From NCBI GenBank assembly GCA_963920705.1, contig OY987228.1, positions 21,306,363 to 21,370,362 on the forward strand: 64,000 nt of DNA. Direction: 5' to 3'. A model generated the notes under the pieces. That model had not been told where the DNA came from. It did not search any database and was given only the letters and a program-made list of their open reading frames with translations. Positions 1-64,000 of this stretch are shown here, piece after piece. The stretch is from Odiellus spinosus. Lineage: Eukaryota > Arthropoda > Arachnida > Opiliones > Phalangiidae. The translations under genes were made by a program, and so were the position numbers. Position 1 is the stretch's first letter, and each line of letters starts with the position of its first letter.

Positions 1-743
1 ATCCTTTTTCCAAATTCCCATCCTTATTTAATTTTCAATATGATCAAAGCTATAGTTACCTATTAATTCTATTGGAAATAAATAGGGGCTACGTATTTAT
101 ACCCGTTGAAATTTGAAAATGATTCTTAGTAATCTTTGTATTTTTCTTCGAGAGTTGTTGAGAATAAGAAGAGACCATAGGAGGGGAGATGGGGTTCAAA
201 AAACAGACAGTTCTGTACAGATGTACAGTTTGAAAGAACTACTTTACTACAGACTTAATTTATTATTGCGTATCAATCAATTCAGCCTCGGTTACGATGC
301 AAACTAACCTTGAACCTAGTATATAATGAATATAAACTTTCATTTTTTATTATTATTATTATTAAAAAAAAGTTTTTTTTTATTTTTTTTTCTGTCTGGT
401 CTGTACTGGGGATATTTCTTGTTGTTGGTGACGTAATGTTCGTCTGGTTTTTTCCCCTAGACACGTGGTGAGGAAAATATATGTATATATATATTTTTTC
501 TTTCTTTTTAGAGAGTCCTATGCCCCCACCCTGTCTGGAAATTTTTTGTATTGCCATTTTTTTTAAAAATCTCGGAAGCGTGAAGGTCTTTTATAGGATA
601 TATAATATTTAGATTTTTTTTATCTCGTTTGTCTCTTCTTAATCGTCATTTAGAAATTTAAATCATTTATTTTAACATTGACCTTAATATTAGTTTAAAT
701 TCGACAGAGAAATTATTTTAAATTGTTCAAATTTAAATATGGT
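1..743. other. Flanking AT-rich DNA, no gene seen
   Basis: AT-rich sequence with T-rich and ATT/TTA low-complexity tracts around 342-400. Short open frames exist on both strands, but they have no recognisable domain, splice context or composition shift. I see no gene here. Confidence 0.6.
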
Positions 744-1125
744 TTAAAGGGAGAATGAAAGGCCAAAAAAACCTATTTTTAATCGATTAAGAATGCTAAA
801 ATAATGAGAAAAACAATAATATAACTTACCAAAAATATTTCGTTATTTTATAATCAATTTCCAAAGTTTTGAAACTTGCGGATGCTAAGCCTTGGCTGCC
901 TAGCTCGGCGAACTAGGCGAGCACGAGCCCGTATTTTTTTTTTAAATACGCGTACTCGCTCGTGATTGGCGACAAGAACATGTCGTGCTAGCCTAGTTCA
1001 CCGAGCTAGGCAGCCTAGGCTTAGCATCGGAACTTTGGAATATGATTATAAAATAACGAAATATTTTTGGTAGGATTCTTAATCGATTAATAATAGGTTG
1101 TTTCGGCCTTTCATTCTCCCTTTAA
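744..1125 (+). mobile_element. Foldback MITE family A, copy 1 (TTAA-flanked)
   Basis: A non-autonomous foldback element. TTAA lies at both ends (744-747 and 1122-1125). The termini are AGGGAGAATGAAAGGCC and its near-exact complement. Arms of more than 150 bp pair almost throughout, including a GC-rich inner segment around 885-1030 with a CTAAGCCTTGGCTGCCTAGC motif. The centre is shortened relative to copy 2 at 8011-8473. No coding capacity. TTAA duplications are typical of the piggyBac and Kolobok superfamilies. The AG-starting terminus fits Kolobok better than the CCY start common in piggyBac, but that is inference. Confidence 0.85.
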
Positions 1126-1335
1126 TTTGTTTCTGGAGTACGACTAATTTCATTTCAAATAAGTACACGTGTTAAAAGCTGCAATATTTTTACGTGTTGC
1201 ATTAAAAAAATAACATTTTCATATAGTTTCCGGTGTAAATGTTGTTTTCTGAGCGCTTTTAGGATTAAAAATGATATATAGAAAGTTTTTTCTCAGTTTT
1301 CAGATCTAATAATATTGTAAATTGGTAGATGTTAT

Positions 1336-1550
1336 ATCGCTTTTCGCGCCTTTTAAACGGTTTTGAGGTTTAAGATATCCTTTATCGCCTTTTCTAGCGG
1401 TTTTAAGATTAAGATAAGTACAACTTCTCACCTTTATAGCGGTTTGAAGATCGAGATATTAACCGCATTTGTTTTTTTAGCGGTTTGAAGGTTAAGATAT
1501 CGCTTCTCGCCCCTTTTAAACGGTTTGAAAATTAATAAAGGCGGTTCTTA
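1336..1550 (+). repeat. Degenerate ~40-bp tandem repeat (about 5 units)
   Basis: About five diverged units, each with a core like CGCCTTTTAAACGGTTTGAA followed by GTTAAGATAT. Examples begin near 1336, 1377, 1418, 1460 and 1500. The units differ by many substitutions, so the array is old. It is not coding. Confidence 0.65.
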
Positions 1551-1861
1551 TTCCTATTTGGCGTTGCTTAAACTTTAAATAAACATTGCTTTGAGCCTTT
1601 TTAATGGTTTTATAACAAAGAATACAGAAATAGGAGCTTAATTGGTCTTTCTAATTCGCTACGAAAATAAAGTTAAACTTTATTTTTCGATACCATACTT
1701 CTCACAATTCGAAATGGTGTAATGTGAAAAGTTCAGGCGGATTGATACTCAATGTTAAACCTTATATAGTATAAAAGGAGACTTATTTTTTAACCCCAGA
1801 TTATCAAAATTTAAAGGAAAACACTGATAAAAGCACAAAATAATTGTATAATAAGTCAAAC

Positions 1862-2198
1862 CAGAAGCCGATGAAATCCTCCTTTGAAGTCTATTACTCC
1901 CGGGTCTTGTCAACCCCTCTCTGTATGGGTTAGTTTCAAAAATCGCGATTCGTACGCCTCCTAACGGTTGATATTTTCGGAGCGGGAGTTCGTTGAGCGA
2001 ATATCTCTAGCAGCCTCGGAGTTCGTCAAAAAAACGTCGTCGTTTGTGGAGAGAGAGAATTTACAATTTTCCATAGACAGGGGGTATGAAGTAGGACCCC
2101 TCCGATCTCGTAAAACTGTGAATTTTACCCATACTGAGAGGAGCCCTATAAGGAACATTAGAGTAGTAGACTTCAAAGGAGGGTTTCATTTACTTCTG
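1862..2198 (+). mobile_element. MITE family B, copy 1
   Basis: 337-bp element with terminal inverted repeats of about 32 bp beginning CAGAAGCCGATGAAA. It is flanked by a perfect 7-bp duplication GTCAAAC (1855-1861 and 2199-2205). A subterminal inverted pair (CTCTCTGTATGGGT and its complement) lies inside the ends. Short open frames on both strands recur in every copy, but they are by-products of the repeat and resemble no transposase. Confidence 0.93.
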
Positions 2199-2205
2199 GT
2201 CAAAC

Positions 2206-3670
2206 TGTTCTATAATTCATTAAATTTACCAATTATTAGGTTCAAAAACCTTTTGCCAAATGGTACGCAAGTGTGTCCCCCTTCCCCCAAACATGTCACT
2301 CTATAAAAAAAAAATATTGAGTAATTGTCGAATAAGGTTTTAGTTCACATCGATCATTTTTCTAACGGTATTATATTTTAAAGTTTTTTTTTATATACGT
2401 ATATAATTTTTGCTCTTTTGTTAAAAACGCTTCTCATGTTCCTGGGACGATGGGGGTGAAATTAAAAACTGGGCGAGAGAGGGGAAAGGAAGAGGAGAGG
2501 GGATAAAAATTACGTTGTATGTAGAATTTGGAGCCGCTTGCTAGTCTGTCACGCTGTTGAATGTGGCTTAGAGAAAGGGTTAACACTCGTGTGTACGCTA
2601 TAGAGAAGAAGGAATTGAGAGAAAGAGATGGAAGAGGAAAGAGAGAAAAAAAATCTAGAGACAGAATTCAAATGGGTGAAAGAGAAACCCATCCATAATC
2701 CCTTTCACCCTCTCCTCTTTTTACTCAGTTAGATTTTAACCTCCCCCTATTTTTAACCCTTTTTCGGAAGATAGGCACACCCCCGCCCTTTTTTTTTTTT
2801 TTTTAACCCCTTCAGTACGTCACCCCCTAAAAGCGTCCTTTTCCTTGGCAACGCCACCCTTTCTACCCCTCGTATCTCATTGCTTTTATTTTTTTTTTCC
2901 TTTTCGCGTGTTGTGGGGGAAAGCTGCATTGGAGGGGTTTCCTCCCCTCTCTAAGGGAGGTGGGGAGGGTGAGTATGATAAAAAATAGTGAAAGAGAGAG
3001 AGAGAGAGAGAAAACTTCGAAAATCGATATTACCGTTAGTTTTACCCCTTTTAACCCTAAGCAGCGACTTCACCTCCTCTCCCTCTCTTTTTTGAGGAAC
3101 ACCATCTCACCCCCCTTCCATTTTCTATACAACTGTGCAGTGCAACCGAGACTGTAACGGGGGTCCCGTTAAGGTAGCGCCTTTATTCCGACCGCCAGAG
3201 TTGCTTAAAAGCCCATAGTAGCTAGATGGTCGATAACGGTATATGACGGGCTTCCACCTTAAACTGTACTCTATCCTTTTTTCCCTTGGAAGCTTTCTTT
3301 CCCCCCCACTTGGTTGCATTTTTTTTATCCTACCCACTTCTCTCTCTCTCTCTCTCTCTGACTGGAGTTACCACCCCTTCAGTGTTCCATCCCCCTTGAT
3401 GTTTTTCTTTCCCCCATTTTCTTGCCCCACGGTTCTTATTCAATCCTTTATACACCCTCAACTTCGATGCCGCATTTTTTTTCTTACTTTTTCTTCTTCC
3501 TTCTCTTTTCTGACTTCCTCCTTAACCCTTTTTACTCGGCTTTCAAACTTCTTCTCTCGGGCTTAATCTCACCCCTTCCTCTCCCCAAACCATCTCTCCT
3601 TTCCTTTTCTCCCTCTCTCTCTCTCTTCAGGCTCGGGATAAAATCCTTCTTACGAGCGACTTTTTTACCA
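2206..3670. repeat. Low-complexity purine/pyrimidine-rich flank
   Basis: Gene-free. From about 2430 to 3640 the + strand alternates between GA-rich and CT-rich stretches, including (GA)n at 2991-3011 and (CT)n at 3342-3359. The open frames at 3243-3679 translate to Ser/Leu/Phe low-complexity strings that reflect the CT bias. I see no domain and no splice structure. Confidence 0.6.
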
Positions 3671-3673
3671 GTT

Positions 3674-3676
<3 letters not shown>

Positions 3677-3706
<30 letters not shown>
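3677..3706 (+). repeat. Poly(A) tract
   Basis: About 29 uninterrupted A residues. This could be a simple repeat or the tail of a decayed retroelement. No retroelement body or target-site duplication can be recognised upstream. Confidence 0.8.
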
Positions 3707-3709
<3 letters not shown>

Positions 3710-4469
3710 GTTTTTTTTCTTTTTACGAAGATGTAATATTTTAGGACAAATTATTGACGTAACACTCGTTATAGGTCACGAGTGTTAAGTATTTAACCCA
3801 ATTATTTTGATTCTTAATTAAGATTAAAAGAAAACGTAAAAGTTTGGTCGTTTATAGGTCTTCCAATTTCTAGCCCCCCTTTTGGTCGGAGGCAAAAAAA
3901 AAAAGGGCTGGGCCGTTTCTCGAAGCGCGAGTGCTACTAGGAGAAGCCACTCCGCTGCCCCTATTCCGGCGAGAGAAGGGGGGGCGATTTATCCGAACGG
4001 GGCTCGTCCTACCACGCGCCTAGCGTCTCCCTAGTCGGGGTATTTTTTTGTCCCGGTTATACTCCGCGTCAATTTCCCCTGGTTGTATCCTTACCCCCTC
4101 AACTTTTACCCCGACCCCTCCTCTTTTCCCCGTTTTTTCTGTCCCCCATAGACCCCCGTGCGCGCTATAATCTTTACCCTCCTACCTCCGGCTCTCTCTC
4201 TCTCTCTCTCTAGGCTCTCCCTAACCCTTTTTCCTCGATTTCCACCCCCGTCTTCCCTTTTTGCCAAGCTGCGGGCTAGGCCCGGGCTGAGGCGCAACCA
4301 CCGTCTCTACTTTACCTCACCGACGGACTCGCGCGTCCGGGGCCAGACAGTTTTTTGCCTCTCTTCCAGCCTCGCGCCAATTCCAGGGCAGCTCTCCGTC
4401 GAAAATTTGCCGTCCCCCACTCACTCCCAGCCGCGCGCGAACGCCCGCGCGCGCTCGCTCGTTTTATAT

Positions 4470-4737
4470 TACGCGCGTTCTCTACTCTCCGAGGCTCTCT
4501 TGGAAAAATATCGCGCGCGCTCCGTTTTTCCTTTTAACCGTTAGCTGGCGAAGGTTTTACCGCTGGCTCGCGCGACGTCGCCCCAGGAGGAGAGTCCCCG
4601 CCGCCGTCGGTCCTCGCGACGGGCTCTCGGTAGCTGCCGGGCCGGGCGAGCGGGGTCCGAACCAAAAAACGACAACGCCATCGGTCCACCACCCAGTAGC
4701 CCGAAATCGCCGTTACTCGACCTTTCTCGTAGTTCCG
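4470..4737 (+). other. nab: Putative non-coding exon 1 (5' UTR) of nab
   Basis: The strong donor CCG|GTGAGT has its GT at 4738 and sits inside the CpG-rich block. It could splice over about 8.9 kb to the acceptor at 13593-13594, whose exon carries only five bases before the start codon. An upstream 5' UTR exon is therefore expected somewhere. The left boundary given is a guess just past the TATA-like sequence. Another first exon, such as one ending at 9849, is possible. Confidence 0.35.
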
Positions 4738-5217
4738 GTGAGTTGATTCTTCTCCGACGCGCCGAAAGATTCGCCCTGCCCTCTTGACCCCTCTCTTTCT
4801 ATCTTTCCTTCTCATCCCGGCGTCTCCTCGTCACCGCTCTCCTCTTCCGCGCTCCTTTTCTCCATTCATCCTCTTTGTCTTCCTAATCCCGGCCGGCACC
4901 TCTAATATCTAAGGCTGCTAAAAAAGTCTCGCCTTTCACCTCGTCCCTTCTCTTTCTCTCTCTCTCTCGCGTCGCTCGAAAGATAACAATAAGAAAATCT
5001 TCTCCCCTGACTACCGGAGAAAGTATAATAAAAGGAAAGCTGTTGGCATTGTCGAGCCTCGCCGGAGAAAACGAGGGATTGTAGCGTACCTCCGTCTCCT
5101 CGACATCACTTCCTTATAAAAAATTCCCGAGAGAGAGGGAGAGAGTCCCTGTATATCGCGATCGTAATAAAATGTGCGCGACCATTAATGGTACCGTTAT
5201 TCTCGCCGCGAGTACCC

Positions 5218-5240
5218 GGGTCCCTCGTCGCGAGGGACCC
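5218..5240. other. Short perfect hairpin in GC-rich DNA
   Basis: Ten-base perfect arms GGGTCCCTCG and CGAGGGACCC separated by TCG. It sits at the edge of the CpG-rich block. The function is unknown. Confidence 0.6.
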
Positions 5241-5249
5241 TTAAAAAAT

Positions 5250-7235
5250 ACGTAAAAAAAAAAGAAAAGAAATAAAAGCCTTCACTTTCTTATAGCGCCG
5301 TTTTTGTCGCTTTTATAATAAAAGAAAAAAAAGTGCGTTTATTTCGTATCGATCAACGGGTGCCTTCCGTCTTGCAGGATTATCTATAATAAGGATATCT
5401 TTTGCAAAGTATACGGTTCGTTTTTAATATAGAGTGAATTATTTTGTTTACAATTTCGTTTTAACTTTAGTTCAATTGATATATACTGATTCATTTTTAA
5501 TTTAACAAGCCGGGGGACAGGTATCAGACTCTGTAAGGGGTTACCTTTTAGTTTGTTTAAACCGGGGAAGCCGAACCACGCGTTTATTTCCGAATGAACG
5601 TGGTATTCTTCACCCCTTAGTCTCTCTTGACTCTTACGTAATTCGCTTCCCTGGAGTTGGCGATTCCGTGTCCGGCGCGCGCAGCTTTTCGACTCTAGAA
5701 AAGGGCTCGTTACGTTTTAATATCGATCCCTAGGTGTATACCCCCTTCTCCTCCTTTTACACACTCATACACACATACACACGATATACACGAGGCTACC
5801 GGGAGAAGATTTCCCTCAAAACACAATTCCCGAATAGGCGTATACCTGCCACGTGCTCTCGGATCCGTTCCTTTTACTAGATATATAGGCTAGTTCTTTT
5901 TCCCGCGTTTATTCCCATATACGTACACAAACCCCCGAGTTGTCGTACACCAACGGCACGCTACGAGACTCGCGTATATATCAGCGACTGACCTACAGAA
6001 AGAGAAATATAAATTATCGACTATTTTATTCACTCGTCCTCTAAAAATGTTACGATTTGGTTTGTTAACCTTTCCTTAAACGGGGTTGTAGAAACATTAC
6101 AGTAATTGGTTAAAAAGATTTCGTTACTTTAGTTTTAATGAATGATATCTAATTTTATTTTAATCGGGTTTGTTTTATAATAATTTCTGGATGGAATAAA
6201 ATTGAGGTTGGTTCTTTTGCATAAATTTTTTTATTTCCAAGAATATTTCCAGTGTTTCCAAACTTAATTAAAAAGAAATTTAGGCTTAATATGCAATTAT
6301 AATTATAAGAAATATTTCCAGTGTAAAATATTAAAACTGAAATTTGATTCGCACAAATTAAATTTGTTTTTATTTAGTCTTATTAATAGTTTTTTTGGGT
6401 TAACTATTTTTTACGAATTCCATTTGTATTTCAAGTAGACTTAAACTTTTAATTTTAACGAAAAAAACTTAACTTTTGTCAAATATACAGAGAAATTTAT
6501 TTTTATTTAAAACTCCCATCATTATTTTTAAGTCAAAATTGCTTGATTAAAAAATATATCATATATTTTCTTGTTACTTCCGGTTGGTTCCTATATCTGT
6601 AACTAAGGTTCCTTCTGCCTAAAATTCCATTCTAGCTTCTCCCAAAGGTTATATTTTTCAGAGAGGAAAATGATGTCAAAATTCCTGGGTGCCCAAGTTT
6701 ATTTTTAGATCATCTCTCCATCCTCTTAAACTTTTTTTAAACTGTTATTTATTTTTGAGGGATATTTGTTTTTTCAAATTCTACAGTTTTTTGGCTCCAC
6801 ACACCGTTTTTTTATAGATCTATAGATCTAGATGTTAGCGAAGAGTTTCGCCAAAAAATTTCTTTTTCAATTAAGAACGCTTTTATTTTTCTGGAAATTC
6901 TTTGTTTTCTCTTAATCCGTTAGCCAACTATTTAACTTTCACCCTGGGTTAATTTATTAGTCAGTTGGTGCGTAAAAATCTTCTAGTGAGTTAGGATTAT
7001 GTTCGCGATTAAGTAAATAACATGGTGTGCGTATTAATCCCGATAAATTTGGATATATCTATAATCCATTTCAAGTTTTTAACTCAAATTGACACCAGGC
7101 GTAAACTTAGACTGCCTTTTATCATTTAATTAACAAATCATATAATTATAATAGGTAGCCTATACCTTAACACGTTTTGCCAACTCTAGGTGGAATTACT
7201 ATAATTTAAATTGAGGTTGAGGATGACACCATTTT
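5250..7235. other. nab: Intron 1, no gene seen
   Basis: CpG content falls gradually until about 6000, then the sequence becomes AT-rich. I see no repeat family with multiple copies here and no coding signal. Confidence 0.5.
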
Positions 7236-7237
7236 TT

Positions 7238-7518
7238 TGAATAAGTACTTTTACAAAACAGACCGCGCGAAAGGGGCAGAGCGCGTGAGAATCAACTGCA
7301 GGCTCTACAATAGCGAAATCACGTGATCATAGTGATGACGTAGTATTACGTGGAATTTTATTTTAAAATTTTTTCGAAAGTGGAGATTACAAAATGGGTA
7401 TTTTTAATGTCACGGTAATTTTGTTCTATGACATATGTATATATATTTTGAATCCTTTTTTAACGATCTTTCCGAAAATGCTACTCAATTTTCATTTGTA
7501 GTTCATGAACTCACTATA
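7238..7518 (-). mobile_element. Dispersed repeat family G, copy 1
   Basis: Shares long blocks with copies at 19315-19595 and 24405-24705. One end is AAGTACTTTTAC followed by GACCGCGCGAAAG. The middle contains CACGTGATCATAGTGATGACG. The other end has TTTTTAACGATCTTTCC, CTCAATTTTCATTTG and a final TCATGAACTCAC. In the opposite orientation the family begins GTGAGGCTGTCATGAAC. It is non-coding. The class is unknown, and no convincing terminal inverted repeat was found. Confidence 0.7.
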
Positions 7519-8010
7519 AAGAATAGCCAAAATTGAATTAATTTCAATCATTTAACCAATACTACAATTACTCACGTGATCTTCAAATTATGAAAAGTTT
7601 TAAAAAAGCCCCTTCCCAATATATGTTAATTTTATTTTACCGGGATACGACAATCGAAGAGTCCAAATTTGATTTATAGTTGGTTCCCGCCCTAGTACTG
7701 CACGAGATGTAATTGAAAATAATCATTATGCAAAAATTCAACGTGCTTTATAGCTCTAGAACTAAACTTAGCCGCGTTAACAAATTGAACTATAATTTTT
7801 ATTGAATTTTTCATTATATTTTCGGACATGATTTTTGGGGGAAAATGTATACCCGAATTATAAGACAGTTGTTAATAGGGAAAAAAAGGCTTTCGATAAC
7901 AAAACATTATGCAAATTTTAGATAAAGCCCATCGCGCAATTTTGTTTTGCCCAAACAGACCGCGTTATGCAATATTTAAGGTTTTAAAAGCATGTTTATG
8001 AGGAATTGAA
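7519..8010. other. Intron 1, no feature seen
   Basis: AT-rich sequence. A short GACCGCG fragment near 7957 resembles one end of family G. I see nothing else. Confidence 0.45.
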
Positions 8011-8473
8011 TTAAAGGGAGAATGAAAGGCCGAAACAACCTATTTTTAATCGATAAAGAATGCTAAAATAATGAGAAAAACAATAATATAACGCACCAAA
8101 AATATTTCGTTCCGAAACTTGCGGATGCTAAGCCTTGGCTGCCTAGCTCGGCTAACTAGGCGAGCACGAGACGTATTTTCTTTAATATTCCCGTCTGATC
8201 TAGTCGCCAATCACGAGCGAGTACGTGTATTTTTAAAATACGCGTACTCGCTCGTGATTGGCCACAAGAACAGCCGCGAATATTAAAAAAAAATACAGGT
8301 CGTGCTAGCCTAGTTCACCGAGCCAGGTAGCCTAGGCTTAGCATCGGAACTTTGGAAATTGATTATAAAATAACGAAATATTTTTGGTGAGTTATATTAT
8401 TGTTTTTCTCATTATTTATAGCATTCTTAATCGATTAAAAATAGGTTGTTTTGGCCTTTCATTCTCCCTTTAA
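8011..8473 (+). mobile_element. Foldback MITE family A, copy 2 (longest)
   Basis: 463 bp between TTAA at 8011-8014 and 8470-8473, with AGGGAGAATGAAAGGCC termini. Nearly the entire element is an inverted repeat, with a palindromic centre around AAAATACGCGTACTCGCTCG. This copy keeps both inner segments that are missing or cut in copies 1 and 3, so it is the best reference for the family. No coding capacity. Confidence 0.88.
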
Positions 8474-8559
8474 AACAGGTGTAAAATTTGTTATAATTAT
8501 TCATAAAAGATGGTTACAGTCTTACTTTAATTTATAAAGAAAACAACTTTTTTTTATCG

Positions 8560-8620
8560 AATGGCAATGCTATGAGGTCATCAAATAAGAAAAATTCTTA
8601 AATTAGAAAATAGATTTTGG
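8560..8620 (+). repeat. CRE-bearing dispersed fragment, diverged copy
   Basis: Contains GGCAATGCTATGAGGTCATC, which resembles segments at 22040-22085 and 28370-28410 carrying an intact TGACGTCA. Here the CRE core has one change. It is probably a fragment of an unclassified dispersed repeat. Confidence 0.35.
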
Positions 8621-8745
8621 TGAAACATCGGGGAATTTTATGGAAATTAAAAAAATGCCTAATTTATCATAATTGACCTTATATCAGCTTTAAGTTAATT
8701 GCAAAATTATCTGGGTCTAACCAAATATTCCTTATTTGGTTTTAC

Positions 8746-9082
8746 CAGAAGTAGATGAAACCCTCCTTTGAAGTCTACTACTCTAATGTTCGATATAACG
8801 CTCCTCTCTGTATGGGTAAAATTCCCAATTTTACGAGATCGGAGGGGTCCTACTTCATCCCCCCTGTCTACGGAAAATTGGAAATTCTCTCTCTCCACAA
8901 ACGACGACGTTTTTTGGACGAACTCCAAGGTTGCTAGAGATATTCGCTTGACGAACTCCCGCTCCGTAAACATCTACCGTTAGGAGGCGTACGAATCGCG
9001 CCTTTTGAGAATAACCCATACAGAGAGGGGTAGACAAGACCAGGGAGTAATAGACTTCAAAGGAGGATTTCATCGGCTTCTG
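8746..9082 (-). mobile_element. MITE family B, copy 2
   Basis: 337 bp, opposite orientation to copy 1. Ends are CAGAAGTAGATGAAACC and GGTTTCATCGGCTTCTG-type (diverged at two positions). Perfect 7-bp duplication GTTTTAC at 8739-8745 and 9083-9089. Confidence 0.93.
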
Positions 9083-9500
9083 GTTTTACATATCTTGAGA
9101 AGCGAAATATCGAATTTTAACAACATGCGCGACAGGTTTGAAGTATATATTTTTGTAAATTTGTGCAGTTTTAAAGTTTTGAGAATGAACACAGAAGTTT
9201 GAAAAGTTTTTTAAATAATATATGCAAATTTTTATCTGATCTTCTATTGGTTTTTCGGAATTACATTTTTCAGCACAATATCTCCCGGACCCTATACACA
9301 AAGCCTTCCTATTTAAACTTAAATCATTTGAATTAGACTATATGTACTGTTGCAAATTAGATTTTATTATTTAACCGTTTAAAAATAATTTGTCCTGGAA
9401 AATATTTGAATCTATAATATACTAGTTCTTCTCCTTTAAAGTTTTTCTGTTGTTTTATGATTTAAAATTAGAATAATTGTTTTTCGGTACTATCAGCAAT
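9083..9500. other. Intron 1, no feature seen
   Basis: AT-rich intronic sequence without repeats or coding signal that I can recognise. Confidence 0.4.
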
Positions 9501-9509
9501 AAGGTCCGG

Positions 9510-9849
9510 GTAAATGCATCGGCATATTCTGATACGAGACACACTAGCGGCCGCAGACGGTGTAAATAGTGAAATCGGAAGCGCCACCCTTTGGGGGAAA
9601 GTCTATATAACCAAGCGCGGCCCGCCTAGTTTCCGTCACTCTCTCCAGAATCAAAATATCTGGAAGAGTTCAAATCACTCGAGCCAGACAGGGGTGATGA
9701 CTTTTTTTCGCTATTTTTCTATTCGAGGTATTATAATGAATATACAATATAATTGTATCTTCATTAAGATACCTTTTCACGCAAATCAGAGAGAGAAACG
9801 TAACTATTAACGGAGTTTTTTCTCTCTCTCGCTCTCTCCAGAGAAGCAG
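9510..9849 (+). promoter_or_regulatory. nab: Possible alternative promoter and first exon
   Basis: A GC-richer island in AT-rich intron. It holds CTATATAA at about 9602-9609, followed about 30 bp later by a CGTCACTCTC initiator-like stretch, and ends with a consensus donor GCAG|GTAGGA (GT at 9850). This arrangement could be an alternative first exon spliced to 13595. It is inferred from motifs only, which occur by chance fairly often. The open frame at 9514-9810 shows no known domain. Confidence 0.25.
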
Positions 9850-10948
9850 GTAGGATTTCCAAATGACATTAATGCCAAATTAGTTTATCCCCTAATTTTT
9901 TTTTCTCTCCTCCTATTCTAAAGTTAATCCGGCGTGTCGGTAACAATTCCTCGCTCCAGCAATTATTTAATACCTTTAATCCTTAGCTTGTATACCAAAG
10001 CCAAACCCCTGGCTTTAATACATATCCCCTTCTCCAGAACGAACCCTTCGCAGCTAGGGATAGCTAGTACCTCGCTACTACTCGCCTTTTTGTTTTAAAA
10101 ACCTAGAACCTCCCTCTCTCGCTTTCTGTTGGATAAAAAGCAACGGGATTTATTCTGTCTCTGAACCATATCCTTCGCCGTGATTGACTTGAACCCTTAA
10201 AAACCTGGTTTCTCACATAGCATTAAGAGAGTTTCTCATCCATTGTTATTTAGTTTTTCGCGTCTCTCGTACAAAATAAGATTAATTATGATTTTTTTTT
10301 ACCACAACCAAGGCTTAGAAAAAAATTAAGATATCTCATTATTTTGCATTGGATATACTGCCATACGTATAAGTTTGTGAGTCTCAGGGGTTGTTTTTGA
10401 TACTTTTTTTTGGCTTATCTCTACTGTATCTCTCTTATACGTTAGGGATTTTGAGTTGCTCGGGATTAATTTAGCCACATCATAAATTGTTAGGCCTAGA
10501 TTGTGGTTTTTTAAAAAACTGCTTCATCCTTATATAGCTCTTCTTCTTCTTCTTCTTCTCTCTCTCCATCTTTCTCTTTACCATCCTTTGATCCCTGGAA
10601 TCATGCAAGCTTCCCTTTTCATCTCAACTCATCAAGGAGAGATATAGCTGAAAATTTGTCGTTAGCGAACCCCCCGTCTTAATTATTATTTTTTTTTTTT
10701 TTTTTAGATTTTTTTTTTTGTAAGGGGTTAACCCCCCTTTTTCACGAAACCAAAACCAAAGGATTATGGTTTTGATGAAGTTTCGGATTAGCCCAGCGTT
10801 AATATGAATCGTTAAAAAATGAAGGGGTGTGGAGAGGGATAGGTGCGTGTTTTACGCTATTATTCGAATTTTCGAAATTAAAATTTAAATTTTATTAGCT
10901 CGTGTCTAATTTGGTTCAAAAGACATTATATTGAACTATAGAGAATGG
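9850..10948. other. Intron 1, microsatellite-containing
   Basis: No gene. A TTC/CT tract lies at about 10540-10566 and a T-rich tract at about 10688-10720. Nothing else is recognised. Confidence 0.45.
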
Positions 10949-11285
10949 CAGAAGCCGATGAAACCCTCCTTTGAAGTCTACTACTCTAATGTTCCTTATA
11001 GGGCTCCTCTCTGTATGGGTAAAATTCACAGTTTTACGAGATCGGAGGGGACCTACTTCATACCCCCTGTCTACGGAAAATTGGAAATTCTCTCTCTCCA
11101 CAAACGACGACGTTTTTTTGACGAACTCCAAGGCTACTAGAGATATTCGCTCGACGAACTCCCGCTCCGAAAATATCTACCGTTAGGAGGCGTACGAATC
11201 GCGCTTTTTGAAACTAACCCATACAGAGAGGGGTAGACAAGACCCGGGAGTAACAGACTTCAAAGGAGGGTTTCATCGGCTTCTG
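10949..11285 (-). mobile_element. MITE family B, copy 3 (no target duplication)
   Basis: 337 bp with intact terminal inverted repeats and the same orientation as copy 2. Unlike most copies its flanks do not match: AGAATGG on the left and CTAAAAT on the right. The duplication has decayed, or the copy is a recombinant between two insertions. Confidence 0.9.
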
Positions 11286-11331
11286 CTAAAATTTATAAAA
11301 ATTGCTTACAAAAGAGTTTTCATTGTGAAAC

Positions 11332-11580
11332 TTTAAAGGGAAACTATAAGCTAAAAATGAAATTTATTTTAAAATGCATCATCGAAAATTATAAATATAG
11401 GCCTAACGTTTTTCTACAATTTTAAGGCAACAGTTTAGTGTTTAATTTTCAAGGGGAAAATCGGACCAATCATATTAATCCACCCTTTTTGATTGAGTTT
11501 CTGAAAAAATCGTATTATTGAATGTTGTGAAATTTAGATTCACGTGATTGGACATTTTCTTCTTTAAATGAATTGAAAAT
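11332..11580 (+). repeat. Dispersed repeat family Q, copy 1
   Basis: Begins TTTAAAGGGAAACT, then AGCTAAAAATG, and further in contains CCAATCATATTA. The same landmarks recur in the same order at 13012-13320. It is a diverged non-coding repeat. A TTAA lies at the left end, as in families A and H, but a matching right terminus was not found. Confidence 0.45.
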
Positions 11581-12010
11581 ATTGTCAAGTCGAAAAGATA
11601 AAACACATATAGGCAAAAGTATGGGAACTTACTGCTTAATATATAAGAGATATTTTTAAATTAATATCTCTACCAGTAAATTAAATTAAAAAATAATTAA
11701 AAATTATAAATTTAAAATCCATAAAACTATACCGTTTTTTATCTTGGTGACAGCAGTGTTTGATGATATTTATATAATACACGAAGAAAACTCAATATTT
11801 ATTGTGTGGTATTACAGGAAATAAACGTTTTTGCCGTTACAAGAATTTTTAAGGTCTAAAAAAAAAATAATAAAGGTTAATAAAAATCGGAAAAAATATA
11901 TTTATTTTTTCAAAATTGTGACTTAGTTAAAAAATTTTAATTTTTAATTGATTTTTAATTGATGAGGTGTATTATTTGAAACAAAGTATTAATTACCAAG
12001 TCAGTCAGAG

Positions 12011-12229
12011 CATGGGCCAAGAAACGATAAATCCAGGGCATGACTCTAGCGTCTATTAAAAGACCGTTTTTTGGGGTCAAGTTTGTACAGTCAAAGCTAT
12101 GGCGTTTTGGGAACAAAGTGACGTCATATGACGTCACAAGCTGTACGAAGGCTGTTTGTTTGGCCGACTGAGAATTTTATTCCCTCAAATAGAGAGTCAC
12201 GTCCTAGATTTATCGTTTCTTGGCCCATG
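12011..12229 (+). mobile_element. MITE family L with 7-bp target duplication
   Basis: 219-bp element with long terminal inverted repeats beginning CATGGGCCAAGAAACGATAA. Perfect 7-bp duplication GTCAGAG at 12004-12010 and 12230-12236. The middle holds the perfect 20-bp palindrome GTGACGTCATATGACGTCAC (12118-12137), which is two cAMP-response-element cores. An inner arm, AGAGTCACGTCCTAGATTTA, pairs with the left end. Only one copy is present. The CATGG terminus matches the 44-bp element at 20333. Confidence 0.9.
12118..12137. promoter_or_regulatory. Double CRE palindrome inside MITE L
   Basis: Two TGACGTCA cores at 12119-12126 and 12129-12136 form a perfect palindrome. TGACGTCA is the consensus site for CREB/ATF bZIP proteins. 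Whether it is bound here is unknown. Confidence 0.5.
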
Positions 12230-12256
12230 GTCAGAGTATACAGTTACAAATAAAAC

Positions 12257-12593
12257 CAGAAGCCGATGAAACCCTCCTTTGAAGTCTATTACTCCCGGGT
12301 CTTGTCTACCCCTCTTTGTATGGGTTATTCTCAAAAGGCGCGATCCGTACGCCTCCTAACGGTAGATGTTTTCGGAGCGGGAGCTCGTCGAGCGAATATC
12401 TCTAGCAGCCTCGGAGTTCGTCCAAAAAACGTCGTCGTTTGTGGAGAGAGAGAATTTCCAATTTTCCGTAGACAGGGGGAATGAAGTAGGACCCCTTATA
12501 ACTCGTAAAATTGGGAATTTTACCCATACAGAGAGGAGCGCTATATGGAACATTGGAGTAGTAGACTTCAAAGGAGGGTTTCATCGGATTCTG
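12257..12593 (+). mobile_element. MITE family B, copy 4
   Basis: 337 bp, same orientation as copy 1. Perfect 7-bp duplication ATAAAAC at 12250-12256 and 12594-12600. The right end has one change (CGGATTCTG). Confidence 0.93.
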
Positions 12594-12600
12594 ATAAAAC

Positions 12601-13011
12601 TGGTCAAAATTTCCGACTGATTTGTGATAAAATACTTTTAATTTTAAATGAAGCGTTTTTAACTGAAAATAAAAGTCAATGACGATATATTACATAATAT
12701 ATTGAGTTAAAATCACTTACAATGTTGTATATAAACGACACACATCGAATGGCTACTTTTGACGAAAGATTACCATTCGATTAAGTGCGTTTATTCCAAC
12801 ATTTTATATATTTATTTGATTTAAAAATAATAATTATTAAAGTTAACTATTAGATATTAATTTTTGACGCTTCCCCCTTGCTGTCTATAGGAATCGAGGA
12901 CTTTGTGAATGCAATGGCAAGTCCCCCCTTCGCGAAGTCTCGAGCCAACAAATTACTAAGCCGTAAGTGCCAATGCTGCCGAACGTGTTTTTTTTTTTTT
13001 GTATTAATATT
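12601..13011. other. Intron 1, no feature seen
   Basis: AT-rich intronic DNA with no recognisable repeat or gene. Confidence 0.4.
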
Positions 13012-13320
13012 ATTTAAAGGGAAACTTGGAGCTAAAAATTTAAGTTTTTGAATTTATTTTCAGAATCACCGTGTCAAAAAACGTATTCCAGAATTTTTCG
13101 CAATTTTTTAGACACGTTATTGGTATTTAAATTAATTTCTAAAGTTTAGTAAAATTTGAAATAAATTAAATATAAAATTGGGCCAATCATATTAGTTCAG
13201 CCTTTAAAAGGTCTTGATGTCTAAGACCTTGTGTATCAAGAGCTGTTTTAAGCTAAAATAATATGATTGGCTTTTTTTTTTTTTCAAATCTTCCCAAACT
13301 CCTAAATTAATTTAAAAAGC
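13012..13320 (+). repeat. Dispersed repeat family Q, copy 2
   Basis: Starts TTTAAAGGGAAACTTGGAGC. It includes GGGCCAATCATATTAG and a small hairpin around 13207-13230 (AAGGTCTT...AAGACCTT). Landmarks are shared with 11332-11580. Non-coding. Confidence 0.45.
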
Positions 13321-13594
13321 AAAAACTCGTCTAATAATTCCGAAAAAATAATTTGGCATGATGATTTCAAATATATATTCAAAAGCTTTTCCATTTTTAA
13401 AGGCGTATTTTAACGGAAAAAAATATATATAAAAATAACACGTCTTCATTATCCCTTTTATTTTTTATTCGTAATTATAATTGGCTGGTTGTTGTTTGAA
13501 ATTTAAAATTGAAATTGCATTTTATCACCCCTTTATAATTTTAATTTTTTAAAGTGTCAGTAACACAATTTTTTTTTTTTTTTTTTTTATTTAG

Positions 13595-13696
13595 TTGCTA
13601 TGACATCGCAACCTACAAATGAGTCGGAACTACAACTTTACAGGGTCCTGCAAAGGGCCAACCTACTCTCTTACTACGATACTTTCATCTGCCAAG
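13595..13696 (+). CDS. nab: nab coding exon 1: start of NCD1
   Basis: First coding exon of a NAB-family transcriptional co-regulator. These are nuclear proteins that bind EGR/NGFI-A-type zinc-finger factors through conserved domain 1 and mostly repress their targets. A long poly-T tract and TTTAG precede the exon. ATG is at 13600, only five bases in, and the donor CAAG|GTAAAA has its GT at 13697. The exon gives 32 codons plus one base (phase 1). Residues from about 9 on ([20 protein letters not shown]) match the opening helix of NCD1 very closely. The start is chosen because it is the only ATG in frame after the acceptor and gives the usual short leader before NCD1. Confidence 0.93.
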
Positions 13697-13699
13697 GTA

Positions 13700-13791
13700 A
13701 AACACTTTTTAATATATCATTTTTAAATTTGATTTTAAAGGAATGGTCCGTGTTAACTATTTTTTTAATTAAGTATTATTATTCCAATATA
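13700..13791. other. nab: Start of intron 2
   Basis: Short AT-rich stretch after the donor. The reading frame stays open to 13815, but this is intronic read-through into the adjacent MITE. Confidence 0.6.
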
Positions 13792-14108
13792 CAAGAATCC
13801 ATTCAAGTTCCATAAAAATATGGGAGCATAGCTTTAGCCTCTGGTACCATCCTCCCAAACTTTGTAACAAAAGTTCGTCCGCAATTTTCGCAACATTTGT
13901 ACGCTTAGATCTTTTTTCGGTCGGCTCCATTTTTATTACCCAAAAGATTATGTCAAGGTCGTTAGTGGCGCGGGTTAATAATATAATGTCAGGAGCGATT
14001 TACTTGAAAAATCGATTCGAAGCGGACGAACTTTTGCTACAAAGTTTGGGAGGATGGTTATTGAATCGCGGCCCTCCCATATTCTTATGGAACCTGAATG
14101 GATTCTTG
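13792..14108 (+). mobile_element. MITE family C, copy 1
   Basis: 317 bp with termini CAAGAATCCATTCA and its complement. A second, inner inverted repeat pairs CCATCCTCCCAAACTTTGTA (from about 13848) with its complement near 14040-14056. About 95% like the copy at 45781. Its flanks (CAATATA left, TTAAAAT right) do not form a duplication, unlike copies 2 and 3. Confidence 0.9.
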
Positions 14109-14477
14109 TTAAAATTAAATTGTCTATTCTAGAAAAAGAGGATAATTATAGTTAAAATAAGTTTTATCGTAAACCATTCCTTTAATCACATTTAACCTTT
14201 TTTTTATATAAAAATATTTAATTACTGGTTTTGGAGAAAAAAGCCTGTTTTTTTTTGTTAGTATTTACTAACATGAGGAAATTAAGAAATTTCTTGACCT
14301 AGATTGAAATTCTAGTTTTAATTTTTGTTTTTATTTATTTATTATACTCGAACTTTTTAAATATGGGGCAATCAAATTTGATTTAAAAGGTTGTTATCTA
14401 ATTTTAATCACAATCCGTCATGATAATTATGTTAAAATTATCAAGATGTCAATTTTAAAAGGGTACACCCAAAAATC

Positions 14478-14815
14478 GTTCATAATTTTCGCAAGGAAAA
14501 ATTAATTTGCAATTATTTATTTAACAATTTTTAAGCTCTTTATAATTATATATATCTATCGTAATTTTGTTACGATTTTTAATTTCAATGACACACGAAT
14601 TAGATTTGATTCTAATCTTCTAATCAAGGTAGAGCTGCTTTTATTTTATTCGAATTCAATTAGTTTTAAATCTCATGATAGGTAATTTCTGATTTTTCAT
14701 AATTTTCGCAACGAATATTAATTTGAAATTAATTAACAATTTTAAGGCTCTTTTGAATTATATATGGAATTTTTGTTACGTTTTATTTCAATGACACACG
14801 ATTTAGATATTTTTT
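14478..14815 (+). repeat. Local direct duplication, two ~125-bp units
   Basis: A segment containing TTCATAATTTTCGCAA, AACAATTTT, a TAATTATATAT run and TTTCAATGACACACGA occurs at about 14478-14610 and again at about 14693-14800. The copies have diverged. They lie directly left of a family E element and may form part of a larger repeat. Confidence 0.6.
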
Positions 14816-14829
14816 TTAATATTCTTTCA

Positions 14830-15070
14830 ATCAAAATCGATTTTAAACGTTAAAATCAAACCGATATTGAAATCGCCGGGAATAGTTTTAGTGTAGCTTC
14901 ATCAATCGGTTGGTGAAACCGAATCGGTATGAAACTGGTTCGCGATTCAGTTTCGAGAAATCGAGTCAAATCGATTCGAAAAAAGACGGTTTCCCGTTCA
15001 CACGACTAAAGGGAATCGTTTTCAAACGATTTAAATCGATTCCAAGGCCAAGTATGAACGCGGCTATAAA
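14830..15070 (+). mobile_element. Dispersed repeat family E, copy 1
   Basis: About 240 bp, related to sequences at 26035-26285 (reverse) and 34449-35030 (interrupted). Shared blocks include AAAATCAAACCGATATT, AGCTTCATC, GAAACCGAATCGGT, AAGACGGTTTCCCGTTCACA and a right end like GTATGAACGCGGC. It is rich in ATCGATT palindromes. The left terminus is uncertain. It is probably a MITE, and the superfamily is unknown. Confidence 0.6.
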
Positions 15071-15883
15071 GTGGAGCGGGTTTTGTTGTAATTCAAAATC
15101 AATTAACTTAAATCTCCGATTTTTTTCGCGTGGTGGCGCCACTTGTGGGGGTCTATTTAAAATAGACCACCCCTTCCCTTCACAGAATTTAGCTGCAATG
15201 GTGTTTTAAACTATGCATATCAATCTTTTGAGCACAAAGAAAATATGTCGGTTTGTTTTAAGTTAGTGAACTCCAACCATTAAGTACAATGTTACAATTA
15301 GACCTATTTTCCCATTTTAAATCAAAACCAGTTTTAATCTTCAGCGTGTGGGGAAACTACGGCGAAAGAATACGTTATATTAACTCTCATAGAGAATAAA
15401 TTTGATACTTAACTTTCGAGGTTATTTTTATTTTAAGTCAGATTCCTAATTGGACGTTCCAGACAGTGCATGCCCTCGACGAATTTTTTTTATTTTCTTT
15501 TTCTTCGTTCGTAGTCTAATACTTAGTTACCCCCCAAAAGAATTTTAACCCCTGTCTGAGTGTCTGGGTCCTGATTTTTTTTTTTATCCCCCACCTCTTC
15601 TTAATATTCAAAAATATTTCATAGTCTACTCTGTTATATTAAGAAGGCCTAAAGGATTTCAATGTATAAAATATGTCAGCATTTTGGGATTTGTTTAAAA
15701 ATTAAGATCATTAACATTCGATTTCCGATAATTTTAAAATTTAATTAGATATTTAACATCTGGAAAATAGTTGGGAGAATTTAAAACAAGATCTTCAAAA
15801 TTCTGTAAAAATTATGCTTAATTCCGAAAAATATATAAATATATTTTTTTTTATTTAAGATTTTTAATTTTTTTTAAGTAACT
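15071..15883. other. nab: Intron 2, no gene seen
   Basis: AT-rich, with no repeats beyond short poly-T tracts. Nothing coding is recognised. Confidence 0.4.
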
Positions 15884-16332
15884 CAGGGTGACCACTTTTC
15901 ATATATTTCCAATTTTTTCCTATATTTTCACCTCCTTCCTATTTTCTCCTATAATTTAATGGCAATTCCTATAATCTCCTATATTTCTACTCAAAACGTC
16001 TAGTTAAGGGTAAAGTTATAAATCATACTGTCAGCTAAGGCTGTATAAGATTATTTTAGCTTAACTGTACATTTTTCAGTTAAATTGTCTGTAAAATTCC
16101 ATACTATTTAAGCAATTGGGTCATATGAATACCGTGTTTAAACCGGTGGCGAGAGTTGTGACGCAATAATAAACATGGTTCCTACTTTTAATTATTTTCC
16201 TATTTTATCATATATTTTACACTTATTTCTTCCTATTTTATCCTATTTTTTACATAAATTCTTCCTATATTTTCCTATATTTCGAAAAGAAATTTCCTAT
16301 AAAGGATTTTAAAATTTTCAGTGGTCACCCTG
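15884..16332 (+). mobile_element. hAT-like MITE J
   Basis: 449 bp bounded by CAGGGTGACCACTT and its complement AGTGGTCACCCTG (short inverted repeat of about 13 bp). The interior is full of TTCCTATTTT/TCCTATA variants on both sides. CAGGGTGACCA termini are common in hAT non-autonomous elements of animals. The flanking 8 bp (AAGTAACT and CTGGTGGA) do not match, so insertion is not confirmed by a duplication. No transposase. Confidence 0.7.
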
Positions 16333-16349
16333 CTGGTGGATTAGTTATA

Positions 16350-16370
16350 TTCATTCTCCCTTTAATAAAA
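16350..16370 (-). repeat. Solo terminus of TTAA foldback family
   Basis: CATTCTCCCTTTAA is identical to the right end of families A and H. The rest of the element is not recognisable to the left. Confidence 0.4.
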
Positions 16371-16806
16371 ACCTTAATAGGGAATAAAAAATCCGATGTA
16401 GTCAAATTTAAGTCTTTCCTAAATTAAACGCACTGTCATCATATAGATAAGAAAGCGGCACTAACCATTACAAGGGTCATCTACCGCTCCTTCCTATAAC
16501 TCAACCCTTTGGCGCCCCTTTTTTAAACACGGGTCTAAAGGGGGGACCACTTGTCTCGTATCAGCTAGGTATAAATATATCCGTTCTACTTATTTCAGTT
16601 AACGAAATAATTACGGGGGAAAAGAAGCAAAAATTAGATCAGACAGTCGTTTAGAAAATCCACCACTTTGGGTCTTCTACGTGTTAAATAAAATACATCG
16701 AACAAACTTTTAAAAATTTAAATTTTCTTCTCTCGGCCCCACACGTGCTGTATTTTTCCGCAAGTACTCCCACGCGGTTATAAAAGTACTTTTCTTCATA
16801 TCCTAC
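16371..16806. other. Intron 2, no feature seen
   Basis: Nothing recognised. Confidence 0.4.
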
Positions 16807-17142
16807 CAGAAGCAGATGAAACCCTCCTTTGAAGTCTATTACTCCCGGGTCTTGTCTACCCCTCTCTGTATGTGTTAGTTTCAAAAAGCGCGATTCGTAC
16901 GCCTCCTAACGGTAGATATTTTCGGAGGAGGAGTTCGTCGAGCGAATATATCTAGCAGCCTTGGAGTTCGTCCAAAAACGTCATCGTTTGTGGAGAGAGA
17001 GAATTTCCAATTTTCCGTAGACAGGGGGGATGAAGTAGGACCCCTTCTAACTCGTAAAATTGGGAATTTTACCCATACAGAGAGGAGCGCTATATGGAAC
17101 ATTGGAGTAGTAGACTTCAAAGGAGGGTTTCATCGGCTTCTG
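16807..17142 (+). mobile_element. MITE family B, copy 5
   Basis: 336 bp. Perfect 7-bp duplication ATCCTAC at 16800-16806 and 17143-17149. Same orientation as copy 1. Confidence 0.93.
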
Positions 17143-17294
17143 ATCCTACCTAGTTTATTTTTGAATTTCGTCTAATTTTATAGATCATATATGATCATAA
17201 GTATATATGACAAAAGTATATAAAAGTTAATTTAAATTTTTTTTTTTTTTTGTTTTGATTACCGAGGTGCAGACCGCTTTCGTTTCATAGTAAT

Positions 17295-17430
17295 TAAAGT
17301 GAGCCTGTCATGAACTCCAAATGGAAATTGAGTATAATTTTCGGAAAGATCGTTAAAAAACGATTTAAAATATATATACATATGTCATAGACAAAATTAC
17401 CGGGACAGTAAAAATACATATTTTATTTTT
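17295..17430 (+). mobile_element. Family G, copy 2 (truncated)
   Basis: Begins GTGAGCCTGTCATGAACTCC and continues through GAAATTGAG, GAAAGATCGTTAAAAAACGA and GACAGTAAAAATACATATTTTA. It then breaks off, with MITE B copy 6 a few bases further on. The right half seen at 24560-24705 is absent. Confidence 0.7.
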
Positions 17431-17437
17431 GTACACC

Positions 17438-17766
17438 CAGAAGCCGATGAAACCCTCCTTTGAAGTCTACTACTCTAATGTTCCTCCTCTCTGTATGGGT
17501 AAAATTCCCAATTTTACGAGATCGGAGGGGTCCTACTTCATACCCCTTGTCTACGGAAAATTGGAAATTCTCTTTCTCCACATATGACGACGTTTTTTTG
17601 ACGAACTCCAAGGCTGCTAGAGATATTCGCTCGACGAACTCCCGCTCCGAAAATATCTATCGTTAGGAGGCGTACCAATCGCGCTTTTTGAAACTAACCC
17701 ATACAGAGAGGGGATAAACAAGACCCGGGAGTAATAGACTTCAAAGGAAGGTTTCATCGGCTTCTG
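17438..17766 (-). mobile_element. MITE family B, copy 6 (internal deletion)
   Basis: 329 bp because of an 8-bp internal deletion just after the left inverted repeat (TAATGTTCCTCCTCTC instead of the usual longer spacing). Perfect 7-bp duplication GTACACC at 17431-17437 and 17767-17773. Confidence 0.93.
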
Positions 17767-17773
17767 GTACACC

Positions 17774-18197
17774 TTATTTCGCGTGTTTCAGCCCTCTCGA
17801 ATCCAGCTAATTAATTATAGGAATGACTAATATACCACTGTGATTACCAAATCACTCTGAAAATGAATAGTAGACAAAGGCAGTAATATAACAACGCCTC
17901 GTGGATGGCTAGATAAAGAATAGAAAGACGGGGGGGCGTGGTTTTATTTAGTTCCTACTTTAAACAAAATTTGCCTTTAGAGGACGCTTATGGTACGCCA
18001 GATTTAGTTAAACATATTTATCTGTTAATATAGTCGCACGTTGTTAATAGGCTTAGCTTCGATACATAATTCCAAACGTTTAAACTTATGGTTATGAAAT
18101 TTTGCTTATGATAGGTATAGCTAGAAATTCAGGGGAAAATAATTTCCTCCTTTTCTTTTTCTTTGGATATTTTCTGAGCCGCGTAAGTTCTCGCGTG
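17774..18197. other. Intron 2, no feature seen
   Basis: No repeat or coding signal recognised. Confidence 0.4.
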
Positions 18198-18424
18198 ATA
18201 TATAGACTTTTTGCCGCGCCTTATGAAGGGAGCTGCCATTTTTTCCGTTCCCCTTAGTTTCGACCCCCCAATCCGCCATTTTGGTCACCCAGAAACGAGG
18301 TGGTAGTGGCTCTGCCTACTCGTTTCTGGGTTACCAAAATGGCGGATTGGGGGGGCGAACTAAGGGGAACGGGCAAAATGGCCGCCCCCTTCATAAGGCG
18401 CAGCAAAAAGTCTATATATATATA
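18198..18424. mobile_element. Long hairpin element K
   Basis: Almost perfect foldback of about 225 bp with arms of about 100 bp and a loop of roughly 20 bases near 18300-18320. Outer ends are ATATATAGACTTTTTGC and its complement. Inner arms pair CCCCCCAATCCGCCATTTTG with its complement. The flanks are TA-rich, compatible with a TA-targeting (Tc1/mariner-like) MITE, but the duplication cannot be separated from the TA run. The open frame at 18281-18502 is only hairpin DNA. Confidence 0.8.
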
Positions 18425-18572
18425 GTTAAGGGGAAGCCTTCCGTTCGGGAGTACGAAAAAATGATCGTGGCTCGACGCGGGTGGGAGGCGAATAAATATT
18501 AGATTGAAAAGAGGAGAGAGATAATTGGTCAGAAACGCTAATAGATGTCGAGGCTGAGAGAGAAAGAACCGT

Positions 18573-18586
18573 GGGGGGGGGGGGGG
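18573..18586 (+). repeat. Poly(G) run
   Basis: 14 consecutive G residues inside a GA-rich stretch (about 18510-18640). A simple repeat. Confidence 0.85.
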
Positions 18587-19071
18587 AGAAACACGCCGCG
18601 CAGAGAAAGAGAGAGAGAGAGGAAAAAGAGACGCTAAAGAGCGAAAAGAGGTATACAGCGAAAGCCTCGGGAAATGCCACGACGTGAGCTCTCTTTAAAC
18701 GGAATAAATGCCCTACACAAACAAAAGCAGTCCGAATTGGCGAGCTTTACAATGATTAAACATAGACCAAAACGGGAGGCTAAAACCTCAAGTACCTATC
18801 TCTCTCTCTCTCTTATCTCTCCTCTTCCTCGCTCGCTCAAGCTTGATTCTATTTTCATATACATATAACCTTTGAGGAATTTTTTTCTAGGGTGATTGAG
18901 CAATTTTCGGAACACGTTTACCATATTTTACGGTTAGTCTGTTAGGCGGGGTTATCGCGATATTAGTAGAGGATCATCCTCTTTCAATTAAATGGTTAAC
19001 CGTGAATTGGGGTTTCTTAAACACCACTTTATCATCGAATTGTCACGAGTTCTAAATAGAATTAGGGTACC

Positions 19072-19145
19072 ATTTTCGGAAATATTGTTAAAAAACGATT
19101 AAAAATATTTATCCATAGAAAAATTACCAAAACAGTAAAAAAAAA
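19072..19145 (+). mobile_element. Family G fragment
   Basis: Contains TTTTCGGAAATATTGTTAAA, AACGATTAAAAATAT and ACCAAAACAGTAAAAA, a diverged piece of family G only 170 bp from a fuller inverted copy. Confidence 0.5.
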
Positions 19146-19314
19146 TGGAATTCCTATGGATTATATGCCTATGAAAATATGAGTTTGATTCGTTAGAAAT
19201 AAACTTCAAAATAAAAATAACAAAAATATAGAGGGCAATTTTTTAAGACGCATGACGTAGTTTATTTCTTGGACTTCATAATTAACGATAATTTTCGTAC
19301 GAAAGATTTGACTT

Positions 19315-19595
19315 TCTGAATTAAGTACTTTTACGAAAAAGACCGCGCGAAAGCTACCTTATCACTCGTGCTAGAACTCGCCATATTCATCTCTACAATA
19401 GTGAAATCACGTGACCATAGTGATGACGTATTTTTATTTAAAAGATATCGAAAATGGCGATTATAAAATATGTATTTTTACTGTCGCGATAATTTTGTTC
19501 TATGAGATATGTATATATATTTTGAATCGTTTTTTTAACGATCTTTCCAAAAATTATACTCAATTTCCATTTGGATTTCATGAAAAATGAGTGAC
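19315..19595 (-). mobile_element. Family G, copy 3
   Basis: Near full-length. AAGTACTTTTACGAAAAAGA and CCGCGCGAAAG are at one end. CACGTGACCATAGTGATGACG and TGGCGATTATAAAATATGTA follow. TTTTTAACGATCTTTCC and TCAATTTCCATTTGGATTTC are at the other end. Non-coding. Confidence 0.7.
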
Positions 19596-20077
19596 ACCCA
19601 CACTTTAAACGAGCTATTTTAATAAATTTCCAATAAATCCCTCTCATTTGTACTCGAGGCAATTAAAATTTATAGAAACTCAAAATTTTACAGCTGATCT
19701 TCTATAATATAATAATTTAACCCTATTTGTAATCTTGAATATAAAAAAAAATAAGGGAAGAAAAATTGTATATGGAAAAACTCCCGGAATTTTATTTTCA
19801 TTTTATTTTTTTCCTCCTCACCATCTCGTTGGAATATCTTCAAGGTCACCAGACAGTCTCTTCCTACCGTCTAGTGTAATAACGCTACGCTTCTTAATAT
19901 ATAGGTCTTACACAATTCATTTCTTTCCCTTTCATAACATAAGAACGTTGGATTCTATCCCTCAAAAAAAACCTCTCACTCCAAAGCCCTATATATTTTT
20001 TTTCTTCACTTTCTTCTTAAAGTGTCGATGACGCGACAAATTTCATTGGAAAACTATTATTTCACTTTTAGGGCAAA

Positions 20078-20120
20078 ATGACGATTATAAAATGTGTTTT
20101 TACTGTCCCTGTAATTTTTT
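20078..20120 (-). mobile_element. Family G fragment
   Basis: GACGATTATAAAATGTGTTT followed by TTACTGTCCCTGTAATTTT matches the central part of family G in reverse orientation. Confidence 0.4.
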
Positions 20121-20332
20121 CTAACATTTTCTTACGATATTTATCGAGTAAAGACTTTGAGATACGAAGGATTTCTTTATTAACAGAATATTCTTCGTAC
20201 TACACGAATTACAGTTCAATGCTGACTGGCCTTATCAATGTCATAGGTCATGTGATAAGGTTAATGCTTTATGCTTTTGACTTTGTTATCGTTAATCGTT
20301 ATCTAGTTTTTTAATACAATTATACATCAGAC

Positions 20333-20376
20333 CATGGATTAATTATAAGTGCCTAGGGACGTATAATTAATCCATG
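20333..20376. mobile_element. 44-bp micro-MITE M with 7-bp duplication
   Basis: A palindrome with arms CATGGATTAATTATA and TATAATTAATCCATG around a 14-base centre (GTGCCTAGGGAC-like). It is flanked by a perfect 7-bp duplication ATCAGAC at 20326-20332 and 20377-20383. The CATGG terminus and duplication length match element L at 12011. It appears to be an element reduced to little more than its ends. Confidence 0.8.
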
Positions 20377-20418
20377 ATCAGACATAACACAATGTCCATA
20401 CGTCCGTAACGTTTCCAA

Positions 20419-20560
20419 GAATGTTCTAGAAGGTTCCAGAAAAGTCTGGAGTTGTCTAGAAAATTCTGAAAAGTGCTTGAAAGGTCTGGAAAATCTCGAA
20501 AAATTCTAGGAAAGTCTAGAAAATTTTGGAAAGCTCTGAAAAATTCTAGAAAAAAACTCG
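20419..20560 (+). repeat. 10-bp-periodic TCTAGAAAA array with perfect HSE
   Basis: A degenerate array with a period of about 10-11 bp built on TCTAGAA/TCTGGAA units. At 20419-20441 it reads GAATGTTCTAGAAGGTTCCA followed by GAA: five perfectly alternating GAA/TTC units spaced by two bases. This is the consensus layout for heat-shock-factor binding. The rest departs from the consensus. It may be a chance product of the minisatellite or a functional site. Confidence 0.65.
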
Positions 20561-20567
20561 TGATTTT

Positions 20568-20620
20568 CTTTTTAACGATCTTTCCTAAAATGCTACTCAA
20601 TTTCCATTTGTAATTCGTGT
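20568..20620 (-). mobile_element. Family G fragment
   Basis: CTTTTTAACGATCTTTCC then TCAATTTCCATTTGTAATTC, the terminal part of family G. Confidence 0.5.
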
Positions 20621-20999
20621 TAAATCCGTGGCAACCTCATTTTTAATCACGGAAAAGACTTATTTTTTGGTTCATACACACGCAACATTACTGCTCTTGA
20701 CTATTTTACACGCGACAATATAATTACATCATGATTAAATCCCGTGAAATTAAGCCTTTGTCATCGTCACTTAAAGTCAGTCACTAAACCAAAAAAACTC
20801 GCCGTCTGGCTTTGAGAATTTTTTCCCGTTACCCCCTTTCACGTTAGGCCTATAGTGTGCTGTTGCCTAGAATATTTTTTAACCCAGTCTCCATGATTTT
20901 AGCCACACCTTCCCTCATAGAGGGGGTTTAGCTACTATATTGAGTAGTGCCGGCTTTCTGTCTGTCTGTCCCACAAATTTTCTATTACACATATATTGA

Positions 21000-21336
21000 C
21001 AGAAGCCGATGAAACCCTCCTTTGAAGTCTACTACTCCAATGTTCCATGTCGCGCTCCTCTCTGTATGGGTAAAATTCCCAATTTTACGAGTTAGAAGGG
21101 GTCCTACTTCATCTCCCCTGTCTACGGAAAATTGGAAATTCTCTCTCTCCACAAACGACGACGTTTTTTTGAAGAACTCCAAGGCTGCTAGAGATATTCG
21201 CTCGACGAACTCCCCCTCCGAAAACATCTACCGTTAGGAGGCGTACGAATCGCGCCTTTTGAGAATAACCCATACAGAGAGGGGTAGACAAGACCCGGGA
21301 GTAATAGACTTCAAAGGAGGGTTTCATCGGCTTCTG
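21000..21336 (-). mobile_element. MITE family B, copy 7
   Basis: 337 bp with intact inverted repeats. Perfect 7-bp duplication ATATTGA at 20993-20999 and 21337-21343. Confidence 0.93.
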
Positions 21337-21343
21337 ATATTGA

Positions 21344-23344
21344 CTAGATTTAACTATCTTTCGATAAATGCTACTCAAATTGGAGCTCATTAAAAATTAG
21401 TGCCAGCCTCAAGAAAAATGAACTTTAAAAACATTTTCATGAGGTGTGGCTAACTATGGGTTTGCCAATCTTGTTAATTTTGCTTTTTTCCAATCTTTAG
21501 CACGGTAGAGGCTGAGTGTCTCCTTTTTTCCGTGCAGTGAACGTGGGGGGAAAGTAAATCTCTAGCGTTTGTTTTGTTTCTTTTTCTCTATCCACCTAAG
21601 GATGAGTTTTTGCTCGGTCGCTATAGAGAATAGTCGAGTTCACATTTATTTTTGACGTAATCTCAAGGTCAGATAGATTTTGTGTAGGAATCTATGTCTG
21701 TAATGGGTTTTCCTTCGCAAGAACCCGAAATTCTAACGTCGAACTCGCTTGACCTATTTTTTTGTTTTAAATAATTTCTCTCTATTGTTTGTTTTTGAAT
21801 CGAATCAGAGAATTGGAATACATCTACTTCTCAGCGTAACACAATTTAACTTTCAAATAAAATCTAATTTAGAGAGAGGTACTGGATAAAATAGTTAAAT
21901 TAATTAAAATAAATAATTATACCAAGTTAAAGTTCGAAATTGAAGCTTAGTGTCGCTTTGAAGTCAAAACGACATGGAACTTGTAATTAAGAAGACTTAA
22001 TTAAGAAGGAAAAACTCCCAGTTCTGATTTATGGCGAGTAACAGTACTATGACGTCATTAAATTGGTAAAATACGCCATTTATATCAAGTCTAGCTTTAT
22101 ATATTGGCAATTTTGAATGATTAGCTTACATTTGATAAACTGCATGTTGAACTAACCCTTTCCAAACTGTACCCGAAAGATATATAGTATACCTAAGCCC
22201 GTTTTTCTACCATTTTACCAAATTAATTGTAGTCTCAAAACAAGATCAAATGGTGATATTATTAATTTAAGTACATTATGGGAAAAACTAAAATACAATA
22301 TATATTTAGGGCGAGCAGTATATTATATTTATTCCGAAGTAAAACGGAGTCCCGGGAAAAAATTGTAATTCCATATATTGGGCCATTTTCTAAGTAATAA
22401 GCCTTAGTTTTATATGAAATAATCGATATGTATGTATATACGCATACCATAATATTATTCCCTCCCTCAGATCTTAGTTCTTTTATAGGAGAGCTAAGCT
22501 TTATAACGTGGGTTGCAAAAAATCGAAAATAAGAAATAGCAAGTTGCTAAAGCTGAAAAAAAACCTTACAGACTATGTACGGTATAAAATAAGCTTGAAA
22601 AATAAAATTTATTTCGTCTGGGTCTGAACTAGGCTCTACAACCCTTATATCTCTACCACGAATTGAAAAAAAATATATATATTAGTAACAACAAAAAATC
22701 CTAGACAAGGAAAGAAAAAGTTTTTTTCTCCGACTCTTCTGTAGGTTAGGAGAATTTTCTTTTTGTTATTTTTTTTTTTTATTTTTTTCTTATGTCTACA
22801 GCCACGCAACTACTCTATTTTATAACATACGTAAAAGAACGAGTACTTAAGAACTAAGAAGTTAGAGATACATTATACAAGAGCTTAAGGATAAAATCCA
22901 CCTTCTAGTTTCGTACTCGTTGTTTCAAAGAACCATATGGTCAATTTCATCTTAGATCGGTAGCGAGTGATACGACTATGTTTCCTTTAAATCTATAAGA
23001 AAATGAAACGGATGTAATGGGTAACCTATGTAGCTTTCTTCTCGCTATCAAATCAAGGTGAAATATTTTTTGCTTTATCCTCTGTGCCTCTATAGCGTTT
23101 ATATCTTTTCTGAAGGCTGAACCCTGTTAGTTGTATCTAACTAAACAAAAACAAATTCAGCCTTCTCTCTATTTCCGGGTTTTCCATTTTCTAGTTGCGC
23201 ATCTATCCTTGTTATTTTTTTTTCTCATTTTTTTATTCCCCTTTTTTTCAACCCCCCCTTTATCTCTTTCTCACTCAAGGATCTTTCACCCTAGGCTTAT
23301 TTTACATCCAACTAATTGGGGCAACTGTTGCCCTCACTAGTTGG
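21344..23344. other. nab: Intron 2, 2 kb without recognised gene
   Basis: AT-rich. A CRE core TGACGTCA lies at about 22050-22057, in a context (GTACTATGACGTCATTAAAT) shared with 28385. The open frames show no domain. Confidence 0.45.
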
Positions 23345-23359
23345 TTCGTGTGAATTGAT

Positions 23360-23875
23360 TTTATATTGTGAGAAATTTTGAGAATTCAAAGATTTTAAAT
23401 TGGGAGAAATTTTGAGATTTCAAAGATTTTAAATTGGGAGAAATTTTGAGATTTCAAAGATTTTAAATTGGGAGAAATTTTGAGACTTCAAAGATTTTAA
23501 ATTGGGAGAAATTTTGAGATTTCAAAGATTTTAAATTGGGAGAAATTTTGAGATTTCAAAGATTTTAAATTGGGAGAAATTTTGAGATTTCAAAGATTTT
23601 AAATTGGGAGAAATTTTGAGAATTCAAAGATTTTAAATTGGGAGAAATTTTGAGAATTCAAAGATTTTAAATTGGGAGAAATTTTGAGATTTCAAAGATT
23701 TTAAATTGTGAGAAATTTTGAGATTTCAAAGATTTTAAATTGTGAGAAATTTTGAGATTTCTAAGATTTTAAATTGGGAGAAATTTTGAGATTTCAAAGA
23801 TTTTAAATTCGGATAAATTTTGAGATTTCAAAGATTTTTTTCAAAGATATTTTTGGAAGAAATTGTGAGATTTCA
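23360..23875 (+). repeat. 34-bp minisatellite, about 15 units
   Basis: Head-to-tail repeats of GGGAGAAATTTTGAGATTTC plus AAAGATTTTAAATT (34 bp). Inner units are nearly identical. Outer units are degenerate, with GTGAGA variants at both edges and a shortened last unit near 23840. There are no spacers, so it is not a CRISPR array. Low internal divergence suggests recent expansion. Confidence 0.92.
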
Positions 23876-24404
23876 AAGTCAATTTATCTCGTGTGAAAGG
23901 TCCTTCACATTATATAAAACAAAGTTCTTTGGGCGCCTACGTAAAGTATTTTTTGTCTACGTGCCTTTCTGTAATATAGCGGTATAGACCATGGTATAAT
24001 GTTTTTACGCTTATATACTTTCCTATTCTACGCGGATATTTTCGGGGTGGGTTACATGGGGGGGGGGACGATATTTTATATTATAAAGTACGTCATAGAT
24101 CTTTTTATTAGTATTTTTTGTTTAATCTAATGGGGAGAGAGAGAAAGAGAGAACTCATAACGACTGTTTTAATAATTTTGATTCGTTTCCATATACATAG
24201 AAAATATAAAATTATTTAATTTTTTTTATATATAGTTGTTATAAGGGATATAGTTTATAGTTCTATTGTTATTCCCTTGTATATAAAAAAGAAGAAGAAT
24301 AAGAAAATGAAAAGGATTTAGAAATTCGAGACGGTGTTTTAGTTTAATGTGTTGCGAATACGTGGAATTTTCGATATTTTAATATTTTTGGACTCGGTTT
24401 TGTT

Positions 24405-24705
24405 GAGGCTGTCAGAGATCTTTCATGAACTCCGAATGGAAATTGAGTATCATTTTCGGAAAGATCGTTAAAAAACGATTCAAAAAATATATACATATGT
24501 CATAGAACAAAATTACCATGACAGTAAAAATACATATTTTACAATCGCCATTTTCGAAAATTTTTAAAATTAAAATTCCCTGCATTAGTTCGTCATCACA
24601 AAAGTCACGTGGCTATTGTAGAGCCTACAGTTGATTCTCACGCGTTCTGGCACGTGATAAGGTCGCTTTCGCGCGGTCTTTTTCGTGAAAGAACTTAAAC
24701 TATCT
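24405..24705 (+). mobile_element. Family G, copy 4
   Basis: Full-length-looking. It starts GAGGCTGTCAG, then CATGAACTCCGAATGGAAAT, GAAAGATCGTTAAAAAACGA, TACATATGTCATAGAACAAA, AAAGTCACGTGGCTATTG and ends near CGCGCGGTCTTTTTCGTGAA. Non-coding. Confidence 0.72.
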
Positions 24706-24918
24706 TTCGTACGAAGAATATCGTTAATTACGTTCCGGAAAAACAATTACCCATACATTTTTTTGACATTTTCATTTTAAAGTATCTTAAAAACGGGTCA
24801 ACCCATAGGTATAAAAATATGAATATTATAAAAGTATAATAAAATTAAAAATATAATCCAGAGGCATTCGAATATTTTAGCTTTAATTATTAACTTCTTT
24901 TGCATTGGTTTATCTAAC

Positions 24919-25257
24919 CAGAAGTAGATGAAACCCTCCTTTGAAGTCTACTACTCTAATGTTCGATATAGCGCTCCTCTCTGTATGAGTAAAATTCCCA
25001 ATTTTACGAGATCGGAGGGGTCCTACTTCATACCCCCTGTCTACGGAAAATTGGAAATTCTCTCTCTCCACAAACGACGACGTTTTTTTTTGACGAACTC
25101 CGAGGCTGCTAGAGATATTCGCTCGACGAACTCCCTCTCCGAAAATATCTACCGTTAGGAGGCGTACGAATCGCTCTTTTTGAAACTAACCCATACAGAG
25201 AGGGGTAGACAAGACCAGGGAGTAATAGACTTCAAAGGAGGGTTTCATTGGCTTCTG
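24919..25257 (-). mobile_element. MITE family B, copy 8
   Basis: 339 bp. Perfect 7-bp duplication ATCTAAC at 24912-24918 and 25258-25264. The left end shares the GTAGATG variant with copy 2. Confidence 0.93.
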
Positions 25258-25264
25258 ATCTAAC

Positions 25265-26034
25265 TAATATTGGAAATTTAAATGTTATTGATTAAATTAT
25301 ATTTAACTATATAATTAATGCTTAAATTTTGTACGCTCGAAAAAGGAGGTCCAGTTTTTCAAATCCCGTATATTCGAAAGGGCCGGGTAGTTTTTAAATT
25401 ATCGAAGAGGGTTTAATCGTCCAGATTTATTAGTTAATGATAAAAATCTGAGAAGGATTGACACACGATTCAAACTTTTCTTGAACACGAATTTAACCTA
25501 ATTTCATGGAGTAGTTACTTTAAAGGGACAGCTAACTTATTACGTCAATAATCATTGAACTATTAGTAAATAGAGACCTTTATTAATACTTAATAATCAT
25601 CACAAAAATATATTTTTTTAGAAAGCAAAATTACTATATTTTGAAATATGGGAAAAGCAAATTTCGAAAAATTCGGTGAGAAATAAATACGATGGTAAAA
25701 CGTGTTAATAATATTTGAGACTCTTTTTTTTTTTTTATTATTATTTTATTCGAAAACGTTAGAGAAATAAAACTCCAAAGGGGCGATTTTTTAGCCTTAT
25801 CCCCCCTTCTCCAGGGGGATGGTATAAGGTACTATATTCTTTAAGGTGTTGACGTCGTGCAAGAAGACGAAAATCCTGTTAGAGGAAAAATTAAATAACG
25901 AGCAACTTCTAACTCAATTCGGACAGTTTGTCAAATTAATCTCGCGTCAAACACGCGAATTTACCCTAATTACGAGAAAATTAAAAATTAACCTAGGTTG
26001 TTTTTACACGCGCGTGACGTAGATAAATTTCCAT
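25265..26034. other. Intron 2, no gene seen
   Basis: AT-rich. A TTTAAAGGGACAGCTAACTT motif at about 25522 resembles the start of family Q. Nothing else is recognised. Confidence 0.35.
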
Positions 26035-26285
26035 ATAAGAGCCGCGTTTATACTATTATCCTTGAAATCGATTTAAACAGTTTCAGAACGATTCGCTAAA
26101 GTAGTGTGAACCGGAAACCGTCTTTTCTCGAATCGATTTGATTTGATTTCACGAAACTGCTTCGGGAACCAGTTTCATACCGATTCTGTTTCACCAACCG
26201 ATAGATGAAGCTACTATAAATCGATTTTATAAAGACACTACGCTTAAAACGATTCCAGGCGATTTGAATATCAGTTTGATTTTGA
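26035..26285 (-). mobile_element. Dispersed repeat family E, copy 2
   Basis: Reverse of the copy at 14830. It starts AGCCGCGTTTATACTA and runs through GGAAACCGTCTTTTCTCGAA, AACTGCTTCGGGAACCAGTT and TGAAGCTACTATAAATCGAT. It is immediately followed by MITE D copy 1. Confidence 0.6.
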
Positions 26286-26303
26286 GCTTTTAATATATTT
26301 TAT

Positions 26304-26709
26304 CAGAGGTATATAATAACCTCCTTCGGGGGGAAGTATGAAAGCCCCTATACTACCAATGCTAAAAATCACGAACAACAAGAGCCCGCTGCTGACTATC
26401 TAGGCCACTAGCTCGCGCTGGACTTCTCAATGTCGCTACTCTAGTAAATGGTCTTTGTATAAACAAGACGGCTCGATTTGTGTTTGGAACTTCCTGTCTC
26501 GGGAGTCAGGCTGTCTGTTAAATTGGAGTCGAAGGTTGACTTCAGCTCGCGAGTTCCGGAAGTGTGCGTAGGGAAAATTTAGTGAGGTTCAAAATGGTGT
26601 AACTATTTTTTGGGAGTAAAGCGGTGTGTCGATCCGTCGCGATCTTGTTGTTCGTCGATTTTGCCTACCTTTCATACTTCCCCCCGAAGGGGGTTATTAT
26701 ATACCTCTG
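26304..26709 (+). mobile_element. MITE family D, copy 1
   Basis: 406 bp with terminal inverted repeats CAGAGGTATATAATAACC and its complement, followed inside by a TTCGGGGGGAAGTAT block also repeated in inverse. Perfect 7-bp duplication ATTTTAT at 26297-26303 and 26710-26716. An inner pair (CGAACAACAAGA and complement) gives a nested stem. No coding capacity. Confidence 0.92.
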
Positions 26710-26716
26710 ATTTTAT

Positions 26717-27905
26717 ACATTTTTATTTCTTTTTTATCTTTTTTTAAATTTTTAGGCGTTTAGAACCATTTGAGGGTGTGGCTATCCTTTGTCTTAACCA
26801 TCTTGTTAATATTATAGTATATATGTGTTTATATAGGCTATGTATATATATATATTTTTTCATTTCTTCTTTCATACAACACGGAGCGTATACGGTTGAT
26901 AAAGTAAAACGTCAGGCATTAGATCGTTAGCTGGTGATTTTTAATGACTTTTTTTTTTTTTTCTTCTTCTTCGCTCTATTCGACGAGAGCCAAATTTCGA
27001 TCCATTTTTGCATTAAAAGAGAAAATGGGAGGACCTAGTAACACCCACAATTCTTACCCACCCCTCTCTCTCTCTCATTTTTTATATTCAAAACTATAAC
27101 AGAAAGTAAGGTAGTAGCTGCCTTTTTTAAATCCTATTAAACTAACCATAATTCCTTCTTATAACTCCACTAACAGTTCGCGATGAAAATAAATTAATGT
27201 GTGTGGGGGAGGGGAATTTTTGGCGTCCGGTCAAAAGTATAACGGACAATTTTTGGAAAGGAAAAAAAAAATATCAGAAATATTTTATGTATATATTCGT
27301 ATATAAGCAATGAAATTTTTAGGGGACATTTTCGTGATACATAACGATTAGGTTAGTTAAAAGAACGCCACTATTACGAGCGCACACACAATTCTAACTA
27401 TATATACACTGACCCCCTCCAAGAGGTCCAGTCAATTCAAAACTTAATTCCCCTCCCACCCCTATCTCGCAAACTTTATTACTCATGGAAATACACTATA
27501 CCCATATTTTTTTTTAACTTCATTTATGCTTGTTCAACGTTTTCGAGATAATGGGTATATATAAAAATGAATGCTTGAATTTTCTTTGAACATGCTCCAC
27601 GCAAATCCACTTTCTTTTTCAAACAAAGGGAGAATGCAGCCCAATCAAAAGAGTTTTTATTTTTCATAGATATTCTCTGTAAATAAAAATGTCACAAATT
27701 AGGCTTAACTAGGGTTCAGAGAGTTTGAAATCGAGCTGAACATAAACAATTTCACTTTAGTTTGAAACGTTTTATTAATGTCCGAATAAAACACGCGCTT
27801 CTAACGTGATTGGTCGAAAACTAACGGTTTATCTAAGATTTTTAACACTATCCTTTGATTTTGCCAATTAAGTTTCATTGAAACAAATAAATTTAAGGGA
27901 CTGTA
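26717..27905. other. Intron 2, low-complexity
   Basis: Contains TATATA and poly-T tracts and a solo AAAGGGAGAATGCAGCCC at about 27627, which resembles one end of the TTAA foldback families. No gene. Confidence 0.4.
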
Positions 27906-28123
27906 TTAAAGGGAGGATGCAACCTAACAACAAGTGATTTTTTTATCGATTCCTTATTGTTTAAATAGGCCTAAATCTCGCTAAGCCTATTTTCAGGGTA
28001 AGTTTTAAATTTATTTCTAGTTTAATATTTGTATTGTAAACTTTTTATCGATGGATTAGGCCTATTTAAACGATAAGGAATCGATAAAAAATCACTTGTA
28101 ATTAGGTTTCATTCTCCCTTTAA
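27906..28123 (+). mobile_element. TTAA foldback family H, copy 1 (deleted)
   Basis: 218 bp between TTAA at 27906-27909 and 28120-28123. Termini are AGGGAGGATGCAACC and GGTTTCATTCTCCCT. The left arm is cut after AATAGGCCTAA and joins directly to AATCTCGCTAAGCCTATTTT, so most of the left inner arm and centre present at 37135-37576 is missing. Confidence 0.85.
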
Positions 28124-28369
28124 GGTGCGCATTTTTATCTTGGTGCTTTCAAGTCTAGCTCTGGATTAACTTCGACTTAATACCACTTCCGTAAAATCTG
28201 TAGACTGATTACGCGATTACTTAATGCTAAATACGTACTTAGTTACGTCATCAATTTAGTACAGTCAAAGCTACAGGCTTTTACACCGAATACGTGTAAT
28301 GATCAGCCCCTGAACCTAATTATATGAAAAATATAAAATCTCAACAGTTATTTATTTTTTTTTTTTTTT

Positions 28370-28410
28370 GAGAGTGACAATGCTATGACGTCATAAAATG
28401 GGTAAATTTC
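28370..28410 (+). promoter_or_regulatory. CRE core in dispersed-repeat context
   Basis: CAATGCTATGACGTCATAAA contains a perfect TGACGTCA. Similar contexts occur at 22045 and, mutated, at 8568. This suggests a dispersed repeat rather than an isolated regulatory site. Confidence 0.4.
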
Positions 28411-29320
28411 AGAAAAAAGAAAGTCGATTTTTCAACCGGAAAATTATGATTTTATTGATCTTGGAAACGTCCAATACATATTTAAAATTAAAAAAAAATA
28501 CCGTCCACAATTATTATATACTGTCCCTTCGATATCATTTATTATTTTTATTGATATTATTATCATATTTAACTGCCAGTCTTTACCTTTATTGCATCTA
28601 AAAAAGAGGTTAAACTATGCTTGGTACGTATATTTAATTCCACCTTAAGTTGAGAACACGCTTAAAGCTAGATTACCCGTTAGAATCAAAGTAACCTAAG
28701 TTAGCTGTTGCTACCAATTCGAAGTGAAATTTATTTTTATATAAAATATATTTTTTTATGATTGACCAAGTCCCGTTATATTTTCTAATCGATCTTGAGG
28801 CTCTTTTTAAAAACAGCTTCTCTGTTCCCGAATCAGGGTGAGTTTTCAGTAACTTCAAATCAATAGCTATATTTATCGAGTAAAATGTAATCAGAGTTAT
28901 TGAAGTAACTTCATTTAAATTGAAAATTCCATCTGATATGTAATAAGGATTTATTTCTTCGGCGTGTTTCTTTACTTAGGGGAGGAGTTAAATTGTATTA
29001 TCTCCAAATACTCCTCTTAATTTGGACTTCGTAAATAACGAACTAATTTATTTGTTAGCTTTTTTTAAATTAGTTTTTTTTTCTTTCAATGGAATAAATT
29101 AAATTTATAAATTTTCAAAATACCTTTTTTATTTTGTATCAAACTCGTTATTATTATAATCAAATTTAAATTTTAAGAATTAGTTTGCATGTTGAAGCGA
29201 ATTTTTAAGCTGTAAGATTAAATTTAACTGAGGTCTAGAAAGTTTACGACCCTACGATTTCAAAGATTAGTTTCAAGCTTGATTTCAAACTTAAATTCTA
29301 ATATACCGTGGGTTCTATGG
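28411..29320. other. Intron 2, no gene seen
   Basis: AT-rich. Short open frames have no recognisable domain. Confidence 0.4.
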
Positions 29321-29605
29321 GTCATTTTAAGACAAAAATGTTCTATGACGTTTTGTCGTACGGGGCGTCGTTTAAGAGTTACGAAATGAATCATGTACGG
29401 ATGACCCCTTAACGTACATTAATAAACGTATTTTTATCAAGCGCATGCTTCTAAAAAAACCAGCTAAATAATTAAACGTATTTTATCATTGAGTATACGT
29501 TTATTAAAATACGTTAAGGGGTCATCCGTACATGATTCATTTCGTAACTCTTAAACGGCGCCCCGTACGACAAAACGTCATAGAACATGTTCGTCTTAAA
29601 ATGAC
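29321..29605. mobile_element. Long hairpin element P
   Basis: 285-bp foldback. The left arm (GTCATTTTAAGAC, then GACGTTTTGTCGTACGGGGC, then GGATGACCCCTTAACGTA) pairs over about 105 bp with its complement ending at 29605. The middle of about 70 bases is unpaired. The flanks do not show a duplication. It ends 17 bp before the left duplication of MITE C copy 2. Confidence 0.8.
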
Positions 29606-29629
29606 AAATAAAATGCCATACGGTAATAC

Positions 29630-29945
29630 CAAGAATTCATTCAGGTTCCATAAGAATATGGGAGGGCCGCGATTCAATTACCATCCTCCCAAACTTTGTA
29701 GCAAAAGTTCGTCTGCTTCGAATCGATTTTTCAAGTAAATCGCTCCTGACATCTATTATTAACCCGCGCCACTAACGACCTTGACATAATATTTTGGGTA
29801 ATAAAAATGGAGCCGACCGAAAAAAGATCTAAGCGTACAAATGTTGGTAAAATTGCAGACGAACTTTTGTTACAAAGTTTGGGAGGATGGTACCAGAGGC
29901 TAAAGCTATGCTCCCATATTCTTATGGAACCTGAATGGATTCTTG
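29630..29945 (-). mobile_element. MITE family C, copy 2
   Basis: 316 bp with termini CAAGAATTCATTCAGG and complement. Perfect 7-bp duplication GTAATAC at 29623-29629 and 29946-29952. Reverse orientation to copies 1 and 3. Confidence 0.93.
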
Positions 29946-29952
29946 GTAATAC

Positions 29953-30605
29953 TTCTTATCTTAACATGGTTAGTTAGTTTAGTATTGGTTGCTAGCTTTT
30001 TTCTGGCGCCCTCGCGTTCTTAATTTAGCAACCATTTACCACAATTTTTGCCTCCTCCGTTTCTCTGTTTCCCAACTCCTTTTCGTTCTCTCTAGAGATT
30101 CATTACTCGGCGTAATGCAATTAAATCTTGGAGAGTCAACTTTTAATCCATTTTTCCCCTTTTTTATTTTTACTTTTCTCCACCAGCTTTCTTTGCCTTG
30201 TTATTTTTATTTAATTAAAAGTCTCCTGAATTGGCTACGGAGTTTTAACCATTATAAACTAATTCAAAATATCGCTCGTGTGGTTAACTCTAGTTGTTTA
30301 ATTCCCCCCTAACTTCAAAATACAGTCATACTCAATTTAAAATTTTAAAAAATTATTTAAACAAATTATAATTAAGTAAAGAAAGGCGTTAGCTCCGCCG
30401 CCTTTCCGAGCTTTTGACGATATTTTCAATTAAAAATACGACCCCAATTTGTGTTTGTTTTTAAATTAATTACTCGAATTAAAACTTTTATTTGACTACC
30501 CAAACTTTAATAATTTTATATTGGTTGGTTGGTTCGTATTAGAATTTAAAATTTACCCTCAAATGTATACGCGCCTTTTTTGTTTTAGTTTTGATATATG
30601 CCTAG
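29953..30605. other. Intron 2, no gene seen
   Basis: Contains a 107-codon open frame (29989-30312) with hydrophobic low-complexity composition and no recognisable family. Not called as a gene. Confidence 0.4.
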
Positions 30606-30898
30606 TTAAAGGGAGAATGAAAGGCCAAAACAACCTATTTTTAATCGATTAAGAATGCTAAAATAATGAGAAAAATAATAATATAACTCACCAAAAATAT
30701 TTCGTTATTTTATAATTAATTTCCAAAGTTCCGATGCTAAGCCTAGGCTGCCTAGCTCGGTGAACTAGGCTAGCACGACCCGTATTTTTTTTTAATATTC
30801 GCGGCTGTTCTTGTCGCCAATCACGAGCGAGTACGCGTATTTTAAAAATACGCTTACTCGCTCGTGATTGGCGACTAGATCAGACGGGAATATTAACC
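30606..30898 (+). mobile_element. Foldback MITE family A, copy 3 (right arm lost)
   Basis: TTAA at 30606-30609, then AGGGAGAATGAAAGGCC and the complete left arm. The inner stem runs to GACGGGAATATTA and breaks at about 30898, so the right outer arm and right TTAA are missing. The inner segment is inverted relative to copy 2. This fits an element inserted the other way round and truncated later. Confidence 0.8.
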
Positions 30899-31354
30899 TA
30901 ATGGAAATATTATTTTATTAAAATAAATCCAAAAAAAAAATCTGTTCCACCTTTAGCTCGTAGTTTCCATTTAAATGTAATTTAAAATATTTAATCGTAT
31001 ATACCGTCTAGTTAAAGGTTAACTAATTAAGTTTTGCTCATTAAAGTTTAAAAGTTAATTATATAAATACTATTAAATTAAGGCACCAAACTTAAACTTT
31101 TAGCATTTTAAAATTCAAAATCTTTTATTGAAATTTAATTGCCCTACTTTGATAAAACTTATTTTAGTTTTAATTAGTTAAAAGTACTATTAACTAACAA
31201 TAATCTTTATGAAATACCAAATAATGACCTAGATGCAGAGTTATTCTAAACGTTTATCCTCGCATGTTTGATAACGATTTCTGAAAGTCTCAAATCAAGA
31301 AGAAACACTGAATTAATTGCCTATCAATTATATATTTTAATTTTATCATATTAT

Positions 31355-31693
31355 CAGAAGCCGATGAAACCCTCCTTTGAAGTCTATTACTCCCGGGTCT
31401 TGTCAACCCCTCTCTGTATGGGTTAGTTTCAAAAAGCGCGATTCGTACGCCTCCTAACGGTAGATATTTTCGGAGCGGGAGCTCGTCGAGCGAATATCTC
31501 TAGCAGCCTTGGAGTTCGTCAAAAAAAACGTCGTCGTTTGTGGAGAGAGAGAATTTCCAATTTTCCGTAGACAGGGGGGTATGAAGTAGGACCCCTCCGA
31601 TCTCGTAAAATTATGAATTTTACCCATACAGAGAGGAGCGCTATATGGAATATTAGAGTAGTAGACTTCAAAGGAGGGTTTCATCGGCTTCTG
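31355..31693 (+). mobile_element. MITE family B, copy 9
   Basis: 339 bp. Perfect 7-bp duplication ATATTAT at 31348-31354 and 31694-31700. Confidence 0.93.
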
Positions 31694-31700
31694 ATATTAT

Positions 31701-33314
31701 TGAAAAGCCATATTCAAAATTGTACACCTCTGGGTTGAAGCATTCTTAAGAAATGAAAATGTCAAAAATATATATGCCTAGGTCATTGTTTTCCTATATA
31801 TGACCTATGGTCATGGGATGTTCAGATTTAGAAACAACAGGGGCGTTCAGAATTAGAATCGTTCGTTCAGAATTAGAAGCCGCTACTGGTGTCTTTAAAA
31901 CTGCGTCTGCGTCAAAAGTACGCGTCATGGAATGACGAAAACTAGCGCAACGGGTTCGCGACTATTAAAACTTGATATTAGATAGTTAACTTCGTCGCTA
32001 AAACTTCCATAGCAGACGAGATCTAAGATTTCTTAAAAAGTGTTCAGAATTAGGCGACCCTACCCTAGTCTATTTCTAAAACGAAATTAATGATAATTGT
32101 CCTACGAAAGGCTTGGACAAGTAACTTTCCTGAATGTTTTAATACGCGAACAAGGCTTATTTTTAATATTATAGAATTGATAAAAAATCCCAACATTTTC
32201 CTCTTCATCTTCCCTTTAATATAATATAATAAAAATAAGCTAATTTTCATTTTAGAAGCTATTTAAATATATACAAATATTTCATTTATGATTTATTCAA
32301 TAAATTTTAAATGATAACGCCTGAAAAATGTTTCTACCGCAGTTCTTTGGTGTTTAAAGTGAAGTTGTTTTACAGGGGTAAAGTTTCAAGACAAAACTAT
32401 AAAAAAAAATTAGAGAAAAAACAATTTTTTTTAACAAAATGAATTGTTCTAAGCCTTTAAGCCAAAAAAATGATAAAAATAACATATTCATCTCTACCTG
32501 TAGTTACATTTCAGCACATCGTTGATCATAAAACATCGCGATCAAAATTTTTTTTCTTCTATTCTCTCCCTATCCCATTATATCTTGTTGATTGTACCTT
32601 GGGGTCCCCTAGCTTTGACGTATACTCTATTAACTATAAAAACAACAGATGCTGTTTCCCATTACTTTATTATACCCAAAAAAAATTGTAGGGTGTATCC
32701 CAAACCTTCCTTCTAAAATGGCGGTAACGGATTGGTATGATATCAAGAGGGCTAGCTTCCAAATTCACCCCTGAACATTTTTTTTAATACCTTTTATCCC
32801 TTTTTGCGCGATCGAGGGTAGAGATGATACAAAAACTAGACTATATATCAAATTAAATGAGACTCAACGCTCTCTCAATTAAGGTAATGGCATTGGAAAC
32901 CTTTTGTTTAACCCCTAAAAACCCAAACCTTCCATGAAGAACGAACTCTTTTTTTTAATCAGGGCCCCCTGCATAGCTCCCCCCTTCACCTTTGTAGGAA
33001 AATGTAAGCTCTACTTTTTCACTATGACAATTAACATTAAGTGTGCTTCCGCGGTATATTACATCTCTAGTAATAATACTATGACGTATTCACGTTAAAA
33101 AAAATTTCAATTCTAGATAATACCAGAAACAAAGGCAGTAATTACAATAGTTTTTTTAAGCTAAAACCAGCTAAAACTAATTTTAATCTTTAATAATACA
33201 TTGTTAATTTTATATTTAATTATGTTAATGGCGGAACAATTCTTACATTTAAAAATAATATAATCATAATTCTAAAGGTTTTGTGTACAATACAGATGCC
33301 ATTCAACCTTTCAA
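31701..33314. other. Intron 2, 1.6 kb without recognised gene
   Basis: Between 31820 and 32055 the motif GTTCAGAATTAG or a near match occurs four times at irregular spacing. The open frames at 32470-32716 lack recognisable domains. Confidence 0.4.
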
Positions 33315-33652
33315 CAGAAGCCGATGAAACCCTCCTTTGAAGTCTATTACTCCCGGGTCTTGTCTACCCCTCTCTGTATGGGTTAGTTTCAAAAAGCGCG
33401 ATTCGTACGCCTCCTAACGGTAGATATTTTCGGAACGGGAGTTCGTCGACCGAATATCTCTAGCAGCCTTGGTGTTCGGCAAAAAATCGTCGTCGTTTGT
33501 GGAGAATGAGAATTTCCAATTTTCCGTAGACAGGGGGGTATGAAGTACGACCCCTCCGATCTCGTAAAATTGGGAATTTTACCCATACAGAGAGGAACGC
33601 TACATCGAAGATTAGAGTAGTAGACTTCAAAGGAGGGTTTCATCGGCTTCTG
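33315..33652 (+). mobile_element. MITE family B, copy 10
   Basis: 338 bp with intact ends. The flanks CTTTCAA and CTTTCCC agree at five of seven positions, a partly decayed duplication. Confidence 0.92.
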
Positions 33653-33839
33653 CTTTCCCAACGTAGGGTTAGTTCACAATACCTCTAATCTATAACTTAA
33701 TTTCAAGCTGTAGTCGAATCTCATCTTTAAAAATATGGCGGGAACGAGTTAATGGAGTGATGATTGTTTTTGGGTGGTAAAGATAGCAGCTGAAATTTTT
33801 TTATCTCTTCGCCCAATTTGAAATTAAAGGGGGTACCGA

Positions 33840-33841
<2 letters not shown>

Positions 33842-33868
<27 letters not shown>
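33842..33868 (+). repeat. Poly(T) tract
   Basis: About 27 consecutive T residues in intron 2. Confidence 0.85.
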
Positions 33869-33872
<4 letters not shown>

Positions 33873-34448
33873 TCAAAAGCTGGCCACGCGGCCCCACCTA
33901 ATGTTGTACGTATATACCTGAAAAGGGGTGCTTGACGGTGAAACTGAAAGGGGTTCCAATCGTCGTTTTTTGGTGGCCTCACCGGTAACGGAAAAAAAGA
34001 GGGAGAAAGATATAGGTAACGCTGATGGTCGAAGCTAACCCATTTTTTTTTTAAACCGTGTAGCAGCCGGTAAACTTCCAGGGGTGTATATACACGCTAG
34101 ATGTGTGTGGCATTGTTTGTACAGGTGGTCACCCTCTAACATGGTATAGAGAGTTTTGATATTGCCTTAATTTACCGGTCGATTCGTTTTAATCTACTAA
34201 ATGATTTTGTGAGTTTTTGTATTTGGAGGCTGTATTTATTAATAGTTTTAAGTGTCACTTCAAATAAAATACTGTAGAAGCTCAAACGTGCCGAGAAGGG
34301 TCATCACAAGTATAATAATTTAATATAAGTATGACAAAAATTAATGACGATATTCTTTTAACTATTACACCGACCACATAGCGGTCTATTTGAGTTAGGG
34401 ACTGTGTAGGAGATACTTTCCCATGTATTTGGAGATATTCCACAAAAG

Positions 34449-35030
34449 CTACGGTCACACTAGCGTTTCTTAATCGATTTGAAACCGTAAAATCAAACCG
34501 ATATTCAAATCACCAGGAAACGTAGCGTTCACGCGTTGTCTTTACAAATCGATTTATCGTAGCTTCATCTATTCAAGAAGGATCAGACAAGGAGAGGAAA
34601 AGTGGGGACGGCGCAGTTCCTACTACGTCGGCCTAAACTCCCACTCTGGGAGAACGGGGGTAGAGATGTTTCGTGGTAAAATGTTGTCACGTGAATAAAA
34701 CGGATCCTTTATGAGACGCGTAGTAACCGACGACGCTAGTGACCACGTGACAACAGTTTACCTCGAGAATTTCCTATTCCCCTTTCCACCCGAGTGGGAG
34801 GTTGGCTCTTCTCTCTCTAACTCAACGCAGCCCCACTTTTCCTCTCCTTGTCTGATCCTTCTTGATCTATTGGTTGTTGAAACCGAATCGGTTCGAAACT
34901 GGTTCCCGAAGCAGTTTCGAGAAATCGAATCAAATCGATTTGGGAAAAGACGGTTTCCCGTTCACACGACTCTAGCGAAGCGTTTGGAAACGGTTTAAAT
35001 CGATTACAAGGAATAGTATGAACGCGGTTA
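34449..35030 (+). mobile_element. Family E, copy 3, split by element F
   Basis: Left part 34449-34573 (ACGGTCACACTAGCG..., AAAATCAAACCGATATTC, AGCTTCATC). Right part 34865-35030 (GAAACCGAATCGGTTCGAAA, AAGACGGTTTCCCGTTCACA, GTATGAACGCGGTTATGG). The two halves match the continuous copy at 14830, so F inserted into an existing E. The outer ends ACGGTCACACTA and TAGTATGAACGCGGT are roughly complementary, suggesting short inverted repeats for E. Confidence 0.7.
34574..34864 (+). mobile_element. MITE family F nested in family E
   Basis: 291 bp with long inverted repeats beginning CAAGAAGGATCAGACAAGGA. Perfect 7-bp duplication ATCTATT at 34567-34573 and 34865-34871. It interrupts the family E element, so it is the younger insertion. 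The open frames crossing it at 34711-35101 are chance. Confidence 0.9.
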
Positions 35031-35918
35031 TGGTGTTGAGGGGAATGTTTAACTTCGCGGTTTAGACCTTGACATTTGACGGTGGCGGAGAACACGAGCA
35101 TTAAAGCTATAGTGACTCCAAACTAGTTTCGCGTAACTAAAAACACCAACTGCAGAATGTACGTTCATTATCCATATATATTCATTCTTCATACCAACCT
35201 ACAGCGTGTTAGTAATAAAGAAATATATTTTGTCCTAAATAAATCGTCAACGTATACGCGACACTGTTTTTAAGTACAGTGAACCGCCTATATTGACTGA
35301 CTATATATTCTCAGGCTGAATCTTAATTAGTTCAAGGTTGTCTGTCTTTGCCAGTTCCCCGCGATGGAGATCTAGTATTTCAATATATCCATATATTTAG
35401 ACTATATTAACCATATATTACCGACCCCTTCTCCTTTTAAAGTTGTTGTGAAAATGAAAATCAAGCCACTATGCGCCTGATCTCAAATATATTTTCTGTA
35501 GATTCTAGCGTAAACCCGAAATAGTTTATTTCAAGGTAAATATCCCATTGTAAGGTCAGTAAGTTCTGGTTAAAAATAACGTAAAAATAGAAAAAAAAAT
35601 CGTATTTTTAAATAGGTGCACTACAATTGGTTGGGTTCATCTGATTGGTTCAAACTAAAGTGTCATTTTGTCATAACTTACTCGTGATATAGTTAGGAAT
35701 ACTATTCACCTGACCTTTAATATTTCAAATATAATTTAACGTCATGCACGCATTACCTTCCCCCAGCGATTATCGCGTAGATTCGTTCATTTTTCAGCTC
35801 GTTTTGTTTATACAATTTTCTTTTTGTTATTTCTAAGAAACGATGCCGAGAGTAAATGGTTATATACCAGATTGTAAGTGGTATCCCATAAGACCATCGG
35901 TGTTCTTGTCTGAACTGG

Positions 35919-35951
<33 letters not shown>

Positions 35952-37134
35952 CCATTATGTAGATTATTAATTTTTATTTTTAATAGTATAGTCAGCCGAG
36001 CCCAGCCGCATACCCCAAAGAAATTCCCGAAGAATTTCATTCCCTTACCTCGCTTTTACATCGCAAGGCGTTGAACATTTCGATTTTTTGTTTAATCACT
36101 GCCGTCTAGCCCAAGTTAAATATTTTTTCTCCACAACGAAATGGAAATTTTGGTTTTATTTTCTTATCCGTTTCGTGGTCTTCTCGTCCCTGAGTTTTTC
36201 CCTTAATCTGTTTTCAGATAAGTGAACATAGTTCAATTGTCTTTGGTCAGACTCTTATTACGCAACTGCTATTTATCTCTATCTGCTGTTACTTCAATTT
36301 TGGAACTAGCTAAAGAAACGTATCATAATATGTCAATGCTAATAAATAATTTTACTAACTAATCTAATCTAAACGTACTAGAAAGCTTAATTACTAACCC
36401 ACCATGCTTATAGTTAGACGTTGGTGCGAAGATGAACGCCACAGTTTCACGCAATCATTCCCAACACGGGTTAACCGTTGTTTCATTAACAGACCAGTCG
36501 CAGTCTAGACCGAAAGGGTTGGCGCGTTTGAAATGGGTGGTATGGTATGGGGAAAGCCCTTTTTTTTCTTTAGCCTTTCACTTAGTAGTATTAACCTTCA
36601 AAATTTCCAACCATATTCTAATGGTACCCAGACACCGTCGTACCCCGCGTAGTTTCTTCGTCCCCCGTCTCGTTTCATTTTGTCTCTTTTCAACGCCACT
36701 TTTTTTTATAAAAAAATATACGTCTGGTTAAGTCTCTCTTTGACTTTTATCGTAATTAAGAGGATTATCTTGCTGGGTTCACTTTGTTAAATTGCCTGTT
36801 TATTAGTAGAAGTGTTGGTAATTGATAGAATTGTTTCTTAGAGGGAATTAGAGGTTTTCATTTATCTTGGATCTTTAAATACCCAACTATTTCTACGTTC
36901 ATTAAAAAAAATGACAGCTTCAAGATTATCTGTTTGAAGAAGCCTTGGAAATTTTACTCTTACTTAGAATTTCTTAGGTTTCTAAAAATACTTTAATCTG
37001 CCACTTGCCAATTTAGATTAATTTCGACTAAAGCTTCTGGAATTATCTTAATTCGGTAATTTCTCTCCAGTTATTGTGTTGACAAATTCAGTACTACAAC
37101 CTGTTGTCATTCCTGATAGCATTTAAGTTCTCAT
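35031..37134. other. nab: Intron 2, no gene seen
   Basis: No repeat family is recognised apart from the (TAA)n microsatellite. The 99-codon open frame at 36432-36731 resembles no family I know and lacks splice support. Confidence 0.4.
35920..35951 (+). repeat. (TAA)n microsatellite
   Basis: About ten uninterrupted TAA units. Confidence 0.9.
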
Positions 37135-37576
37135 TTAAAGGGAGGATGCAACCTAACAACAAGTGATTTTTTTATCGATTCCTTATTGTTTAAATAGGCC
37201 TAATCCACTATTAAAAAAATTTACAAACAAATATTAAACTAGAAATAAATTTAAAACTTACCCTGAAAATAGGCTTAGTGGGATTCATGGAGGTCCTGAT
37301 TTCCTCGCGTGTAAGGTCTAGCGACCAATCGCGCGCGACGTAAGTCTCGTGGAGATCTCGCGTGAACGACGGGCCTTCGCTCATTGGTCGCTAGACCTTA
37401 CACGGACGCGATTCAGGATCTCCATGAATCTCGCTAAGCCTATTTTCAGGGTAAGTTTTAAATTTATTTCTAGTTTAATATTTGTATTGTAAACTTTTTA
37501 TCGATGGATTAGGCCTATTTAAACGATAAGGAATCGATAAAAAATCACTTGTAATTAGGTTGCATTCTCCCTTTAA
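37135..37576 (+). mobile_element. TTAA foldback family H, copy 2 (longer)
   Basis: 442 bp between TTAA at 37135-37138 and 37573-37576. Termini are AGGGAGGATGCAACC and GGTTGCATTCTCCCT. Outer arms contain ATCGATTCCTTATTGTTTAA and AATAGGCCTAA. The inner GC-rich stem pairs GGTCTAGCGACCAATCGCGC with its partner near 37378-37400. This copy shows what was lost from the copy at 27906. It ends 257 bp before nab coding exon 2. Confidence 0.88.
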
Positions 37577-37833
37577 AAAAAAAATTTTTTTTAGAATGGT
37601 TCGAAATGTTTTAAGTCAAGAACTATACAGTTTTCAAATGTCCACTTGTCGAAGGTCATGGGGTTAGGGGTTCGCGCGCAATTTAGCAATACAGTAAAGG
37701 GTGATAAATTCGTATTTCTTAATCTTTCGCCGTCGAGGTTTATATATCATTTGGTTAAATCTAGGCCAATTGCTCCTGTTGATTGGGTCAAATGTACTCG
37801 AGAGTTAAGGATTTGTTTTGGTCTCTTCCTCAG

Positions 37834-37971
37834 GAGGCGACGACGTGCAACAATTGTGCGAAGCCGGCGAAGAAGAGTTCCTCGAAATTATGGCTCTGGT
37901 GGGAATGGCCAGTAAGCCCCTACACGTCAGGAGACTCCAAAAGGCCCTACAGGAATGGGTCTCCAACCCAG
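37834..37971 (+). CDS. nab: nab coding exon 2: rest of NCD1
   Basis: The acceptor CTCTTCCTCAG precedes 37834 and the donor CCAG|GTTAGA has its GT at 37972. It is read in phase 1 from exon 1, completing a Gly codon across the junction. The 46 codons ([20 protein letters not shown]..., [20 protein letters not shown], ending SNP plus a split codon) are almost identical to the second half of NCD1. NCD1 is the domain through which NAB proteins bind EGR-type factors and self-associate. The intron is again phase 1. With exon 1 the domain is complete at about residues 9-79. This is the strongest identification in the window. Confidence 0.96.
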
Positions 37972-37979
37972 GTTAGACT

Positions 37980-39803
37980 ACTAAACGATACTCTATAACG
38001 AACACGCGCACGCTAGCCAAAATTATACAATTCCTCCATAACCGTGTTTAGTATTTAGAAAAAAAAAAACGTATTATTTTTGCACCGTCATCGCGTTCAT
38101 TAAGCCTAAATTCATTTTCGCCTTTAATTTACGATTGCCATTGTTTTTTTATCCGAATTTGATTGGTTCATTTTGCGTGTCGCGCGATTTTAGTTAACGA
38201 ATAAGGCCGATTAATACTTAAGTTTATTTACGTTTGACTGAAAATAAAGACGGAAAAAAGTCTTTTTAACCCTTATTTACCGTTATTACCATTTATTTTT
38301 GCTGGCTGCTGATCGTGTACCGATCATTATTAAAATAAAATATTTACACACCGGTACGTTATTCGTCCCGCTTTTAACACCCTCCGTAGCCACGAAAGCC
38401 GTTCTCAAATCTGTTGCTGCCAAGAAAGAGTACGAAGCCGTTTGTCCCCTCGACAGGTTTTGCGACTTTAAAGTAAGGATCAATCCTTAAGAGAAAATAT
38501 AAATTATTAAAATTAAAATTAACTCTAGTCTTAGTAAAAATTAAAAAAAAAGATGGCGAAATGAACAATTATTTGAATTAATCACCGAAATCTCTTTCTT
38601 TTCCTTTTGCCGATAATCGACGATTCTTTTTCGTGACACGTCATTCTCTTTCAATCTCAATCTCAAACACACACACAATGTCTTTCGCTCGCTCCGAATC
38701 GCTACTCTCTGACACTATTTTGGTCCCTATTACGTTAGGTATTTTCCAAAAGGTAAAGAATCCACGTATCAGCAAGTTATATATAATTTTATCTTTCTAT
38801 ATATGGCACGGAATTTAAATTAAAAGTGTCGGTTGAAGGCATTAACGGGACTGTTAACTTGATATAGTAATTGAGAAGTCTTGGCAGCAACATTCCCATA
38901 TTCCCCGAAACGTTATTATTTTCATTTTTTTGGCTCCTAGCTCGATTAGCATTTCTCACATCCTACGTCTTAATTCTTTCCCTTCGTTCCTTCGCGCGAT
39001 CATCCCAATTTTTGCGTAAATTTACGCGGTGAGAAACGCTAACTTCGATATCGTAGCATGGCTTACTTTTTATGATTTTGGTAAATTTTTTTTTCTCCCT
39101 CGCTTTTATCGGAAAGTTAATTAGCTGTATTGGAAGATAATGAAACGAACAGTCCCCGTAGTTTTACATTTTAAAGTTTGTTTGTTATTTTTCATTATTA
39201 TTATTATAAATAATATTATTTTTGGCTGTTAGTCGTGGAGATATTGAGTGTTTCGAATTCCGTTCTCTCTCAGTGACTGCGATGTACTAAAACCTTTTAA
39301 TACGCGTGTCAGTGTCCCAGCACCGCGCGTTTTAATATTTGACGCGTATAATAAGCGCGCGATGGACGGATTTTTCGATTAATTGTCGGTGGAGGGCGTC
39401 CTCTCATCCAGAGCCCGCTTTGTCGGCCGGGAGCTTTACCATAGATCACGAAAGGAATCCTGACGATATATTGTCCGAAACAAAAAGTACATATTATAAT
39501 AAACGTAACCGGGGTTTTAGTAAAACGTCGTCACTAATTAAAAGTACGGAGTTGTTTTTGTATTACATTTGAAAAAAGTATGACGCCGCTATTTTTATAT
39601 CTATGATTTTCTTTTGGTTGCGACGAAATAGGAAAAAGATACCTAAAAAGTACTTTGCGATTTATTTTTCATTGTGATTTTTGTTTATATCTAATTAAAT
39701 TGTTTGATTGAAATTAACAAATCGATCTAATGTAAGGCTCTCCGTCCGCCGTTTCTCCTCTTTTCGATTTTCTCTCCCTCTTTTTTCCGTGTACTCCTCA
39801 TAG
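37980..39803. other. nab: Intron 3, no exon recognised
   Basis: 1.8 kb intron. An open frame on both strands at about 38286-38490 (+ frame around SVATKAVLKSVAAKKEYEAV) looks more protein-like than its neighbours. It has no recognised domain and no convincing phase-1 splice pair, so it is not called. Confidence 0.4.
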
Positions 39804-39962
39804 CCATGTTTCAGACGCCGCTGGTGCCGGCCCTCCAAGCGCCGCCTCCCAGCAGCAGCCACACCAGCCACAGTCATCCGAGCCACCACACGCACCACAG
39901 CAGCAGCCACAGCCACCACACGCACCATCACACCACCAACACGGCTCCTCCACCCACATCAG
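39804..39962 (+). CDS. nab: nab coding exon 3: His/Ser/Pro-rich linker
   Basis: The acceptor CTCCTCATAG precedes 39804 and the donor TCAG|GTAAGA has its GT at 39963. It joins in phase 1 to exon 2 to continue ...SNPAMFQTPLVPAL, which parallels the NPGLFxQP segment just after NCD1 in vertebrate NAB proteins. This fixes the frame. The rest is low complexity: Ser/His/Pro with runs such as HHTHHSSSHSHHTHHH, ending TAPPPTSG. It is probably disordered. Another frame of the same DNA would read as Gln/Pro-rich. The exon ends phase 1. Confidence 0.88.
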
Positions 39963-40281
39963 GTAAGACCCGAATTTCTCTTTTTCGTCGTCGTTCTTCA
40001 TCATTCTCGAAACGTAGAAGGCGGACGCCGGATGAGGCAAACGCGACCGTGCCTTTGAGACGGTCCGCGCTCTACGATCGAAACCGATCTCTGCTCAGGT
40101 GACGAGTCACGCCGTCCTTTTGGACGCGTTGGCCAAACGCCTTCGCTTTCGCGTCAAAGCGTCGGGCGGAGCGCGTTCGGTTTCGTTCGGGGTGGCGCGT
40201 GGTAGTCGACGTCGTTGTCGATGTCGTCTACTAAAAGCGGACGGGTGTTGGTTCTCTCTCTCTCTCGTTGTACGCGTCTAG
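39963..40281. other. nab: Intron 4 (319 bp)
   Basis: Short, GC-richer than other introns, with GTAAGA at the 5' end and CGTCTAG at the 3' end. The open frames crossing it are read-through. Confidence 0.8.
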
Positions 40282-40862
40282 TCACCAACACCAGCTTGAA
40301 CTCCTTAAATCAATCGGTTGCGGCCTCGGCGGGGGTAATCAACAGCAACAGCATCGGAGCGACTTGTATCACCAACACCAACAGCAACAACAGCAACAAC
40401 AACAGCATCACCAACCCCAACAACAGCAACAGCCTTACCAGTCGTCAACAGCAAGCCTTGGCTGCGTCGGGGGTGGGTCCACCCCTACCTCTGCCGCTTC
40501 CTTTGCCTTCGGGGGCTTCGGCGGGGCCGCCGGGGTCATCGGGTCCCGGACCGGTGAATTTGTCGCAGCATTCTCCAATCCCTTTGCGGCCAAGTCCTCC
40601 CATACCTACGCTGAATAACGCCGCGGGAGGCGGTGGTGGAGGCGTCACGCACAACCACCACTCCTCTCCCTCGCCCGTCGGACACGGACCCGCCGGAGGA
40701 GCGGCGGGAGGACTCAAAGACGCCATGATTCCTTCTCCCTCTTCGGCCATGCACTCCGTCGGAGCGGCGAACGCTGGCCAAGGAGGACCGCCTTCCACTT
40801 CTCAACACCCTTCGCAGCAGCTGCCGCCGTTACATTCCCCGCACCATCATCAAATGCCCCAG
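40282..40862 (+). CDS. nab: nab coding exon 4: Asn/Pro/Gly-rich linker
   Basis: The acceptor GCGTCTAG precedes 40282 and the donor CCCCAG|GTCAGT has its GT at 40863. The phase-1 join makes Val-Thr-Asn and the frame stays open for all 581 nt, ending in phase 0. The product is low complexity: an Asn/Ser tract (NSNNSNNNSITNPNN) encoded by a CAACAG-type repeat read out of the Gln frame, then a Pro/Leu run, SPIPLRPSPPIPTL, a six-Gly stretch, and a Ser/Pro/Gln/His tail (SQQLPPLHSPHHHQ). It is probably a disordered linker between NCD1 and NCD2. A competing poly-Gln frame (40268-40618) is not in phase with the neighbouring exons. Confidence 0.85.
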
Positions 40863-43393
40863 GTCAGTCAACAGCGACTAATTATACCTACTACACGTCA
40901 GGCTTACCAAAACACCCGATAAAACTCGAATGACCTTTTTTGAGATTTTCTCCTCGCTTTTGCCTCATCTGGTTTTTGATAGTCACGCGCTGTTCTATAC
41001 CATTTCCAGTACGGAAGCGAAAACGTTGAAACCAGCTTCTTATATATAGTTTCTATACGGAGTAACAAATACTGAGACGCCAATAGAGCCCCTGGTATTC
41101 TTAGAACCAATTCCGACTCGTGCTCCGAGAGCGTAGCTAAGCTTCAACCTGGCACATTATATAAGATCGCCATTGCCCGAATGGGAAAGGAACTTGGATG
41201 GTGTAGTCTTAAGTTATCCATAAACTTAGCTACTTTAGTTTTCGTGTAAATGAGGCCACTTGGTCGGTTCCTGGAAGTGAGGCTAGTTGATGTGCTTCCT
41301 AGAAGTCGGTACTTACCTAACTGAACAATAATATATATATATATATATATTTTAAACGCTTTTTTACGCAATAAAATGGGTGGGAAAATTTTGATGAACT
41401 CTCACTTCGCCTAATATTATGGTGTTTCCGCTTAATGGCGACTTTTGGTCATATCAATGAGGCCTAGATATTATTTACACAGTTATTACGAAAATAAAGT
41501 TTTAGGTAAGCTTCCAAATAATCTAGCAAAAGTAAATTACTAATTTTCTGCATGGAGGCAACATTAAGTTGAATTTTGAAACTAATGATCTGGGTAATGA
41601 AAAATTCCATTTTCTTATTATTTACGTGACCAATTATGGCACCTCCCCTCAATCTTATTAACTCAATAATACCTTCCCCTCCATCTTAAAATTTTAACGA
41701 AAAGCCGATTAACATTTTAGTGGGTTAAAAAAGGTTGAATTACAAAAAAAGAACTACGTGATTGGAACCAATATAACTTTTTTCTTTGTATAAAATATTG
41801 CTAGATCCATCCAGCTTTATAACTTTACAGGGCGATTTGTTGTTTCTAGTTCTTGTTGGTATTTTGCAGCCATTGGTGAGTAGGGGGTTAACGCGAAAGG
41901 AAAAAAAATATGCAAAAAAGCTATCGTGGTGGAATATAAAATCGTAGTTAGGAGGCTGGAATCAGACGAGAAAAGGGGTCTCCCAGACGTCTTTTTATTT
42001 TAATTTTTTTTTTCGTTCTCGCTAAAGGCAGGTCGGCGACCGATTGCCAAGCCAATCGAATCGTGCTAAGGTAGCGCGCTCGAATAAGCGAAAAAAATAA
42101 AATAAAATAAAATGACGTAAACATAAACTGGGTGGGGGGTTGTTTTTTACTGGCAGTCGAGGGGGTCCCGGATTGGAATTAAAATGGGTTGCGTTTCTAG
42201 ATTGTGTTAGGTAAAAAAATGTTCTCTTGTATGGGGTAAATATCCTCCCATATTATAAACAACCGCGTTCGCACTAAGATTTGGCTACGAATGTTTTGTC
42301 GTAGAAACCAATGGATTAGACTAGACAGTCGAGGGGTTACGCGTGCATTTATGTAAAATTTGTACAACGATTTCGCGAAATTTACTTAACTTTGGTGGTA
42401 ATTTTAAATACTTAATCGCTTTAGTAAAGTCAAACCTTGCTCGACGATTACTTGTAATGACGGTCGCTGTTCTAAATAAGTTAGGAATTAACTATGTCAA
42501 ACCCCATGCCCTAGATAAGTTATGAAAGTAATGCGTAAGCCCAGTATCCTAGCTAGGTTATTAGTCCAAGAAGGGTGGTTTGTTAATAATAGGTTAGACT
42601 TGTATTCCACGAAGGGTTGTAAACACTAGGTTAAACAGTGGTCCACGAAAGAGGTAGCATTTGTGGGACGCGTAGGAACGTTTTCGATTTGTGGAAGTTC
42701 AGGATAAATTTGATTTTGGCGCCCCTTTGATTTGATAGGCTGACTCTTGGCGCCCCTTTCAGACCTATTTGATGCCCTTTCTATGATTTTAAGAGGATAC
42801 CACCCTTTACTATACGCCACTGCAGACTTTTTCCTAACAGTTTATGATCTGCATGGCGAAGAAGAGTTGTTGCGTGATAAGTAAGGCATTGCTTGTTTAG
42901 AAAAATCCCAGGTCCTTGATGTGTAAGGAACTTTCGTACTTGATAAGTTAGGCACTATTTGACCCCTTTATTTCAAGTGGAATCTTCCCTGGTAGAGGTG
43001 TCTCACGTCTTGTTATAAAAAAGAAATAACCCACCCCAGAATGATTAAAATATGGGAAAAAATGCGAATAAGACCATCGTATTAACTAGTTCTATGAACT
43101 TCCATATTTGGGAGAGAGGGAAGAGAGTGGGAAACTTTTTTATTTTAATTTAAACCTACCTCTCTGAAAAATGTTTTTATTTTTGTTTATTTTTTATCTT
43201 TATTATTTTGGTATGAGCACGTTGTTAGACACGCAGACAACCGGTTGGGCTCTACAACCCTTTTTTTTTTTTAAGTTGTTTTCTGTTACCGACCCATGAA
43301 GAAGTTTAAAACTCATAGACGAAAATAAAAATTTTTCAAATCCTCCCAAATGTTCCGGCTAGGCTAGACAGAGAGATTTGTTTGTTGTTTCAT

Positions 43394-43428
<35 letters not shown>

Positions 43429-44089
43429 TTTTTTCGTACGCTGATTACTAATATTTTTTATAAGCTATGTATAAGTGCGTTTCTTAGCCTTTTTGAAAAA
43501 TGAGACGTAGTCTAGCCTAAAGACCGGCCGGGGTCAAAACACGTTCCCACTTTGAGTACATTATTATTTTTTTTCTAGGCGCGTATATATACTGACTGTC
43601 TGGGTTTGGGACGTCAACCCAACAATATCAGCATTCTCCTCCTCCCATCCTTTGGTTATTTTTTTAAAATGAAGGGGTTGTTGGGAAGCAATTTATAAAA
43701 ATAATTGATATTTGGTGTATCCGCCATTACTCTCCCCCACCCTTATCTCTCAGTTTCTCTCCGCTTGTGTCTCGATCGCATCCTTTAATTTTTAAATCGC
43801 AACCGCTTTTGTTTTCTCTCTCGTTGCTATTATTTCAAATCGTTTTATATAAATTCATTCGTATTAAGCTTTTAAAATCTATCTTTTACGCTACATCTGT
43901 CAAAATTTTCTTTCATTTGGAACCGGGATCGCGTGTTGTTAGCTCCGAGATTTTGTTAAATCGAAAACTAAATAGAGTATCTGTCCGGGTATGAAATTAT
44001 TTCAGTTTTCTGTTATATTCAACCGCACCCTCTGAATAAACTTGATCACGATTGTTATCGACTTATTATTATATATGAAAACGTTTTAA
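40863..44089. other. nab: Intron 5, first part, no exon recognised
   Basis: An (AT)n tract lies at 41329-41351 and a (CT)n microsatellite at 43396-43427. No dispersed family or coding signal is recognised in 3.2 kb. The open frames at 42343-42525 and 42626-42820 match nothing I know. Confidence 0.5.
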
Positions 44090-44275
44090 AGTGAGGCTGT
44101 CACGTACTTTTCATGAAATCCAAATGTAAATTGAGTAGAATTTTCGGAAAGAGCGTTAAAAAATGATTCTAAATATATATACATATGTCTTAGACAAAAA
44201 TTATCGCGACAGTAAAAATACATATTTTAAAATCGCCATTTTCGAAATGTTTAAAATTACAATTTCTCGCAATTG
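44090..44275 (+). mobile_element. Family G, copy 5 (partial)
   Basis: Starts GTGAGGCTGTCACG, then AAATTGAGTAGAATTTTCGG, GTTAAAAAATGATTC, CGACAGTAAAAATACATATT and AAATCGCCATTTTCGAAAT. The right half is absent. Confidence 0.7.
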
Positions 44276-44527
44276 GAAGAAACATTACATATTTTTGACA
44301 TTTACATTTTTAATATGACGTTTTAATAGCGCGATAAAGTGATATTTCCCACACCCTTCAAAGATTTAGTCTTTCCTAATATAGAAATAGTTTGGCGATA
44401 ATACGTAGAACATTACAACCATAGAGAAATTTCCAAATTCGTTGAAGGCCCAGTGTAAATATCTTTTCAATGGAAAAACTGATTCAACTTTTATTGTGTT
44501 CTTATTAACGAGTGAAAAGGAATAAAT

Positions 44528-44764
44528 CATAGAGACTTTTAATATAGGGAGTGGAAAGTTGAGGCGAAGATGTAGCTCAAAACAACCGTTGTAAAAGGCC
44601 GGGTCGATTTCCGGTATAGCTTTCCTCTAACGCGGGGTGATGTCATGTGACCGGAAGTTGGCCCGGCCAGTTATTAGAATTGGCAAAGGTTGCTTGGGGA
44701 GCTACATCTCGTTTTGCCTTGCCAAAGGCAGGATTTTCTACTCCCTATATTAAAAGTCTCTATG
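44528..44764 (+). mobile_element. MITE family N with 7-bp target duplication
   Basis: 237 bp with inverted repeats beginning CATAGAGACTTTTAATATAG (near-perfect for about 27 bp). Perfect 7-bp duplication AATAAAT at 44521-44527 and 44765-44771. An inner pair, GATGTAGCTC and GAGCTACATC, extends the stem. Single copy. No coding capacity. Confidence 0.9.
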
Positions 44765-44771
44765 AATAAAT

Positions 44772-45773
44772 AGAGAGTTTGGCAGTTCGCAACTTACGAA
44801 GGTATGAAAACGTATGGGAAAATAACCTTAGTTGCCATAACTCTATAGAATTAACTTATCCTTATAATTTAGTTCTTCCTTTCAACGTCTGTGTAACTTA
44901 GTTAGGCTTATTTTAAGGACCTAGGGAAAATATTTACCTAACATATTTATTGAAAGATGGGGTCTTTTTATACAAGTAAACCACGTTAACGTGGCTCGAA
45001 GCGTCTCTTTAATATCCTGGCATGGTTGACTGCTTAGTTTTGTACATGCCATAGATGATATCAACTAGTACGTTAATGCCTTGATAAACAAAAATATCTA
45101 ATTAAAAAAGTTTGGATTAGAGGGTGAATTTTTTTATTTATTTCCACCTCGTTTCACTTGATTTTTTTTTTTTTTTTTCATGTATTAGGAAAAATTTCGT
45201 ACGTTGTTAGCCTTGGGTTGGTTGCGAAACTTTGAAATATTCTGATAGGTTGTTTTATTTGTGAAAAGGGCGGTTACAACAGAAAGTATATCTCGTGGCC
45301 TCTCTTACTCTCCCTACAACATTTTTCTATCCTTCATTAATATTCCATTCTTTTTGGTAGTTTCAAGTTTTTTTTTCCAACCCTCCCCCCGCTCCCCACA
45401 TCTCTGTACTTGTTTATTTATTTGTTTGTTGCTTAAAAGCCGGTTTCCCAAAAATCTCGGTCGCTATAGAAGAAAAGTGTACGAGTAAACATTTTTCGTT
45501 GGAAAAAAAAACTTGAAATTTTCTTGTCTATGTATGAGTCTTATGTTCACTTAAAAATAATTCAGGGGGTGTAATTTATGAAGTAGTTGTATGTTCTGAA
45601 ACAAAAATGTGAAGTTTGGAATCGGGCGTTTTATTAAGGGAAGCTGGATTAGAAAAAGATTCCATTTTTTTGCCAGGAAAAAACGTATTTCCTTTACATT
45701 AAATTTAAAGTTCACCTACTAGCTAAAATGTACGATTAATATTTCAAGTATAGATAATCGTTTTCTTCATTTA
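44772..45773. other. Intron 5, no feature seen
   Basis: AT-rich with a poly-T tract near 45160. Nothing else is recognised. Confidence 0.4.
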
Positions 45774-45780
45774 ATCATAT

Positions 45781-46097
45781 CAAGAATCCATTCAGGTTCC
45801 ATAAGAATATGGGAGCGTAGCTTTAGCCTCTGGTACCATCCTCCCAAACTTTGTAACAAAAGTTCGTCTGCCATTTTCGCAACATTTGTACGCTTAGATC
45901 TTTTTTCGGTCGGCTCCATTTTTATTACCCAAAATATTATGTCAAGGTCGTTAGTGGCGCGGGTTAATAATATAATGTCAGGAGCGATTTACTTGAAAAA
46001 TCGATTCGAAGCGGACGAACTTTTGCTACAAAGTTTGGGAGGATGGTTATTGAATCGCGGCCCTCCCATATTCTTATGGAACCTGAATGGATTCTTG
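45781..46097 (+). mobile_element. MITE family C, copy 3
   Basis: 317 bp. Perfect 7-bp duplication ATCATAT at 45774-45780 and 46098-46104. Closely resembles copy 1 at 13792 in the same orientation, so the copies have diverged little. Confidence 0.93.
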
Positions 46098-46142
46098 ATC
46101 ATATAGACTCTTAATCTAAATTATATAGACTCTTAATCTAAA

Positions 46143-46270
46143 TTATTAAAGTAAGGCTGTCGTGAACGTCAAGGGAAAATTGAGTAGCATTTTTATTAAA
46201 CGTTGTTGAAATATATGTACACAAATCATAGAAATATTTATTGCGACAGTAAAAATACATATTTTATAAG
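46143..46270 (+). mobile_element. Family G fragment
   Basis: Begins TTAAAGTAAGGCTGTCGTGA, later GCGACAGTAAAAATACATAT. The middle has diverged. It is preceded by a two-unit direct repeat of ATATAGACTCTTAATCTAAA at 46102-46145. Confidence 0.55.
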
Positions 46271-46653
46271 TTTTACTACTACAAATAAGTAAAAATAAAT
46301 ACAAAATAGAGAAAAGAGTTGAGTTAAAATTTTAGATTGCATGTGGACTTTAAATCTATTTGAAATCCCCAATTTATTGAATTTAAATATACACTTAATT
46401 GAGAGGTTTATCAAATTTAAGATATTTCTTCCTGTCTTTGACAATATCGTATTTAAGGCGCAAAATAGCCTTCAGTCTTAATAAGTGAATTATTTCAAGA
46501 GGGTAGCGTAGTACAAAGCTAGGCACTCCTTAATCTTGCCAATTAATTCATGGAACTCAAGCTAAAGCGGCGAACTTGAGAAACGTCACTCGACGTCATT
46601 TAACAAAGAACCGTGTACCTTCATTCTGGTTGTATGACGTCACAGTGCCGATT

Positions 46654-46667
46654 CCCCCCCCCCCCCC
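46654..46667 (+). repeat. Poly(C) run
   Basis: 14 consecutive C residues. A CRE-like TGACGTCA lies just upstream at about 46635-46642. Confidence 0.85.
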
Positions 46668-47859
46668 GCAAATATCACCTTCTTAGCTTGAATCTCTTTA
46701 ATATTACACGTATAATCATAAATTATCTTACGTATGATATAATATATAGCATTCTAATTATTACAAAGGAGATGAATGACGAAAGCTCCCATTTAGAGGA
46801 AAAAAAAGTTTCCCTGGAATAGGGTTGGGAAAAATTTGCTAATTTTATATTTGGGTAGGAAAAAACTCCTTTATTTTAAGATTTTAAAGATTAGCAAAGT
46901 CTCTTATCGATTTCTTTCGTTTCAATAATTCTGAGGGGAAAAAAAATTAGCATTCTTACTTTTCAAAGAAAAATCTATTGTCTTTTTGAAGTCAAACTAG
47001 GGAAAGAAAAAACGTGAGAGCTACTTTAGGTTATAAAGCCCATTAAAATTACACAAAAGACTGTATTTGGGTAACTTCTATTTATTTTTCTTCGTAATGT
47101 ATTGTTCTTCAAAGACAAAAAAGGAATATCTTATTTTTTTCCCACGAATAGATGATCAAAAAGAAAGGGGGTTATGGGTGTATTTATCAGCTTGTTTAGC
47201 TTGGCCAATCACAGATTTTATCATCTGGTAGATGGCGATACGTTACGGAGGAAAATGTCTCTCCTCCTGGAAGCCGGCTTCCGTCTATCGCTCGCTCGCT
47301 CCCAAGCGTCCTTTTAACTCGCGAATTAAAATGTTTCAAGATCTGTAAAAAAAATGTTTTTAAAGACGGATTTTCTATAATTGCATGGTCAAAAGTCATT
47401 TATAGGTATATATTATAGTATTATTAATGTAATTTAAAACTTATAACTAAGATTGGTTACTAAGTTTATTCTTTATTTCTGTTTTTAAAGGTACCCTCTT
47501 AAGCCTTGGCTTAGTGTTAGGATCATCTCTCTGCAGGATTCTAGCCCAAGATCCTTCTATCCTTTATTTTATCTATAATTTTCAGTTTTAACTTCTATGA
47601 TATTAATTCTTTATTCGTAACCCCATACGATTTCAAGGCGTTTAGATATAAAGCTATAGGGTTTTAGCTGTTTTTGACACGTCATTATATTATCTCAAAG
47701 AAAAGACCGTAATTCCAGCGATTGATTGAAAATGTTCTCATTATGTCACTGTTAAAAGTGAAATCCTTAGAATTCCGTTCTAGGCTGTTTATCATCTAAG
47801 GCTTTTAGGCTCTACTACGCTCTTTGACATAAAGTGTGAAAAAAGTTGAGCGCTACGCA

Positions 47860-48930
47860 GACTCGCTATCGATTGTTGACGTTTTGTCGCAGTGCGCGAA
47901 TGCGGCTATTCTCTACCAATAGCGGGTGCGCGGACTATAAAGAGCGATAACTGCGGCCCGTAACTCAAATATTTTTCTAGAAGCCTCGAATCCCTTTGTA
48001 GTTTTTAATTTTCATTACTTATCATAGTCCTCCGCTACTTGCTGGACTGGTTCCTTACGAGGATTTCTCACTAAATCCTGCCTAGAAATAAAAATAATAA
48101 CAAAGATGTTTTGTTAACAATAAACGTTATAAACTAGAAAGTGGGCTCGTAAGCTTAGCTGACTGGGTTTTTAGAAACCAGCCGGGGTGGCGGCCTTATC
48201 CGAGGTTATCAAATGTGGGCTGGAACCAGTAGAGTCCCTATTATGATTTGGAAACTCCCATTGTCAATGCCAAACATCGGAAACTAATTTAAAAAATATA
48301 TACTGTGTCTATTTACTATCTCAAATGTCTCCCCTTCGCTTTTCTTAGCGATGTTGGTTTTCCTTTTGTATCCTCGTCATTTTTTTACCAGTTTATACCC
48401 GATACGGACTTAACATTTTTATCGACTCGCTGCGGAACCTGGGAACTGATAAATATAATTAAAAATGCCAGACTAGTTTGTCCGCATTCGGCTTGCGCCC
48501 GCTGCTGACGGAAAAAATAGGAGCCGCATTGTATCGATTCCTTCGTCAGCCGAGGTTTCGTATTCAATGCGGAAGCTCTCTGCCAATAGCGAGCGAGGAA
48601 TTTTTCAGTTTACTAATGTTACCGCTCATCCTTTGACGCGCACTCTCTAAAGGCCCATAGACTAATTTTTAAAAATTATCGCTAAGCCTGGTGGATGCTA
48701 AAAATACCAGTTAGCATTTTTATCAAATCAACAATAAGAAATAATATTTTTAAAAATCCCCCCTTCACCATTGATAGTTCAGACTCCCTGGAAGTAAAAA
48801 ATAAGATCTCCCACTATTTTGTCCCGATAACGTTTCTAGAAAAATTATTTTTCCGCATTGTATCGATTGTCGCAGTCTAGGCTTCGTCGAGAGCGGCGCT
48901 CAACACAACCAATAGCGCACCGAGTTTTTC
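47860..48930 (+). repeat. Three diverged copies of a CCAATAGCG motif block
   Basis: Blocks at about 47868-47935, 48530-48595 and 48853-48925 share, in order, a TATCGATTG/C core, a GTCGCAGT/CGTCAG element, a CTTCGT or TTCGT, and CCAATAGCG near the end. They are separated by hundreds of bases and lie in DNA slightly richer in CpG than its surroundings. This may be a dispersed repeat or a duplicated regulatory block. No coding. Confidence 0.45.
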
Positions 48931-50988
48931 CACGGTGAACCAAGCCCAGCTTCTTCCCCCTCTAGGCTAGTTTTTATTTTTGAAACAAAAAATGTAGGCT
49001 CTTAACAATTCGAATACGAGCGGCGGTAACTAGATAGAATTCTGGTTTGACTAGAGGTTTGTTGTACCATCCCCTCCCCTTTATCACCCGAAATAGAATC
49101 AGGGTGAGATTATCGGTTTTATTTGGAATATAAAAATTGCTAGGGGAGTCGGAACTACGGGTTTTGCTCTCCGCAGTAGATGGCTTTGGGAAAATGCCGC
49201 AATGCGGTAGCTCTGGGTTGCGAGATAAAAGGGAGTTACGGACGTAACTTCTCCCCTTCTTATTAGGGATCCTTTTTTTTTCTTTAGCTCGCTTGCTTTT
49301 CTTGATACTGGAATAATAATAGTATCAGACTCTTCGTAGATGCTAGCATAGTCTCCGCCACTATCAAAAGAGAACTCACCCTGCCTTGTAAAACTAGTCT
49401 CTCAAGCTAGAATCTGAGAGGATTTTTTATTACAATTTTAAAACTTGAATTCTTGTTAAAAAAAAAAAATAAAGAAAGCCCAATTTCACCCTTTAGTCCT
49501 TTTTACCTGCCAAAGCTTTCTTAGTGGAAGGTGGGGTGACATTTTTTAAATAATTGACAAGCATTCTTAGTAAGAAAAAGTAGAGGATTTTGATATAGAG
49601 GGTGGAGAGAGGCACCTAGTGGAGGGATCAAGGGAGGATGGAGAGATAGAGCCTCGGTAGAAGAGAGAAAGAGATGGGGCCATACCCCTTTTAAAGAGAA
49701 CTTTGGAGAAGGAACGTTTTTGGGAGTTACTTTTACACTATTTTAAAAACAACTTTCCGCTGGAGGATAGTAGGGGAAGTCAAATATGTTTTGCCCAGAG
49801 GAATTTATAACTTTGTAAGGAATATAAAAAAATATTATGAAGTGTGGGAAAGTTTTAACCCCTTGTTGAAGGGGGTGGATACCTATCTACCTGCAAATCC
49901 TTCCCTCAAATTGGGGCCCAACTTAACTTTAGGGTGAAGAAAGGGTGCTCTTGTGTAGAAATATTCATTGCTTTTAAGGTTCATTTTTAAGCCATAAGGG
50001 CACGTAATAACACTTCAACATCCACTCGCTCCTGTTAAAATATTGAATCCCACTGACTTTACGAGCGATTTATTAGTTTCTGGTATTGTACATTTTTAAT
50101 CCACATTTTTATTAATATTTGATTCTTATCGGAACTACTTAATGATTATAATGTAATAATTTAATCCGATTTTATTCTTCTCGGTTGAATTATTGCTTCA
50201 ACTCTTACTTGTAACATTTGTCACGAGTTGAGCTAAAAAAAACCTGCAATGTAGATTGCAAATTTTAGTTCCGTTTTTACTGTAAATAAAAGCTTCAATC
50301 TGAGATTGGCTTTTTGATTCTTACTTTTTAAGCATATTTTTTAACTTTTATACTATTGCCAATGATATATATTTTAAAGGTCATTCGAGTTGGGTTCCTA
50401 TATGAAAAAAAACTAAAAAAAGATCAAAGCTATTTTAAACCAATTTTAATAATGAAAGGCCTAAGAAAAGTTTTTGTTTGGTGAATCAATACTTTGCAAT
50501 CAAGTAATTTTTCATAATGTAATGTTGTATTATTTTTTTAAATAATACAAAGTTTCAAAACAAAGTGGGGTGGAGAGGGTTAGCATCATTTTGGGGTTCA
50601 AAACGGTACTTTTTTTTTTTTTGTGAATTTCTCTTTTTCAAGGCCATCTCTCGTAGAGCTTCTAGGTTTGTAGAGGAGTATTGGATCAATCTTAACTGTG
50701 TGTCTGTTCACTCAGGTATCTCGTTATTCATAAGCCAAAGATATTTGAACTCAAGTTTGAGTTCAATTAATACCATCACTGTGTTGGCTTCTTCCTATTT
50801 TAGAGGAACCATTAAACAGTTTTTAGCGGGGTTTCGCGTTAGAATTTTAGTTTTTTAGAGTTTCTTTGAAAGAAACGCTCGAAATTTTAATTTCCCTTCT
50901 CCCCGTTCGTATATTCCCTTTTAAAATTTTGTTTGTTAACGATGCAAAACCTATTTTATTTCATATTGGCATGATTGGATTTGCGAAG
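48931..50988. other. nab: Intron 5, last part
   Basis: No repeat family or exon is recognised. The open frame at 50565-50858 is not supported by any domain. A pyrimidine-rich tract at 50880-50970 precedes the next exon. Confidence 0.45.
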
Positions 50989-51159
50989 GGAGTTGGAGAG
51001 TACGGCCAGCCGAGTTCCCCGTTATCTTTAACACCGGTTCTGGTCGAAAGTCAGATACAGCGACTCTCCGAAGCCGCTGAGATGCTCATCCGGACACTGC
51101 CGCCCTTTGAACCCAAACCTCCGCAAACTAGCAAGAAGAAGATTAGCAAAGAATTAGAG
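50989..51159 (+). CDS. nab: nab coding exon 5: start of NCD2 region
   Basis: 57 codons, phase 0 at both ends. The acceptor is read as TTTGCGAAG|GGAGTT. An in-frame alternative, GGAGAG|TACGGC, would drop four residues (GVGE). The donor TTAGAG|GTAGGC has its GT at 51160. The product contains SLTPVLVESQIQRLSEAAEM, LIRTLPPFEPKPP and a basic KKKISKELE end. This matches the layout of the stretch leading into NCD2 in NAB1/NAB2, where an amphipathic Val-Glu-rich helix and an LPP segment are followed by a Lys-rich helix. NCD2 is the repression domain. The remainder should lie on exons beyond this window. Confidence 0.85.
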
Positions 51160-54100
51160 GTAGGCCACCACTGTCCACTCTACGCCATCGGGTGGTAACG
51201 AAACGATTACCCCCGTATTCTAACCTTTAGCTCGTTCTTTGATATTTTCCAAATTTTACACCTCTCTCTCTATATATATTTATATATTCGTATTAATATT
51301 TATTGTTATTTCGTTTCCCATCATCTTTGACGTCGCGAAAGCTTTTTTTAACCATTCGGGTATTTATTTTTATCATGTATTACTCGCCTGTCTCTCTATC
51401 TCTCTCTCAAATTCTATCTTGCCTTTGGTTGAAATTATATCTAAAAGTCAATCGAATTAACTTTCACCGAGGGGTCAGACACTCGAGAATTGGGGTGTAC
51501 GCAATTTTCGTACCAGTTTGATCTCGAATGTTTTTTTTTTAAACGAGTGTACGTCGAATTCCAGAATTTATTAAATATCTCAAAAGGATCCCTATTGGCT
51601 GTAAGTAATAACTGAAAGTGTAACAAATAATTCCATCGTTAAACGAAAACCATACCAAGAGGGAGTTGGCTGGAAGTACCTCTTAATTTTAGGGACGACC
51701 CCCATAACGAATTTGTTATAAATCATCGGTAAAATTCGCGGAGACAAAGGAGGAATGGCAAACATTTGAATCTAAGCGGGGAGCGAAAAAACTGATGACA
51801 ACTCCCACGGAATAAGTTAGGCTTAGATGTAATAGTTTGGGGCTGGTTAAGATATACTGTTTAACTTTAATGCTTATGTCAACAATGGGACTGATTATAC
51901 CCCAAGATTTTATCATTAATTTTTTTTAATGCTTCTTCGAATGTGATTTTAATATTTAATGGTTTGATTTTATGAGCTAACCAAAAAAAAAATCTGTCTT
52001 TTTATCGAAACGAAGTTGATTGAGATTATAAATTTGTTTCAAGTTTCAATACTGATTGCTTTCCCAACCAAATCGCTACTTTTTTTTATAAGATTATGGA
52101 ACATATTCCAAGCTTTCTATTAAGCGTAGTCCCTTTAAAAATTTGAATAAAGCCCACGTTAACCCGGCCAGTATTATGTCCAAAGCCATTTTAAGTATAG
52201 AGTCCATAGCTGTAATGATCTTTTGATTAGCTTTGTTTGAGAATCGAGCTAGAACCCTAGTTTTTCCTAACAGAACTGTTTAGTATGCGCTCCGCGTTTC
52301 CTTGTATTGCTCTATTTTTGTGCTTTTTTCATATATATTTATATTATTATAAACGTTGAATATTGTTCAGCCACCGTTGTGTAATCCGCGAAGCTGACGG
52401 AATGATTGTTTTGTGGAAATAACAATAAGAAAAAGAAAAAAAAAAAACGCATTATCATTCTAACCACGTGTTTTGATTCACGGTTAACAATATATAACTA
52501 TATTAAAATATTAAATTTCCCGCTACTGAACGACGTTTATACAGTTACGAACCCTTTTTTTTATCATTCAAGGGTTTATAAATATAGATTTAAATAAATG
52601 GTATATGGTTGCGTGAAGACTAGTATTTAGTGGGCTATTTTAATGTTAGATTTCATACCCCGTTTATTGCGGTTTACGCTTGAATAACTCGTAGCTACTC
52701 CGATGTTGAGTTACCTTTTAACTAGGGGTCAGTCGCGATTGTCATGGCGTGAGCGAGTGTCCATTCTATATTATTTATTTCCACTATAACATAAATAGTA
52801 TTCGAATTGGGGTAAATACTACGCTTAGCAGCTAGTAAGGCTATTACTATTAGCATAGTTCTGTTGTTATTTAGTTCTTTTTACCTGGATTTTGGGATCT
52901 GACAGGAAACATACATTATCATTTTCGTGCATCGTCATTGCCATTAAGAAAGATTCCTTAGATTAGGTTTAAGGCTACAGCTATTTCAATCACCCCAGGA
53001 TTAACTTGTAGGTTACTGATATCGTGCAATCTGGTTGTTATCAAGCTGCAAACAGCCTTAGATCAAGTTCAAGGTTATTTCCCTATCCTGTAGGTTGCGA
53101 CCCTAGTTGGTTTCAGTTGAATGACATCAAGGGTACAGACATTGAGTTCAAGGTCACTGTCACTCAGAAGCCCTAGTAATTGCTCCTCAAGCATTCCTAA
53201 TGTAGTTTGAGGTCAACGTCAATGACACCAAGCATTCTTAATGTATAGTTTCATTGTCATTAATGTTCCTATTGTATAGTTTGAGTTCAAGGTTAAAGCG
53301 AAGACTCAAAGTTACTTACACCAACCGTTCCTGGCGTGTGTTTTTAATGTTAATTATTGCCATAAATAAGCAACCCGAGGTTAAGTTCAAGGTTATTGCA
53401 ACTAATAAACAGAACCATCAGTTTCGGTTCAAGGTTACTGGAACAAAGCAGACGCGCAATGTTCTCCCTATTTATAATTTCACGCCTATGCCAAACGTGT
53501 CGACTCAACACTATCGAGTACACAGTGTTTGGAGTCTCAATTGGGGGTGAAATTCTATATAAATCTAGGACATTTATCAGGCTATTAACGTAGGTCTATT
53601 TGTTAAATTTAATCGAAATTAACTCGAGCAGAATTCTTTTTTTTTTCACCCGTCTCCCACCCAAACCAACCGTTAAGTCAAGATATTTTTTTTTTCGTAA
53701 TCCGCCTGTTGGGGCCCGGGTTTCGAAGCCGGTATAATATGACGAGGGGCGTACAGTTCTGGGGACGTCGGAAACTCCATCGTGGTCTCCCTTTTCTTTA
53801 TAACGCGCTGCATAATCGTTTTCAAAATAAAGTTTCTAACTACTTTCTTTCTAACGAAGTTTAATATTGTAAATCAATCCGCTTCAGCTTTATCTTGTTT
53901 TGAAAATTATTCTAGACTTAGGGTACCGTTCTTATTAGCTTTACCCGCGACCGGGCAAGCGGGTCCGAACCAAACCTATGACGGCATATTTTTTTTTCCA
54001 ATCTACCGTATAAAAAGTGTATAATTTTTTGTCGTATGATAAAAAGAATAGGGGGATAGAGCGAAGCCCTATTGTCGATATTTAGGCCTCTTCTAGCTGT

Positions 54101-54829
54101 CTATCTAACCCGTAAATGCCCTCTGGATAACCCCTAAATATTTTTGAAGCTTATGCCCTAAAGATTGTTGTCCGTGCTAGCACGCAGGGGCAACGGGTTA
54201 AAAAAAAAACTATAGTAGAGGAGAGATGGTAATACTGTTCCTGAAAAAACGCGTTAGGCCTAGTAAGTCTTGTGGGAAGCTAAAAAGCTGCGGGCTCTAT
54301 ACTTTTTGAGCCACAAGATTGGGTTGTGTAAAATTGAAAGGCGGATTAATATACGATGTTAAAACGCGTATGGATAAAAGTAGTTCTTACGTCCGTACAT
54401 AAAAAAATGTCCCAGAATGTAACCCCTTTGAATCCCTCTTTACCCCGTTTCAACTTCTTCCCCCCTTTTGGTGTGAATCACTATCGACTAAGGTAACCAA
54501 CCCCCTTTAAAAAAATTAAATTTTTTTCTTTTCCTTTTTTAAGGGGTTGCTAACCCTTTCCCCGTTTTCGTTCGCCATTCTTTCGGGGGTTCCTCCTATC
54601 GTCCATCTGCTGTAATAGCGTTTTTTAATCGCTAGAGCTTTTTTTTTATGTTTTTAAAGTAAGCTTTCGCCCTAATGTCGGCTGCGAATATTTCAAGGGG
54701 AGATATTGGGTTATATGGTCTCATTGTGGGGTAGTCACGTAACCCTTTCGAACCTTTCCATGGCGTCCCTATGACTATGAGTTATATCTATACCCCTCTC
54801 CCCCCGCCAACCTCCTTAAACTTTTATAC
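51160..54829. other. nab: Next intron of nab, no exon recognised
   Basis: AT-rich. No NCD2-like continuation was found in any + frame. The degenerate repeat at 52970-53460 is listed separately. Confidence 0.5.
52970..53460 (+). repeat. Degenerate GTTCAAGGTTA repeat array
   Basis: At least seven occurrences of (A)GTTCAAGGT(T/C)A or close variants at irregular spacing of about 45-100 bp, often followed by a short T/C-rich or TGTCA stretch. An old, strongly diverged tandem array. The ORF at 53254-53550 runs through it and is a by-product. Confidence 0.55.
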
Positions 54830-54836
54830 GTGTAAC

Positions 54837-55360
54837 CAGAAGTAAATAAGAGGAAGTAGGGATCCTTGCCTATTTGAGGAGTCGCCACTTTTACGATTTT
54901 TGGCGGGAAACCGAAATCCCGAAAGGTCATGAGTATATTCGTAGTTAGATTTTTCTATGGTTTGAGATTAGGGGTCATTTTTAACCTCTTTCATGTCCGT
55001 ATCAACATCAGTATTAACTTTTTGAGTCTTAGTTTTATCTCCGTTTCTTCAATGCTAACGTGGCCAAGGCTTAAACTATATCACTCGTGTTGAGCACAAT
55101 ATCATTCCGCTTTTGGTTTGAAATTTTTCGCTACTAGTTTCTCGATAAGTTCAAACTGTTGCTAAACGCGAAATGCCTGAATCAAACTTGACAGAAAATC
55201 CTAAACTCAGTTTGTAGTTCGTGTTACGGCCGTGTGGTGGCGCTTCTCAGAAAATAGGCATCAAACAACTGCCTCTCTCTAATCGGCTACATTCAAAATT
55301 GTGGCGTGAGCTCTTTTTTAGGTTCAAGGGACGTCTCCTACTTCCTTCTATTTACTTCTG
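54837..55360 (+). mobile_element. MITE O, CAGAAG ends
   Basis: 524 bp with inverted repeats CAGAAGTAAATAAGAGGAAG and complement (about 24 bp, one or two mismatches). The flanks GTGTAAC (54830-54836) and GCATAAC (55361-55367) agree at five of seven positions. It shares the CAGAAGTA terminus with some family B copies but nothing inside. No coding capacity seen. Confidence 0.8.
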
Positions 55361-56161
55361 GCATAACTGACGTGCTTGCAGTTGGGGCTCTTTCAAACTG
55401 ATTTTAATTAGTAGAACGCTATGGTTAGGATTTAGAATATGTAACTTTATCTAGAGTATTTAAATGACCAAAGTGAATAGATTATTTTATGTCTCCTTTG
55501 GATATTGACACGAAAGCTTATATTTGAGTACTCTTTTTTTTATTTCACCTAACTCAAAAATCATTTAACTCCAAAACCTTTACGTAAAAAGCACTTAAAT
55601 TGAAAATCTTCAAGACCAAAACTCTATTTTTCACACCCTCTAAATTACAAATCATTTAAAAATCAAAAGTTACAGCTTATCCAGTTAGTTTCATTTCCAA
55701 TCTTTTAAAACTGGTGCTCAGGGAGAGGCTTAACTTCCAGAAGCGAGGAGCGAATAATGAGCTAATATGTTTTTTTTTTATCATTTATTCAATGGGCAAA
55801 CGGGCGGCTAATTAAGGTAAATTATATGTTCCACAAAGTACCCTCTAAATTTTAAAGGACCAGTTCGGGAAGCAATTTTATCTCTTCAGTTAGTGGACGC
55901 GATGCGGTATACGTATCGAGAAAGACAATGGCTTTTCTTTTTCAATAGATTCTATTCTCTCTAGCGCTCTCTCTTTCGGTAGTTACATTGAAACTCTACT
56001 AAAATTACCCGGCCAAAGGAAGTTCCTCATTTCGTGGTCAAATATCTTCCAAAACTTATCGTGGCCAAATTTGGGGGAAATTTTAAAATGTACGTTATAT
56101 AATTTTGTTCAATATATGTTTCATATACTATAGAAACCCAATGTGGATTAATACCTATTAT

Positions 56162-56547
56162 CAGAGGTATATAATAACCCCCTTCGGGGGGAAGTATAAA
56201 AGGTAGGCAAAATCGACGAACAACAAGTGCCCGGCGTAAATCGCGGCGGATCGACACACCGCTTTACTCCCAAAAAATAGTTACACCATTTTGAACCTCA
56301 CTAAATTTTCCCTACGAACACTTCCGAGACTTGCGAGCTGAAGTCAACCTTCGACTCCATTTTAACAGACAGCCTGACTCCCGAGACAGGAAGTTCTAAA
56401 CACAAATCGAGCCGTCTTGTTTATACAAAGACCATTTACTAGAGTAGCGACATTGTCAGCAGCGGGCTCTTGTTGTTCGTGATTTTTAGCATTGGTAGTA
56501 TAGGGGCTTTCATACTTCCCCCCGAAGGGGGTTATTATATACCTCTG
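56162..56547 (-). mobile_element. MITE family D, copy 2
   Basis: 386 bp, inverted relative to the copy at 26304. Perfect 7-bp duplication CTATTAT at 56155-56161 and 56548-56554. About 20 bp shorter than copy 1 because of small internal gaps. Confidence 0.92.
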
Positions 56548-56629
56548 CTATTATTAAAACGCAATTGGATAGATTAAGTTCTTGAAAATAGGCCTTTTTA
56601 TAAAATAATCTTGGAAATGGATAAAACAC

Positions 56630-56800
56630 CCGTTAAAAAGCACCCGTTTATATTGAAGATGTTGCCTTTTTTCAAGGTTGGTACAAAGTATTGGATATTC
56701 TATATTTTTGCCAACCTTGAAACTAACAAAAAGAGCCGTTAAATAGAACCTGTTTCTGTCGAAGATGTTCCCTTATTTCAAGGTTGGGATGAAGTCAGAA
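56630..56800 (+). repeat. Local direct duplication
   Basis: GAAGATGTTGCCTTTTTTCA plus AGGTTGGTACAAAGT near 56656-56690 is repeated as GAAGATGTTCCCTTATTTCA plus AGGTTGGGATGAAGT near 56761-56795. An inverted CCAACCTTGAAA lies between them. Two diverged units with a spacing of about 105 bp. Confidence 0.55.
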
Positions 56801-58272
56801 TTTATATTATCGTCTACTAAACTTGAACAGATATTCATTCACCTTATGGTGTTAATCTATAGCCTTTACCTAATTTTTTTACATATCCATGAATATATTT
56901 TCGGTTTCATCCTTGAAAATACGTTAACCCCCCAAAAATACAGTTTTCTATGGGGGTATTGATTTAGGCAACCATTCTCCAAGCAATACCAATAATATTT
57001 AGCTATTATAAGATTTCAAAAATATTTGTGTCAAGTAATCAAGGATAGATAGTGTTCAGTTCCAAAAAAAAGTTTTTTTCACCTACGCTGTCCTTTTCAG
57101 GATGCTAACACTGAGACCTGGATGCTCGCTTGAAACTACACTAGCGGCCAGTTTTTAATTTTCAGTAGGTACGAAAGTATAGACCTTTTTGAATCTCCAA
57201 ACTATTTATGGGTTTCTTATAAATCTAAAGAGAAAGGACCTTTAGCTTAGTAAACGTTGCAAACCCAAATTGTAATTTCTATCCGGTATATATACGAAGA
57301 GAACTAGAGGGGGTGTTCTTCTTGTCCGATATCTCTCCTCCTCCGGTCCGGGACCCCGATAATAAATGAAAGCTGATTTGCATATTGATTCTATACCTTC
57401 CTTTTCAGGAAAGAAGACCTCCCTAGCCCCTTTTCCACCACCTTTTTTTAGTAGATAGAGTATCCCCTATGAAAAAAAAAATCCTCTGAGGGATCTTTTC
57501 GTGGGAAATAGACAGGCGAGTACGGGGTACCGAAAGGGGTAATATGGTACCCACTATAAAGCCTATATAGCTTGCTTTAAAAAAATTAGTTGTCCATCAT
57601 TATGTTAAAAAAAAATCCCCCTTCATTGACTGGTATCTTTTTAATTTTTTTCTCTCTCTCTCACTCACTCTAAAGGTTTCCTTTTCCTCCTAGTAAAGAA
57701 TAGGAAGAATTTATAATGACTTTAGATTGTCCGTTCTTTAGTTTTTTAAAGTAGGCTTAACAGTTTGGCCTAAAAGTTTTGAAAGATAGCTTTATAAAGG
57801 GAAGATAGGGAGAAGTAACGTGAATACTGTCTTCATTTTTTTATCGTCTTCCGGACTTTATCTTTTGACGGACAGTTAGAATTTTTTTTAAGGGCACCTA
57901 TCCTCTTAGAGGGTTATTTACATACCGGTCTACATCACGTTTTAGTTACTGTATAGTTTAAGGAAGGGTTTTTCACAATATCTCTAGTTTTCTACCGTTT
58001 TTTCTCGAGGAAGCGTACGTGTCTGTCTACGAGTATAGGGATTGATTTATCGACTTCATTGTAGTGACCGGAAAGGGTATTTTTTTAAATGAACAAATTC
58101 TTCTTCAATAGAATTATTTGCAACTTCCTTGAGAATTAACCGTTAGAACAAATTGCGTCATAATGCATGTAGGCATAGTTTCCTCCGTTGCAGTAAAAAA
58201 TTATTTATTGTAGTATAACTCAAGGTTAGAATAGGTTTAAACTGAACTATTTTTATTATAACCAGTCCACAA
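56801..58272. other. nab intron, no feature seen
   Basis: 1.5 kb with no recognised repeat family or exon. Confidence 0.4.
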
Positions 58273-58279
58273 GTTATAA

Positions 58280-58615
58280 CAGAAGCCGATGAAACCCTCC
58301 TTTGAAGTCTATTACTCCCGGGTCTTGTCTACCCCTCTCTGTATGGGTTATTCTCAAAAGGCGCGATTCGTACGCCTCCTAACGGTAGATGTTTTCGGAG
58401 CGGGAGTTCGTCGAGCGAATATCTCTAGTAGCCTTGGAGTTCGCCCAAAAACGTCGTCGTTTGTGGAGAGAGAGAATTTCCAATTTTCCGTAGACAGGAG
58501 GGATGAAGTAGGACCCCTTCTAACTCGTAAAATTGGGAATTTTACCCATACAGAGAGGAGCGCTATATGGAACATTGGAGTAGTAGACTTCAAAGGAGGG
58601 TTTCATCGGCTTCTG
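58280..58615 (+). mobile_element. MITE family B, copy 11
   Basis: 336 bp. Perfect 7-bp duplication GTTATAA at 58273-58279 and 58616-58622. A one-base deletion in the CCAAAAACG tract fuses internal frames into a 113-codon open frame. This is still not a gene. Confidence 0.93.
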
Positions 58616-59299
58616 GTTATAATAATATAGTTTAACTTAAAAAAATCAAACTTTTTTAAGTATATCCATCAAGTTATAGTTTCAAATCATCTTTTATTTT
58701 AACGCGTTTTCGGAGGCAGTATATTTAAAATACTATATCTTCTAATCCCAACACATAATCTATAAAATTACAAATCTTAATAGACGGAGAGTGTCGCTTT
58801 ATCAAGGGGGTGGTAAGTCCAAGACGAAAAAGAAAAATTTAAAAATCCATGCCCCGCCCACTATATACACCCTGAACCCCAGTCTTTTTTTATACATCCA
58901 CACAGTCCACCACATCAGGCAATGAGAGAGATAGAGAGGAAAGGGGTATGGGGACTTGGGAATGGATGGTTGTGTAGTAGCGGCTATAGGAGAAGGATAG
59001 CGGGGGGAAAGGGAATAGAAGAAGAGTCAACTAATTCAGCGTCCACTGACTCCCATCCCTAATCAATAGTTAATTAAACGCGCCATTAAATGGGGGGAAG
59101 GGGGGAAATGAGAGAGTGTTCGAGCCTGGTAAAGAAGGGGGGAACTCTTCTTTAGGTGTTGCGTATATTATCGGGGGTAACTCTCTTGGAGGAGGCGGGA
59201 TAGGATAAGCATCTTGCTCTCGCTCTTCCCTCTTCTCTCTCTATATTCCTTGCAAACCTCGCTTGACGCTGAAGATAAGGCGTAGGGTTATCAGCGAGT

Positions 59300-59560
59300 T
59301 AGTATAAGCTTTAGGAAAGAGTGATACGCGGGTATTTTATAGGTCTAGCCTCAACGGCATCCACTTTTCGTCCCTCGGTCGTTCTCGGGATGAAGTTTTC
59401 GTTGTCGTTGGGAGGTCGCGTTCGGTCGAATCTCGGGAGGGATATCACCTCTTCGCCTCCCTCAACCTTCGCGAATGATACACCACGGATTTTCCTTCTG
59501 ATCACGAGGACCCCCCCTTTCGGTTTTCTCTTCCCAATCTCGACCTACTATTCCTTTTAA
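59300..59560. promoter_or_regulatory. CpG-rich patch, function unknown
   Basis: A CpG-dense patch (TCG and GCG trinucleotides throughout) in otherwise AT-rich DNA, preceded by GA/CT-rich sequence at about 58910-59260. Several frames are open on both strands, but none resembles NCD2 or any family I know. It could be an internal promoter, an enhancer or an unrecognised exon. Confidence 0.3.
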
Positions 59561-60144
59561 AGTTTATAGTATTTTTAATTATCTAAAGTTAAATGAATGT
59601 TAGTCGAGGGCCCTTAGCGCGACGCCTTCTCCTTCTCGGCTTTTTCTCTTATTTTTCCATTCGCACTGCCCAAATATATACGCGTATATTAAGTTCTTTC
59701 CCTTATAGCGATATCTTGGGTTTTAACTTCACGGGCTAAGCAATTATATCAAAGAGATATCTAGCTCATCCCCCTGATTTAAAACGATCGCCCCGTTTTC
59801 TAAAAATAAAGACCCGGGGATGGAAGGGAGATTGGGATGTAGGAAAAGAAGGATTGCGGTTTTCAATTGGAGGGATTGTGGCCTTTTTTTATTTTTATTT
59901 TGATTCTGAAGGATGGAAAAGGGTTTAACCTAAATAAAATGGAATTCCGGAATATTTTCGAGATATATTTTAATTACGGTATTGAATTGGTTTTTAAAAT
60001 CTACCCTATAGAGGTATTTAAGACCTCTTTAACTTCTACATAAAAAAGTATTAAAAGTGAAATTAAATAGAACAGTCGTTATTCTACATTATTCGTGTAC
60101 AAGTCTGTAACTTTCACTGGGCTAAAGTGATTACGACTGACTAC

Positions 60145-60835
60145 CTACAATTTTTGAATATATTTAATACATTTTTTAATATATTTAATACATTTTTTGA
60201 ATATATTTAATACATTTTTTAATATATATAATACATTTTTAAGATATATTTAATACATTTTTAAGATATATTTAATACATTTTTAAGATATATTTAATAC
60301 ATTTTTAATATATATTTAATACATTTTTAATATATATTTAATACATTTTTAATATATATTTAATACATTTTTAATATATATTTAATACATTTTTAATATA
60401 TATTTAATACATTTTTAATATATATTTAATACATTTTTAATATAAATTTAATACATTTTTAATATAAATTTAATACATTTTTAATATAAATTTAATACAT
60501 TTTTAATATATATTTAATACATTTTTAATATATATTTAATACATTTTTAATATATATTTAATACATTTTGAATATATATTTAATACATTTTTGAATATAT
60601 ATTTAATACATTTTTGAATATATATTTAATACATTTTTGAATATATTTAATACATTTTTGAATATATTTAATACATTTTTAAGATATATTTAATACATTT
60701 TAATATATATTTAATACATTTTAATATATATTTAATACATTTTAATATATATTTAATTCATTTTTAATATATATTTAATACATTTTTAATATATATTTAA
60801 TACATTTTTGAAAATATATTTAATAGATTCAATTA
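60145..60835 (+). repeat. ~22-bp AT-only minisatellite, about 30 units
   Basis: Tandem units TTTAATACATTTTTAATATA plus TA, with sub-blocks of identical variants (for example ATAAATTTAATACA units near 60430-60500 and TTTTGAATATATA units near 60560-60660). The blocks of shared variants show local unit amplification. No coding. Confidence 0.92.
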
Positions 60836-62415
60836 TTGCAATTGAATATATATTTTTTATATTAAAAATGATTTAATATATAATTTTTATGAATATCATT
60901 GGTATAATAATCCGAACTATACTATTTTCCGTTTAACCTTGCGTCATATCCCGTCGTAATTCCTATTTATAATATAAAATCGACAATCTTTTAGCTTAGA
61001 AAGCGATTAGTAATATCACCAACTTCCTTTCAATTGTACAAAAAATATACGAAATCTTTAAATCCTAAAATTCCCTTATATACCCTCCTAGGCCAAGTTT
61101 AAATTTTATTCAGCTTCAATCCTAATCGGATTTCGTTTTTGCAAATAATACTAGTAAAATTCTTCCATACACATTTCTCTCCCTTTTTTGTTAAGCCTTA
61201 GCTGTAAAACGCTTCATTTGACTGCAATTAATAATATTGCAAACCTTGGAAGTTGAAGAATTGGAAAGAATGAATGGTCCTCCTATATTGTAAGTCTTTA
61301 GAAGGGGGGGTCCCAAGAATATGGTTGAATGTAAAAAATTTGGACGCGTCTCATTGTGAGACTCTTTTAAGAAAAGCCCTCCTTGTAATACGTTTTACCG
61401 TCTAGGGAGCCATTGTAGAGGACCCCTACTAGGGGCCCTTCCTCTATTTAAAGCAAATATTTAATGTCTGTCCCTTTTAGCGCATGGTATGAAATTTCTT
61501 TAAATCTTATTGAGCCGGATGCTTTAGTTTTTTTTTTATATCAAATTTTTTCTAAGCCTTGGCAATGAACTTGGGGATGATAATATTTTTTATTCGATTT
61601 TTTTTCTTATTCTTTGAAAATTTCTAAATGGATTTTAGAAGCAACCCTTTTTTATATAGATTTCAATTCTTTTTTTTTTTCCTTCTTACGCAGTTCCGTA
61701 CCCTTTTTCTCACGGTTTTCCGGTACCCCTGGACCGTTTTTTCATTGGTTATAAGGCGCAACCCTTCTGTCCCACACTCTTTTTTTATCTACCCCTAATC
61801 TACAAAAAATGGGCGTATATTTTTTTACTGTAGCACTTGACTCTTCCTATGGGAACCTTGGCCCCCGTAATTTCTTATATTTGTATTTTTTTTTATGTTA
61901 AATTTGTGGGGCTCCTAATGTCACTCCCTTTACATTACACTAATTCCTCTTAGCTAAAAAAATATTGTTTTATTTTCATTTTTTTTTTATATGATAATTC
62001 TTATTATTAAACCGGATGTTGGGTTTTAAAGTTAGGCTTAAGTTATGCATTTATACAAGACAAATTTTAAACATTCTTATTTAAATAATTAAATGATATC
62101 GTTATTATCTTCATAATCAAAAAGGATGCAGCTTAAATAAATAAACAATTTAAATGCTTGTATCTCTTTTAATATTGAATATATTATGATATATTTTCCA
62201 TTTATATTTATCGAATATATTATTAATTTTTACCATTTAGAGATATGGTAGTAAAAATTCATATATTTTTTTTACAACCATGGAATATTTAATTATTTAT
62301 TTCAATCTTTATTAGCTCATAAATTACTCCATTATTGCATCTATAATGTCACTGACATATTAAATTAAACGTTCAGCATTAATATAGTATTTTAATGGCA
62401 ATATAATGCTTAAAT
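60836..62415. other. nab intron, no gene seen
   Basis: AT-rich, many T tracts. Nothing coding is recognised. Confidence 0.45.
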
Positions 62416-62655
62416 TTAAAGGGATAATGAAGGCTGACAATAAGTTATTCAATAGAAAAATTTACAAAATAATTTTACTACACATTTTAAGCTGGAAATC
62501 AATTTTTAACCTACACTGAAAGTGAAAATTACACGGATTTTTCATTTTTCAAATTAAAATTAAGTAGCATTTAAGGAAAGATCGTTAATTAACGATTCAA
62601 ATTATATATACATATGCGGAATAGACAAAATTATCGCTTCATATTCCCTTTACTA
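62416..62655 (+). mobile_element. Possible diverged TTAA foldback I
   Basis: The left end TTAAAGGGATAATGAAGGC resembles families A and H. A right end reads GCTTCATATTCCCTTTA. A fragment of family G (GGAAAGATCGTTAATTAACG and TATATATACATATG) lies in its right half. The ends are only partly complementary, so this is tentative. Confidence 0.4.
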
Positions 62656-63029
62656 TAGGATAATATACGAAATAAAAATTTAACATTCATGATTTTTTTT
62701 CTCTGCCTCTTTTGCTTCCATTATATACATTACGGTTTTAATATAATTATTCATATCTTAATTAACTTTTTTTATCTCTCTTTACTATTTATTGAAACCT
62801 TATACAAGGGAGAGGGGGTTCTATTTATTGAACTTTTATTATATAACCGTTGAAAAATTTCTTTTAGTATTCCCTTGTATTTAATACGATATTTTTTTAC
62901 AAATTATTAAAGGGAGTGTAAAGAAAGTTAATTATTTTAATTATCAAAATTTAATAACACGTAGTTTTCACGAAAGGGGCTAAATGCCGTTCCCCCAGTG
63001 TTGCCAGCAACTTGTGAGAGCAAACTGAA

Positions 63030-63530
63030 AGATTTAACGTTTTAAATTATAAGATAAGGATAGTTTTAATTGGTTTATAGGAAAACAAAGGATTTAAGGT
63101 TATCAATTATAGGAAAACAAAGGGTTTAAGGTTTTGAACTATAGGAAAACAAAGGATTTAACATTTTAAATATTAATTTAAGTATTTAAATTATAGTAAA
63201 ACAAATAATATTTATTATAAAACAGAATGTTTTTTTAATTATAGGAAAACGAAGGATATTTTTAAATTATAGGAAAACAAAGGATATTTTTAAATTATAG
63301 GAAAACAAAGAATATTTTTAAATTATAGGAAAACAAAGGATATTTTTAAATTATAGGAAAACAAAGGATATTTTTAAATTACAGGAAAACAAAGGATATT
63401 TTTAAATTATAGGAAAACAAATGATATTTTTAAATTATAGGAAAACAACGGATATTTTTAAATTATAGGAAAACAAAGGATATTTTTAATTTATAGAAAA
63501 ACAAATATTTTTTAAATTATAGGAAAGCCA
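63030..63530 (+). repeat. 28-bp minisatellite, about 15 units
   Basis: Tandem units TATAGGAAAACAAAGGATAT plus TTTTAAAT (28 bp). Central units at 63230-63480 are nearly identical. Units at the left edge (63060-63170) are longer and variable, with GGTTTAAGG or TTAACATT inserts. No spacers and no coding. Confidence 0.9.
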
Positions 63531-64000
63531 AGTGCATATAGTTTAGTTACTTACAGAAGCAGATTATTATTATTATTGAAACCCCAATTTTATGATTCAA
63601 AATATCGTATCCATATAAGAACCATTGACCAATCAACGGATGAATTGTTTCTTTTTCTTTAAAACCATATACTTTAGAATCCAAATTAATTAAAAATTTT
63701 TTTTTTTTTCTCTATAACAAACTAGAAATCTATAAAGGTGGGTTTATATGTTTATTAGGCCCTATATTTTGAGTTCAAAATCGATTTAAAAATTGTCTTT
63801 TCACCCTCCCTTTAACTGTCGTAACTCGGAAAGGGCGTATTCTTTGGGTATAAATAAAAAGGACTCATCCAGCTCGGACTGTTATTTCCCCCCAACTTCA
63901 ATTAGATTCCTGACTTATTTTTCAAAACGAACTTGACTTAACTGCAAATTGGCCGAATCCTATTCTCCTCCCACACTTTATTTTAACGTTTTTAACCGCT
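63531..64000. other. Right edge, no feature seen
   Basis: AT-rich sequence. A CCTCCCTTTAA at about 63805-63815 is weakly similar to the TTAA foldback end. Nothing else is recognised. Confidence 0.4.

Follow-up and report, generated by a model that had tools for sequence, protein, structure and literature searches.

The 64,000-nucleotide stretch of Odiellus spinosus DNA analysed here (the window) carries many small gene-less transposons (MITEs) with a 7-bp footprint. These elements are very probably non-autonomous members of the P superfamily. Their movement would depend on transposases supplied in trans by a P clade that joins the two strands at sites 7 bp apart. Judged from sequence, a longer relative of one such family, outside the window, suggests that the enzyme behind the 7-bp footprint belongs to the P-element superfamily.

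When one representative of each of six families was used as a homology query against the window, 19 full-length copies were identified (11 of family B, three of C, two of D and one each of F, L and N). Adding the 44-bp element M brings the set to 20 full-length elements, 17 of which have a perfect target-site duplication (TSD); the other three, two of family B and one of family C, are marked as such in the following list.

1862..2198, + strand, MITE family B, 337 bp, TSD GTCAAAC
8746..9082, - strand, MITE family B, 337 bp, TSD GTTTTAC
10949..11285, - strand, MITE family B, full length, no TSD (flanks AGAATGG / CTAAAAT)
12011..12229, no strand assigned, MITE family L, 219 bp, 37-bp terminal inverted repeat (TIR) CATGGGCC..., TSD GTCAGAG
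12257..12593, + strand, MITE family B, TSD ATAAAAC
13792..14108, + strand, MITE family C, full length, no TSD (flanks CAATATA / TTAAAAT)
16807..17142, + strand, MITE family B, TSD ATCCTAC
17438..17766, - strand, MITE family B, TSD GTACACC
20333..20376, no strand assigned, palindromic element M, 44 bp, TSD ATCAGAC; single copy and the weakest case
21000..21336, - strand, MITE family B, TSD ATATTGA
24919..25257, - strand, MITE family B, TSD ATCTAAC
26304..26709, - strand, MITE family D, 406 bp, TSD ATTTTAT
29630..29945, - strand, MITE family C, 316 bp, TSD GTAATAC
31355..31693, + strand, MITE family B, TSD ATATTAT
33315..33652, + strand, MITE family B, full length, TSD decayed or absent (CTTTCAA / CTTTCCC, 5/7 bases agree)
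34574..34864, no strand assigned, MITE family F, 291 bp, 34-bp TIR, TSD ATCTATT
44528..44764, + strand, MITE family N, 237 bp, 30-bp TIR, TSD AATAAAT; subterminal repeats 10 / 25 bp inside the TIRs
45781..46097, + strand, MITE family C, 317 bp, 35-bp TIR, TSD ATCATAT; subterminal repeats 19 / 15 bp inside the TIRs
56162..56547, + strand, MITE family D, 386 bp, 41-bp TIR, TSD CTATTAT; subterminal repeats 13 / 26 bp inside the TIRs
58280..58615, + strand, MITE family B, 336 bp, 39-bp TIR, TSD GTTATAA; subterminal repeats 15 / 18 bp inside the TIRs

The family N element is 97-100% identical to 40 scored full-length copies in the genome. A preliminary description of the window had listed 17 perfect 7-bp duplications, and all 17 of these 7-mers were found where expected, on either side of a CA...TG element; for ATTTTAT, two further pairings (2145 and 53 bp) also turned up and were set aside as chance. 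On recount, position 2 is T in 16/17, exactly as described, and position 6, described as A in "most", is A in 14/17. The observation of CA...TG MITEs with 7-bp TSDs in the window is confirmed as real.

As a chance control, we scanned without regard to family for segments of 40-800 bp whose ends were inverted at 12 or more of the 16 terminal bases and that were flanked by direct repeats of a set length. With 7-bp repeats, CA ends gave 40 pairs, as against none for GA and CC, one each for TA and AC, two for GG and seven for AA. At other repeat lengths, CA ends gave three pairs (6 bp), 17 pairs (8 bp) and none (9 bp); as itemised, 16 of the 17 8-bp pairs lie within one tandem array at window positions 60256-60870. 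The scan is noisy for AT-rich ends, with many low-complexity TA and AA pairs at other repeat lengths (for example, 450 for TA at 9 bp), and a looser version (10 of 16 terminal bases) returned, at 7 bp, 43 pairs for CA but 645 for TA, 824 for AA and 58 for AC.

For family and TSD statistics, the genome was sampled at 16 arbitrary places of 10 kb each. Among 32 copies beyond the window, 23 have a perfect 7-bp TSD and five have one with a single mismatch. When the window and the rest of the genome are taken together, a perfect 7-bp TSD flanks 39 of 51 copies with CA...TG ends; the remaining 12 comprise five with one mismatch, six with no TSD and one with a 6-bp TSD. The proportion is 35/46 after dropping four families whose representatives had been found through their 7-bp TSD. 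Genome copies with 8-bp duplications, which the preliminary description had named as evidence against its own reading, are absent among the 51 CA...TG copies, as are TSDs of the hAT form (8 bp, nTnnnnAn).

The palindromic target preference proposed earlier is likewise borne out: in a tally of 41 TSDs, T at position 2 and A at position 6 each occur in 35, R at position 1 in 32 and Y at position 7 in 30, with the full RTNNNAY pattern matched by only 17/41. Symmetrising 38 insertions over the two strands gives the consensus target RTANTAY. The palindromic pattern reaches past the TSD itself, as expected for the P superfamily: 63% have T at -2, and 63% have A at +10.

Where measured, TIRs in the window families span 30-41 bp. 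Two small groups have starts in common past the CA, namely CAAGAA (C, F and L037) and CATAGA (N, L013 and the 8-bp L025); apart from these, TIRs differ between families. Families B, C, D and N have inner repeats at unequal spacing (15/18, 19/15, 13/26 and 10/25, respectively), and in each of them none of 1000 mononucleotide shuffles was as good. In family F the inner repeat is only 9 bp long and sits equally far from both TIRs (12/1000 shuffles as good), and no inner repeat was detected in family L (454/1000) or near the TIRs of the L013 element, which is tied to the transposase described below. In Drosophila P, the available excerpts give unequal inner-site spacing of 9/21.

The link to a transposase was made for one family, outside the window, by reading 960 bases of one 5.2-kb locus. 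The starting point, L013:4491-5035, is a 545-bp element with a 7-bp TSD, whose family is absent from the window's set. Its query positions 1-331 and 376-545 match both ends of C3:116545-121761 (5217 bp in all), where the flanks, CTGAAAC-CATAGAAAATAAATGT...ATTTATTTTCTATG-CTGAAAC, form a perfect 7-bp TSD. Inside this locus, 901 bases (L060) translate to P-type exons, yielding 237 amino acids of transposase with a TNP-like GTP-binding domain (PF21788, E 4.5e-20), an RNase H C-terminal domain (PF21789, E 6.1e-8) and similarity to Drosophila P transposase 6p5a (E 2.7e-4). All eight GTP-contact residues of the Drosophila enzyme, as listed in the available part of PMC7776569, are retained, plus E531. 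No listed PF12017 match falls inside the locus, and neither does any match to the hAT dimerisation domain (PF05699) among those listed (150 scored of 220 candidates). The P-like option of the preliminary description is thereby supported: a long relative was identified for just one 7-bp family, and it has P-superfamily transposase exons.

For the window families, an end-pattern search found no long partner of family B (146 matches, first 100 listed). Among the matches listed, opposed pairs no more than 11 kb apart occur at C2:6011099/6013322 (2.3 kb) and C3:23849673/23859739 (10 kb), while C11:2869976/2870241 is a short copy; bases next to the opposed matches look like MITE variants. The corresponding search for family N gave 0 matches. 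Family C gave 138 matches (100 listed, letters for 82), and among those listed there is one opposed pair, 4.3 kb apart (C4:20830260-20834536), and one palindromic site (C2:21055893). A scan for CA...TG elements of 800-9000 bp with 7-bp TSDs returned pairs only at the level of other ends. The autonomous-element search suggested earlier turned up a long relative with P exons for one 7-bp family outside the window and, among the matches listed, no long partner for B or N.

The preliminary description had inferred that one transposase lineage mobilises many MITE families. As a clade this is plausible, with 180 matches in the genome to the C3 7-bp transposase, several families of which are multi-copy long open frames (672, 649, 856 and 801 amino acids). 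In the strict form, with a single P transposase moving all families, the idea is unlikely: the families do have the length of the TSD, the target pattern and the CA...TG termini in common, but their TIRs diverge after the first few letters, and no long partner was detected for B (first 100 of 146 matches) or N. Since the relatives of the 7-bp transposase are many and diverse, it is more economical to assume several enzymes that recognise different ends. We infer that the transposases acting on families B, C, D, F, L, M and N are related P enzymes, and that there are probably several of them, each recognising different TIRs, and not a single one.

Dada-like transposons have TSDs of 6-7 bp, compatible in length, and target multicopy small-RNA genes; an Rfam scan of the window returned no family at its cut-off, so it seems that the insertions do not lie in genes of this kind. 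The only long 7-bp element found codes for a P transposase. A Dada origin is judged extremely improbable. hAT elements are abundant in this genome (150 scored matches to the dimerisation domain, of 220 candidates), and their ends often begin with CA. The MITEs could come from hAT elements whose stagger had contracted from 8 to 7 bp, and hobo is also a TIR DNA transposon with a palindromic target; however, hobo and other hAT elements are not known to have a P-type GTP-binding domain, hobo makes 8-bp TSDs, kept in 1,196 of 1,198 insertions in the available text of PMC3276498 (Table 3), and C3:116545-121761 holds P exons and no PF05699 among the matches listed. We regard this origin as very unlikely. 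It is also quite improbable that an unrelated 7-bp element at C3 merely hosts the P gene as an insertion nested within it, the 7-bp superfamily then being another one. The P exons do lie between the two halves of the 545-bp element, at a locus read in part, but no match to query positions 332-375 was reported at C3, which a simple insertion would leave (so short a fragment could miss the threshold). Moreover, target and TSD length agree with 7-bp P elements as described in the available literature excerpts.

The earlier remark that a 7-bp duplication is unusual does not hold for the P superfamily, where the available texts describe precedents with the same target pattern. In D. melanogaster, 1360 has a 7-bp TSD in 274/279 insertions and the target GTTNAAC (PMC3276498), the likeness lying in TSD and target. 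Galileo, also from Drosophila, has a mostly 7-bp TSD, a palindromic GTANTAC target and, compared by description, many internally deleted copies (PMC4168063, PMC2775673, PMC3573991); three 8-bp TSD cases are given for D. willistoni. Its TIRs differ from those here in being long and internally repetitive (about 300 bp to 1.2 kb vs 30-41 bp). With P elements of this TSD length and target type already on record, the families described here would be new members. The Drosophila P element has the same GTP-binding and RNase H domains as the 7-bp C3 element and, as far as the available excerpts describe it, resembles the families here in the terminal G at the joined end and, as regards B, C, D and N, in unequal inner-site spacing, but differs in its 8-bp TSD and its target, GTCCGGAC.

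Modelled on Drosophila P, the transposase would bind the element ends through the TIR plus, in B, C, D and N, the inner repeat unequally distant on the two sides. It would then pair the ends, with GTP bound beside the terminal base, which would fit the constant 3'-terminal G of the CA...TG ends. Both 3' ends would be joined to the palindromic AT-rich target RTANTAY, and repair would then duplicate 7 bp.

Less expected was the presence of 8-bp and 9-bp P lineages beside the 7-bp one in the same genome. Examination of 13 of the 68 PF12017 matches as P loci revealed one lineage with an 8-bp TSD in 3/3 cases (L025, L026) and another with a 9-bp TSD in 11/11 (L027). The 9-bp lineage has an open transposase frame of 926 amino acids (L027:2298-5075) and a THAP domain (PF05485, E 2.5e-12), and among the pieces compared it scores highest against the Drosophila enzyme, an 8-bp cutter. 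A literature search for P-element TSDs of 9 bp found no report.

Several loci were discarded. Element ends could not be defined for L028-L036. At L031, an inverted repeat bounded by perfect copies of TGACGTCA looked like an element with an 8-bp TSD; it was not counted because TGACGTCA is common in the genome (25 sites in 316 kb vs 3.3 expected from base composition). At L037, the frame behind the PF12017 match also resembles TFIIA and is probably not a transposon. The 768-bp element at L014 turned out to contain an unrelated abundant repeat, and a further repeat inserted in L029 confounded the DNA search made with that locus. L024 proved to be a satellite array.

Since TSDs of 8 and 9 bp are made by other P lineages in this genome, stagger length seems to be set lineage by lineage, not for the superfamily as a whole. 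It is likely that P-superfamily strand-transfer spacing is variable: CA...TG lineages in one genome, keeping the GTP pocket, would cut 7, 8 or 9 bp apart, with the 9-bp lineage scoring highest, among the pieces compared, against the 8-bp Drosophila enzyme and the 7-bp clade having bred many otherwise unrelated MITE families. Orphan MITEs are assigned to superfamilies by TSD length, and this genome indicates that CA...TG ends together with a 7- or 9-bp TSD can be the mark of a P element; P-driven MITEs elsewhere may therefore be misfiled as unknown, hAT or Mutator. With three staggers in one superfamily and one genome, and a solved Drosophila structure, it becomes possible to ask which part of the transposase sets the spacing of the cuts.

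All 17 insertions listed for the window in the preliminary description have CA...TG ends and identical 7-bp flanks. In this stretch (C4:21306363–21370362 of the 443-Mb assembly), our homology search identified 19 full-length copies of six MITE families (B, 11; C, 3; D, 2; F, L and N, one each), and the window also holds a single 44-bp palindrome, M. Perfect target site duplications (TSDs) flank 17 of these 20 elements; of the three that lack them, two belong to family B and one to family C. Palindromes of about 40–44 bp with CATGG...CCATG ends, very short for a transposon, occur at window 20333–20376, with a perfect 7-bp TSD, and at L028:5758–5798 in another locus of the genome, perhaps also with a 7-bp TSD, the locus end cutting the flank.

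Inverted-repeat pairs flanked by 7-bp direct repeats numbered 25 in a family-blind scan of the window and 16 places of 10 kb, and 21 of these pairs had CA...TG ends. In a wider scan (40–800 bp, at least 12/16 terminal matches; window and a larger set of loci), 7-bp repeats accompanied 40 CA...TG pairs versus 0 to 7 pairs for other ends. CA ends were found with 6-, 8- and 9-bp repeats in 3, 17 and 0 pairs, respectively. When the CA/8-bp pairs were itemised in a smaller scan, 16 of 17 lay inside one tandem array (window 60256–60870), and the seventeenth was an 8-bp element in locus L009. AT-rich ends (TA, AA) produce abundant low-complexity pairs once the repeat length is changed or the threshold loosened, so the CA/7-bp contrast is drawn from the stricter scan and from ends that contain G or C. 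Tandem repeats were noted as follows:

window 60150–60829, 22-bp unit x 31
window 23357–23838, 34-bp unit x 14
window 63231–63526, 28-bp unit x 11
L024, satellite of roughly 370-bp units along a 10-kb piece of C18

We surveyed TSDs in copies of ten families from the window and sampled loci, picked without requiring a TSD. The preliminary description had held that variable or 8-bp duplications elsewhere would speak against it; the sample did not bear this out, since 39 of its 51 CA...TG copies have a perfect 7-bp TSD, five have one mismatch, one has 6 bp and six have none. Outside the window, 23 of 32 are perfect and five have one mismatch. If the four families (of ten) originally spotted by their 7-bp TSD are set aside, 35 of 46 copies are perfect and four have one mismatch. 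Three more copies break the CA...TG rule; at two of them, L004:1501 and L017:8226, the flanks are still matching 7-mers, next to an element whose last base has changed. The sample is partly non-random: L002–L008 were chosen as good B matches and L025 onward for their P matches, and L009–L024 are arbitrary. One 10-kb piece, L023 (C17:9000001–9010000), carries a dense cluster of six B, C and D MITEs with perfect 7-bp TSDs.

Across 41 TSDs (38 plus three added by hand: L037, a B copy in L026 and the long C3 element described below), position 2 is T and position 6 is A in 35 cases apiece (binomial 4e-12 for either position, background assumed 0.325), with R at position 1 in 32 and Y at position 7 in 30. 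The proposed RTNNNAY pattern is matched in full by 17 of 41 TSDs. In the strand-symmetrised flanks of 38 insertions, T is also preferred at −2 and A at +10, in 63% of cases for either base. The resulting consensus, RTANTAY, matches the targets of known 7-bp P elements, given as GTANTAC for Galileo (PMC4168063) and GTTNAAC for 1360 (PMC3276498); the latter source assigns 8-bp TSDs to P and hobo, unlike Galileo and 1360. Since 7-bp P elements are already published, the putative P families of the window would be new members of that kind.

In families B, C, D and N, an 11–21 bp repeat lies inside the TIRs at unequal distances from them (B 15/18, C 19/15, D 13/26, N 10/25 bp), matched by none of 1000 mononucleotide shuffles each. 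The inner sites of Drosophila P are likewise unequally spaced, at 9 and 21 bp (PMC7776569). F has an equally spaced 9-bp inner repeat (12/1000 shuffles as good); no inner repeat was found in MITE family L (454/1000 shuffles) or near the TIRs of L013, the family tied to P. A CRE-like palindrome, TGACGTCA, is over-represented (25 sites versus 3.3 expected from base composition), at window 12119, 12129, 22050, 28386 and 46635 and in other loci; two sites are central in MITE L. A second MITE group has AGGGAG...CTCCCT ends (window 744–1125, 8011–8473 and 30606 onward; more ends at 16350, 28108 and 63800). Its flanks are TTAA, which suggests that it targets TTAA and has no relation to the CA...TG families.

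Genome profile searches gave 68 matches to PF12017 (P) and at least 150 scored matches to PF05699 (hAT), so both superfamilies were in play at the outset. The longer elements and their relatives are:

L013:4491–5035, 545-bp element with a 7-bp TSD; few relatives (best 40 of 77 candidates scored)
C3:116545–121761, one of those relatives, with both ends of the L013 element 5.2 kb apart, flanked by the perfect 7-bp TSD CTGAAAC
L025:1386–5811, 4.4-kb element flanked by the 8-bp TSD GTTATAAC, with P-transposase frames and the TIR CATAGATATATG...
L027:1787–5579, element with a TIR of only CAA; its inner repeat GTGCCAACGCT lies 31 bases from one end and 6 from the other
C4:20830260–20834536, one opposed pair of C ends 4.3 kb apart, a candidate long C element

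The 901 inner bases of the C3 element (L060) contain P transposase exons, matching PF21788 (GTP-binding, E 4.5e-20), PF21789 (RNase H C-terminal, E 6.1e-8) and Drosophila P transposase 6p5a (E 2.7e-4). All eight GTP-contact residues are identical, as is the catalytic E531. The contacts are K385, K400, V401, S409, F443, D444, N447 and D528, and the bound GTP touches the terminal transposon base G-1 (PMC7776569). The constant TG-3' ends fit this contact. A protein search with the exons gave at least 180 matches, multi-copy long open frames among them (150 of 323 candidates scored), indicating a large clade. The matches listed for PF12017 and PF05699 all fall outside the C3 element. A less likely reading, with 30 + 29 + 901 bases of the 5.2 kb read, is that the P gene is nested there inside an unrelated element. 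Taken as part of the 7-bp element, the exons support the earlier guess of a P-like transposase, but through the L013 family, outside the window.

For the window families themselves, B ends yielded 146 places with the inner TIR followed by non-MITE bases, the 100 listed mostly resembling MITE variants. The 40 scored genome copies of N are 97–100% identical to the window copy, and the N long-partner pattern fitted no place in the genome. From the shared ends, TSD length, target and the inner-repeat layout of four families, we infer that the window families are moved in trans by P transposases.

Other P lineages make longer duplications. The L025 lineage has 8-bp TSDs in three of three cases: L025, a shortened copy in L026 (ATTTCAGC) and a 1.2-kb L009 element (ACATTAGT), placed here tentatively by the start of its TIR and by its inner motif. 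The motif AGATGGCGCT, which resembles a CTCF core, has six sites in 316 kb versus 0.2 expected from base composition (L025:1488, L026:863, L009:7104, L009:8061, L013:4943, L023:4951), five of which are about 90–125 bases away from an end of an 8-bp or 7-bp element.

In L027 the P transposase frame runs without interruption for 926 aa and includes THAP, HTH, RNase H and GTP-binding domains (E 8.3e-88 to 6p5a), keeping seven of eight GTP-contact residues (K400 is N). In a DNA search (best 40 of 413 candidates scored), its copies end at about L027 1787 and 5579, also with CA...TG, and at least 13 shortened copies were seen. L027 and the end pieces of 10 copies all have perfect 9-bp TSDs (CATTTCGAT, CTGGGAATT, AGCGTTGCC, GGTAACAGG, CGTAGAAAC, GACCTCCAT, ATAACACCG, AGCTAAAAT, CGTTTTACC, GATTTTGCC, CCAAGGCTT); these eleven show no strong base preference of the T2/A6 kind.

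Table. Scores against Drosophila P transposase 6p5a
L027 (9-bp TSD): 298 bits over 488 aa
L029: 72 bits over 250 aa
L025 (8-bp TSD): 27 bits over 255 aa
L060 (7-bp TSD): 24 bits over 55 aa

The compared pieces differ in length, so these scores can do no more than hint that, among them, the 9-bp lineage is nearest to Drosophila P.

Drosophila and zebrafish P make 8-bp TSDs (PMC7776569), and the open-licence papers searched, as far as their text was available, contained no report of 9-bp TSDs for P elements. What goes beyond the published 7-bp P elements is the presence of 7-, 8- and 9-bp P lineages together in one genome. The Tetris foldback element, with 8–10 bp TSDs, was placed in Mutator from TSD length and earlier views of foldbacks (PMC4079207), which shows how heavily TSD length weighs in classification.
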